This document shows positions 1-64,000 of a stretch of 64,000 bases of DNA, piece after piece; position 1 is the first letter of the stretch; every line of letters begins with the position of its first letter. The translations under genes and the position numbers were made by a program. The stretch comes from Tetrahymena thermophila SB210 (Eukaryota > Ciliophora > Oligohymenophorea > Hymenostomatida > Tetrahymenidae): NCBI RefSeq assembly GCF_000189635.1, contig NW_002476412.1, forward strand, positions 124,001 through 188,000. Direction: 5' to 3'. The notes beneath the pieces were generated by a model. The model saw nothing but the letters and a program-made list of their open reading frames with translations, ran no database searches and was not told the DNA's origin.

Positions 1-692
1 ATAAACAAATCATGCTTCCATTCAACAATTAATATATTAAAACTTAACTTGAATTAAATTTTATTGCATTCATTTCATTCTTACTTACTTATATCATCTT
101 GTATTGGCATTATCAAATCTTTTTCATATTTCTTTTTTTAAATTCTTTTTGTTTAATTTAACAAAAATAATCTAACAACTATCAAAAATAATTTAATTTC
201 CTATTTTTTATATTTTCTACAAAAACTTTGCTTTGCTTTTTATTTATTTATTTATCACTTTTTAAATAATTCCTTTTTATTTTGTTTAGAATTATTTTAA
301 ATCAGTTTTGTTGTTTGTTTTTTAAAATGCTTTTTAAAAATTTATTAAAACAAAAATGATTTAAAATATTCATTTTTTGATATGAAGAGGACTTATTATT
401 TATATAGCATTTATTTATAAATAGAATTAATTAATAAAAACTATGATATAATTTGAAACAGATAACAAACGAAGTATATGTTTATAATTAATGAATGAAT
501 GAATCACTTTGATTATTGTTTTTTATAGTTTTTTGTATAATTGATTTGGAGAGTAAGAAAATTATTTAATTAAAAGTTGAAGATTCTACTGATAATAGAT
601 AGATAGCATTTAGTAATTTACAAAACAATAAATAAATAATGAACTAAAATTAGAGTTTAGAATAGACATAACATGTAGGATTAGAGGCCACT
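1..692. other. AT-rich 5' spacer upstream of the p28 gene
   Basis: No coding frame with recognisable protein similarity was found here on either strand. The stretch is T-rich in its first half and A-rich close to the start codon at 693. An upstream ATG at 673 is followed by a TGA within a few codons, so it does not extend the gene. It presumably holds the promoter and 5' leader, but no specific element can be named. Confidence 0.6.
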
Positions 693-1713
693 ATGAATGA
701 AGAAGATTAATATGATGATGGCTTATTGAAATATTAGATTCCATAAAGAATAGATGCTCCTATAGATAAGGAAAGTTATTTAAAAGATCCACTTTAGATT
801 AAAAAGAAGCCATAATTGCCTCCTCTTGATTAAAAATCTAACATAGAAGAAATACTTAACAGCATTTTTCCTCCCAAAAAGTGGTAAAAAAATAACGAAT
901 ATTACAAAGCAAACGTATCAGCTGATGAAGTTTCACGTTTTGATTTGCAAGATTTGGAAGAAACTTTAAATAAAAAGCTCAGATTGAGATAAGCTCGGTA
1001 AAAATATTTAAAAAGCAAAGCGATTTATGAAAATGAATTTAAAATAACAGTAAAAATGGTATTTGCCCTGTAAGAGAGGACCTTCACAATTAATTATTTG
1101 ATGAAATTATTAGATAATGCACTATAAATTGTCCAGAAAGGGGTAAGATTATTGAAACTATTTAAAAAAAGTTAATTCTTTAATTATTTATATATTTTGT
1201 TTGTATTTTATAGGTTTGTTATTGCTTAGAGTTAGAGACAATCTAAGAATGACATTCGCAGCTTATCAAACTCTCTACTAAGGATCTGTTGTCTTCGGTG
1301 TCAGAAAGGCTCTATAAGCTGAAAAAGATAAACCAGAACTCTAAGCTAGGATTGAAGAGCTAGAAAAGAAAAAGATATATTTGCAAAACAGAGTAAATAA
1401 ATTAAATAACTAAATTTGATTTATTAATTAAATTTTAAACAACTGAAACTATTTATTTATTATTATTATTATTGAACGAACAAGCAATTTATAAATAAAT
1501 AAATGAGTGAATATATATCATGTCATAATCATTTTATTCAAATTTAATTCTTAAAAATAGAAAATCATATTAGAAAACGAATTAGACTCTATAGAAAAAA
1601 GCTTCAAAGAAATAAGAACTATTGAAGAGGAAAGAAAATAAAATGAGCTTAACTATTTAAAAGCTCAAACTAAAAGTTTACAAACATTTTTAAATAACAT
1701 CCAAAGTAGTTGA
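693..1713 (+). CDS. DNALI1: Axonemal inner-arm dynein light chain p28 (DNALI1 family)
   Basis: Four exons are inferred: 693-997, 1051-1142, 1214-1392 and 1561-1713. They give 242 residues with TAA/TAG read as Gln and TGA as stop. The core carries the p28 signatures: RQAR, then NGICPVRE, then INCPERG joined across intron 2 to LLLLRVRD, and AAYQTLY. A coiled-coil Lys/Glu-rich C-terminus follows. Family knowledge: p28 light chains bind the heavy chains of single-headed inner dynein arms together with actin or centrin and are needed for ciliary bending. All three introns start GT and end AG, and the splices restore the family sequence exactly, which is why they were chosen. The start is the first usable ATG, because the ATG at 673 hits TGA quickly. 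Tetrahymena-type ciliates have several p28 paralogues; which one this is cannot be told here. Confidence 0.93.
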
Positions 1714-2680
1714 ACTAAATAAAATATTATCTAAAATATAAATTGTATTTTGTATATAATATACATTTTATTATTTTTACTATTAAAAATATGAAAAATT
1801 AATAAAAACTCTTGATTAAATATTAATAGTTGAAATATAATTATAAAGGAATGAGAATCATCCATCAATGTATCTTAAAAGAGTTTGTTTGTATATTTAT
1901 TTTAGATTTTATTTTTTATATTTTCAAAATAAAAGTTAATAAAATTCATAAAAATTATAATTATTCTTAAGTTAAAACTCTGGTAGAGACAGACCATTTT
2001 CTCCTACTCTGATAGAGAATACAGAATATGTTCCTGTTTGTCACTATTATTCTATTTATTATTTTGAAAAGTTAAATAATTTAAATGATTTTTAAAAAAT
2101 TAAAGTTAATTTTAGATTTAAGCAAATAAATAGAGATGATTTTTGAAAAGTTTAAAATTTTATTTGAATGATACAAAAAAAATATTAATCAAACTATTTA
2201 CTAAATAAAATAATACAATTTTACTTGTTAAGTATAACAAAAAACTAATTAATAATTTCATTTATTTTTATTGAAGTTAAGATTTCAAATAAGCTTGCTT
2301 GTTTTTATTTTTAATTAAAATTTTATTTAAATTGCGAATTTATTATTGGTGATTTAAATAAATTTTCAAAATAATCATTTTAGAATTTATTTTTTTTTGG
2401 TATTTTAAAGTACCTCTAAAATTAGATTTATTTCATTCAATTTTTGTTGCTAATAATTAGTTAGGCGGTTTAAAAAAAGATAAATCCCTTGTTTTAAAAT
2501 TAATAATTTTTTTAATTATGCGGTAAATATAATATTAAAGGTGTAAATTTTAATAACTATAAAGATAGAAAGATAGTTAATAAATAAATTAATTAATTAG
2601 ACATTATTTGAGATACAAAATATTTATAAAAATAAATATTAAATTGATTATTAAATATAAAAAATTTTAGATTTTTAAAG
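1714..2680. other. Intergenic spacer
   Basis: AT-rich spacer between two genes on the same strand. It contains two similar short segments near 1977-1990 and 2019-2031 (CTCTGGTAGAGA and CTCTGATAGAGA), described separately. No coding frame of note was seen. Confidence 0.55.
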
Positions 2681-3541
2681 ATGTTTTGGGGAGCTTAAGT
2701 TCAGTTTAATCAAAAGTTTGTTCCAGAAAAGGAAGACTATGCTTATCTTCATTTAAGAAATGTTAGCACTTTATGGGCAAATGAAAAAATTAGCTTGGTT
2801 TGCAATATTAAGAAGCAAGAAAACGGAGTCGAAGAAGAAATTGATATTGTTTTATGCCATTTAGATGAAAATAAAAATAGAAGTGCTCAGTTAAATCTTT
2901 ACTTTGATTTAAAAAATTAAGATATCAGCTTCAGTGTTATCGGAAAAGGAAGAGTCTGCTTGATGGGCTCTCTTGAGGCTAAAGAGGGTAAGGCTCTCAC
3001 AAACGAACTTGTAAAGAATTTAGGACCACAAATTGCTGATGCTAAAAAGAAAATGATTCTTGAGTTAGCAGGTCTTGTAAAAGATATGAAATAAAAAGGT
3101 GGAAATCAAGAAGATGACGATGAGGATTTAGATGATGAAGAAGAATATGTAGAGGGTATGGATCTTGAAAGTGATGATGAAGATGGTGAAGAAGATAACG
3201 AAGATGAAGAGGAAGTAGAAAGTGAAATTAGTGATTAAGAAAATTAAATAGTAGAATAAAAAAAATCCTAATAAAGTCAAAATCAATAAAAGAATAATAA
3301 CAATAAAAATAATAAGTAAGCAAATAATTAGAACATTGGCAAGAAGCCTATTTAAAACAAACCTGCTTAAAACTAAAATTAACAACAAAAGCAAAATAAA
3401 TAGGAAAACAAAAATCAATAATAAAAAAACAATGGTTAGAATAAATAGTAAAATGGTAAGAAAGGTGAATTCCAAATCACTTATAACTACAAACCTAAAA
3501 AGGAAGAAGAAATAGAAAAAGACGAATTTGCTGCAATTTGA
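2681..3541 (+). CDS. Nucleoplasmin-like acidic, Gln/Asn-rich protein (possible histone chaperone)
   Basis: Single uninterrupted exon of 286 residues ending in TGA. It opens with MFWG, the hallmark start of nucleoplasmin-like (NPL) domains as seen in fungal and insect nuclear FKBPs and plant HD2 proteins. A beta-rich stretch of about 110 residues follows, with the GKGRVCLMGS segment near its end. Then come a strongly acidic tract (about residues 145-190, long runs of Asp/Glu) and a Gln/Asn/Lys-rich low-complexity tail. The acidic tract after an NPL core is the arrangement expected of a histone H2A/H2B chaperone. There is no FKBP domain. Ciliate NPL proteins are reported as histone-associated, but I cannot say whether this is that gene. 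The strand-opposite Leu/Ile-rich frame is a shadow of the acidic/Gln tract. Confidence 0.72.
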
Positions 3542-4898
3542 AAAATTAAATGTTTTATAATTTTATATGATTATTATTTTAAATGTTGGTTATAAATTAA
3601 TGTAATTAATTACTACTTTGTATAAACAGTAATAACAAATAAATATCTACTTTTTATAAATTAAGGCAAGATTCTTATTTAAATAATATCTAAACATAAA
3701 ATAATATTTAATCAATCTATTAAACCCTTTAAGCAAGCAGACTTGGTATTTATTTTTTAACTAATGGCTTATTATTACAAAATATATTCTTTTGTTTATC
3801 TAATTATTTGCTTAATAATTTAACTTAATTCATAAAAATTTCAATTTCATCAGATATCCTAATTATTATTGATAAAATTTGCTAAATTTTTAATAATTTA
3901 TGTACATTTTCTGTAAAAAAAACTATGCTGGCATATTAATTTTAGTTTCTAAATTTATTTTATAATTAAATTTATAATAAAATGGAATTATTAACAAATT
4001 TTAGAAATAAAATAAAAAATCTTATTGAAATTTTATTTAAATTATTTTTTTTTTCAATAAAAAACACAGGGAACAAATTAAATTAGGAAAATCAAAACAT
4101 TTTATTTGCTCAAAGTAAATAAAAATAAGTCTATTTAATTATTTATATCACAAATTTATATTTTAACAGACAGAATAATTAAATCTTAAATTAATTAGAT
4201 TTTTTTATTAGAATTTTCTTTATTAGAGGTAGAAAATAAGCTAAATAAGTAATGATTAATTAGAGTAAAGGACATAAATTTAAATGTATTTTAATAATAG
4301 AATTATTCCTTAATATAAAATAATTAAATTATTAAAACGCATATTTAAAAATATGAGCAATTTAAAAGCATTATTTTACTGACTGACTGAATAACAGTGA
4401 AACTCATTGGTTTGGATAAATAAATAGATATTTCTAGAAAAGATATCGGAGTTTTCTAAAAAATCTTCTTTGAATTTAAAATTGTGAATTTACTAATTTA
4501 CTTATTGATTTAAGATTTAATAATTAGATAAAAGCAATAGAAACAAAAAGAAATAAATAAATAAATAGTTAACAATATTAATAGAGCTAATAGTTTTGTA
4601 CGCTATATAATTTGTTAGATATTTGGGATTTTATATATTTTTAATTAAGGCTCTAATTTGTTTGATTAATTATTAATTAATTATTTGATAATTTGATTAG
4701 TTATTTACTTTGCTTTGAAATATTTATTGTATTGATCGAGTATTATTAAAAAAAATTAGATTTATCAGCTCAGCAGACTACCAAAAAAATAAATAATTCT
4801 TTAAAAAGCAAAAATAAATATTATCTATTGAAAAAACAATAAGAAATTTTTAAAAAGGAAAGCAATCGATAAAAATCAATTTATTATTCATTATAGAA
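3542..4898. other. Intergenic spacer
   Basis: About 1.36 kb of AT-rich DNA between two same-strand genes, with a short ACTG-repeat stretch near 4378-4392. No coding frame longer than chance was recognised, and no RNA gene was seen. Confidence 0.55.
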
Positions 4899-7800
4899 AT
4901 GAGTTCAGCCGAATAACAATTATAATAGAATATAGAAGAAGCTTGCACTGCTGTTGAAACAACAGCTGCTTCCATCAAGGTCAGTCTCCATTTGTAAGGC
5001 AAGTACCTTCTCCCATTAGAAGTAATTCATTATTTTAGCAACTAACTACTTTAAAAAATTTAGTAAAGACAACATAAATAAAGAATCATCTTAAATTTTA
5101 TCTTTCGAACAAGATATTCAAAAAATAGATTCTTTCTGCTGTTTATTTACATATTTTATTCATCATTTGCTAATTAATTCTATTATAAAAAACATAGATT
5201 GCACCTAGCGATACTTTACTAGAAATTAGACAATTTTTGAGCGATTCTACTGTGCTTTATTTCTTTTCCAACTACCACTTTGTCTACTAAAACCAAAAGC
5301 TTAATGAATATGTCGAATTCTCCACTTACAATATATAAAATGATGAAGTTTTAGAAATTAAGTTTGGTAATTAATTCATTCATTCATTGCTTTTAAAACC
5401 CATTCTATTTATTGCTTTTTGATTATGTAGAATAAATTAAATTAAATTTTTTTTTCAAATAAAAGATCCTTTTGACGAAAAAACTGCTAAGTTGCATGTT
5501 AAGAACGTTAAGGAAGCCTTGGCTAACCCTTAGACTCTCTCCAACATTTTTTCAAGTACTTTTCTCATAGAAATAAAATTTTTTCTCAAAATATAAATTG
5601 AAAATTCTAAATTAATGTAAAATTTAAATTTGTAGATGGAGAAGCAGCTGAACAAAAGCAAAAGAATAAAAGAGATAGTTCTGATGATGACGAAGAAGAA
5701 GAAGATAAAGAAGAAAACACTACTGAATAAAAAGCTAACAAAAATGAAAATAAGCAAAAAGAAAAGCAAGAAAGTCAATAAACATCTGAATAGGTAATTA
5801 CTAATTTTTTAATAAATTAATTAATAATTTGAATAAAGTAGACTAAAATAAAAGCTAATTTTATAATAAAAATAATAGAAAAACAAAGAATAGTATTCAT
5901 TGAATGATGCCTTACAACCCTCTTTATCTAACAAGTTTATCACTAAGGAATTGAATCCCAAGAAAGTAGAATTTATAGAATGTATCAGCTATATTAATTA
6001 TTCTGGATTTAATCCTCCTCCTCATTACAGAAAGATCCAAGGAGATTTCTTCTACTTAAGTGTAATCAATTATTAAATAATAAAAAAGCTAATTTTAATA
6101 ATAAATATTTTATAGGTAAAAACTCTTGAAAACATGAGCTATCACATTACTGCATCTCCTCAAGGTTTCTTTGTAAACAAATCAAATAGCAAGGACTTTG
6201 ATCCTGAACCAGTTAACAAAAATGTTAAGTTTGTCAATTTAGTAGAACTCTTTTAGCAAATCAGTCCTCTATTTAAGTAATAAAACAAAATACTATTTAA
6301 TCATTAATTAATCGCTAAATTTATTTTTAATTATTTAGACAAAATTTATTAAAAATGGTTCAAAGCGAAACAAGTTCTGATGAACTTAACATGCCTTTAC
6401 TTAGCTTTTACAAATACGGCAACAAGTGGCTAACTGCTAAGAATAATGCAAGCGAACATGAATGGAATATGAATAGGTAAATTTAAACAATTCTTAGCAT
6501 TTCATTAAAGTTAAAATGATAATTTTAGATGCGAAAACTCATTGATTAATCTTTATGGTTTTGATGTCAGCGGTCCTAGAGATTGGAATGAAGAGCTTTA
6601 AATCTGTAGAGATTTGCCAAAGAGCGACTTTATTTAGAGATTGAACAGAGATAAGGCCAACATTAAAATTTAAAGTGAATTCATTGAAGCTGCTATTGAA
6701 GGTGCTAAGGCAGTTGTAGAAGGAAATATCTCTGCCCTCAACCCTATGGATCCTCCTCACCAATAAGTTTATGTTTACAACTAAATTTTCTTCTCTTTTG
6801 CTCTTGAAAACACCGATCACTTCAAGGTAGATTTTTTAAAAAAAATTTAACAAAATACTAATTTAATTCTGAAATAATAAAACAAAATTTGTAAAAATTT
6901 CTAAAAATAAATAGCAAGAAACTGGACCAGATGCTTCTCCTAACGTAACAACTGCTAATTGCGATTTAAGAAATTTAAAGATCTTACATAAGCTTGACAT
7001 TCCTGGATTGAGTGTGTTAAATACTTGTTTAGTAGATTACAAAGGTCACAGAGTTATTGCTTAGTCAATTATTCCTGGTATTTTGAATAGTGATCATTCT
7101 AACTGCTCCTAATATGGTTCTATTGATGATGGTAAGACCATTTGCAATAATCCTGAATTCGAAGAAATAATGAAGAAGATTTGCGAACACTTCCATTTAG
7201 ATGATGAAGTCAAATTCTATGATGAAAATAAGAAAGAATACACTTTGTGTGGTTCCATCGAAGTCAAGGGTATTAGAGGAAGTGACAGAAGAAAATATAT
7301 TTTAGATCTTATGCGTCTCTCTCCTAGAGATGTTAATTATTCAGGAAACAGCGATAACTTATGTTGCACTCTTCGTAACGAACTTATTAGCAATTATGTT
7401 CTTTCTAAGAACTTTGAAGCTGCTAACAATCAACTCAAATTACAAGAATAAGAAGAAATGAATAACAAAACAGAATCTACTGAGCAAACAACTGAAGAAA
7501 AGAATAAAAAGGGTCTCTCAAAGTTCCTTAAAATGTAAGAATATATGCAAAATCCTGAAAATTAAATCAAGCTTAAGTTGAATTCCAACATTTCCACTAA
7601 GGCTCCTTTGGTAGAGGTTCCCAAGCTTAAAGGTATTAGACAAAATGAATAAAATAAATCAATTAAATATATTTTTTTTAAATTAAAAAGATCAATTCAA
7701 CTAACTCCAAGAAATTGGTGAATATTTAATGAACAAAGCTATTCCAAACGTGATCAACGACTTAATTTCTAATAGCGAAAATGGTAGAATTTCTGATAGC

Positions 7801-10141
7801 AGAAGCATAGAAGAGTTCTTCCATATTCATGGTGTCAATATGCGTTATTTGGGAAAGGTCTTGAACAAAATTAGCAAGAAAGACAGTCCTCATATTTATT
7901 TAATTTTAGAAAGAGTTATTCTCGTTAAAGCTATGAAGCACGCTTTCAGAGAAATCATGAGAAACACAGCTTCTCCTTATTTAATTCAAGCCTTAACTCA
8001 TGCTTTAAATTGCATTTTCTCCTCACCTGAAGTTAGAGAAAAGTTAGAAAAGGGAGAAATCAAGAGCACCGAAAGTAACCTCGTCAATGGAGATAACAAC
8101 TCTGAATCCAAGAAGAAGAAAAAAGGTAAAAAGGGCAAAAAGACTACTTCAAATGCTCAATCTGAAAAAATCCATGAAACTTTGAATTCTATTGAGACTT
8201 GCCAAGAATTAGGAGGAATTGAATTGGCTCTTCCTGAATTTTTAAGCAGTAAGCCTTCTGATTTGTGGAAGAGAATTATTCACATTGCATCAAAGAGATA
8301 CGAATATAAGCTTCCTGAAAACATTAACGATTACACTCCTTTAAATCTCAAATTCAACAGACTTGCCACTTTAAGAGATTTATGTTTAACCATTGGTGTT
8401 CATATTGAAGCTAAGGACTACGAGTTTACATTCGAAAGCGTCGTTAGCAACTTAAATGAAAAACCTGCTAACTCTAGTTAATCTTCTTAATCCACTAACT
8501 AAAACTCTGTCTCTTCAAATAATGCTGCTAACACCAACTCATCCAAATCAACCCTTCCTTTCCAACCTGAAAACATCAAAAACATTACTCCTATTGTTAA
8601 ATACATCGAAATTAACTCCGATGATAGTCGTGCCAACCTTGAAATGGTAAATAAAATTATTATTTTTTAATTAAAGTGTAATAAAAAGAGTTAAAAATTA
8701 ATGAATAATAGAGTGTTTCATTTTTTAAATTTAATTTTGATAAAATAACTAATTTGTAATTTTTTTAAAAGGGTTAAAAATACCTTATTGAAGGCAAAGC
8801 AAATGAAGCCTTAGAATGTTTCCACACAGCTGCTCACATAATCCTAAATGTAATTAATTAAAATGAATAAATTTTAGATGCTTATTAAAAAAATTATTAA
8901 ATATTTTAATAGCTATTCGGACCCATTCACAAAGATTATGCTTATTGCTTCTATAAGATTTCAAATATTTACTTTAAGTTGGGAGACTATGAAAATGCTA
9001 TTCATTACTAAAAGCAAACTATTTAAGTATTTAAAAAGCTCTACGGTATTGACCATCACTAAACTGCTTAGGCCATTTCTACTTTAGCTTACTACTACTT
9101 TAGTATTAAAAAATACAGTCTTGCTTATAAAAATATGTTCAAGTCTCTCTTTATCTACTCACTCATTGGTGGTGAACCTGTAAGTTATTTTATTTTATTA
9201 GATGTATTAATGTATATGCTATTTATTTTAAGTATTATTATATAAATATATTCAATTTTTTTAATTTTTATCAAAGCACCCTGATAGCTTCCACACCTTC
9301 ATGAATTTGAGCTTGATGTTCTAAGAAAATGAATAACACTAGGCTTCTTTGAGCTGTTTGTTTGAAGCTTTGGACAGAAGCATTACTGTTTATGGTAAAG
9401 ATCATATCAAGATTGCTGGATGCTATCAAGCAGTTGCTTTAGCTCATTATGATATTGATGACATAAAGAAAGCTATTGAATACCAATAAAAGTGCGTTGC
9501 AATCCTTAAATTAGTAAATTATTTTGATAAATGTCTAAACTAGTTTTTAATATTTTAATTTGGAAATGTAGAATCTTGATGCTGAAGATCCCAGAGTCAA
9601 AGAAGCTCTTCTCTTCTAACACAAGTTTGAAAAAACATTGGCTGACAAAAAGAAAGGATAAACAACACAACCTATTAAAGATGGTAACTTGTTTGCTACA
9701 TTCTCCTTTTAAAATATATATTAAATTCTATTAACCATAATAGTAAATAATATGAGACAATTTGGCACAAATAAGACAGTCAAGCCTAAAGCTCAAGAAA
9801 AAATAGAAGATTAATAATTTTAAGAGCAATAACAAATAAATGTAAAAAATTAATATAAAAATTTGATAACAATTTATTTTATTTATTTATTAAAACAGGA
9901 AAGAGAAATTTTAAAGTAAAAATTAAAATATGCTAAAATGAATGCAAAATACGGTACTAGTGCAAGAAAACCATACCCTTATGATATTAATAGAATCGCT
10001 GCTGCTGAATAAGAAAATCTTGAATTACAAGAATAAACCCAAAGCGAAAACAATAAAAAGTAATAACCTGAATAGTAATAATTAAACGGAAAATAAAGCC
10101 AATAACAATAACAACAATAATAATAAGCTAAAAAGAAATGA
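4899..10141 (+). CDS. CLU: Clustered mitochondria protein homologue CLU (eIF3-associated/TIF31 type)
   Basis: Sixteen exons are inferred: 4899-5021, 5198-5366, 5466-5555, 5636-5793, 5879-6061, 6116-6276, 6339-6476, 6529-6826, 6915-7632, 7691-8646, 8772-8849, 8913-9179, 9277-9513, 9572-9683, 9744-9841 and 9899-10141. They give 1342 residues, and every junction restores CLU family sequence. Order: a ubiquitin-like N-terminus; an acidic insert; GDFFYL and HITASPQGFF; the CLU core with GPRDWNEELQ, INPMDPP-like and AQSIIPGIL segments; the eIF3 p135-like middle; then TPR repeats in exons 11-13 (LFGPIHKDYA, GKDHIKIA). A poly-Gln tail ends the protein. Family knowledge: cytosolic CLU/CluA binds mRNAs for nuclear-encoded mitochondrial proteins and keeps mitochondria dispersed. 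Lysine-rich and acidic low-complexity inserts (around 5640-5790 and 8100-8150) are larger than in animal CLU. The gene converges on the NACHT gene. Confidence 0.95.
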
Positions 10142-11091
10142 TAAATAAACATTTAGAATGAAAAAATTAAAAAATTAATTAAATGATTGATTGATATATT
10201 TAATAATTTATTTATTTAAAATTATAATTTTTAAAAACATTTATTTATTTATGCAACAAAAAAATCTTAAAAAAAGCAAAAATAAAATTAAGTATATTTA
10301 AAATAAAATCAAAATATAGAATAATTAGCCACATATTTATGTATGTATGTATATACGTATTCATTATCAGTAAGTAATTTGCATATTACAATTATTACTT
10401 AAAAGCTTTTTATGTTAAATTAATGCTACTATGTTCAATTTAATATGATTCTTAAATAATTTTGAACTTAATTATTTGTTTGTTTGTTCCATTTTCTTAT
10501 TTTTCAATTATAAAATTTTTTAATTGATTAGTTTTAAAACTTTATATTTCAAAGAAATAACTACGCTTGTTTTTTCAGAAATGGGATTGATTAGCAATAA
10601 AGATTCTATAATTTCCAAATTTTTATTATTTTATGTGCTTAGTTCAGAATTTGCTGCGCAATTAATAGGGATCGATTTTAAATTTTTGGTCTTACTGTAT
10701 TTTTTTACTTTTTTTAGATTAGACTGCATAAAAAATCTATAAAAAATTAAAAATATAATTTCTTAAATTACATTTTTATATTAAAAAATAAAAAAATAAA
10801 AATTTTTTAATAAAAAGCAAAATAAAATTATTAAATTTATTAATCTATTTTATAGCAAATCCAGGAATTAAATTCTTAATTCTCCACTTCATAAGAATTT
10901 AATACCTGGAATTGCTATAAAAAATAATATTTATTATTCCACAGGATGTTAATTAAATAAATAAAAACACTTACTCTGTTTTTTAAAAAAAAACAATTGA
11001 AAATTTAAATGAGATTATAAAATGCGAAGAGAAGATAAATAAAAAAGAAAACAAAGAATTATAAATATTTATTATTATTATGAAGCTATTT
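10142..11091. other. Convergent intergenic spacer containing a long hairpin
   Basis: Spacer between the 3' ends of CLU (+) and the NACHT gene (-). It is AT-rich with no credible gene. A 70-aa open stretch at 10524-10742 begins without ATG and shows no family motif. The notable content is the near-perfect inverted repeat at 10851-10919. Confidence 0.6.
10851..10919. repeat. 28-nt inverted repeat with 13-nt loop
   Basis: Left arm 10851-10878 begins TATAGCAAAT; right arm 10892-10919 ends ATTGCTATA. Reverse-complementing the right arm matches the left at 26 of 28 positions. Both mismatches are A/T changes, and the arms contain the only GC-rich block of the spacer (CCAGG/CCTGG). It sits between two convergent 3' ends. 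It could be a bidirectional 3'-processing or termination element, a small structured RNA, or a miniature inverted-repeat element. The sequence alone does not decide. Confidence 0.8.
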
Positions 11092-14000
11092 TCATACATA
11101 GAAAACTTCGAAAAAAATGTCATTGCTCTATTTTTAATTTTTATATGCTTCAGATTCAATTAAAATACCAAACTAGTCATAGTAATTCTCTTATTATATT
11201 TTAAAAGCTTATTCTATTTATAATAAATTATTATAAAGTTAATTTAAATAAAAAATAATTAATTAATAAATTAATAAATTACCAATAACTTAGTTTAAGA
11301 CTCCTTTTTATCTTTCAACTTAATAAACTCTGAATATAGTATCTTGATAACCAAGTAACATGTATTTTTAATCTTTTGTAAAAATTATTTGTATATTATA
11401 TTCGCCTTCCAGATAATTTTGAATATTAGTATCAGCTAATTTTATGGTATGCAAATATTTATTATTCAGATGATAAATCTTTAAATCTTGACTGGGAATA
11501 ATCATTACTAAGTATTCATTATTATTCAAGAACTCTAAGCTAAATACATTATCTTCACATTCAAAGTTATCAATGTTTTCAAATTAGCATGTGTCTTAAT
11601 ATTAATAAATGCTAACATTCTTTTAATTAGAATAAGCGATATGCTAAGAATCTATGGAGAATGCTAAGTTTTAAATTGATTTTTCTGAGCTATTAAATTA
11701 GTATTACAGTACCGTAACTTATTCAAATTTATTTGAAGCATCATAAACCTCATATTACTCTCCTAAATAAAGTGAGGCTAAATACTTTCCATCCCTTGAA
11801 AAGTATAATTTTTTTATAAAAGATGATGCAGATTTTTTAAATTCAAGCTTAAAACCTTTATTGACATTGTAAAATTACATTTCTCCAATATTTGTTATTA
11901 CTAGGTATTCATGAGATAGGGCAACATTTTATTCTAATTTTAGAGATTATTCCAATTTTATAGAAGTTAAAAGTTCAAAATTTTTTTCTTTATTCCAAAC
12001 TTTAACATAATTTTCACAAGATGTAAGTAAGAGTTTATTGTCAATTGAGAATATTACTTATCTTATCCCCTTTTAATGCACTATGCCAGTGTGTATAAGC
12101 TCAAATCCCTTTTTTGCATCCCAGATTTTACATGTGCAGTCTTAAGAAGCTGTTGCGATTAACTTATCATCGTAAGATAGAGCTAGTGATGATATTTATT
12201 GAGTATGACCTTATAATTATTTTATAATTTCGTATCCAACACTTATATTCCAAACTTATAAAGTATGCTCATTTTATTCTAAAAGCTTATTCGTCGCAAG
12301 ATGATTCTCTGTGGGAGAAAAAGCTACTTTTGAAGTTTTTATTTTTAGAATGTTTTCTAAAGTGAATCCTTATTCTGCATTCCAAATTTTACAAGCTGGA
12401 TCAAAAGAGCCTGTTGCTAGGTATTTAGAATCAGCTGAAAAGGAAATACTAAGTATTGAGCTAGTATGATCCTTAATAGTAGTAATCAGCTCATAGTCTT
12501 TCTATACATTCCAAATTTTACAAGTTGTATCTTTAGAACTTGTTGCCATATATTTCCCATTTTTCGAGTATGCAATTGATGTTATTTAATCAGTATGGCC
12601 TTCAATACTTTTAAATGACTAAAAATTTTTTTATACGTCCAGCAATCTGCAAATTTTTTTGTTTGTTACTATTGCTAAGCACTTACTGTCGATTGAAAAT
12701 ACTGCAGGTAGCTATGGTTAACTCTTAGACTCCATCTCCATGACATACAATTTTTAATTTGATTACTCTTATTTATATTCATTTATTTCTTTGATTATCT
12801 AATAATCGCTCAACACATTCCTTATCTAGAAAGTATTATTAGCAAAAGCAAATGCTAAATATTTACCATCTGAAGAAAAGTTAGCAGTCTCAATCTGTTG
12901 AGATTCAAGCATAATTTCTTTTATGAATTGAAATCCTTTTTCAACATTCCAAAGATAAGCTCTTTAGTTTTATTTACAAGCAACTAAAAGGGTTTTAGAG
13001 TCAGGAGAAAAAGCAATAGAAATCACTTCATCTGAAATCTAAACGATGTTTATTAGTTTATATCCAAGTTAGACATCCCAGATTTTAATATTTTAATCTT
13101 CATTTCCTGTAACTAAATATCTACCATTTGGAGAGAATGAAACACATTTTATCTCTGCTTTCTAATCCAAAGCAAACATTTTTTTATAGTCTTTGTCATT
13201 TTCTTTATTTATTATTTCGAGATGCTCCTTTTATGATAAACAAATAAAGTTGCCATTTAAAGAAAAAGATAATTTTTCATATTATTTATTTATGGGATAA
13301 ATAGCTATACGCTAATAATTATTATTATTATGAATTAATTCAATATATTCTCCTTCATTTTACTCATTCAGAAAAGCAAGAGCTAAAATTTGATCATCTT
13401 AAGAAATAGCAGCATATTTAAGAAAATGCTCTTTTTTAATTTATTTTGTCATAGTCAAACTTTTCAAATCCCACACTTATAGTTCTCTCGCAAAACAAAA
13501 AACTGCATTTAGACCTGACTTTGTTATCAAGGCATTCTTTATTTAAGGAGTTTATGCTGTTTTAATTACAGAAAAGTTTTTTTCTATATCTAAAAATTGA
13601 ATCGATCCATTATATAATATTATTAATTTATCAGTTAAGAATGGATTATAGCCTTCAGCATAAACGTCTTTAAAGCCGTCTTGTATTGTACCATACAATT
13701 TACTTTTTGAATTCTATAGGCTTATTAAGTATTTACTATTGTTTCTTGAAAAAGTGAAAGTAGTTATTTTTTTAGAGAATTCATGTTTAGTTATTACATC
13801 AAGAGTTTAAGCATCTATTTCATATAAAGTTTTTGAGATGCAAAAAGCTATTTTTTTCTCATTTATTATTTCAATTTATTCGCAAAACTCTCCATTTTGT
13901 AAAACTTTTTTTGTATTTATTACTTAAACCATGTTATCCTTCAAGCTGATACAATTGATATAGCCTGAGTTAGATATTGAAATTAAATTATCTCCACTAA

Positions 14001-17000
14001 AAGCTGATTTATATAAAGGAGTGAGAGTGCTAGTATCTAAAGTCAGTGAATAAGATTTGAACATGGCAGATTTTAAATTTGAGCCTTAAAACATTTCCTG
14101 ACTATCTGTTTCTAAATACGCATGGCTTAAATTACATTTTACAAACGAGACCTGTTTTCTTTGATTGAACAAAAGGTAAGCACAAGAGAAAGAGCAGAGC
14201 TCAAACTTTAAACCTTAATAAGAAAATTTGGAAATAAACAAAGCAGAGAGTAAATTAGATGCACCAATATCTATTTGACTTTTCTTATCAGGACTAGGAA
14301 TAGTAGATTTCTTTATATACTAGATAAATCTATTTGTTTTTTTTATGTCTTCAATCTTGTAGCTTTCATAGAAAGAATCAGAGAGTATTTCTTATTGAAG
14401 TAGCTTATAAAATTTAATTAAAATTTACTACTCTGATTAATTCTTTGCTTAAGTCATGATCAGCTTTGTGTTGATATTGAATTTGGAAAGTTCTTCTAAG
14501 CTTAAATTGCAAATGTTCTCTCGATTGATGTCAAAATCAAATTTCATTGCTCTTGCAACAAAATATTCAAATAATGACTTGTGCTTAAATTCTATGATCT
14601 TTTATTAAGTTGATTGAATAACTTAATTTGCTTCATCTTTTACTCTTGTTATGATCTTAGAATTCACGTAATTTTCTATTTTATCTTTAAGCTTTTTTTA
14701 ATTGTCCACAGAAAGAGTTTTAACTATTTACCCTATTAAATTAAATTTTATTTCTTCTCTTTTTATTTGTAAAAAGTTGCTCTTTTCTCCTTTATTGCGA
14801 AACATTTCCATCGCAACAGTTTAAAAGTAAATAAAGAATTAATTTATAATTTGCTCTTTAGAAGATTTATTCGATAAATCTTCTTGTGTCTATGTCATAA
14901 AGTCAAGTGCTTCTCTGTTGAATTATTCTTTAAAGAAAATTTCTTGTATTTGAATCTGGTCAGATATGTCTTTTATTAATTCTTTGATTTCATTAGGTGA
15001 TTTGTTGATTGCCATTCTTGTAAATAGATACAAGTTTATCGGGAGATACAGAATATTGGCCATATCTTTGTTTTCGAGAGACTCTTTTACCACATTTACG
15101 AATTGCTCTTAGCTGAGTTAAATTTAACTTTTAGTAGCTTCCTTGTTGTAAAATTTCTCACAGTACTAAAAAATATCCTTTTTTTCAAACTCTTCAAGCT
15201 TTACAATGCACAATGATTATTTTTCAATCTAATTTTATTGGTTGTAATTACTAAAGTATTTTTCAGCATCGTTTTCATTAATTTTTTCCATTCGAGAAGA
15301 AACAATAAGAAGAGTATTCTTCCATTCATTTAATTTAAACTAAGTATGAACTTTAAAGAAGTCTCCAGCGTATTCATCATATCCATCTAAAAGAATCAGC
15401 TTGTTAATAGGTAAAGTTTTTAGTTTCTGAATTTGATCTAGACTAAGTTTTTAGTTCAACAAATAATTATCTAAAGACGGATTATTTGCATCCAAGCTAT
15501 TACATTTGATCAGCAAAGGAATGAAATTTACTTCAGAATTGTATTTCAAGGCATTAGAATTCTTTTCTTTCATTATCACTGTTTCTAATTTTTTTATCAG
15601 CATAGACTTTCCTGTTCCTCCCTCTGCAAGTACCGCTAAGGTATTGCACTATTATCCTTTACTACTTTTCAGTAAAAAGTTATTTATAATTTACTATAAA
15701 GCATTTTATTTTTATTTCTAGTCTTATTAATCATTGAATATGTTGTTTCCTTATAGATACTTAATATTTTAATCGATATACAGATCTTACACTTCAAGTA
15801 AAATGTCATCTTTCTGAGCTATGTCTTTTTCCAGTCTTTTTCTTGCTTCTAACTCCCACTATTCAATCAACTTAATCGATATTTTTTACAAGAAATCGCT
15901 GGGATCTTTAATTGTATCTTCTATTTATTCTATCTCATCTTTACTGATTTTATTATTCTGCATTTCTTACTTTCTGTCTTGCTAGTACTGAATTACTTCA
16001 TTTCCAATTTTAGTTGGGTTTTTCTATACTTCTTGATTGACTCTTTCAACAAATGCTGTGTTATTCTAAAAAGCTAGCTTAACTGCTTCATTTTTTTCTG
16101 TAGCATAGCAATAGACAAGATGGACCCATAAATTTTCAGCATCAGAATTTTGCTTAGTTTTTAGAATAGAAAAATATTTCAGAAGAATTGAATTAGATAA
16201 GTACCTAAAGGTAGCATCTTTAACAGTGAATTTAAAGAACAATAAAAAATTTTCAGATTAGTGCTTTTGTGTAGATTATTATTTCAACATTTGGATGAAT
16301 TGAAGCACAATTTAATTATTTAAATACTGATTTTGAACATCTTGGTTGATCTAAGCTTTAGTATTTGATAAAATGCTGTTTATTTAGATTAGAATATACA
16401 GAATTATGTAGCTCGAAGTTTCTTTGTTTGAGTATTCAACAAATTTTTCTATGTAGAAAAGTAGTTCTTCACTTGCTTAAATATTTTAAATTTTACCAAA
16501 CTTTTTATGCTTTTAAGCAATCAAGGCAACAAACAAATAGAAGACATTATCTTTTGAAAAAGATTTTATTTTTTCATGAACCTTGTCAACAATTTACCAA
16601 ACACATTAAAGTTGTTATTATTTAGAGAATGCGACCTGCTCAATATTATTTAATAGTTAATTCTCTTGTGAATTATCTAGTTTTCCAGTTAACAATTTTT
16701 AAACAAATTATGAAAACTCTGCAATTTAATTTTGATTTTGAGCATCTTTAAAATCTTCTTCATTAAAATCACTCAAAAAAGAAAAAGCAAACTCAAGATC
16801 CTAACAAGAAAATAATTTACTATTATCTTTAAGGTGATTGAGGAACACTTCCAAGTATTTAATAAGTCCGTTTCTGTCGTCTTTATCTAATTCTTAAGTT
16901 CCTGAAACAAAGTAAAGTAAAATAATATTGAAAGCTTCTACTAAGCTATTTCTATAAAAATCAATTCCCATCAAGATCTCCACTTTTTTATGATTAAGGT

Positions 17001-17772
17001 ACTTCTAAAATATTTCCTTCACTTCTGATGCCTAGTCAAATTTTTCGATTACTTGGGTAACATGTGATTAGCTAAAAGCATTTTTAGGAAAAATACTTGG
17101 AAGCTCATTAATAATATTAATGTTGGTCTACTAACTATTTTGATTATTGTCTTAAGGTTATAAAGCTTGAGGTAAGTTTAGGTCTCTAATTTTTTCTTGA
17201 ATGTTGTACTAATGAATCTCCCTTAAAGTGGAATTGTCTTAACTGCAGCATTAACCTCCTCCTAAAATTCTAAGTGCTTGCTTATGTGTTGAATTTTTCA
17301 ACTTATTCATTAAATTTTAAGCTTTTTTTAAATGATTTTGTTTTAATTTATTGATCAAATTCTACTTTCTGATTTATGATAATTAAGCTAATCCTTTTTG
17401 AAGACATGTTTAAGCTTACAATATTTTAATAGAGTATTCTTTTTATTATTATATTTATACCTTTTCATTAAATATTTCTTCTGATTTATTTTTACTATTT
17501 TCCATCATCATTAATAGCCTCTCTAGCTGAAAAGTTTCTTATTAAATATTCAAATATGAATTAATAAAATAAAGGATAATTGATGAATTTTGTACATTTG
17601 CTTGTTCTTGATTGATTTTTTAAAGAATCAGTTTCTTTTTTATGATTGTTGTTTGTTTTCTTATTTCAACTATGACTTATTTATTTGTAATTCCTAGTTT
17701 TTTTTAAATTCTACTTAATCTTTTTTTAAAAACGAGTTTTAATATTTTTATTTAATAAAAATAAATTATCAT
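11092..17772 (-). CDS. Giant NACHT-domain NTPase with C-terminal WD40 repeats
   Basis: One frame without any TGA runs from ATG 17772 to 11283. A 69-nt intron (11214-11282) and a last exon 11092-11213 give about 2203 residues. A P-loop EGGTGKS lies at residues 717-723, followed by a Walker B/NACHT motif LLDGYDEY (D796-G-Y-D-E800) and a VSSR sensor-like segment. These mark a STAND-class NACHT NTPase. Roughly residues 1250-2160 form many WD40 repeats with recurring SKDGKYLAT and CKIW-type motifs, which would make propellers acting as sensor or scaffold. The N-terminal 700 residues are helical. The first 60 include a basic stretch (FKKRLSRIQKKL, VEIRKQ, IIKKK) loosely like an importin-beta-binding segment. 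A second possible start is M at 17511. NACHT-WD40 proteins elsewhere act in signalling, self-recognition or regulated death; the role here is unknown. Confidence 0.9.
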
Positions 17773-18925
17773 ACAAACAACAAAATAATTAAATTTTATA
17801 TTAAATTTATGTTGATTAGGCCTAAATGGAATCCAATTTAGAATCAATATAGGCTTGCTTATTCCAAATATATAATTAGATCAGATAATTATTATAAAAA
17901 TTGATATAAAAGTATTAAATAATTTTTTATAAATTTTAAAAGAGCAAATTTTTTATTTTTTTTATTTTAAATTAGCTATTTAGTCTTTTTTTCATCAAAT
18001 AAATTTTATTATTCAAATTAAAAATTTATATAAAAATAAGAAGCATCATTCAAATAGACTTGTTTGTTTAACGAATTTTTTAAAGTCTTGTCTTAAATTT
18101 GTATGAAATGTATAATTTGTAAAGCAAAATATTGTTGATATTTTCTGAAAAAATATGTTTTGTCTATCTAATTATTTGTTAATCATGAAATTTTTGTTGA
18201 GATAATAATACTTTAATTGAACAATATAAAATATGTGTTTCTTCTTCCATAAATTGTTTATTCTACTAATCAAAGGCTTTAAATTAATTAGTACAAAAAT
18301 CAATTCTTTATCATAATTTAAATTAATTACAAAACACATTTTAGTATCAAAAAAATTTAATTTATTTTTTAATATAAATAAATCTTCTTTCTTTTCTGTA
18401 AACTGTAAAGAATTTATTTTTAAATTATTAAATATTTTAGTATTAGTATTTACTATAATGACTAATAATGTTAACTTTAATAAATTGGTTTATTATTAAA
18501 AAATAAGTGAAAGGAAATATTGAGAAAAGAAATAAATATAAATTAATTAATTAATTGAACTTACTATAAATTTATTAAAATTAATTTAGTCATTTATTTA
18601 TTATATAAAAATTATTTTAAATTTCAAATTTAAGAATGAATACAAAAAAAATTTACTCAAAGAAAATAAATAAATAAATCATTATTTATTTAATTTTGAT
18701 ATCTTAAGTTGTTTGTTTTAAAATAATTTAATAAACTATAATTTATTTTACTGAATTCTGATATTCTTAATAAATAAACAGTCTAATCATAATTTAAAAT
18801 TCAGTCAAGGTCGATCGATCTATTCAGTATATTTAAAAGAAAAGCAATTCCCATTTATTTTTATGAATTAAAGTTATGGTTTTATTCGTATGTTATTTGT
18901 TTAGATTTGTATTAAAAAAATAATT
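17773..18925. other. Intergenic spacer
   Basis: AT-rich spacer upstream of the NACHT gene, which is on the minus strand, and downstream of the RING-type gene. An in-frame TGA (minus strand) at 17881-17883 bounds the NACHT reading frame on the 5' side. Nothing else was recognised. Confidence 0.55.
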
Positions 18926-19705
18926 TCATTAAAATAAGCGTTTATAGTAACCAATATCTCCGTTAAGGGAAGTGCAATGGCGACATGTATAATCTTTTCC
19001 ACATAATCTGGAATCTGCTGATTTAAGTCCACAGTAAAATGATCCATTTTTATAGAAAGCTATCCTACCTTCTCCATTGACTAGAGCTCCTTTATCAAGT
19101 TTTCTATATTTTATATCTAATTCCATGCAGTGAATACAGTTACAACCATTCATAGGACCACAAACTCCAGTACAAATATTGCATTTAAATCCTGCACTCT
19201 TTCCACAATAAAACTTTGAAGTAATACCTATATTGCAGGTAAAACCAGCTGCATTTTTTATTTCTTTTAATACATCTATTTAGTTTGATAGTTAGGGATA
19301 TGGGTTTGACTCTAACAGCTTTAGGATTTAGTCTTCATGACTTTATGTTGCATGATCTATGAATGATTGTTTATTTCCTTTGAATTAACACAATCTGCAT
19401 TAAATGTATTTTTGAGGACATTTTATTTCGTGTGATGGCATTTCAGAAATTTATAAAATTAAACCACAATCATACTTGCAAGGGATAGGAAATTTGTTTA
19501 TCAGTTTTTAAAGATACATATTTAGCTAAAAATTTGGTTGTTTATTTCTACAATTAGGACAAGCGAATAATCTATTTTACTTCATATCTTATACGCATGC
19601 ATCGCAGCTTACTATTCCACAACATTAAGAAGTGAAAGCCTTATTAGGAATACATTGACAAATAATGCAGATGATATCTTCTTTTTCTACTTTACTTCCT
19701 TCCAT
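18926..19705 (-). CDS. RING/TRAF-like zinc finger protein with conserved Cys-rich C-terminus (copy 1)
   Basis: Single exon of 259 residues ending KRLFQ then TGA. The N-terminus carries a RING-like finger: CIICQ, QCCG, CDACV, then CPNC. A second Cys/His region follows (CKYDCG, then HEIKCP, QCRLC). The C-terminal third holds a Cys-rich module, CGPMNGCNCIHCMELD, then YCG, CGKDYTCRHC. The same architecture occurs in the two plus-strand genes at 49255 and 51431, so the three form a family. This copy is the most divergent and lies about 30 kb away on the opposite strand. RING plus TRAF-type fingers suggest a ubiquitin ligase or adaptor role; no substrate can be inferred. The start is the ATG just before the RING finger, matching the paralogues. 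Confidence 0.85.
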
Positions 19706-20731
19706 AATTATTATACTAATTAAAAAAAAGTATTACTATTCATTTTTAAATTAATTAAGGTTTTTATATCTGTCTAATTATTTAATCTCAATATAGAAAA
19801 GATATTTTTTTAATGGCTATTATCGGAATTTGTAAGAATTAAAATTCAAAAACATTGATAGAATAAAGCTAAAGGTACTTTTTACATTTTTTAATTTTAA
19901 TTTAGGTATTCCTATTATTTATTTATTATTGGAACAATTATTTACTGAGAATTGCTTTATTTTTTCATTTTGATTACTTTAGCTTTGAATAACTGAAATA
20001 ACCAACAATGATTTTTTCAAAAATAAAAATCTTTTCATTGTTCATATTTTTTTATAAAATTAATTTGGCTAAATAAATTTTTTAATTATTTTTGAAAGTT
20101 AATTTTAATTTAAAAATAACAAATAAAAAAATTTAAACAATTTCTTGAACTAATTAAAAAATTTTAATATCCTAAAATAAATTCTTAAAGATACAATTTA
20201 CTTAAATTGTCTTTTTAAAAAATTTAAAAATTATTATTATTATTATTCGTGTATGTAGCCTTGAAAAAGGCAGTACCCTAGGGTACTACATATATATATA
20301 ATAATAAAATTTAAAGAATTTCTTGAAGTAATTAAGAAATTTAAAGTCCGTCCTACATTAAATATTTAAATTTAGGTTTAACTTAAACTGTCTTTTGTAT
20401 AAAATTAAAATTAATCTGACATTATTTATTAGTAATATGAAAATGTTTTACTTATTAGCATAATTTTTTAATTTATTTCAAAATAAAAAATAGAATAAAA
20501 TAATTTCAACAGTTCCTAGAAGTAATTAAGAAATTTTAATGTCCTACAATAAATATTTAAAGATAGATTTTACTTAATTAGTATTTTTAAAATGTAAAAA
20601 ATAAAAATAAATTATAATTTATTAGTAAAATAAATATTTTATTTATTAGTATAATTGTTTAGTTTGTTTTAAACAGTCAGTCATGGAATATATTAAATGT
20701 AATATTTTTAATTAAATTAGATAACTTTTTT
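19706..20731. other. Intergenic spacer with a palindromic structure
   Basis: Spacer between two minus-strand genes: upstream of the RING-type gene and downstream of the CEP164-like gene. It contains loosely repeated motifs of the form TTTCTTGAA.TAATTAA.AAATT near 20136, 20315 and 20513, and the palindromic element at 20252-20292. No gene was recognised. Confidence 0.5.
20252..20292. repeat. Compound palindrome (possible three-way junction)
   Basis: A perfect 16-nt palindrome AGTACCCTAGGGTACT (20272-20287) is preceded by a small hairpin CCTTGAAAAAGG (20259-20270) with a GAAA tetraloop. Flanking TATGTAG and CTACATA can pair around both. This is the most GC-rich block for hundreds of bases and stands out from the surrounding homopolymer-like sequence. 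The fold is proposed by eye; function unknown. Confidence 0.65.
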
Positions 20732-23700
20732 TCAATTAATTGTATATTTTGATAGAAGATCTTAGTAATGCTTCATTTTTCCTTAGATGTAGACCTAAAT
20801 TTAGTAAATAGTTGTACATTTTATAATTTGAATTAAGTTTAAAATAAATTACTTCTTGTCCTATTTTGCTATATTTGTTTGGTGGTTGGAGTGATTAATA
20901 TTTGGCAGAAATAATTCTCTATTAAAAGCTTTAGTTTGCATGTTTAAAATCGTCTTCGTTATTATCTTCCCATGAAGAATGATGTTCTAATTAATCTTAA
21001 TCACTTTACTGAGTAATACCTTCTTCTTCTTGCTCATCCAGCTCATATTCTTAGAAGCTTTAACCGTTTTAATGTGCAAACTTCTAATATTTATTTTTTT
21101 ATCTATTTAAGTATGACTACTCTTGTTGGTATTATTTCCTTTAAGCTTGATAAGTTTACTAGCTTTCATAATTAAAGCTGTTAATAGATGTTGAATATTT
21201 CTAATGTTCTTCTCTTGATAACTATTTGTATTCTTCATACATGCTTTCTATTTCGTCTAAATATATATATATATATATGTAAGAGCTTATTAATATTAAT
21301 TAACTCAAATTAATATAGCTAATTTTTACCTTCTTCATCTGAATGATTCATTGTTTCTAATTTTATTTAAATATTGTCAAGCATGCGTTTCTTTTAATTT
21401 AATTCCAATTCTTTTTTTTGTAAGCTTATTTTATGATTTTCCTGGCCAATGAGTTTTTATTTTAAAACTTTTTCTGCATTTTTGACAGTGTTTTATCTTT
21501 ATTAAATAAAAAATTATTCAAGTATTGAAATTTAATGTTGTTTGTTTTTTTACATATTTTTTGATAAGTCGTGCAATAAAAATTCATTTTGTCCTCTTTT
21601 TAAGCTTTTTATTTCTTCTTTTGTTGTTTGAATTTAGTGACTCAGAATTTCTTTGTCTTTTTTTACACCATCAGACTCTAATTTAAGCTTTTCAAACTCT
21701 AGTGACATAATTGTTTTCCAATCTTTTTTCAACTAGTAAAAAGGCGATTGGTTTTGGTTGTTTGCTGCTTTAAAACTCTAAACTGACTAGTTATGGCTAT
21801 TAATTCTACTTGTTTCTCCAAATTTATTAAACTAAATAGTTCCTTAATGACTTGGAGTAATAATTCTCTTATTTGTAAAATCATCCAAAGAAAGTTCTCT
21901 GTTTTTAAGATTATGAGAAGGAATCAAAGGTGGAGTTTACTTTTGAAAATTTTTTCTCTTCTATTCATTTGCCTAATAAAAAAAAAATTAAATTTGAATA
22001 AATATTTCTTTAAAAATATTAGAAATGAATTTACCATAACTTAATTTTTTATTTGCTCAAGCTGCTATTTGAGCTGACTGATTTAATCTTCTTTTGAGGT
22101 TTAAAACTGCATGTCTTGTCTTCTGGAATCCTAATAAAATCCTTACTAACTCTGAGTTTAATAAGCTCTATCGTAAGAAGAGAATCTTTTTTACTGTTAA
22201 AATTGAGAGCTCTCAAATTGAGAATGTCTTTTTCTAATAAAAGACTCATCTTCATTATTACTTGGTGTTTGTTTAGGAATTGATAAATAATTATCAACTT
22301 GAGGTCTATGAATTTCATCTAATTTTTGCTCAATAACTTTTTTTAGATGTTAAAGTTGTTCTTTTTCTTTTGACAAAGTAGAGTTTTATTCATTTTCATT
22401 ATTTTTTATCACAAATGTTCCTTTTTTGATTAAATTAATATCTCTGTTTTTCAAAATATCGTTTTCCTAAGAAATAGTATAATTATTAGCATTAAACTAA
22501 TCACTTTGAATTTAGGTAAAATCATCTTTTAGCTTGCTAACCTTATCAATTAATTACTGCTCCCTTCTCTCCTATATAAAACAATAAATATAATCTAACT
22601 CTTCATATAAAAAAAATATATATAATTTACCTAAGCATAAATATTTTATGAGCTAGGAATATTAAATTAGTTTTATTCCTGCAATAATTTTTAATATTCC
22701 TGCAATTTTTCTTGAATTTAATTTTAAAAACCTGATATATTCTCTTTATCAGACTCAATCTACTCCTGAGTGAGTTTAATTTGTTCATTTTGCTGTTTAA
22801 TATTATCGTTTAATTATAATTCTAAATTCTTTAGTTCAGCGTATTTTTTTGAGTAAATCTTTTTAGTATTCAATTTGCTCTATAAATCTAGCTACTCATC
22901 TTCCAACTTCTAAATTTTTCTTTCGAGTTTTGCAACTAATTCCTAAAGAAAAAAAAATTAAATGTTAAATAAAATTTATATTTAAAAAAATTAAAGTAAC
23001 AATCCTAAATTAAATGAAATAAAACAATTATAAGATAAATAATAATTATATAGATTGAATTTTTGATAAATTAGTTGATCATATTATATATAAAATGGCA
23101 TTTTAATAAATATAACACTTCCATATATTAAATATTTGAGAACTATTTATTGCACTTTAAACTAAAATTATAAGATAACAAAAAACTCTTTTTATCTCAA
23201 TAAATATTTAATATGATCAAAATAATTCTTTCTTATTTTATTTGAATAAATTTTTAATTCTAAAATTTTATCTTAAGAAATATTTAATTTAATCTAAATA
23301 ATTTATTATTATTTTATTTAATATAATTTAATTCTAAAATTTTATTAATATTTAATTTAATCAAAAACATTTCTTACTTATTTTATTTGAATAAATTTTT
23401 AATTCTAAAAGTATATCTCTTTTAATTCTAAAAGTATATCTCATGAAATAATTAATTTAATCAAAAACATTTTATTTGAATAAAATTTTTAATTCTAAAA
23501 TTTTATCTCATGAAATATTTAATTTAATCAAAAACATTTCTTTCTTATTTTATTTGAATAAAATTTTTGATTCTTAAATTTTATCTCAAGAAATATTTAA
23601 TTTAACCAAAACATTACTTTCTTTTTTATTTGAATAACATTTAATTCTAAAATTTAATCTCATGAAATATCACAACATTTTTTTCTTTTTTATTTGAATA

Positions 23701-25563
23701 ACATTGAATTCTATAATTTTATTTATCTCATGAAACATTTAATTTTATCAAAATAATTTTTCTTTTTTATTGAATAACATTAATTCTAAAATTTTATTTA
23801 TCTCATGAAATATTTAATATGATCAAAATAATTTTTTCTTTTTTATTTGTATAAATTTTTAATTGTAAAATGAATGAATTAATTAATTAATTACTTTTTC
23901 TTGCATTTCGTATTTTTATTGTATTTCATTTTATATTTTAAGAAGTCTATCTTGCTTTTTGAGATAATACATCTCCTCCGATTGCTTCAGCTTTTATAAG
24001 TCTTCAATGTATTTTAACTCCAATTTTGATACTTCATTTGAGTATTCTGCTTCTATCTTTATTCTTTCTTGCTACTCTAAGGCTTTTTCTTCAACTACAT
24101 ATTACTTTTTTAGCTCAAATTTTTTTAACTCGAATTCTGCTTGAATCTCTTTTCTTATTTTATCCTTTTTTTGTTCATTTGCTAAATCTATTTTTTCCTT
24201 CATTTCCCTTAGCTTTTGCTGTATTAAGAGATAAAATAAAGTTAAATTTATAAATTTAATTACTTACCTGTCTCTTTTACTAAAGCTGAATGTTTAGATT
24301 ACCTTTGTAATCTTAAATTGCATATTTTAAATTCTCTTGGCCTTAATCTTTAAATCTCTGAATTTACTCTTGGTAATATTGTTTCATCTTTTACTGCTCC
24401 TAAACTAGAGTGTTATTGATATTTCTTTAAGAAATATTCAAAAAACTCTTGTTCTAATTGATATCATCAAAATCCTTTTTCTCTGCCTCAAGCATGTCAA
24501 TTTGAATTTGATATTTTCTCTCAATTCTCTGCTAAATTTACTCTTTTAATTCTTTGAACTGTTGATTTAATTTATTTTCTTGTATAATTTTTTATTCATT
24601 AAAATTAATTTATAATTATTGTAAAATCTTCTCCTTCTCACTTTACACATTTATTTCTTCTTCAGTCTTATTTTCTATCAACGATTCTTTTATAAAAATT
24701 GAACTTATTCAAAAAAATTTATATTAATATATATATTTTACTTGCATTTGTTTCATCCCATGCATTAATAAACGTTTGCAACTGCGAATCAATTTACTGT
24801 TTTAGCTATTTCTTTTTCTCTTAAAATATATTTTCTAAATTAACAATCTGTTCATTTAATTCATTTGACTTCTTTTATTGATACTCATTTATCTTTAGCT
24901 CAGCTTAATTGACGTACTCATAATACTCCTGCTTTGGAGTTTGTCTTCCTAACATTTAAGCTTAATTTATATTTATAGGACTTTGTATCTTTAATTAATT
25001 AATATTTTTTTAAAGCACATTTGATTCGCTTGTGATTGGAGAATTTTTAACAACGTTTTTTTGAACTTATTTCTATTATTGCTCTTAAATAAACTAAGTG
25101 TTTTAATTAGAAATATCATTTTCTACAAAATCCTGCAACGACTACGTAGCTAACTAGTCTTTATTTTTTTACTCCATAAATTTTTGTTTGTAAAACTCAT
25201 CACTAGGATGCTCCCATTAAGACATTTATTTCTCCTAGTTAAAATAATATATTTCTCCTTCTTGCGTGATGTATTCTTTCCATCCTTCAGGAAGAGGAGC
25301 TCTCAATCTGTATTAAAGCAATGATTGCTTTTAATGAAATAATATCCAATTATAATTTACCCCTCTTCTGCAATGTATAAATATCGTTAATCTTTTTGAA
25401 TATCCATTCCTAGATATTTTGCATACTCAATAATCTCTAAATATATTTTGGCAAAAGAAATCAATCAATAAATATTAAAAATGATATCTAAAATAATTTA
25501 TTTACCTTCCTTAGTAGGAGAGTATTCTATTTAAATATCTTCTATTTATTATTAGCCTTCCAT
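20732..25563 (-). CDS. CEP164: CEP164-like WW-domain coiled-coil basal body protein
   Basis: Ten exons, 5' to 3': 25506-25563, 25361-25436, 24742-25307, 24268-24686, 23895-24218, 22631-22942, 22035-22571, 21330-21972, 20853-21256 and 20732-20794. They give 1133 residues. The N-terminus matches CEP164: an EIIEYAKYLGMD helix, YIAEEG, then APLPEGW and a WW domain with W54, YYFN, W76 and P79, the same position as in animal CEP164. The rest is long Lys/Glu/Gln coiled coil. Family knowledge: CEP164 sits on distal appendages/transition fibres and is needed to dock basal bodies and start ciliogenesis. Intron 5 (22943-23894) is unusually long, about 950 nt, and filled with degenerate tandem repeats. 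The gene is head-to-head with an EF-hand gene. Splice choices in the coiled coil rest on frame and GT..AG only, so they are less certain there. Confidence 0.87.
23225..23880. repeat. Degenerate tandem repeats filling intron 5 of the CEP164-like gene
   Basis: About eight or nine imperfect copies, 60-90 nt each, share the order TTATTTGAATAA, then AATTCTAAAATTTTATCTCA, then GAAATATTTAATTTAATCAA. Copies differ by small deletions and point changes. They explain the exceptional length of this intron. Confidence 0.8.
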
Positions 25564-26305
25564 AAAGCTTTAACTGTACTAAAAATGTAAATAAATCTTG
25601 TCTAATAAATATTTATAATATCAAAATAGAAAGTGTAATTTGATTGATAAATAAATAACCAATTATTGTTTGTTTATTTATTTTGAATTTGAATAATTAA
25701 TTAATGCTATTTTGTAAAGATATAAAAAACTAAATTAAAATAAATATTCATTTACTAATCAATTTTGTCAGTTTAAAAACACCAACTAAACCTAAAAAAA
25801 ATTATCAAAAATATTAAAAATTTAAAAAGGATTTAAATTTATTTTAACAAATTTCTATTTTTTCAATTATTATTTCTATCCTTCAAAGCAGTAAATGTTT
25901 CTTAATCTTTTTAAGGTACAAAATAAATGGATTTTTATTTAGTATATTCTTTTATCAAATTTAAAAATTATTTATTTGAGAAACCATTTAATTTATTTAA
26001 GAATTATTTTTTTGTTATTAAAATAATATTTTATTGCTAGTAGAATTACTAATTAAATACATTTTTAAGTTTGTTTTGAGTGCTTGTATTCAGAACAAAG
26101 AATAAATTTAAATATGCAGAAAACTTAATTATTACGATTTCTGTTCATTATAATGAATGATAATAAATTTTTACTATTTGAAATAGAAGTTTAATAATAA
26201 ATAATTAGTTTTGCAAAATTTCAAAAGAAAAATTATCAAAAGGCAAAAAGTTTAAAGAAGGTAAAAAGTAATTATATAGATAGATAAGAGAAGAAAGAAA
26301 AATAA
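25564..26305. promoter_or_regulatory. Shared 5' region between two divergent genes
   Basis: About 740 bp lie between the start of the CEP164-like gene (-) and the start of the EF-hand gene (+). Both promoters must lie here. It is AT-rich, and no specific motif could be assigned by eye. Confidence 0.45.
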
Positions 26306-26743
26306 ATGAGCTTGGAAATAAAAAACAATCACAAAACAGCATTTTAGTAAATATTCAACTTAGTAGCAAAAGATAATAAAATAGATAAGAAAGGATTAGA
26401 AGAACTTTTCCACACAATAGATTATTAAGTTACAGAAGAATAATTTAATGAAATGGTTGCAAAAATTTTTAATAAAAAAGAGCAAATCGGCTTTGAAGAG
26501 TTCTTGAAAATATTCAATTTAAAATTAACTGATTATACATTTAACGATGTTAGCAATGCCTTTAAGCTTCTTGCAAAAGATGATGATAAATACATAAGTC
26601 TTGAAAAGGTAAAAAAGATATTAGCAAAAAATGGGTTAGGATAAAAAGAGATTGAATTTTTAATTCATCAGCTTGAACCATTCACAGACTCCCAAAAAAG
26701 AGTTAATTATAAGGATTTTTTAAGTAGCTTATCTGCTGTATGA
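26306..26743 (+). CDS. Small EF-hand-like protein with degenerate calcium loops
   Basis: Single exon of 145 residues ending in TGA. Spacing and hydrophobic pattern fit four EF-hands of the calmodulin/troponin C superfamily. Examples are FNLVAKDNKIDKKGLEELF (first hand) and LLAKDDDKYISLEKVKKIL (third hand), with FLIHQLEP and VNYKDFL marking the last. The acidic ligand positions 1, 3, 5 and 12 are mostly replaced, so calcium binding is doubtful. It lies head-to-head with the CEP164-like gene, which makes a basal body or ciliary role attractive but unproven. Alternatives are a light-chain-like subunit of a larger complex. The ATG chosen is the first in frame; no intron is needed. Confidence 0.8.
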
Positions 26744-27307
26744 GATAAATAAATATATAAATAATAAATATTTAAATAAATCTTGTACTTTCATAATCTT
26801 ATTTGTTAAATGTATTCTAAAATTTTAATTCTTATTATAAATTTAATAAAAAACTGTCTAACCTACCAGCTAATAATCAATCTATAAATAAATGAAGTTA
26901 ATAAGTTACCTTACATATGAATTTATGAATAAGAATAAAAGAATAAATAAATAAATTTATTTTATTTTTGAAGAAATCTTATTTAATTAATATGTTGGCT
27001 GAAAATAAATAGTTTATTTTTTTATAAAATAATTTATGGTCTCAAAAATGTAAATTAAATGTTGATAATTTAAAGAATTTAATACATAGAACTAACTAAC
27101 TATATTTACTATTTTTTAGTATTTTTAAAAAAAAAATATTTATGATTGACTTTCCGAAAATTTTCTAAAATGGCCTTAATTAAATGTTGCCTTAATTAAT
27201 GAGGAATTGCGGTATTTGTTCTTTTAATCCACCTATATATATAATAAATTAATTAAATTTCTATAAATTGCAATCTATCTAATATTTTTGAAAAAAAATA
27301 TAAATAA
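26744..27307. other. Intergenic spacer
   Basis: AT-rich spacer between the EF-hand gene and the first LRR-exon gene. A frame of about 100 codons (26992-27299) is open in the ciliate code but has low complexity and no recognisable motif, so it was not called a gene. Confidence 0.5.
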
Positions 27308-30300
27308 ATGATGATACAATAGATTAAATATAAAAGTGTATTAGAAGTATTTATATTTATTTTTTTTATCAATATACTTTAAATTTATTTTTATGAATAT
27401 AAAAAGTTTTTAATTTCTTCACTTTAATCTCATTAGGTTCTCCATATTGATTTGATGTATATTTAATTTATAAATATTATTATTATTAATATTTTCAATT
27501 TATTTAACTTTCAGTTTATTTAAAATATTATTTTTCTAATAGAAATTAATTAATTATCACCATTATTCATTTATTTTATTTACTATAATTATTTTTATTT
27601 ATTTTAACTTAATTATCATTAAAATTTTAAAAATTAATTATCCATTTTTTTTCTTCTAAAAATTTAACTTGATAAAAACAGTTTGTTTGTTTTTTTGCTT
27701 GTTTGTTTTGGATTGTGATATTTTTTTTATAAAATTGAATTTAAAACAACAAAATGTTTTTAATTTGTTAACTTTTTATTTGATTTACTTTTCTTTTTCT
27801 ATTTTATTTTATATGTGTTTTTTTTTGTTCTATCTTTCTTAGTTTAACTAATTTTTTTATTGAGAAAATTTGCTTTTATTACTTATTAATTCACTTCTAA
27901 TTATTTTAAATTTCTTCATTTTTTCTTCTAAATAACTAATTAATTATATATGTTTTCTTCAATATTTAAAAAGTTACAATTAAATTGGTCCAATCAATGC
28001 ATCAGAATTAGGCTCAGCATTAGCAAATTGCACTAATCTCTCAAATTTGACACTTAATCTTCGGTAAAAAAGTTTATTTGTTTGAATTGCTATACTTTTA
28101 TTTACAAAATTAAATTTAAATCAATAAACCTCTTTTTATTTTTTTATTAGTTTATTATTTGATTTGATTTTTTTATTTTACTTGCATTTTTTTTTCTTCT
28201 ATATTCTTAATTTAAATCATTTTTTTATTTTCAACATTTTCTTTTATTATTAATTAATTAATTAATTAATTCATTTATTATTATTTCATATTATTTCTTC
28301 ATTTTTTCCTTTTAAATAAATAACTAATTAATTATATTTTTTTTCTTCAATATTTATAAAGCGGCCATAAAATTGGTGCAAATAGTGCGTCAGGCTTAAT
28401 TTCTTCTTTAAGACATTGCATTTATCTCTCAAATTTGACACTTAATTTTTTGTAAATACATTTTATTTATTTTAGATTGTCATATTTTTATTTATAAAAT
28501 TGAATTTAAATATTATTGCTATTTTAATGTATTTATTAGTTTTTCATTTGATTTATTTTAGTTTTTCTTTTTTATTGTACTTGTATTTTTTTTCTTTTAT
28601 CTTTCTTAATTTAATTCATTTTTTTATTTTCAACATTTTCTTTTATTATTTATTTATCAATTCATTTCTTATTATTTCATATTTTTTATTCATTTTTTCC
28701 TTCTAAATAAATAAATAACTAATTAATTAATTATATATTTTTTTCTTCAATATTTAAAAAGTGGAAATTAAATTTACGCAATTGGTGCATCAGATTTAGG
28801 TCATGCTTTAGCAAATTGCACTAGCCTCTCAAATTTGACACTTGATCTTGGGTAAAAACAGTTTATTTGTTTTGAATTGTGATATTTTTATTTATAAAAT
28901 TGAATTTAAAATAAAATAGATATTTTAATTTATTTATTTATTAGCTTTTTATTTACTTTTCTTTTTATTTTTTATTTTTCTTCTGTTTTTCTTCTTCTTC
29001 TATCTTCTTAATTTAACTCATTTTTTTATTTCAACGCTTGCTTTTATTATTTATTATTCATAACTAATTAATTATATATTTTTTCTTCAATATTTAAAAA
29101 GTCACAATAGAATTGGTGCAATAGGTGCATCAGACTTAGGTTCTGGCTTAGCAAATTGCATTAATATCTCAAATTTGACACTTAATCTTTAGTAAAAATA
29201 TTTTATTTATTTATTTATTAATTTATTTATTTTGTATGGTGATATTTTTATTAATAAAATTGAATTTAAAATAATTATAGCTTTTATAATTGATTTATTT
29301 GTAAGCTTTTTATTTGATTTACTTTTGTTTTTGTTTTTATTGAATAACATTTTCAAAAATTAAAAATGAATCATCACTATTTATTAGAGAAGATTTAAAT
29401 AATACTTAAAAATAAATAAATATAATTAAACCAAAGATTATGTAAAAGATAAAAATTTATTTTTTTATATATTTTGTTTGATATATTTAATGAAAAATAG
29501 TACGTTATCAAAATATTTTTAAAATTTTGTGAAAAAATTACGAAAAATTACTCTCGATTTTTTATTTTCACAATTTTCTTTTATTATTTATATATTTATT
29601 AATGAATTTCTTTATTTTTACATTTTTCTTCATTTTTTCCTTCTAAATAAATTACTAATTAATTTTTTATTTTTTCTTCAATATTTAAAAAGTAACAATA
29701 AAATTCGTGATTAAGGTACATCAGAATTAGGTTTTGGTTTAGCAAATTGCACTAATCTCTCAAATTTGACACTTTATCTTTGGTAAAAATAGTTTTTTGT
29801 TTTGGATTGTTATATTTTTACTTATAAAATTAAATTTAATACAATTTTGATAGCTCTTTTAATTTTTTTATTAGTTTTTTATTTTTATTACTTTTCTTTT
29901 TTTTTATTTTTATGAAAAAGTTGCAATAAAATTGGTGATTAAGGTACGTCAGGCTTAGGTTCTGGCTTAGCAAACTGCACTAATCTCTAAAATTTGACAC
30001 TTAATCTTAAGTAAAAAAGTTTATTTGTTTTTTATTGTGATATTTTTATTTATTAAATTCAATTTAAAAAAATATAGCTCTTTTCATTTATTAATTAGCT
30101 TTTTATTTGATTAACTTTTCTTTTTTATTTCACTTTTGTGTTTTCTTCTTCTTCTATCTTCCTAATTTAACTCATTTCTTATTTTGAACATTTGATTTTA
30201 TTACTTATTAATTTATTTCTTATTATTTCAAATTTCTTTATTTTTTCTTCTAAATAACTTATTAATTATATATTTTTTCTTCAATACTTAAAAAGGAACA

Positions 30301-32468
30301 ATTAAATTGGTGATTAAGGTATATCTATTTTAGGCTCTGCTTTAGCAAATTGCACTAATCTCACAAATTTGACACTTTATCTTGGGTAAAAGCAGTTTAT
30401 TTGTTATTAATTGATATATTTTTGCCTATAAAAATGAAATTAAACCAAAAAAGATAGTTCTTTTAATTTGTTTATTTGTTTTTTATTTGATTTACTTTTC
30501 TTTTTCTTTTTTATTATACTTCTGTTTATTTTTCTTAGTTTAACTGATTTTTTATTTTCAACATTTACTTTTATTATTTTTTTACTCATTTCTTATTATT
30601 TAATATGTTTTCTTCAGTTTTTCCTGCTAATATAAATAACTAATTAATTATTTTTTCTTCAATTTTTAAAAAGTAATAATAAAATTGGTGATTAAGGTAC
30701 ATCAGACTTAGGTTATGCTTTAGCAAATTGCACTAATCTCTCAAATTTAGCACTCGGTCTTTAGTAAAAAGAGTTTATTTATTTTTATTATGATATGTTT
30801 ACTTATAGAAATGAATTTAAAATAATATAACTCTTTTAATTTGTTTATTATTTATTAGCTTTTTATTTGATTTACTTTTTTATTTATTTTATTTGTGTTT
30901 TTTTTCTTTATCTTCTTCATTTAACTCATTTTTTTATTTTCAACAGTTGGTTATAAAATTTATTAACTCTTTTCTTATTATTTCAATATTTTTCTTCATT
31001 TTTTCCTTCTAAATAACTAATTAATTATTTTTTTTTCTTCAATATTTAAAAAGTAGAAATTAAATTGGTGCAACAGGTGTATCAGGCTTAGGTCTTGCTT
31101 TAGCAAATTGCACTAATCTCTCGAATTTGAAACTTGATGTTGCGTAAAACAGTTTATTTTTTGTCTTGGATTGTGATATTTTTACCGAAAAAATGAAATT
31201 CTGATTTTTTATTTTCAACATTTGCTTTTATTATTTATTTATTATTTCATATTTTTTCTTCATTTTTTTCCTTCTAAATAAATAAATAACTAATTAATTA
31301 ATTATATATATTTTTTTTCAATATTTAAAAAGTCGCAATTAAATTGGTGCATCAGGCTTAGGTACTGCTTTAGCAAACTACATTAATCTCTCAAATTTGA
31401 AACTTTATCTTTGGTAAAAACAGTTTATTTGTTTTGGATTGCCTCATCTTTATTTATAAAATTCAATTAAAAAAATATAGCTCTTTTTATTTATTTATTT
31501 ATTAGCTTTTTATTTGATTGATTTACTTTTCTTTTTCTATTTTATTTCATTTCTGTTTTTTTTCTTCTATCTTCTTAATTTAACTCATTTTTTATTTTCA
31601 ACATTTGCTTTATTATTTATTAATTCATTTCTAATTATTTTAAATTTCTTCATTTTTTCTTCAAAATAACTAATTAATTATATATGTTTTCTTCAATATT
31701 TAAAAAGTTACAATTAAATTGGTCCAATCAGTGCATCAGAATTAGGTTATGCTTTAGCAAATTGCACTAATCTTTCAAATTTGACACTTAATTTATGGTA
31801 AAATAGTTTATTTGTTTTGGATTTTGATACTTTTATTTATAAGATTGAATTTAAAACAAAACAGCTAGCTATATTAATATGTTTATTAGCTTTTTCTTTG
31901 ATTTGATTTGATTTGGTTTACTTTTCTTTTACTTTTTATTTTACTTATGTATTTTTTTCTTCTATCTTCTTAATTTAACTCATTTTTTATCATTTCAAAT
32001 TTTTTTTTCATTTTTTCCTTCAAAATAACTAATTAAATATTTATTTTTTTTCAATATTTAAAAAGTTCAAATTAAATTGGTGTAGTGGGTGCATCAAGCT
32101 TAGGTTCTGCTTTAGCAAATTGCACTAATCTCTCAAATTTGAAACTAAATCTTCGGTAAAAATAGTTTATTTGTTTTTGATTATGATGTGTTTACTTATA
32201 AAAATGAATTTAAAAAAATATAACTCTTTTAATTTATTTGTTTTGCTTTTTATTTGATTTATTTTTCTTTTTTCAGCTAATGTTTTTTTTAATTAATTTT
32301 AAATATAATTTTTTATTAAAATATTATATTTTATTTAATTTTTTTTAGTATTTTATTTTAATTTAATATAAAAGTGAAAACTAAATCAATGGATCATAAA
32401 AATTAAAAGTAAAAAGTAAGTGTCATAAATCAAAAAGGTTAGTTGTTTTTAAAATATATTTTTGGTGA
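27308..32468 (+). CDS. LRR protein encoded one repeat per exon (family member A)
   Basis: Fifteen exons: 27308-27346, 27407-27456, 27974-28063, 28362-28451, 28762-28851, 29102-29191, 29693-29782, 29921-30010, 30296-30385, 30674-30763, 31054-31143, 31333-31413, 31708-31797, 32066-32155 and 32375-32468, about 417 residues. Exon 1 is 13 codons and exon 2 is 50 nt. Twelve LRR exons follow, eleven of exactly 90 nt and one of 81 nt. All are flanked by phase-2 introns, and each encodes one 30-residue repeat of the type N.IG..GAS.LG.ALANCTNLSNLTL.L. The last exon is basic with KRLVV. Repeats and introns are nearly alike, so exon plus intron was the unit duplicated. Introns are T-rich, 138-501 nt. No repeat contains TGA. 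The protein should form an extended LRR solenoid without signal peptide or membrane segment; its ligand is unknown. Splice phases agree with the two paralogues in this window. Confidence 0.8.
27652..27682 (+). pseudogene. Relict of a deleted LRR exon inside the second intron
   Basis: Inside the intron before the first intact LRR exon, the segment CTAAAAATTTAACTTGATAA then AAACAG aligns with the end of an LRR exon plus its donor (AAATTTGACACTTGAT..TGGGTAAAAACAG). The exon body and the GT donor are missing. The intron sequence after it still follows the consensus of the other introns. It appears to be a deleted repeat and is not counted in the gene. Confidence 0.55.
29335..29530. other. A-rich insertion in an LRR intron
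   Basis: The intron 29192-29692 is 501 nt, against about 250-310 nt for most of its sisters. The extra part is A-rich on the plus strand, whereas all sister introns are T-rich, so it looks like inserted or foreign spacer. No coding potential was recognised. Confidence 0.5.
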
Positions 32469-33951
32469 TGATAGACAGACAGACAAGTGGTGAAAGGGGA
32501 TGAATAAATATTAAATATTTGAATAATAGAGAATAATATGTTTTATTATATAATATTTTGTAATAAGATAATTTAACCTAAAATATCGATAGATAGATTT
32601 ATTATTATTATTATATTTATGAATATCATATTTATTTATTTGGTAAGTTAATAAATAGCTTATCAAATAAATGAAAATTTACAAATTAAATTTACTTTAA
32701 TAAATAATTTATTATAAAACCAGTTTTTTACCAAAAACAATCAAATAAATCTTTTAATTTTTAATTAAATTTTTTTAAAATAAAAAAATTTAATTGTTAA
32801 TTTTAGATCATTTACCTGTTACTAATTAATGAAATAATAATTTAAAGATAGAAAATAATAAAAAAAAGGATCTAAAGGTGATATGTATGTACGGACTAAA
32901 TCAAAGTGTAATAAGAATTTTTTTACCACAAATCAATAAATAAATCAATCAATCAAATTGATAATATTTGATTTAAATTTTAGATTCAAAAAAGCTTTTT
33001 ATTTTGTATAATTATAAAAATAGACAAGATAGATGTAATTAAATTAAATACTTTATTTGGCTTAAATTAAATTCAAAAAAAATGAGTGGCTGGCTATTAT
33101 ATTCTAATAAACAAATAAATATAAATCAAGTTAATATGTAAGTTAAAATTAATTTCTATCAAAATAAATTTGAAATATAAGCTAAAAACAAACAGTGGCA
33201 CTTCATCAATTTTTGTTAAACGGGTTAATATTTATTTATTTAAAAAAACATCAAATTTTAAATATTCCAATGGTAATTATTGAAATTTATTTAGGTTTAC
33301 ATGTTTTAATAAGTTTTTATTCTTAATATCATTAAAATACTTGCATTTAAAGACAGATTAAATAGATTTATTTATATTTATGTGCAAATTTAAAGATTTA
33401 AAATCTTGCAAGTAGAGTATATTTATTTCAAGACTCTTTGAAATTATCTATAACCAACCATAAATTAAATTAGTTGTTAAAAGTCTTGGATATTTTAAGA
33501 TTAAAATTTATAATTTTTATGGTCTTTATAATTGTAAAATAAATAAAGAGATTGCACTTATTTTTTAGTCTCTCTGTATGAAAGTTATTCAGAATTAATA
33601 AATTTACAATGAAAAATGAAAAAAAATATCAAGGAAAATAAATATTAAAAGATAAATTGAAAAATTTAAGAGTTTTGTTTGAAAAATTAAATTTTTTTAT
33701 ATATAAGCAAATAAATCGGGTTAAAGATTATTTTAGAGTGAAAAAATTCAAATAAAGGTTATCAAAAACAATAATTTAGTTATTGACTGAATTAAAAAAA
33801 GTAATAGTAGTAGAAGAAAACATCAAACATTTATTAATTAATTAATTCAATCTAAAATTAGATTGTAAGATACATAGATAGATAGGTAAATATTAACAAT
33901 AAATAAATAGATAGATAGATAAAAGCTCTAATAATCACTAAGTCAAAAGCC
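32469..33951. other. Intergenic spacer
   Basis: About 1.5 kb, AT-rich, with short GACA and GATA repeats (near 32472-32485 and 33880-33920). No coding frame with recognisable motifs on either strand. Confidence 0.55.
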
Positions 33952-36900
33952 ATGTCATTATTTGAGTGTTGCTCATCCAAATCGAAACCTGCTAGTAGCA
34001 ATTATAATGATTCTAAATTAGGATAGAGTTCTACTACCAAATCTTAGAAAAGGAGACCTCGTGGTTCGCAGTTTAAAAATTATTTATGCTGTAATCAATT
34101 TGGAATTATTTTATTTAATTACTTTCAAATGTTATATTGTTGCAATTTAAACTTAACCCAATAAAAATTTCGCTAGCTTGAAGCGAGGAATTTAAACATA
34201 ATTTTACAGAAATAATTCTAATTTATTTAATTTACCTTTAAAAAAGCCGAAGTAGAAGTGCTAGTGTAGGAACAAGACTTTGAAAGTATTCTCAAAGAGC
34301 TGCTTTACAATTACTCTACTTATAAAAAAGATATAGCAATTAAGATTCTTAACTTTCATGGAAATTTTAAGATCGATTTGTGGTTTAGTTTAGAGCAGGT
34401 AATGAGAGAATTGAATAACATTACGACAATCACATTTTAGAATTGCAAATTGACTAAAGAACACTTGAAAGTTCTCAAAGGATAAATTTTATTTCATAGC
34501 AAGTGTCTTCGTATTGTCTTTTCTTTTAATAATTTGAGTGATCTTGAAATGGATTACTTTATATTTGGTAATAGTGAAGTTATACGTAAGAGAATTTAGG
34601 ATGGTTATCTGTATCTCTATATAGTTAATAACTATGGTGTATTCAAAGAATAATTTATTTAAAAAATATAAACCAAACTGAGTGATTGTGTTCTAGTTTA
34701 TCAAGACTAAGGACTGATATAATTCAATATAAATGGTAAAGATGACATGGAATATAATAGCCATTAGTTTTTTCGTCTGAGCTGCATGAAGTGTATAAGA
34801 CAATCTATTCATTAATTTGCAGACGAAAATATCGTCTCAGATAATAAAATAAGTCCTAAAAAATAGAAATCTCATTTTTCAAATGGAGTTACAAATTAAA
34901 ATTAATATGGAGATTTTTTAAAATAGCTAGAAGATGAGTAAGAATCATAAGAAAATAATGACGAATAAGATGATAATCCACAAAGATGTTTAGAAGCAAT
35001 ACTAGACAGTCTTCTTCCATCAGATCAGCTAAATCCAGTTGAAAAATTAGATTTGGGATATTTATTCATAAGAAATACGAATTTATTGAAAAAACTCTGG
35101 ACAGAAATAGCTTCTTGTTCTTCCATAAGACTGTTATACTTGCATCATTTAGAAGATTACATTATTGACAGTCTTGCACTCAATATTTCCAAAAGAAAAA
35201 TTCACGTTTAAAAAGTAGAATTTACTCAATCAAAAATTAAACCTGAATCATTTAGACATATAATGAAAAATATATCAGCAGAAAAATTAGTACTAGCTGA
35301 TTGTGGTTTAACAAATGAACATTTTGAAGATATGGAGATAGTACTTAAATCAAATAAAAGGCTCCTTCGTTACCTCAAGTATTTATTTATTTATAATTTT
35401 ATTTTTTAATATTGTTAAAGCCAAGCAAATTTATTTTAAAACATTTTCAATTTATAATGAAATTTAATTTTTAAAACAAAATTGTTTATTGAATTAAAAA
35501 AATATTGATAAAGAAAATGAATGAAATTTTTTAATGAATATACTAAAATGATTTCATTAAAATTCAAAAAAAACTATCTCATTCAAATAAAAATGATATT
35601 AATAATTATTTTTACTGACACCTTTAATCACATTACTTATAAATTTATTTTTATTAATAAAATTATTAAATTATTCAGCAAATTTACTGAATTAAATTTA
35701 TAAATATTAATTTCTGAAGAAATAGCATAAAAAGAATTAATTTAAGGTTTATTTTTTTATTGGATTTGAACAGAGTTTGCATAAAAAAGGATTAAATAAT
35801 AAATAAATATATTTTGTTAAGTTATTAATTATTAATTTATATTAGACATTTTGATATTTTTTAACTCTCCCTTTCAAATAAAAATATAACCAACAATTAT
35901 TTTTACTGACACCTTTAATCACATTACTTATAAATTTATTTTTATTAATAAAATTATTAAATTATTCAGCAAATTTACTAAATTAAACTTATAATAATAA
36001 ATTTCTAAAGAAATACCATAAAAAGAATTATTTAAGGTTTATTTTTTTATTGAATTTGAACAGAGTTTGCATAAAAAAGGATTAAATAATAAATAAATAT
36101 ATTTTTTTAAGTTATTAATTATCAATTTATATTAGACATTATGATATTTTTTAACTCTCTTTCAAATAAAAATATAATCAATAATTATTTTTACTGACAC
36201 CTTTAATCACATTACTTATAAATTTATTTTTATCAATAAAATTATTCAGCAAATTTACTGAATTAAATTTATAAATATAAATTTCAGAAGAAATAGCAAA
36301 AAAGAATTAATTTAAGCTTTATTTTTTTGTTGGATTTGAATATAATTTGCTAATAATGAGATAAAATAATAAATAAATAAATATATTTTGTTAAGTTATT
36401 AATTATCAATTTAAATTAGACATTTTGATATTTCTAAAAACGCTGGTGTTGGGAAAGAGGGAATGAAACACTTTGGTGAATATCTTAAAAAATTTGAAAA
36501 TTTGAAAATCTTAATTATGAACAATTGCGAATTAAATGATGATAAAATATCTAAATTGACACTAGAATCCAACGAAGTTAATTAGAATGAATAAATTTAT
36601 AATTTATTTAAATGCTTAGAAATTTTAGATATAAAAGGAAATAAGGATATTACTCCAGTGGGATATAATAAGTTATTTAAATGGTTAAATAAGTTTTAAA
36701 AATTTTAAAGTATTGATTTGTAAGACAATAAAATAAACTCAGCCATTTTAAATGAATTTGCATTGTAGCATTAATTCTTTTTAAAAATAAAAAAAATTGA
36801 TTTATCAAAAAACTCTGACTTTGACGGACAGTCTTTAGAAAAATTTATTGAAATGCTCTCTGAAAGCAACACTTTAACTCGTCTTTCTTTGGAGGACTGC

Positions 36901-39900
36901 TAATTAAGCGATGATATTGTTATAAATATATCTTAATTGCTCCTTAATATTAAGTCTAATGTTCAATAATCACTTAAGTTGCTAAATATCTCCAATAATA
37001 ATTTTTCTAGATAAGACTCTCACTTTATGCTTGCATCATTTTTAATGAAGTGCTCAAAACTTAAATACTTAAATTTATCTAATGTTAATATTAATAATGA
37101 GAATTATGAAAGTTTGGGGAATCTTCTTGATTGTAATATGAATTTCTTACAAAATTTAAAAGAATTAAACATTTCAAATAATACTGAAATTTCTGATGAT
37201 GGCTGGGATTTGATTTTTAGTAAATTAAAAGATTATGAAAATCTAAGAAAGTTAGATTTAAGCAAATGCCAGTTAGGACCTCGTGTTTGTAAAAAAATGT
37301 ATGCTCAATTTGGTAAATCTTGCAGTCTTTATAAGTCTATTACTCATTTAAATATTTCTTAAAATTTTGAAATCAAAGAAGGATGGGAATTCTTAGCTTA
37401 GTGTATTCGTTACTTTGACAGACTAAATATTCTTGACCTGTCAGAAACAATATATTCAGATAAAGATTTAAAGTTTATGGAAAATGCTTTTTAGCCAACT
37501 ATGATGGTATTGAAATCTCCTTCTAACAGAAATGATGTAGCGAAATCTCCTACTAACAGAAACGATGCATGGAAATCTCCTACTAACAGAAATCATAAAG
37601 ATTCAATTTCTTCATCAGAAGTAATTGTACAGTATCCATTAATAAAATCTCTTAAAACACTTATTTTCTCAAATAACCCTTCGCCTAAAAAGGGTTGGGA
37701 TAGCTTTTGGAAAATACTTTCATAATTTGAAAGTTTAGTTGAACTTAACATCACTTCTTGTTTCCTTCAACATGATAAAGTTAAAAATATTGTGTAACTA
37801 ACTCAAAATGCCCATTTTTTCAAAACACTTAAAATTCTTACATTGTTTGGAAATTCTTTTCTAAATCTTGTTGGCTGGATTTATTTATTTGACTGCCTAA
37901 AAAAATGTGAAAAATTAGAAAAGCTAGACTTAAGTTTTTGCTACCTGACAAACAAAAAGTTGATTGCAATATCAAAATTATTGACTAAAAGTCAGCCAAA
38001 CATAACACCAAACGCTTAGCCATAAAATAAATTAACAGAAGAATTCCTTAAAAACAGCTCTCTAAGAAACGTTATCCTAAATGGAAATGACAAAGTAAAA
38101 TATTTTTTATTCTTTAAGAAATACTCTTATAAAAAGATAAAACTGTTCAAGTAAACATCATTCACATTTTAGAATAACTTATAAAAATTTAATTTCAAAA
38201 ATTAGTTTTATCTAAAGCCTTATTTATTTATTTCTTCCTCTACAAATTCTACTTTTATAAAATAATAAAATGAAATATATTAATTAAAGTATATTTTTAA
38301 CTCAATTTTTAGCAAAAAAAGTTTTGAAAACAATTTTGGTTCATAAGCTATAGAAAAAAAATATATTGAATCTTTCTTATATTTACTTTGGGAGGAGGGA
38401 ATTTTATGATTATTTTTTGCATAGACCCCAAACATTTTATTTAATATTTTGAAAACAAAAAATTTTCATATATCAAATGGTATCTAATACCCACCTTTTT
38501 TAATCACTAATATACTAAGATTTATAAATCCAAAATAATATTGATTTTATTTTAGAAAAAATATGGTATTTTTTAATGGTAAAATTGTATTTGATTTTTA
38601 AACATTTTTTTTTGAAAAATAAATATAAAGATTGGACCTATTGGATATAAGAAATTGTTATAAGCACTAACTGGGAGAGTAATTTAAAAATAAATACAGT
38701 TTGAGAATTTAAAAAATTCTGCTAAAGCTGATAATTTGTAAGAAAGAAACTATGAAGAAATAAAAGATCACCTTTTTACCTTAAATAAACTCCCTTAAGA
38801 GTTATAAAAACTTCATTTAAATAAGAATATAAAGATGACTCCTTAAGAACTGGGCTATTTATTTAGATAAATATCTATGTTTTAAAACATAAAAGAGATA
38901 TCTCTATAACACTGCTACTTAAATGACAAAAAAATTGAATCTATTTTAATTTAACTTTAAAGAGAGGCTTCAAAACCTTTAAAGAATTCTTTGCAATCAC
39001 TTGATCTTTCTGGTAATTAAAAAATCAGTTATGTTGGCTGGCTCAAGCTATTCTAAACACTCAGTTCTTGCTTAAACTTTTAAAGAATTTATATGAGAAA
39101 CTGCAATTTGGGAGAACAATAGGTTTTTATATTTTATCTATTCTATTTTTTAATAATTAAATTAAATGCAAATTAACAAATAGATTAGGAGCATAGCAGA
39201 GGTTTTACATGAAAAAGAACATTTGTTAAAAAATTTAACAGATTTTGATTTAGGATGGAATCAAAAAATGACCTCAAAAGGTCTTTAAATGCTTTTTGAA
39301 GTTTTATCAAAATCTTATTTGTAATATTTATCTCTCTAGAATTGTTAACTTGATGATTAAAAGTTCAAACCATTGATTAATGCTCTAAAAAAATCTTAAT
39401 TATCAAAAAATTTATTTACTCTCGATCTCTCGATGAATCCTAAGATTTCTCCATTAAATTGGAAACTATTTTTCTAAAACTTAAATAATATGGAACAAAT
39501 ATCTAATTTGTACTTTTAACACAACAAACTCAATAGTGAAAGATTAACATTTTTATAGTCAGAATTAAATAACCCTAAATCTTAGGTTGGTGATAGGATA
39601 AGATGTATTGAGCTATTAGGTTCAAATAAAGTTAAAGACGTAATATGGGAGTAGTTGTTTAGAGCATTTAAAAATTGTACTTTTTTAGAGAGTCTTGGTT
39701 TGGAATTTTGCAATTTAAATGATAAAATATGCTAAGTAAATTTAAAATGATTTTTTATGTATAAATTTGAGTTATTTTTTATTTATTTTGTAAAGGTTAT
39801 GAATAGAGAATTTACTTCAGAACAAAGTCAATTGACAAATAGTCTAAGGAATTTAAGTTTGCAAGGTAATGACTTGATAAATAAAGAAGGATGGTCAAAC

Positions 39901-42900
39901 GTATTTTAAACTGTTGCTTTAATGAAAGGTTTGTAGAACTTCAATATAAGTATTTGTGAATTGACTGATGAAAAGGTGAGCAGCATTTAAGATGATATTA
40001 AAAAAGAACATCCTATAACTTTTACTTTGCAAAAGATATCATTAAGCTTTAATGCTAAAATTACTAATGAAGGGTGGGATTGCATATTTAAATGCATTTC
40101 TAACTTTAAGTAAAAATAATTATTTAGTTTAAATAAAATAATGCTAATAAATTTAATTCAAATTAGGAAACTTGAAAGCATTCACTTAACGAAATGCGGT
40201 TTGAATGATGAAATATTGTCTAGGATGATCGTTAATTTAAAGGCAAAAGATTTGGTTGGCAAAAGCTTGAAAAAGCTTATTATTAATAATAATTCAAAAA
40301 TTTAAAAGCAAGGCTATATAAACTTAATTTTCTTTTTGAAAAATGATTGCAAATCAATTAATTCTGTTAAAATAGATGAAAATGGAATCGATCAAGAAAA
40401 TTTACAGGACATTGTAACTTAAATTACAGGAAAGACAGTTAAAACTGTAAAATATTATTTTTTTTATTATTTTAATGCTAACTTTTTATTTTATAGAAAT
40501 AGAAAAAGAAATCTCTTGTAGACTTCTCAGACTAGCTCAATAGCATCAAATAAGATCAGAAAATCTAAGATATTGTTTAGGGACTGATTCAAAACATTCA
40601 ACTCAACAAATAAAATTCAAAACAGATAAATTTTATGAAAAAATTCACAATTTAAATGACAGTTAAAGATACAAAATTTTAAGTTTTAGAAGACCTACCA
40701 AAGAGTTTATCCTAGGCTGTTTACAAGCTTAACAAGTATTTTTTGGAAAGCAAGAATCTAAGAATAGAAAAAAATGCATTATAAAATGGAATTATTTACA
40801 ATTTAGGTAATTTTCCTATTGAGATGATAGGCGAACATTTCATAAAATACATAGTAGAGGATAAAAACATACTTTGTTTTACTACAAAAGGACTGAGATC
40901 CTTATCAAAAATATTTGCATATAATATGCCATAAAATGAAATAGAACCATACCCTTACAGAATGATCCTCAATTCTTACAATTTAAAGTATTTTACTAAC
41001 CACATAAAAGAAATCTATATTCTAAACAACTCCTTCGAAAGTGATGTAGAACAATTAACTTATCCTTTCCTGAAAGAAGTATATTAAAACTTCCACAATT
41101 CAGGCATAAACTAGATTCATCTTTAATACACTCTCTCTAGCAGTTTTTTGGAAAGTAAATGAACATAAATATTTTATTTGAATTGAGTTACAATTTTTTT
41201 AATAAAAAAAAGCAATTAAAAATTTTCATAAAAATTCAAAGAAAATTTGTGGATAAAAAAATTTTTTTATAACTTTTCCAAGTTTATTTTTTACTTTAGA
41301 TTTTTTAAATTAAATTTGTCTTATTTCTTTCATAATTCATAGAATAAATTTTTTTAATGTTTATGAAATGCTTGTTGTTTGAAATGTCTATGAATATTTA
41401 TTTATTTGTTTTTGTTAATTTTAAAGGTATTATGCTAGAAGGAGGTGAAAAATATTTAAACTAATTTATCTCTTTACTCCCACCCAAGAGAATAGAATTT
41501 TACTAGAAAATAACTCTGCCTTGCTGGAAATCAATTTACTCTAAACTTTATCATTCTTATGATCTTTAATATGTTAATATGAGTTATGATATTAACTCTG
41601 TTTCTAATGTAGGTATAGCATTTGCTTGGAGAGAGCATATTTACTACAATTATAAACCAACTACTTATATTGGAAGTAAGATTAAATAGCTGATTTACTA
41701 CATTTTGTCTATTTTTGTTTCAGAATCTGTAAAATATAAATACAAAAAGAGAATCTAAAAATTGAATGATAGACTGAAGAATAAGAATTCAATACTTTTC
41801 TTTTTGCTTATTCTAACATTTATTTACTATTTAGTTGCTATAGGAGCTCCTTTCTTAGTTACTTACTATGATATTGATATAAAAAGTTTAGCAGGTGATA
41901 ACAGTGATCGTGAAGTTTGTGAAAAAGGAGTTAATGTAATTGCCCTTATTATTTATTTTGCATTTGCTCTTGTCAGTGCAATAATCGAGCTGTATCTGTT
42001 TGTGTATGTGTACAAAAAGGTAGGCAAGCTATTGCCTGATCCTGTGGAGGTTAATGAGGAAGACAAAAAAAAGGTTTAATCAAAATTAGAATAAATTATA
42101 TTTAAGGCTAAGAAAATTATTAAGGGAAAGAAAAAGTTTTTGATTGGTGTGGCTTTAGTGTAGAGCTAGTTAACGAAATATCATTTATACAACGAAGCCT
42201 GTTTTGTAATAGTCTGCTTTGCTTGTGGATATATACCAATAGGTTCTCTGATGGCAAGTATAATTGCTGGTAATTTGTTAGTCAGTACCTTTAACTTCAT
42301 TAAAATAATAAAGCACATCAGACATAAAAGCTCTCGTCTGTACACAACCTCTTCTTTAAATAAATTTTATGAAATTACAACTCTTTTAGAGTGCGCTGCT
42401 TTGAGCAGTCTCTTAGATTTTGTAGCGCCTTTCAATGTGTGGATTGTTCCTAACAATTGCATAACAAGATATTTACTTCCCAATTTAGCAGGCAAATCAA
42501 TTTCTAATAAGATTTTTAAGTCTTGTATAAAATTTGTATTTGAAGATACACCTTAATTAGTTCTATCTCTAATATTCGTTATTCTAAGATCAGGTAACGA
42601 AGTTAATCAAAACGCTATAATTGCTATGATCATGAGTGCAATAAGTTTAGGTGTCTCCACATACAATTTCTTAAGTATAAGACCATCAACTATATCCCAG
42701 TTAGATTTTAACTAGCTTGTAGAAAAATAGAGCGAAACTTACATACAAAAAGCATATGATACAATTGCTATGGAGAGTAAGCAAATAGCAGAGTGGCGAA
42801 ACCACTACCTCGAAAACAAAGCAATTAGCATGGATGTAATTCCTCAAGAAACAGCTGATGCCATTTCAATGCCCTTACAAATAACATCAGAGTATAAATT

Positions 42901-42922
42901 TTTAACGAATAGAAATTGCTGA
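33952..42922 (+). CDS. Giant LRR protein with a multi-pass membrane C-terminus (XK-related-like)
   Basis: Nine exons: 33952-34090, 34247-35378, 36420-38094, 38631-39122, 39184-39735, 39796-40109, 40167-40446, 40497-41154 and 41427-42922, about 2245 residues. Residues about 350-1500 carry many irregular LRRs, for example LRKLDLSKCQLG, LQSLDLSGNQKIS and LKELNISNN. The last exon encodes about six hydrophobic segments beginning near residues 1867, 1916, 2007, 2067, 2122 and 2146. It includes the FEDTPQLVLSLIF motif, reminiscent of the ED.PQ signature of XK-related scramblase-type proteins. The topology suggests a large LRR domain anchored in a membrane. The N-terminus starts with a Cys pair and a basic segment, without a signal peptide. 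A three-fold 10-residue repeat (KSP.NRND type) sits at 37513-37600. Intron 2 is about 1 kb and internally triplicated. The exon 4 donor (GTTTTT) is weak. Confidence 0.8.
35582..36440 (+). repeat. Three tandem ~290-nt repeats covering the end of intron 2, each with a 3' splice site
   Basis: Units begin near 35582, 35873 and 36161 with TCAAATAAAAAT. They share TTTTTACTGACACCTTTAAT, a segment GGATTTGAA..AGTTTGC, and an end of the form ATTAGACATT.TGATATTT. That end is the acceptor and first bases of the following exon, so candidate acceptors recur at 35845, 36135 and 36419. Only the last leads into the long LRR exon. Confidence 0.85.
37513..37602 (+). repeat. Three-fold 30-nt in-frame repeat
   Basis: Inside exon 3 of the LRR membrane protein, three adjacent 30-nt units encode KSPSNRNDVA, KSPTNRNDAW and KSPTNRNHKD. 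The serine-proline motifs are potential proline-directed phosphorylation sites. The units differ by few bases, so the expansion is recent. Confidence 0.85.
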
Positions 42923-44060
42923 GCAAGAAGTTAACAAACAAATAATTAAAGGAAAGTGAGATCGAATAAAAGATTTATTTATCAACTGGCTAGATAAAAA
43001 AATAATCAATCTGATTTTCCATCTCTCTAATAAATAACAAACCATAAAAATAAAATCAAATTTATACAAATGAATGAATGTATTAAAAAGAAAAACTACT
43101 TTGAAAAATTTAAATGTTTTTCATACTTCAGTTTCCAAAAATAAAAAAAATGTGCACTCAAAAAACAAACATTGAAGATATTTTGCAAAATAATATTTTA
43201 AAACATATTTTATAGACCTATATATATATAAATTAAATGAAAATTAATAAATAATTGAATAATTAATTATCAATCTATATATAAATAAATAATCAATGTG
43301 AATATTTTTCAATAAATCTCCATAATTAATTAAGATGTTTTTTTGTACGATCAAGCCCTAATTTGCAATCAAATAAAAAAATCAACAAATTGAACTGTAA
43401 TACTAATTATTTTTCTATTCTCTAATTGGATTATAAATATTACAAACTATTTTCTTTCTTGTAAAAACTTGAATAACTTGGTGTTTTTTTTAATTAAATT
43501 ATTTTTTAATCCCAAGAGATTCTATTTTGATTAGTTCTTTTACCTTTTTTAATTGTGTAAACAGGAATTAAATAACTAAATAATCACCCACTTTTTTTTT
43601 AGAAATTCTTATGATAAATTACAAACCTCAAACAAAAGAAATTCCTAAATCATATTTTTTAACTCTACAGTTTTACTTATTTAGTTAGCAGTGAAATAAA
43701 TACAAACTTTTTATATCTTGGAAAATGTATGGAAATATTAGTTGTTACATTTTCAATTGTTTTATTGAGTAAGAGCTAGATTTTATTTATTTTACGGAAA
43801 GAGGGCAAGATTTTGCTTATTATCCATGTAAATTTTGTTCGAAAGAAATTTAAATTATAAATATGATTCCCCTTTTATAATAAAATTGATAAATTATAAT
43901 GAAAAACTTCAAATTTCAGTCTGGATTTGTTATTATTAAGTTTTTCCACTTGTTTTTGACTGAAAAAAATAGGAAATTTTTACTATATCAAATTAAAAAA
44001 GTAATTAAAATAATCAATTAATAGACATACACACACATTTGATTGATTTTATAATACTTT

Positions 44061-44088
44061 GGTATAATCGCTTGGCTACGATTACACC
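44061..44088. repeat. 10-bp stem hairpin
   Basis: GGTATAATCG pairs with CGATTACACC (9 of 10 pairs, one G-T or A-C type mismatch) around the loop CTTGGCTA. It is isolated in a long spacer; function unknown. Confidence 0.5.
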
Positions 44089-45205
44089 CAACTCTCTTAA
44101 ATTACGATCAAAAAAATCAATTTTCATTTCATATAATTTTTTATACTATTGTGTGAATCAAAACAGGTTTAATCTCACTTTAATTTTAAATCTTTAAAGG
44201 CAAATTGTATTCCAATTTTTAGTTCCTGTTGTACTAATTCAATTTCAAATTATAAATCCAAATTTGTGTAAAGTACAATTTTTTAATTTATTACTCTGCT
44301 TAAAGAATTTTAAAGTAAAGATTTAAGAATAAACATTGCCAAATTTTTATGTAACCAATATAGATTTAGTTTTTCATAGTCAGACTTACCTATTAAATTT
44401 AAATTCTTTTACTAAAAACCTCCGATTCTTATATTAATGATGATTAATTTAGGCAAATTTTTAGATACTTTAATAAAATAATGCAAGCAATTAATAATAG
44501 TGTAATGCTTTTAAAGCAAAAAATTTATTTTTATTAATTGAATGTCTAGTTCATTTCATTTTGTTTAGGATTAGAAGAGGTTACCAGAGTCATTTATTTA
44601 ATCACCTTAAATGCTAATTATAAAGATGATTTATTTGAGTGAGTAACAAAAACAAATACCTTAAATAATTTTTTTTAATTTCCAAATTTATCTTACAAAC
44701 TTACAATAATGAGATATGATAAACAACAGTTATCAACCTAATTTCAAATTGTAAGCAAAAATAAATCAAATGTTTCCACCTCATAAATTATAATATTAAT
44801 ATTTAAATAGCAATAATTATGCACATTTCTTCGATTTCTGAGCAAAAAATTTAAAAAAACTAAGTTAAAACTTATTAGCGATTACTCTCTATTGAGATGG
44901 CAATAAATATATCAATTTTTTTGTTATATTTTTCAAACTTACAATCAATAATTGATTAATCAAATAGTCAAATTAAAATAATTCAATAACTTGATTGATT
45001 GATCTATAAATCAAAGTATATTTCAAAGACATTTTCTTAGTTTCTTTCTTATCATAAAGTAGTATTTGGTTAATTGATTAATTTCTCTTAAGAAATTTTT
45101 ATAGAAAAATTTTATCTGACAATAAATAAATATTATTTGAGTTTAAATATTATTATTATTATTTATTTTTGAAATTAGTTTATGATATTACTTACTTACA
45201 TACTT

Positions 45206-45552
45206 TTTTATTTTAAACATGTAACATTTAAGATAATCAAACAAATGGTTAACAATATATAGAATTATATTTAGGAGACGCTTAATATATATGATGATAA
45301 TACTTTGAGTTTTTGAATTCTTTTTAGAGCTCAACAATTCAGTAAAGTATTTCAAATTAGAATTTGCCTGATTTGAAATATTTATTTTTTATTTTAAACA
45401 TTTAAGATAATAAATCAAATAATGATTAACGATTGATAGAATTATATTTAGATAACACTTTCTACGATGATAGTAATTTGAGTTTTTGAATTGTTTTTAG
45501 AGGAAAGTAAATCACAAATTCAGTAAAGTTTTTAAAAATAGAAATAACCTGA
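45206..45552. repeat. Imperfect tandem duplication, about 175-nt unit
   Basis: Two adjacent copies (about 45206-45372 and 45385-45552) share TTTTTATTTTAAACAT, TATAGAATTATATTTAG, and TTTGAGTTTTTGAATT followed by TTTTTAGAG. They have diverged by indels. The block lies in the large spacer, without coding potential. Confidence 0.7.
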
Positions 45553-46226
45553 TTTGGAATTAGTAAATTAATGATGTAGGATTATTTTTACTGATTTTTA
45601 GGTAGTAGATGATGGATATGAATTTAAGATATTGGATATGTAATGATAAGTAAACAGAATTGAAAATATTTATTAAATTGAATTATTTTTTATTCTAAAA
45701 AATTATGGTGATAATCATATTGTAATTGAGTTGGGTAATTAAAGGCAAAATTAATTTTTTATTTTACTTAGGAATCGGTGGAATGAAAGGAAACTTTATT
45801 TTTTCGCATCAATTTCATGTGATTTGGCAAATCATAAAAAGAAATTATAGTATATCGCTATTAATTTATTAATTAATAAATCTATCTTACAGATCTACAA
45901 TTTGCTTAGTGGTGAAAAAATTAAAAAAATTAAATTATTAATTTTCACTCACAAAGAAAATTAAAGGTTGATTCAAAAACTAACTAAAAAAGTAAACAGA
46001 ATAGCTACAGTTGATTTGACAAAAAGCATTGTCTTCATTGTTATATATATTTAAGTTCTTAATTATTCTTGAGAAACTTCTGCTTTGATTATAAATAAAT
46101 TAGTATTTACTTTTGTAAATCATAAAAACTCAATAAAAAGAGACTTGTTAAAATTACATTCTAGCTGAATTTACTTCCTTTTTAACTAGTAAAATCTAAC
46201 TAAATTAGTGCTCTGCAAACACTAAA

Positions 46227-47399
46227 ATGAGCAACGATTGTGAAGATGATTTTGGTTTATTTGAAATGGAAATGTAGCCTTTTGAACCTCCATCATAGGG
46301 ATTTTTTGGAGAGCTAGAAAATTTAGCTTTGTAGGAGCGAAGAAAGAAATAACAAGAAGAACTTTTGAAAGAAGAGAGGAGGAAAGCAAGTATTTTAGTT
46401 AAGAAGCCTCTCGTTGCAGTCCCAAGAAATCAGATTGAATGTGAAACCACCTTCTTTCTATATGGAGAGATTTTTGTTTCTGCTAATTATTAGGATGATT
46501 TGCAATGTATCAACGAGAGATCTCGCTTAAACCAATTTTGCAAACCCGTACTGCGCCAAGAGTATAAAAAAAGATTAAAATTGATTGAATAACAATTAGG
46601 AACTAGTTTGATTGGTCTAAACAACTACGAAGGAGTGCTTAAATTGTTGCTATCAAAAGGAGACAATTTATTATACGAAGTTGTTCATTGGCTTCAGTAG
46701 CAAAAAAATTCATTTTTAAAATACAGATAAAACTTATCAAGAATCTAAAGTGAATAAATTTAATTGGGTAAATACGAAGAATACATTTAGTTTTGCAACA
46801 AAAGATTTGAGGCCAGCCTTGAAATTTGCTATAATTTTTTAGAGCAAATAAGCCCTTGTTGCTACTACGATTTCAAAATAGGCAGAATTAATTATGAGTC
46901 TCTCAATTTTGAGATTATTAATTCAGGAGTAAGTGAATCTTTTCTTGCCCTTCTCGGCACAACAGTAGAAAGCTTTAGTTAAATTACATAAAGAAGGGGC
47001 AGAACGATTCTTTTCACAGCAAAATCAAGAATAGATATATTAATTGCTGAACTGAAAGCAATGTCCGTTGATGGGTGTTCGTGTCCAGAACCAGTTGATA
47101 TAGAAATTCTTAGTTTTGATGGATTTAAAATACCTTGCAAAGCAGTTTACAAGCACATTCACCCAAACCCACATCTGCATATACTAAAGTATGATGAAGT
47201 TCTGATTGTAAGAGAGTATGTTGTTCCAGAAAATATTATCAGCCAAATTATGTATATTCGAAATAAAAGAAGTAAGCATCCAGAACAAATTATTTATGAA
47301 GACTATACAGATTTAATTTCAGATGATTTCTAGTACTCTGTTGAAAGTTAGCTCTTCCTAGAGAAATACTATCCACATCTTGCCAAAAAATATAATTGA
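46227..47399 (+). CDS. Orphan 390-residue protein
   Basis: Single exon in which several TAG/TAA codons are read as Gln, ending KKYN then TGA. I do not recognise the family. Visible features: an acidic N-terminus rich in Phe/Met/Pro (about residues 1-30); a short Glu/Arg/Lys helix (LQERRKKQQEELLKEERRK); a mixed globular middle; and a C-terminal region with Cys and His (DGCSCPEP, VYKHIHPNPHLHI) and a DYTDLISDDF acidic end. There is no signal peptide or membrane segment. Base composition is clearly higher in GC than the flanks, and codon use looks constrained, so it is very likely a real gene. It stands alone between two long spacers. Confidence 0.82.
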
Positions 47400-49254
47400 A
47401 ACAACACAAAAAAAAATATTATTTTGAAATTGTGCGTGCTAAATGCATCAAGCAGATTTATTTTAGAATAATTTGAATTATTTAATGTTTAAGATCTACA
47501 AATTAAAATTAAAAAAAAAGTTAATCACTAGTTAAAAAAAAATTATCTTGATAAAAAATATTATGTAACCTGAGGTTAGGGAACTAATAAAATAATCCTA
47601 TTAAGCGAAATTAAAGCATAACTTTTGCCGACCTATCTGGCTGGTTGCAAAATAATAGATTCAAACTAAAAACTAATTTTATTAAATTACAGTGAAACAT
47701 TTCCAAGACAGCTTGCTTGCCTAAAAAATCAAGCAAGAAAAATTAATATTTTGATACGAAATACCCTAATTAAATTCGAGTGGTCTACAAAAACCACTGC
47801 ATTTTTTAATAACATATTAATTTATTTACTACTAATATAAAACCTTTCATTTATAAAATCCATTTAAAAACCAAACAAACAAAAAACATAAATTAATTTC
47901 AAATAAATTACTTTGTATAAAAAACAATATGCTTTTATTATCTTCATATGTATACAGTCATTTAAATTATCATTTCATAAAAATTGTTAAATTCATCATC
48001 ATTTTTTTATCATTTATTACTTATATCATTAAAATGTTATTCTTCAAAATTATTGAAAAATCAAATAAAAAGAAAGAATTTTTATTCTCAAAATTATCAA
48101 AATTGAATTTCAATTTCTTATTAAAGATTTTTTACAAAAAATGAAAGTAACAAACAGATAACTAACTGATCAATCAAAGTTACATTAAAATTAATTATGT
48201 TTGTCAATAAAATTGAAAAGCAATTAATTAAGTAACAAAAAAACAAACCAGCTTTTTCTTATTTTATAAAAATTTAATTTAAATGTAATCTTCTAAATTA
48301 AACCAAGAAGATATTTATTTACCATGGAATAATCTTTAAGTAAAATAAGATATCAAGCTAAATATTAATATAAAACTTTGTAATTAATTTAATAGATAAA
48401 TAAATAAATTTATTTATTTTAATATATTTTCAAATCATTTTTTTATAAGAATCTTAAAATATTTATTTTATCATTAAAATTTTAGTAAATTTAAAACTCA
48501 AAACATTTTACAATTATTGATATTTTTTGACTATTAAAAATTTTTAAGGAACTCAAAATTAATTTAAAACAAACTGTTTCTAGATTGATTTGAATATTAG
48601 ATAAATTTATTAGTTATTGGCTCATAATTAGTTTTGTGTAAAGTAAATCGAAATTAATTAATTAATTGATTAAATTATTATTTAATCTTGCTTTAGTAGT
48701 ACCATATATTTTTCTTAAAATAGTAAGCAGATTTCCAATATTATTACTCCCTAGAATTTTACTGCATTGCTATTTAATAAATTATTAATTAGAATATCAC
48801 GATAAAACTTTTTAAAATTAATTCCTTTACAAAGACTTAAAAATATTGACTAATAAAATATTTTTTTTAACTAATTTACTTTGCTTTCTTTTCATTTAAA
48901 ATATGTTTATGAAGTTAGTTTCAAGTAAATTTTTTAGCTCTAGCAATAATTTAATTAATCTTTTTTTTCATTATAATAGTCAAAAATGCAAAATGGTTTT
49001 AAATAACTTTAAATTTAAAATATTTATTTTATTCAAAAATCTATTTTATTTAATAAATTTTTATAAAACTAATTAATTAATTAATTTCTAGATTTCAAAT
49101 TCAATTTTATTAAATAGATAATTATAAAAAAATAGAATTAATATTAAGATTTTTTAGATTGATCAGAAAGATTCTAATGATATATTTAAATTATTTAAAA
49201 GTAGATTCAGTTTACAAACAAAATCAATCAATAAATAAATAAATAAAGATTTCA
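47400..49254. other. Intergenic spacer; second half belongs to a duplicated block
   Basis: AT-rich. From about 48440 onward it has a counterpart upstream of the next RING-type gene (about 50590 onward), so this part was copied with the gene. A 71-codon hydrophobic/Lys-rich open frame at 47929-48144 has no motif and is not called. Confidence 0.55.
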
Positions 49255-50085
49255 ATGTCAGGAAATTAGTTGAAACAATTTTCAGATAAAATGAAAAGTC
49301 AAATAGAAGAAGAAGATATAATGTGCTTAGTTTGCCAAGAGGTACCTATAAATGCCCACACTTCTTCTTGTTGTGGATGCGTTCTATGTGAAGATTGCAC
49401 AATTTAGACATTAAAATGCTCCAAAATTTGTCCACATTGCAGAAATTAAAATCCTAAATTTGAAAAAAATATGTATTTAATAAAACTAATCAACAAATTC
49501 CCTGTAGCCTGCAAATACGAATGCGGTCGCATTTCATAAATATCAGATATCAAAAACCACTACTAAAATTGTCCAAAAAGAAATTATTCCTGTTCTGTTT
49601 GCTTATATTAAGGAAAGAAATAAGACTTTTTCAACCATATTACAAGTCGTCACAAAGATGAAATAATGTCAATATTTGATAATTATATAGAATAATCAAG
49701 CACTCTAAGCAATTCTTAAGAGAAAATTGATCCTTTGTCAGATGTAAAGAATTCAAATGGAGATATAAGTCATATTGGAAAGACTCCTAAGTTCTATCGT
49801 GGGAAAAATGCAGGACACAAATGTAATACTTGTGATGGAATGTGTGGTCCTCATGATGGATGCAACTGTCCCCCGTGTATGGAACTAGACTTAAAGTATA
49901 GAAATTTGTTAGGTAAGAATGTCCTGGTAAATGCAGAAGGAAAAGTAGCATTTCTCTCAAATAAATCTTTTTAATGCGGTACATTAAATGATGAATGGGG
50001 TAAATGCGGGTAATTTGGTTATAGGTGTCGTTATTGCACATCCCTAACAAGTGATTTTCCCTATTATAAACACTTACTACAATGA
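49255..50085 (+). CDS. RING/TRAF-like zinc finger protein with conserved Cys-rich C-terminus (copy 2)
   Basis: Single exon of 276 residues. The RING-like finger uses C24, C27, C39/C40, C42, C45, C48, C59 and C62 (CLVCQ..CCGCVLCEDC..CPHC). Next is a TRAF-type-like stretch (CKYECG, HYQNCP, CSVC, HITSRHKDE). A Ser/Asp-rich linker leads to the Cys-rich module CNTCDGMCGPHDGCNCPPC, MELDLKYRNL, then QCG, CGQFGYRCRYC. It is the upstream member of the tandem pair with 51431 and a paralogue of the minus-strand gene at 18926. Paired Cys/His fingers suggest E3 ligase or adaptor function, but the C-terminal module is not one I can name. The first ATG gives a short N-terminal extension that copy 3 lacks. 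Confidence 0.87.
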
Positions 50086-51430
50086 AATAATATACATTTT
50101 ATTATTGATATATATTTATTAACAATATCTATAAATAAATCTAAAATAAAATTATTTATTTGATAGTATAGCAAAACAAATTTAATAAATTAAAGAAATA
50201 CTTACAAAAAAAATAAAAATAAAATTCTTATTTCAAATAAAAGCTTTGTTTTATTTAAATCACTTACAAATATTTCAATTTTAATGAATAAATAAATTAA
50301 TTTAAAATTTATTCAAACTTTTAAGTAAACTTCAAATCAATTCAAAAATAGTAAGTTTTCTAAATAAACTAGAAAAATATTAATTTAGATATTATTTACA
50401 ATAAATTGATTAAAAATAAATAAAGATTAAACATTAATATACTTTTAAATAAATAAATACATATTTTAAGAGATCTAAAAATTAAACTTCAATTGAAATT
50501 AATTAAAAAAAAAAAATATTTTTACCACATTTATTTTGCTCTTTTTATTTTATTCTAAATTCAAATAATTTGAGGATTTATAAATTAAATCTTAAAATAT
50601 TTGTTTTATCATTAAAATTTTAGTATATTTAAAATTCAAAACATTTTTTGGTTATTGATATTTAATTGACAAACAAACATTTTTAAAATATATTTGACAA
50701 ACTCAAAATTAATTTAAAAAACTGTTTATAGCTTGAAATGAATAATATAATTAGTTATTGGCTAATAATTAGCTTTCTAAAAAAGTAAATCAAAATTAAT
50801 TAATTAATTAAATAAATTATTATTTAATCTTTCTTTGTAGTACCAATTATTATTCTTAAAATAGTAAACAAACAGATTTTCAATATTTAGACTAAAACTC
50901 TCTCAAATTTGTATGTATTGCTAAATATCAATTTTTAGTTAGAATATCAAGAAAAAAATATTTTAAAATTCATTCATTAAGAGTTAATAAATTTATTGAC
51001 TAATAAATTTTTTTTAATTATTTTATTTCGCTTTTTGGATAAAAAAAACATTTATGAAGGAAGTTAGCTCTCAAATAACATTTTTGATTTTAACCATAAT
51101 TTAATTATTTTCTTTCTTTTTCATTATAATATTATACAAAGAAAATTTTTACATAATTTTGTTTAAAATATTTATTTAATTGATAAAACTATTATTTCCA
51201 AATTTTTTATAAAACTATTAAATTGATAGATTTCATATTCAATTTTATGAAGTAGAAAATTATAGAAAAATTAATTAATTAATATTTAGATTTTTTTAGA
51301 CTGATCAGAAAATATTGTAAAGACATATTTAAATTTTTTTAAAGGAGATGCAGTTTACAAACAAAATCAGTAAAATTAAAGAAGATTTCACTATTTAGAT
51401 CATATTAGAATAAAATAGATTAGAGATAAA
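50086..51430. other. Spacer between tandem RING-type genes
   Basis: AT-rich; the part after about 50590 is homologous to the DNA upstream of copy 2. It contains no separate gene. Confidence 0.55.
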
Positions 51431-52228
51431 ATGAAAGGTTAATTAGAAGAAGAAGATATAATGTGCATAGTTTGCCAAGAGGTACCTTCAAATGCCCATA
51501 CTTCTTCATGCTGTGGATGCGTTCTATGCGAAGATTGCACAAGTTTGACATTAAGAAGCTCAAAATTTTGCCCACATTGCAGAAATTAAAATCCTAAATT
51601 TGAAAAAAATATGTATCTCATAAAGCTAATAAATAAATTTCCTGTAATCTGCAAATATGAATGTGGTCACGTTTCATAAGTATCAGATATCAAAAACCAC
51701 TACAAAAATTGTCCAAAAAAAATGTATTCATGCTCTGTTTGCGAATATTAAGGAAAGCAATAAGATTTTTTCAACCATATTACAAGTGTTCACAAAGATG
51801 AAATAATGTAGAAATTTGACAAATCTATAGAAGAATAATCAAGGACCCCTAGCATTTCTGTACAGAAAATTGATCCTTTGTTAGAAGTAAAGAATTCAAA
51901 GGGAGATATATGTCATATTGGAAGGACTTCTAAGTTCTTTTGTGGTAAAACTGTAGGACACAGGTGTAATACTTGTGATGGATAATGTGGTCCTGATGAT
52001 GGATGCAATTGTCCTCCGTGTATGGAACTAGACTTAAAGTATAGAAATTTGTAAGGTAAGAATGCTCTGGTAAATGCAGAAGGAAAAGTAGCATTTCTCT
52101 CAAAGGGATCTTTTTATTGTGGTACATTGAATGATTCTTATGGTAAATGCGGATAAATTGGTTATAAGTGCCGTTTTTGCACATCCTTAACAAGCGATCT
52201 ACCCTATTACAAACACTTACTATAATGA
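51431..52228 (+). CDS. RING/TRAF-like zinc finger protein with conserved Cys-rich C-terminus (copy 3)
   Basis: Single exon of 265 residues, closely similar to the gene at 49255 across its full length. It keeps the same RING cysteines (CIVCQ..CCGCVLCEDC..CPHC), TRAF-like stretch and CGPDDGCNCPPC-MELDLKYRNL module. The start differs. The ATG used by copy 2 has become a non-ATG codon here, so translation should begin at the second methionine (51431), right before the EEED of the RING finger. Several sense codons of copy 2 are TAA here (for example in CDGQCG and NLQG), silent or conservative under the ciliate code. The frame is intact, so this is an expressed-looking duplicate, not a pseudogene. 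Confidence 0.85.
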
Positions 52229-53031
52229 AATAATAGAAATTTCATGCATGATCGATCGATATATATATGTTAATAAAATTTATAAATAAATATATAATAG
52301 AATTTATTTTATTTGTTACAAATTATGAATGATATTTTAATTTGATTATATAGCAAAACTTTATGAATAAATGTAATACTTTAGACAAAAAACTAAATTA
52401 TAAGTTAATTTAAATCACTTAAAAATATTTCTATTTTTAATAAATATATAATATAATAAATTAATTTTTAATTCATTCTAGCTTTCAAATAAACTAGATA
52501 ATTACAATTATAAAAATATTAACTTATTTATTATTTTAATATGAGTTGATTAATTATAAACAATAAGCATCAACAAACTTTTTAAATAAATATTTTTATA
52601 AAAATTAATTAAACTTCAATTGAAATTAATTTCAAAAAATATCATTTTTATTGAATTTTTTTTAAAGAACAATTTTTATGCTGTAAAAATAAATCTAAAT
52701 GAATCTATTAAAATGCTTTTATTATTAATTTAAAATTTATTATTAATCATTTTTATTTCATTAAAAAAAATTGTTAATAAAATAAATCAGAGCTGTTTAA
52801 AATATACTATTCACAAGCTAATATTTATTTTAGTTTTGATTATTATTTGATCTCATAATAATTTTTGATAGAAATCAAAAAAAGACTTTTCTATTTGTAT
52901 TTGAAGTATAAATAAACTTTTTTTTTATTTGGTAGTTGATATCCAAAAAATTAATTGGATGTTTAAATCATTTGCAGAAAATAAATTTTTGTATTATTAA
53001 AATTAATTTAAATTTGGTAAAAAAAAATAGC
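52229..53031. other. Intergenic spacer
   Basis: AT-rich spacer between a RING-type gene and an LRR gene on the same strand. No coding frame was recognised. Confidence 0.55.
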
Positions 53032-55692
53032 ATGAATAAATAAGAAATTAAATTTTCAGATCTAAAATAAGTAAGGATATAAATTATATTAAAATATATT
53101 TTTTCTTTTTAAAAAATAAATAGTTTGAAGGCTCATCTTTGCATACTCATACTAATATTACGCTTTTTTTATGGTAATTCATTTTTCAAAATAAAATAGG
53201 CAATATTAAAGTAAAAAAACATTAATAAAAGGAAACTTTAAGATGAATTTACGATTAATTTACTTTTCTCTCTCTTAGCTAAATGTTCATCTCTCTAAAG
53301 TTTAAATTTATATTTAAAGTAACAAATAATTTTTAATTTCGAATAGAAAAAATAAATCCATAAATTAGATAGAAATTTTCTATTAAAAACTTTATTTTGA
53401 TAAGAAAATCAAATATAATTATTTTATTCTCTTTATTTTTTAATTTGGTAAAACAATATCTCATAAAATTATTAGCTATTCTCGATTTTAAGATAAATAA
53501 GCATCTAAATTAGGCTTAGCTTTAGCAAATTGTGAATATCTAGAGTCTTTAAACATATGTTGCGAGTATATATATACATTTAATAATTATTTATTAATTT
53601 ATTAGTCATTTTTTTTTAATACTTAAATGTTTAAACCGTATTGCTGCTGTTTGATTCATTACTTATTTAATATTAATTTTAATTAATTTGACCTAAAGGT
53701 TAAGTAACATTAATGATTAAATTGCTTGTGATTTTGGTTCTGGTTTACAAAGCTGTAAAAAGTTATCTATATTAAGACTTAAGCTTGGGTAAGAATTTTT
53801 TTTCTCTACTAATTGCAAAAAATAAATTAGCTTTCTTTAAAATTTAAATATTTAATATTTTTAAAAGTAAAATTTTGAATTATTTATTAAACTAACTATT
53901 GAAAAGAGATAATAAAATTGGTGATAATGGGGCATTTGGATTAGTCTCTTCTATTTAATCATGCAAAAATCTATCAACTTTGGAAATTTATTTTAAGTAT
54001 CTTTAATTTTTATGATGAATTTATTTTGATATTATATTTCTTTCTTCTTCACTGATTTATTATAGAATTGAATCATTTTATATTTGAAATACAATTTATA
54101 AACTTGTTTTCAAATAATAATAAAAAGCTAAAATGAAATTGGTGATACTGGCTTATCTAAATTGTCCGGGGAGCTAAGAAATTTTGAGAATCTTTTAGAT
54201 TTAAATCTATCTTTTTAGTATAAAATATTGAATTTTAAGATTTATTTATTTTTTTACTGTAAATATAAAATATTTTATTTTATCTTTGCTTTATTACTAA
54301 GAGAAATAATAATTTAATTTTTCTTTGATATTCTATCTATTTTTGAAATTTATTTATAATAAAAGTGATAACAATAAAATAAGTTCTAGAGGTATATCTG
54401 GTTTGGCTTCTGGTTTAGCTTAATGTGTGAATCTTTAGAAATTAGGATTAGAATTATCTAAACATCCAGAGTAAAAGCAGAATTTATATAAATTATTCCT
54501 AAATTTATTTCGATTTAAATAAATATTTTATTCAAAATACCTTTTCAGAAATTTCATTATCTAATATTTACTTAAAGAAGGATTTAAAAATATAAAATTT
54601 CTTAATTTTGTTTAGCCTAAAACTAAACTAAACAATAGATATTACAATATAATTAAAATATTTAGAATGGTTTAATTTTAAATTAATATACTAATATTAT
54701 TATTTAATTAACAAAAAATTTCAATAACTAACCATCAATCATTAACACTTTGTTTGTTGTTTTTTGATCTATATTAATATATTTATAAATAAAAAGTTAA
54801 TGGAAGGGTTCAATTTTAGTAGATTCTTAAGCTTTAACTTGTTTAGGAACTTCTTTAGCTAAGATATAAACTTTGATGATTAATTTAAAGTAATTAATTA
54901 ATTCATCCATTTCATTATTTTCTAAAAAAAATTTAATTACAAAAATATATATTTTGTTTATTACTATAATAATTATGAAATTAATAACTTGATAACATAT
55001 TTAAAGCAACAATTACTTTAGAGATGATGGTCTAATTGGTTTTTGCTCAGGTTTGGTAAATTGTGCAGGACTTACAACTTTAAATATGTCATTTCGGTAA
55101 AATTAATTATTTAATATTTTAAAAATTTAATCTTAAATATCCTAATAAATAAATATTAACTAATTAGCTAACTAACAAAATTGAAAATTCATTTATCAAT
55201 TAAAATACTATTAAGAACAATAATAAATAATCTATAATTTAAATTATTTCTAAATTTATTTAGAGAGAACGAAGTTAGTGGAAAGGGTATCTTAGTCTTT
55301 AGCTCAGCATTATAAAAACTTGCTCAATTATTATTTCTCTATTTAGATTTTAAGTTAGAATTTTTTTTATTACTTAAAAAAAATATTTTTATTGATTTTT
55401 TGAAAAAATTTTTTCATTTATTGTTATTTCAATAGTTAAAATTAAATTGACGATAATTCTACACTAAGTTTCATAAAAAGCTTGGAAAATTGTCTTCAAC
55501 TAAGAGTTTTAAATATAAATATTAGGTTAGCTTTTTTGATTATTGTATTTGTAAGTAGCTACAATTTCTAAAATCGTATTTTTTAAATTTAAAAGCGATG
55601 AGAGATCAATATCTGTTCGTCATTAACTGAAATAATAAATATTGAAAAACTAAAGATTAGTTGTAAACAAATCTTTTATTGAAGGTATTTGA
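53032..55692 (+). CDS. LRR protein encoded one repeat per exon (family member B)
   Basis: Thirteen exons: 53032-53070, 53124-53173, 53232-53318, 53476-53565, 53699-53788, 53907-53996, 54128-54217, 54366-54470, 54797-54889, 55007-55096, 55264-55353, 55436-55525 and 55596-55692, about 366 residues. Exon 1 is 13 codons (MNKQEIKFSDLKQ) and exon 2 is 50 nt, the same sizes as in member A. Ten LRR exons of 87-105 nt follow, six of them plus one more exactly 90 nt, all in phase 2. The repeats are far more diverged than in A, for example LALANCEYLESL, GLQSCKKLSIL and SLENCLQLRVL. The terminal exon is basic with the motif KNQRLVVNK and a TGA at 55690. Conservation of exon size despite diverged sequence argues for a functional gene. 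Likely a soluble LRR solenoid. Confidence 0.78.
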
Positions 55693-57368
55693 TAAGTGAC
55701 AATTTATCAATAAGTTTTTTGATATTTATTTTATTATTAGTTTAGTTCTTAATGTTAAATAATTCGGTTTATAAACAAGCAAAAATTAATCAAATTTATG
55801 CAGTTCTTTTGGTATTATTTTATGTTCCTTTAAGTTAAATTTTATATCTAGTTTGACTTTCCTTAAAACATAAATTTTGTTACATTTTAAATTTTTATTT
55901 AATTTTAGTCAAATATGAGATAAAATTTCATATAAATTTAAATATTATAAGATAATTTTAAGTTAGTTATTCATTTGCTTTATCAATTAATTATTAATTT
56001 TGGTTAATCATATTAAAAACCTAATATGAATTATAATATTCTAATAAAAATAAATATGTAAATTTAATTAGTACTGATCTTTATTGATATTTTTCTTTAA
56101 AAAATTCTTTGTAGGATATTTGTTTGTTTGTATTTAATTTTATATAATATAAAATATAATCGTATAAATTTTGATATTTCACTTTCACTTAATTTATTAG
56201 TGTTTTTGGGTTTAGAAATAGATTTCAAAAATATATTTTGAAATAAATACGATTTTATCATTCTGAAATTGTAATAAATAAATATTAAGTTTAAAGACAA
56301 AGCTAGATAAATAAATATAGATTAGAATAAAAAGACAAAAATAGAAATAATTTCTAGAAATTATAATAAAAATTACTTTTTACACAAAATCTATCTACTA
56401 GTTGCTCTTTTTATTATTAAATTAAATTAAAATTTAAAGAAATTCAAGTAACTATTAAAATATTATTATGAAACTTGGAAGATATTTAAGTATTTACTTA
56501 AAAGGTTATTCAAAACTTACTTTTTTAATATTTATTAATTTATTGACTTTTCTAAAAGATTATCAAAGCTAGATTAATGAATATAAATAAGAAAAGTTAG
56601 AATAAAAAGATAGAAATAAAAATAAATTTTTATTTTTATGGAAATAAGCTAGCTAATAAAAATTACTTTTACATTAAAAATCTATTTTTTTACTTTATTT
56701 TTTATTATTATTAAATTAGGTTAAAATCTAAATAAATCAATTAAATATTAAAATATTATTATGAATTTTTAAAGATATTTTAGTATTTATTAAAAAGGTT
56801 ATTCTTTTTAATATTTATTAATTTGTTGACTTTTCTAAAAAGAATTATCAAAACTAGATTAATAAATATTGAACAAGATAGGTTAGTATAAAAAGATAGA
56901 AATTTAAATAAATTGTTATTTATTTTTCTAGGAAATTAGCTAAAAAATAAAAATTAATTTTACACTAAAAATCTATCTATTAGTTAATCCTTTGATGATG
57001 AAATTAAATTTCAAAGAAATTCAAACAAATATTAAAATATTATAATTAATTTTGCAAGGATTTTTAATTAAGTATTTATTAAAAGGGTTATTCAAAACAT
57101 AGCTTTTTAATGTTTATTTATTTATTGACTGTTCTAAAAGAAAATTAGAAAGATGAATATTGAAAAATAATATCAGAAAATAGAAGCTGATCTGATTGAT
57201 TGATATATAATATCTTTTTAGAACTATCGCTTACAAGTATAAAAGGAATAAGAGATTTGATAATTTATTCGTCTGTAATTAAATTTTTATAATTTGTTTG
57301 AATTTTAGTTTAGCAACTAGCTAATCAAAAAATAATAAGTAAATAGGTAAATAGATTTTTTAAAATAA
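55693..57368. other. Intergenic spacer with tandem repeats
   Basis: AT-rich spacer between LRR member B and the UBA/PUB gene. Its second half is a three-copy tandem repeat (about 56303-57150). No gene was recognised. Confidence 0.55.
56303..57150. repeat. Three tandem ~285-nt repeats in a spacer
   Basis: Copies at about 56303-56575, 56576-56865 and 56866-57150 share, in order, GCTAGATTAATGAATAT/CTAGATTAATAAATAT, AGATAGAAAT, AAAATCTATCTA, ATTAAAATATTAT, AAGTATTTA and TTTATTGAC-TTTCTAAAAG. They are non-coding in all frames inspected. Confidence 0.8.
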
Positions 57369-58743
57369 ATGGATTCTGTTATTGGTTAGATTGTATCGAT
57401 GGGCTACGATCAAGAGTTAGCTTAAAAATGCTTTAATGCTACTAAATCTACTGATTTGAATACAAACATCGAATGGATTGAAAAGCATCTTGAATAAGAA
57501 GCTATAAAAGAATCATTAAAGGGAACCGAAGAAGGATAATAATAACAACATTAGGAATAGAAACCAGCTGAAGAAAAGCCAAATGAAGAAAGCAAGGAAA
57601 ATAACGCTGAAGGAGAATAATAAAAATGGGGTCCTATTTCTCATTTAGTCGATCCCCTTATGGTTGCACAGCTTTAGGACATGGGTTTCTCTAAAAACGT
57701 TTCTGAAAAGGCTATCTTCATGACCTAAGATTAAAAGACTTTGGAAGCTGCTCTTGCTTGGACTGGTACTATAATTTTTCTCTTTTAAAATTAAATAAAA
57801 TGATTACAATAATTACATTAGCAATTAGAGTGAAAATTGAAATCATTCTAATGTTTTTTAGGATAAAAATTTCATTTTTTTAAGATAAAATTTTTAAAAT
57901 AATCAAATAGAAAAGCATTAAGGAGATGCTGATTATGAAGAATAACTTTTGATGTAAATCACTGATGAAACAAATAAACCTAAACTGAGTGAGGCAGAAG
58001 CTAGATAAAAAGCTAGGGAGTTGCAAAACAAGTTGCGTGAAGAGAGAAAAAAGAGAGAAGCCCAAGAAGAACTCGATAAAGAAAAGAGACGTATTATGTC
58101 TGGTAAATCAATGGGAGATGCTTAGAGAGAAATCTAAGAATTGAAAAAGAGATAAGAAGCTCTCTAATTAAAGCAACAAAGAGAATAAGATGCTATTGAC
58201 AAATAAAGAATGTTAGAGCAACTATAACGTGATAGAGAAGAAAGATTTGGCAAAAAGGTAATAATTATTTACTTTTTTAAACCCTTATTTAGATTTAAAA
58301 ATAAATAATTTAAATACAGTTCGCTGGCAGTAAACCAACTGAATAATAAGCTAAAGAACCTACTCCTTTTGAAAAATTCTAGGTTGGTATTAAGCAAGTT
58401 AAGACTGCTCATCCTAGAAACATTTTCTTAGACAAAGCACAAGTTTGTTTGAAGACCATCTAAATTTACATTTGTAATTAAAATAAAAGGATTCATCAAT
58501 AAAATATTATTTTTTTTAATAATAGAAAACATAGTCAATAACCCTACTGAAGAAAAGTTTAGAAAGATAAATCTTGAAAACAAGGCTTATTAAACTAGAG
58601 TTGGCGAGTGTTTTGGAGCAAAAGAAACACTTTTATACTTAGGGTTTGTAGAAGAAGGAACATTTTTAGCCAACCATAATCCTAACTTTGAAATTCTTAA
58701 GCAAGCTTTAACATTCTTGGATAAAGAAATTTCAACTAGTTGA
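57369..58743 (+). CDS. UBA/PUB-domain protein (predicted p97/Cdc48 and ubiquitin adaptor)
   Basis: Four exons: 57369-57765, 57911-58257, 58320-58473 and 58526-58743, 371 residues. Residues about 3-43 form a first UBA domain (IVSMGYDQELAQKCF). After a Gln/Glu-rich linker comes a second UBA (about residues 95-135; LQDMGFSKNVSEKAI). A long charged coiled coil follows (KLREERKKREAQEEL), and the C-terminal 110 residues form a PUB/PUG domain (NPTEEKFRKINLENKAY, then GAKETLLYLGF). Family knowledge: UBA binds ubiquitin, and PUB binds the C-terminal tail of the AAA ATPase p97/Cdc48. The protein should therefore bring ubiquitylated clients to Cdc48, as UBXD1/SAKS1-like adaptors do. No UBX domain is visible. 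The intron after exon 3 is set by the Q-N-I-V-N-N-P continuation of the PUB domain. Confidence 0.88.
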
Positions 58744-59522
58744 AGGGTTTAATAAAAAAGAAATATAAAATAGTAATATAAGTTAGTTAAAATCTTTAGT
58801 TAATCAAATAAATAAATATGTAGATATTTCTAATCTATTTTGCCTCAAAAAAATAATTGTTATAAAAAATCTAATTCATGCATTTTCTTTATCATTTTCA
58901 TATATAAATATTTTTTAATTTTAAAAATGAAATTGTTTATGACATATAAATGAATTTTAAATTGATTTTCTTAACATAAATTAAGAAACAAAGCTATTAT
59001 ATTATTACAGTGATTCATAATTAATTTAGGGTTGGTTATTTTTATTATAAGTAGTAAGAAAAAATTCTAATTTATTAAAAGTCTTTCAATTTATTTAATA
59101 TGCATTTTAAAGATATTAGTTAGTGTTTGTTTGTTTTTGATAATATTCAACTAATATTATAGTGAACATCAATAAAAAAATTGAGGGTATTAAATTTAAT
59201 AATTCTGCTTTAATTTTTATAAATATTTTAAATGAATTTAATTAATAATTAGTAAATACTGTAATTCTCATTAATTAATATCTCTCTCTACTAGTTGTTT
59301 TTTTCTTATTATCGGTTTTTTTTGACTATTTTGAAGAAAAAATACTACAAACTAAAAACCCTGATAAAAAAGGATTTGTAACTTTTAATATTTTATTTTT
59401 AAATTAATATTTGTTGTAAATGTTTAATACTGTAAATAATAAAATATATATTAATAAATTTATTAATTCTTGATTAGCTTAGTAATAGTTATAATTAGTA
59501 AAATTTATGTTGATATTATTTT
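58744..59522. other. Convergent intergenic spacer
   Basis: AT-rich spacer between the 3' end of the UBA/PUB gene (+) and the 3' end of LRR member C (-). Nothing recognisable. Confidence 0.55.
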
Positions 59523-61849
59523 TCAAAAATATAATTAATAATTAACCAATCTATTTATTTTTTTGAACATTCTAAGCAATTTTTATTTTCCTTCTTCATT
59601 AATCTGATTTTGCCTATTCATAAAATAAAATATTAATATAAATATCTTTTTTAATTAAGATTGATATCAAAAAACAAATTTAATCTTATAATTTACTAAT
59701 AAAATATTTCAAAAGTAGAAAAATTTTATAATAAAAACAACGATATTGAATTTCTAATATAAATAGATATTCTCTAAAGATATTATAAAAATATTAACTT
59801 TATTTATGCTTTCGATTTAAAAGCGAATAAATGCATTTACCTGAATTCCAGTTGTAAAGTATAGAGTTACCTACAATTTATCAGTGAAGAACATAATTTT
59901 TTAGCTCCTTTGTAGCTGATATTATTCCAGCTTTAAAATTAGACACATATTAAAAGTTAATTAATATGCGATAAAATGTTAAGAAAAATAAATAACTTAT
60001 AAAAATTATAAATAATCATTAAATTAAATGAAAATATTTTAATCAAATTAATGATTTACTCTGCATTAATAAAAATTTGATGTAAGGTTTTATTATTTGA
60101 GAATGCCTATCCTATTTCATATATACCCTCATTTCCTATTTCGTTATCGCTATAATAAATTAAATTTTAATTCCTTTAAAAATTTAAAAAACCTTAGATA
60201 TAGAATAAGTGATTTTAGTTGTTTTATTTATCCTAATCCTTATGATAAACTCTTAATTCCTGAATTTTTTAAGGAGTTTTAGCTTATTAATTATAAACAA
60301 ATATTAAAATAATCTTAAATATCTTTAAAGATAAAAAAAAAACCTTAAGATTAGTTCTAAATATTCTAAATATTAGAACTAAGCAATTTATTCGCTTATT
60401 TTATTGAATTCTTCCCCTTAAATTTGATTTTATCTTTTTAAAATTTAATAAATGATTTTATTAATTTTAATGATTTAACATAAAATTAATTTATAATTTA
60501 TTACCCTAAATTTAGTAGTTACTAGATTCCAATGTTTGTAATTTCATTTTCTCTAAATAATATCAAATTAAATTTATGATACAAATTATTTAAGTTACAC
60601 TAAATAAAGTTCAAGATGAGTAAGAAGTGAGCATTATCTAATCTAAATACCTAAATCTAGCAAATTATCCCCAATTTAATTAGAACTTTTTTATTTTTTA
60701 AACATATTTTTTATTAAATCTAAAAAATTTGTTTCAAAAATATTTACTCAAATTAAAGAAGAAGCTTTTTGAGATTTTTGCAGTTTTTTAATCCTGACAT
60801 TTAAAGTGGTTATTAATAAGTGCCTAATTAATTTGAGCTTTATTTTATTTTAAATATTTTAAAATAATATTTTAACAATAATTAGAATTTACTAAAAAAA
60901 TAGCTTCAAAGAAGTTAGATTCGAGATTTTTCCTAAAACTTGGCTAATATTTTCAACTGCTTGATTAGAAATCAGTGTATGCCTTTTTTTATAATATTTG
61001 ATTAGAGAGTAAAAGATTTATAAATACCACAAAAATTATATAAAACAAAAATCTTAAATTAAGAAACAATAATAAATTTTCAATTTACTCTAAAGTAATT
61101 ACTAAATCTAAAAGATTGCAGCAAAATCTTAAAAACTGAGCTAAATTTTCTACACCCAAATCTGAAATTTAATTGTGACTTATATTTATTTTTTTATAAA
61201 TGAATTTTTTTTATGAATTAACAAACTAAAAATATAATCAATCTATTTAGAATTCTAAATTAAAATTGAAATAAATACAACTGTAACAAATTCATATTTA
61301 CCCTAGATAAATTTCTAAATTAGATAAGTCTAGCTCCTAAAGCATTTTGCCTAAAAAAATGAGGCCCAAGTCAGTAATTAGGTTACTCCTTTTAGTAAAA
61401 TAATATGCTGAATTAATATAATAATAATAATATAAAATTAAATACTCTAGATGCAGGATTAATTTAACCAAACTTTTTTTTTGAATAAGTTTTTCGCATA
61501 AAACTTATATCCATTTATCATTTATCTAGTTATAGCTTTTAAATAATTAAAATTTCTATTGAAAATAATAAATATCTACGCTAAATTTAGATTTAATTAT
61601 TTTATATTTTTGTACTACTCAAAGTTTTCACTTAAATTTTATAAATTTTATTCATCTAATTGAAGGTACCTAAGGCAAAAAAAATAATAAATGGTATATC
61701 TTCAAAATAAAATTTAGAATTATACCCGAAATCTAACTCTATATCTTCAATATCAAAATTAGTGCTATCTATGAACTTTTTATGTTGAAAAGTTTTTTAT
61801 TTTAATAACAAATTAAATAAATAAATACTTCTTTAATAGTTGAGAACAT
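59523..61849 (-). CDS. LRR protein encoded one repeat per exon (family member C)
   Basis: Fifteen exons, 5' to 3': 61829-61849, 61726-61775, 61580-61669, 61446-61535, 61302-61388, 61089-61178, 60893-60982, 60748-60837, 60599-60685, 60505-60552, 60344-60433, 60193-60282, 60060-60149, 59841-59930 and 59523-59613, about 397 residues. Exon 1 is only 7 codons (MFSTIKE). Exon 2 is 50 nt, as in members A and B. Twelve LRR exons follow, nine of exactly 90 nt, two of 87 nt and one half-repeat of 48 nt, all in phase 2. Repeats include GIKSLSQGLGQIKQLKSLIL and LKNCKNLKKLLL. The terminal exon reads QNQINEEGKQKLL then KKINRLVNYQLYF and TGA, the same ending as member A. The gene lies on the opposite strand to A and B and converges on the UBA/PUB gene. 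Some donors are GTTTTT or GTGTAA-adjacent, so single splice sites may shift by a few bases. Confidence 0.75.
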
Positions 61850-62484
61850 TTAAAGTTTTAGCTTTTTTGTTAGTTTTCAATTACTTTTTGTAAATATAAT
61901 TTGTTTAGGATTTATATTTTTTAATAAAATAATTGAACTAATCAATAAAAGCAATAAGAATCTTAAAATAAACAATAAAATTTAATAATTTCACTCTTAA
62001 TAATTAAAATTTGTGAGTCATTAAAAATCTTCAAAGTAAAAATTAAAAATTACTTTTTCTGCAAACTATTTTACAAACCATTATTTATTTTTTTAATTTT
62101 AGTTCAAATATTTAATTTTTAAGCAAATAAAATTTACTTTTAAAATAATTCCAAAAATAAAAAATTTTTTTTTTTTTAAATTAAGTTTTGAATTGCTTAA
62201 ATTTTTGATTGAATTCAGTCAATAAAAACTGTTTAAGTACTTAAATAAATGAGTTTTATTTTTACATTTGAATAAAAAACCTTATTTTTTCAACAATTTA
62301 ATTAATATTATTTGCAACAAATTTAACAATTTGTGTGTCTGAATTGTTACGCAATCACTTTATTATGATTAGATTATTAAACCCTTAAATAACTGAACAA
62401 AATCTAAGCAATATTTAATTTTTGCTTTTTATATAAGCCAAAAAGTAAATAGATAAATAAATATCTGTATTAATTAGAGTAGAA
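61850..62484. promoter_or_regulatory. Shared 5' region between LRR member C and the secreted propeller gene
   Basis: About 635 bp lie between two divergent starts. AT-rich, no motif assignable by eye. It must hold both promoters. Confidence 0.45.
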
Positions 62485-64000
62485 ATGATTTTGATAGTAA
62501 TAACTATTATTTTCTTAATAATTCCTGGAATTTTAAAGGGTTAAATAATAAATGTTAATTAAATATACTCCCCTTTGTTTCATAATTAACTGTAATAAAA
62601 TGATTCTAACTGGATTCCTTTAAAGTTAAAGGCCATTTCATTTAATAATTGGATCTTTTTGTCATCTGGATTCAGTGGAATTACTGTTATAAGCCAGGAA
62701 GGTGATTAAATCTTGCAGATAGAAAACATAGAAAACAACTACATAGAGTCATTTGAAGTTAATTCAGATGCATCATGCATTTTTATAGGGATCCGTAATT
62801 CTTTGAGGGTGTATTCTCTCACATATTTAAAAAATAACACTAAATTGTTTGAGTTTTAACTTTAATCAACCTACACCTTTCCAACAGATATCTAAAAAAT
62901 GGTTTACAGTGAGAGCAAAGAGCTGTTAGTTGTTGGCGGGAGATAGGGATAAGTTATTGTATATGATACTACACATAAAATTAGTATCAAATAAGTTGCA
63001 GTATTTAATACAACATCTGGAGTTATAAATGGTCTTTTTATTTCCAAAAATGGAGATTGGCTTTATATAGCTAGCGATTTGGTAGGCCTATTCATGCTCA
63101 AGCTACAAGAAATTACACTTCCAAAAGACTCTCTAGATAGTCGCTAGATCTAATTAATATTAGCTGGTCATGGTACATATGGGATCATATCTTACCAAGT
63201 GATTGCAACTTCAGATAATTTCTACATATTTGCTATTGATTTTTGGTATGGTTTTTTCTATGCAAATTCTTAGTAAATTGTCCAAAGTAGTGTAAATTAA
63301 TATCCATTTAATATTAATTTTAATGCATATTGGCCTTTTCACTAATTTAATCCAACATGTTAGTCATTAATTCTTAATTCTCAAGAGACTTTTTTATTTC
63401 TAGGAGTGAGATCTTAAGGTATTTTTATATTCGATATTAGGGACAGAGAGTAAATTAAATTTTTCTAACAAATCAACTCTGATTCTCTCGTTTATTCAAT
63501 TTAGTTTTCAATTAAAGAAGACTTTCTATATTTTTCGGATGCAACAAAAGTCTTTACATTTTAGCAAGAATAAATTAATTTAAACGAGAATTTTCCAAAT
63601 TTGTTCAATATCCACTAAATAAAATATGGATAGCTTCCAACTTAAAATTATAAGTGGAGATGCTACACTGATGCGAATGATGATTATCTAATTGGAGCTT
63701 TTGACTATTCTGGTTTGTTCATTTTCCCTATCAGACAAAATCCTTACAATTTAGATACGTCTGTTTACAAATTTTACGACTTGCAAGTAGACTCTATTTA
63801 CTTTGAACCTTCTGGAAAATACATGGTAATTCCTTAATACTTTTCTGAATATCTACTAGGAATTTACTAGTATGAGCCGCTTGATAATAGTCCAGAATAG
63901 TAAAATATATCTTTGGAAAATACAAAACTGATTAAATAATATGACATAAATTAATTATAAATAACTGAAATGATCACTTTTAGTTTCGATAGGTAGTACG
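62485..64000 (+). CDS. Secreted beta-propeller-like (LVIVD/WD-type) protein, 3' end outside the window
   Basis: An open frame of 505 codons from ATG 62485 to the window edge, with no TGA and no intron needed. The first 19 residues (MILIVITIIFLIIPGILKG) are a classical hydrophobic signal peptide. The remainder consists of blade-like repeats with patterns such as LLVVGGRQGQVIVYD, NGDWLYIASDLVGLFML, TFLFLGVRSQGIFIFD and DDYLIGAFDYSGLFIF. This 40-50 residue spacing with small-residue beta strands fits a beta propeller of the LVIVD/YVTN kind. It is probably secreted or on the cell surface. No membrane segment was seen in the visible part. It is head-to-head with LRR member C. Family assignment is by pattern only. 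Confidence 0.8.

Follow-up and report, generated by a model that had tools for sequence, protein, structure and literature searches.

How are the three leucine-rich repeat (LRR) genes A, B and C, which lie in a 64,000-nucleotide stretch of Tetrahymena thermophila SB210 DNA (the window), built, to which family do they belong, and what might their division into small, phase-matched exons allow? A first-pass annotation had described them as sharing a tiny first exon (39, 39 and 21 nt), a second exon of exactly 50 nt, ten to twelve repeat exons of mostly exactly 90 nt bounded by phase-2 introns, and a terminal exon with an R-L-V motif, and all of these elements were recovered in open frames. Read with the ciliate code, each gene, spliced as predicted, gives a single open frame (417, 360 and 397 aa in A, B and C, respectively), with a first intron in phase 0 and all introns after exon 2 in phase 2. 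The repeat exons number 12, 10 and 12, and the 34 together are divisible by three without exception, making the layout frame-neutral, as had been claimed; 27 of them (11 in A, 7 in B and 9 in C, with runs of at least three in every gene) have exactly 90 nt. Exon 2 is the sole open 50-nt candidate in each gene.

Gene A lies on the forward strand at 27308-32468. Its exon 1 (27308-27346, 39 nt, MMIQQIKYKSVLE) ends in phase 0, and its exon 2 (27407-27456, exactly 50 nt, FLISSLQSHQVLHIDL, phase 2) is a half-repeat N-cap that ends in the strand register of the repeat; there follow the array of 12 repeat exons (27974-32155), eleven of which have 90 nt whereas the exon at 31333-31413 has 81 nt, with phase-2 introns of 138 to 501 nt between them, and the C-cap, a terminal exon of 94 nt including TGA (32375-32468, ENQINGSQKLKVKSKCHKSKRLVVFKIYFW). 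Gene B, on the same strand (53032-55692), has exon 1 at 53032-53070 (39 nt), exon 2 at 53124-53173 (50 nt), ten repeat exons within 53232-55525 and a terminal exon of 97 nt including TGA (55596-55692). Seven of these repeat exons have 90 nt (53476-53565, 53699-53788, 53907-53996, 54128-54217, 55007-55096, 55264-55353 and 55436-55525); the first (53232-53318, 87 nt) is weak and uncertain for its low profile score, as are the sixth and seventh (54384-54470, 87 nt; 54797-54889, 93 nt), which fell outside the scored cassette chain and were picked by eye. Gene C, on the reverse strand (61849-59523), starts with exon 1 at 61849-61829 (21 nt) and exon 2 at 61775-61726 (50 nt), continues with 12 repeat exons between 61669 and 59841, nine of 90 nt, two uncertain ones of 87 nt (61388-61302 and 60685-60599) and one, likewise uncertain and picked by eye, of 48 nt (60552-60505), and finishes with a terminal exon of 91 nt including TGA (59613-59523). 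The terminal exons, chosen by eye in all three genes, carry R-L-V within KRLVVF (A), QRLVVN (B) and NRLVNY (C). Two stretches of telomerase exons aligned to T. thermophila 6d6v with zero mismatches, and over them the genome is indistinguishable from that species.

The seed for cassette chain scoring included exons of A, B and C, and independent tests came from profiles trained outside the window or with one gene left out. At a score of at least 15, a profile from 72 outside cassettes matched all 11 exact-90 exons of A, three of seven in B and none of nine in C, against no matches in 30 dinucleotide shuffles of the whole window. Profiles trained without B or without C, at a score of at least 0, recovered 7/7 and 9/9 of the exact-90 exons of the gene left out, and all 27 exact-90 exons are recovered by left-out profiles; 300 shuffles per region gave at most one match (B) or none (C), and over the whole window, on both strands, the totals were 29 (B left out) and 28 (C left out). 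In eight other arrays, 72 of 74 cassettes were exactly 90 nt long, in a search that allowed 75-105 nt and penalised lengths other than 90; the genome-wide cassette search scored 34 among 988 candidates. Two other genome-wide counters were discarded, namely, Pfam LRR_6, which is too short and divergent (two matches among 150 scored of 280 candidates), and a 29-aa query from C, equally insensitive (six matches including itself).

The 90-bp-exon cassette architecture was already known before the present analysis. Thousands of LRR genes with 90-bp exons and phase-2 introns have been described from ten Tetrahymena species, the exons being backed by RNA-seq, and in T. thermophila 1,500 of 1,874 LRR genes contain the 90-bp exon, from 1 to 51 per gene (Xiong et al., 2019, PMC6564038). 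The same paper reports age groups and ectopic recombination, young genes with long introns and an intron-length peak of 257 bp, and proposes exon shuffling and a role in recognition; the notion that cassette number diversifies these proteins, also advanced in the first-pass annotation, is thus in print. Genes A, B and C share with this family one LRR per exact 90-bp exon, phase-2 introns and a variable cassette number, and each shows, in a Tetrahymena genome, at least three consecutive exact-90 LRR exons. We put the probability that they are members, with the anatomy given above, at roughly 0.85. Judged from its introns (median 288 bp, 82-97% alike in aligned columns), A fits the young group III, and B and C, with medians of 133 and 61.5 bp, look older than A. 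The median over the sampled arrays, 283.5 bp, differs from the published peak.

In its main text, Xiong et al., 2019 (PMC6564038) appears to treat neither the 50-nt second exon nor caps, site-wise selection or alternative splicing. In our genes an N-cap (exon 1 plus the 50-nt half-repeat exon) and a C-cap (the R-L-V exon) flank phase-2 cassettes that vary in number, and we surveyed caps around chains of at least four cassettes outside the window (eight chains, loci L054-L059). An exon-1-like peptide (MIQQIKYYxxLEE-like, 36-39 nt) lies upstream of five of the eight, with no counterpart found for L058 in the 530 nt searchable there. Six have a 50-nt exon-2 counterpart, in a search restricted to that length which also surfaced two unrelated open 50-nt stretches (L054, L056); none was found for L055 (589 nt to the contig end) or the first L057 chain (35 nt). 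For three of the eight, namely, the second L054 chain (171 nt left), L056 and the second L057 chain, a search of up to 900 nt yielded no R-L-V exon. For DNA of the gene A caps, each of the 40 places scored was a match, its own locus being one of them, both for the N-cap (27300-27470; 579 first-look candidates) and for the C-cap (32340-32475; 116 candidates). End caps around most sampled arrays would be an addition to the published family description.

What kind of protein is encoded? Pfam found only LRR families in spliced A, B and C, with matches below cut-off in B and LRR_6 at 39.7 bits in C, and found neither NACHT nor kinase domains. The majority residues over 250 cassettes, LxLxxNxIGxxGAxxLxxAL, follow the ribonuclease-inhibitor (RI) class consensus LxxLxLxx(N/C)xLxxxgoxxLxxoL quoted in Hoss et al., 2019 (PMC6642158), the first L of which aligns to Asn 24 of the cassette, adjoined by Leu 22 and Leu 25. 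A hydrophobic N-terminus or membrane segment was not found in any of the three, the best 19-residue hydropathy being 1.1 in A, 1.6 in B (borderline) and 1.4 in C, and by hydropathy alone the proteins look cytosolic. Each gene codes for a small solenoid of RI-class repeats, probably cytosolic. The analogy with receptor systems drawn in the first-pass annotation is weakened, as Pfam gave no domain other than LRRs and hydropathy showed no hydrophobic N-terminus.

The introns between cassettes always interrupt the repeat in the same place, immediately behind the conserved LxLxL strand. Over 250 cassettes, positions 1, 30 and 28 vary more than any other of the 30; they lie on either side of the splice junction, on the strand predicted to bind, and core positions are conserved. 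Exposed positions of this strand face the ligand in LRR proteins. This placement of the most variable surface on the splice junctions would be a second addition to the published description.

Site-wise selection was estimated by pair-counting, IQ-TREE codon models having been dropped for their implausible tree lengths, on the 244 of 250 cassettes kept by a score cut-off and in three pairings that share the same cassettes. Core positions gave a dN/dS of 0.32 in the three pairings, on cassettes collected by likeness to A and profile score, which lowers core variation. Exposed-strand positions gave 1.87-1.91 when scaled by gene-wide dS, and 1.12 (0.83-1.55), 1.25 (0.99-1.61) and 1.27 (1.05-1.60) when scaled by dS of the same positions, values which neutral drift could also produce. 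The exposed set follows the published RI consensus but was named after variability had been viewed, and it includes position 25, a conserved leucine; the rate of codon 30, which finishes in the next exon, is inflated. Intron-scaled ratios are not counted as evidence, as intron windows below 70% identity were excluded, lowering the intron yardstick, and no weight is given to simple pooled dN/dS of cassette pairs (0.75-2.19 per gene; 1.06 within A, 1.16 between genes), given the extreme base composition.

Cassette relatedness bears on how such arrays may change. As shuffling between genes predicts, the exact-90 cassettes of A (n = 11) are often nearest to cassettes outside A: six to one of another sampled gene, three within A and two tied. 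The closest pair within A is cassettes 1 and 11, ten apart and 90% identical (the next best for cassette 1 is 82%), but their introns, 92% alike against 93-97% in other A pairs, do not single them out. Germline unequal crossing over or gene conversion would add, remove or swap cassettes with the frame intact, and each new cassette junction would also bring residues 28, 30 and 1 together anew. Intron 4 of A carries a dispersed-repeat insert of about 220 bp (29340-29570, forward strand), conceivably a remnant of the REP retrotransposon, which is absent from the other aligned A introns. It has 40 further genomic matches, some of which are pieces of one place; among 19 other fetched copies, a cassette lies within 1.5 kb of eight (two marginal, score 6) and of none of the remaining 11. 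Many AT-rich inverted repeats, mostly 70-90% paired, occur at this insert.

Tentatively, and with slightly less than even confidence, we favour the reading that these proteins have binding partners which are diverse or changing, possibly bacterial or parasite parts, under selection that holds the core and lets the binding strand vary. Its main competitor, which we consider unlikely yet the strongest of the rivals, contests this functional step only: repeat recombination and adjacent insertion of REP retrotransposons would have expanded the family in a neutral or selfish manner, with no common role in recognition. The introns of A are indeed no more diverged than its exons (82-97% versus 69-90% alike, in gapped alignments), and whole-cassette dN/dS is 0.80-0.90, both as such expansion would have it; however, the constrained core, the open frames of all three genes, repeat-exon lengths in multiples of three and the caps retained in most sampled arrays argue against it. 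That the genes simply encode structural LRR proteins, of the cilia or the cortex for instance, in which repeat number drifts freely, appears distinctly improbable. At least three of the seven solved-structure sequences matching A have ciliary names (dynein regulatory complex subunit 5, flagellar associated protein and radial spoke protein 15), but the best match (E 5.4e-12) is named merely leucine-rich repeat protein and the matches resemble general LRR likeness; moreover, variability concentrates on the predicted exposed strand, and one would not expect a structural component to have some 1,500 members that change fast. That B and C are decaying relics, A-type genes alone being functional, is equally improbable, since the odd or weak exons of both (48, 87 and 93 nt) and the position of B below every Pfam cut-off are outweighed by frames that stay open across 12 (B) and 14 (C) splice junctions with both caps kept, by the LRR_6 score of C and by shorter introns that match older genes of the published family.

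Two other LRR systems come close to this architecture. Human NLRs carry NACHT and effector domains, whereas LRRs are the sole domain found by Pfam in A-C. Lamprey variable lymphocyte receptors (VLRs), secreted or anchored and somatically assembled, hold LRR modules between fixed caps and so form diverse surfaces; A-C, known here from one assembly, resemble them in the enclosure of LRR modules by fixed caps. Human NLR genes, including NLRP3, also encode RI-class LRRs in exons that share an exact length, with the exon border at a constant beta-sheet site and modules that can be skipped, but their exons are of 171 bp and encode two repeats each, as opposed to one 30-residue repeat in Tetrahymena, and skipping of NLRP3 exon 5 yields an inactive isoform (Hoss et al., 2019, PMC6642158). 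The VLR system of jawless vertebrates is named in the same paper.

Exon skipping has a peculiar record in T. thermophila. Skipped exons are few (139 events in Xiong et al., 2012; a set is also given by Grau-Bove et al., 2018) and their flanking introns average 279 bp. A broad survey reported an animal-like multiple-of-three bias among them, and in no other organism outside the animals. Both the bias and the flanking intron length would be expected if 90-nt LRR cassettes were being skipped; the 279-bp mean lies near the 283.5-bp median of sampled cassette introns. That skipping in this organism acts chiefly on LRR cassettes, which would account for both features, is nonetheless a doubtful proposal. 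Less likely still is a bolder variant in which alternative DNA excision during macronucleus formation changes the number of cassettes somatically. If cassettes were skipped, one gene would give several solenoids with different surfaces. With caps at both ends, cassettes that can be exchanged and the variable surface located at the junctions, this architecture would let recombination alter the binding face and leave the protein unbroken, and the same would hold for exon skipping, if it occurs.

Translated with TAA and TAG as glutamine, three leucine-rich repeat (LRR) genes in the AT-rich ciliate DNA of the window, as its composition has it, namely A (27308-32468, + strand), B (53032-55692, +) and C (59523-61849, −), each give one open spliced frame. 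First, in A, exons of 39 and 50 nt precede twelve repeat exons, eleven being 90 nt long and the other 81, and a 94-nt terminal exon closes the gene. Second, B opens with exons of 39 and 50 nt, followed by ten repeat exons (seven of 90 nt; 87, 87 and 93) and a terminal exon of 97 nt. Third, C has exons of 21 and 50 nt, twelve repeat exons (nine of 90 nt; 87, 87 and 48) and a terminal exon of 91 nt. Introns are in phase 0 after exon 1 and in phase 2 thereafter, with AG acceptors and GT donors (GTTA at two B donors, GTTT at two C donors and GTA at the remainder). In the assembly searched (101 Mb, 445 contigs), the telomerase frame shows no mismatches with T. thermophila PDB 6d6v within two aligned exon stretches, differing just at their ends, where it apparently enters introns; the genome is taken here as T. 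thermophila or one that this stretch does not separate from it.

Statistical support for the repeat exons, here called cassettes, was obtained with two profiles. The first, trained on 72 cassettes from outside the window, recovered at a score of at least 15 eleven cassettes of A, three of B and none of C, with zero matches in 30 shuffles of the window. The second omitted B or C from training and, at a score of at least 0, recovered all exact 90-nt exons of the omitted gene (7/7 in B, 9/9 in C) among 29 and 28 matches in the whole window, respectively, against a maximum in 300 shuffles of one match for B and none for C. The architecture proposed by the first-pass annotation, namely a tiny exon 1, a 50-nt exon 2, 90-nt phase-2 cassettes and an R-L-V end, is borne out. 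The finding is real, with three B exons and some C exons uncertain.

The variable-cassette architecture, also rightly recognized there, matches a family already published: Xiong et al. (2019; PMC6564038) report LRR genes by the thousands from ten Tetrahymena species, in which exons of exactly 90 bp follow one another in tandem and the introns are in phase 2. The family count that the annotation had proposed is likewise in print, at 1,500 of 1,874 T. thermophila LRR genes, each holding between 1 and 51 of these exons. If the species is T. thermophila, A, B and C are three among some 1,500 members and no private trio. Their best protein alignments reach only 35% (A-B), 32% (A-C) and 31% (B-C) identity. 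The same paper describes three age groups, ectopic recombination and an association with the REP retrotransposon. With repeats at the DNA level and introns whose median length is 288 bp, A fits the young group III, whereas B and C look older by their shorter introns (medians of 133 and 61.5 bp). Two long open frames with LRR matches and no 90-nt exons (36388-38409 and 39166-40587, both +) have LRR_6 scores of 41 and 32.1 bits, above cut-off, although the part 39757-40587 reaches 21 bits, below it; together they are perhaps an intron-poor LRR gene resembling the old group I, as that paper outlines it.

Compared with eight arrays sampled elsewhere in the genome, six of the eleven exact 90-nt cassettes of A are nearer to one in those arrays, three are nearer to another within A and two tie. 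Within A, cassettes 1 and 11 of 12 are the closest pair, with 90% identity, and lie ten places from each other. The introns upstream of these two share 92%, which does not set the pair apart, since other A intron pairs reach 93-97%. These affinities agree with the published shuffling and are no further proof of it. Within the second intron of A (27457-27973, +), a new cassette-intron copy starts near 27675 with no recognizable cassette exon ahead, and a second intron of about 470-530 bp is also found in six other arrays; this stretch might be what remains of a cassette that the ancestor of the family lost. Intron 4 of A holds a dispersed repeat of about 220 bp (29340-29570, +) with 40 further genome matches at 67-88% identity, and 11 of 19 other copies fetched had no cassette within 1.5 kb.

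The caps flanking the cassettes recur. A 50-nt exon 2 of the type FxNSSLxSHxxLxI lies upstream of six of the eight other arrays, five of these six having an exon 1 of 36-39 nt like MIQQIKYYxxLEE, and an R-L-V terminal exon lies within 900 nt in five of the eight. A search with the DNA of A's N-terminal cap had 579 candidate places, and one with its C-terminal cap 116; in each, all 40 places scored were matches, so that both caps have at least 40, A itself counted. Since the 50-nt exon ends in the strand register of a cassette end, and the terminal exon starts cassette-like (xNQI in A and C), the caps interlock with the cassettes. Their description is an addition to the published account.

Variability was mapped on 250 distinct cassettes, a sample biased toward A-like ones passing the profile. 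The most variable of the 30 positions are 1 (3.69 bits), 30 (3.45, n = 189), 28 (3.00) and then 7 (2.90), and variation is least at Ile 4, Leu 25, Leu 12 and Leu 27. From LRR structure, we take positions 26, 28, 30 and 1 of the strand to be exposed; in the RI-class consensus quoted in Hoss et al. (PMC6642158), they are the strand x positions. The intron thus splits codon 30 amid the variable face, which is determined at every cassette-cassette join. In three cassette pairings (76, 106 and 79 pairs), dN/dS was 0.32 throughout for the core and 0.80, 0.84 and 0.90 for the whole cassette. The exposed set gave 1.91, 1.89 and 1.87 against gene-wide dS, but when scaled to its own dS the ratios were 1.12, 1.25 and 1.27, and 1 lies within two of the three intervals. 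This shows a constrained core and a strand without such constraint, and positive selection on the exposed strand is suggested rather than demonstrated. The reported whole-gene Ka/Ks median of young LRR genes is about 0.4 (PMC6564038), and the site-wise location of variation is an addition to that account.

Two published oddities would both follow from skipping of cassettes, given their 90-nt length and introns with a median of 283.5 bp (IQR 266-301; 66 introns, A-like arrays). Xiong et al. (2012; PMC3274533) count 139 events of exon skipping in T. thermophila; the introns concerned have a mean of 279 bp, more than in any other of the four splicing classes, and the authors call the determinants not clear. 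A term search of that paper's main text returned no 'leucine-rich'. Grau-Bove et al. (2018; PMC6142364) report an animal-like multiple-of-three bias of skipped exons in T. thermophila alone (p = 2.18e-5), for which no explanation was found in the text examined. No paper linking these oddities to cassettes turned up in the open literature, where Tetrahymena exon skipping with leucine-rich repeats gave one Paramecium paper and Tetrahymena LRR gene exons, from 2019 on, gave Xiong et al. (2019) alone. Against cassette skipping, 139 is a small number of events set against the thousands of cassettes estimated in 1,500 genes, premature stops occur in 25-33% across all event types (PMC3274533), and near-identical cassettes are prone to mapping errors.

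Above cut-off, Pfam returns LRR families alone in A and C, and the best match in B is LRR_6 at 19.2 bits, under the cut-off of 23.4. Hydropathy finds no hydrophobic N-terminus in A, B or C, with a 19-residue maximum of at most 1.62 (B is borderline), so judged from sequence they are most likely cytosolic binding proteins. Elsewhere in the window, a 2,251-aa open frame (11092-17847, −) has many WD40 matches at about residues 1500-1960 and a NACHT match of 25.3 bits, just under the cut-off of 26.7, so that a NACHT-WD40 protein likely shares the window with the LRR genes. The frame at 7645-9579 (+), with eIF3_p135 and TPR matches, is presumably CLU-like, and two further frames (18926-20038, − and 51431-52228, +) have sub-threshold Sina zinc-finger matches, the latter with a sub-threshold RING match too.

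Microbe recognition would be a plausible role of A, B and C, and a recognition role has been proposed for the 90-bp-exon genes (PMC6564038). On the whole, the observation is correct and the system it concerns already known; a few points that can be tested are added to it.
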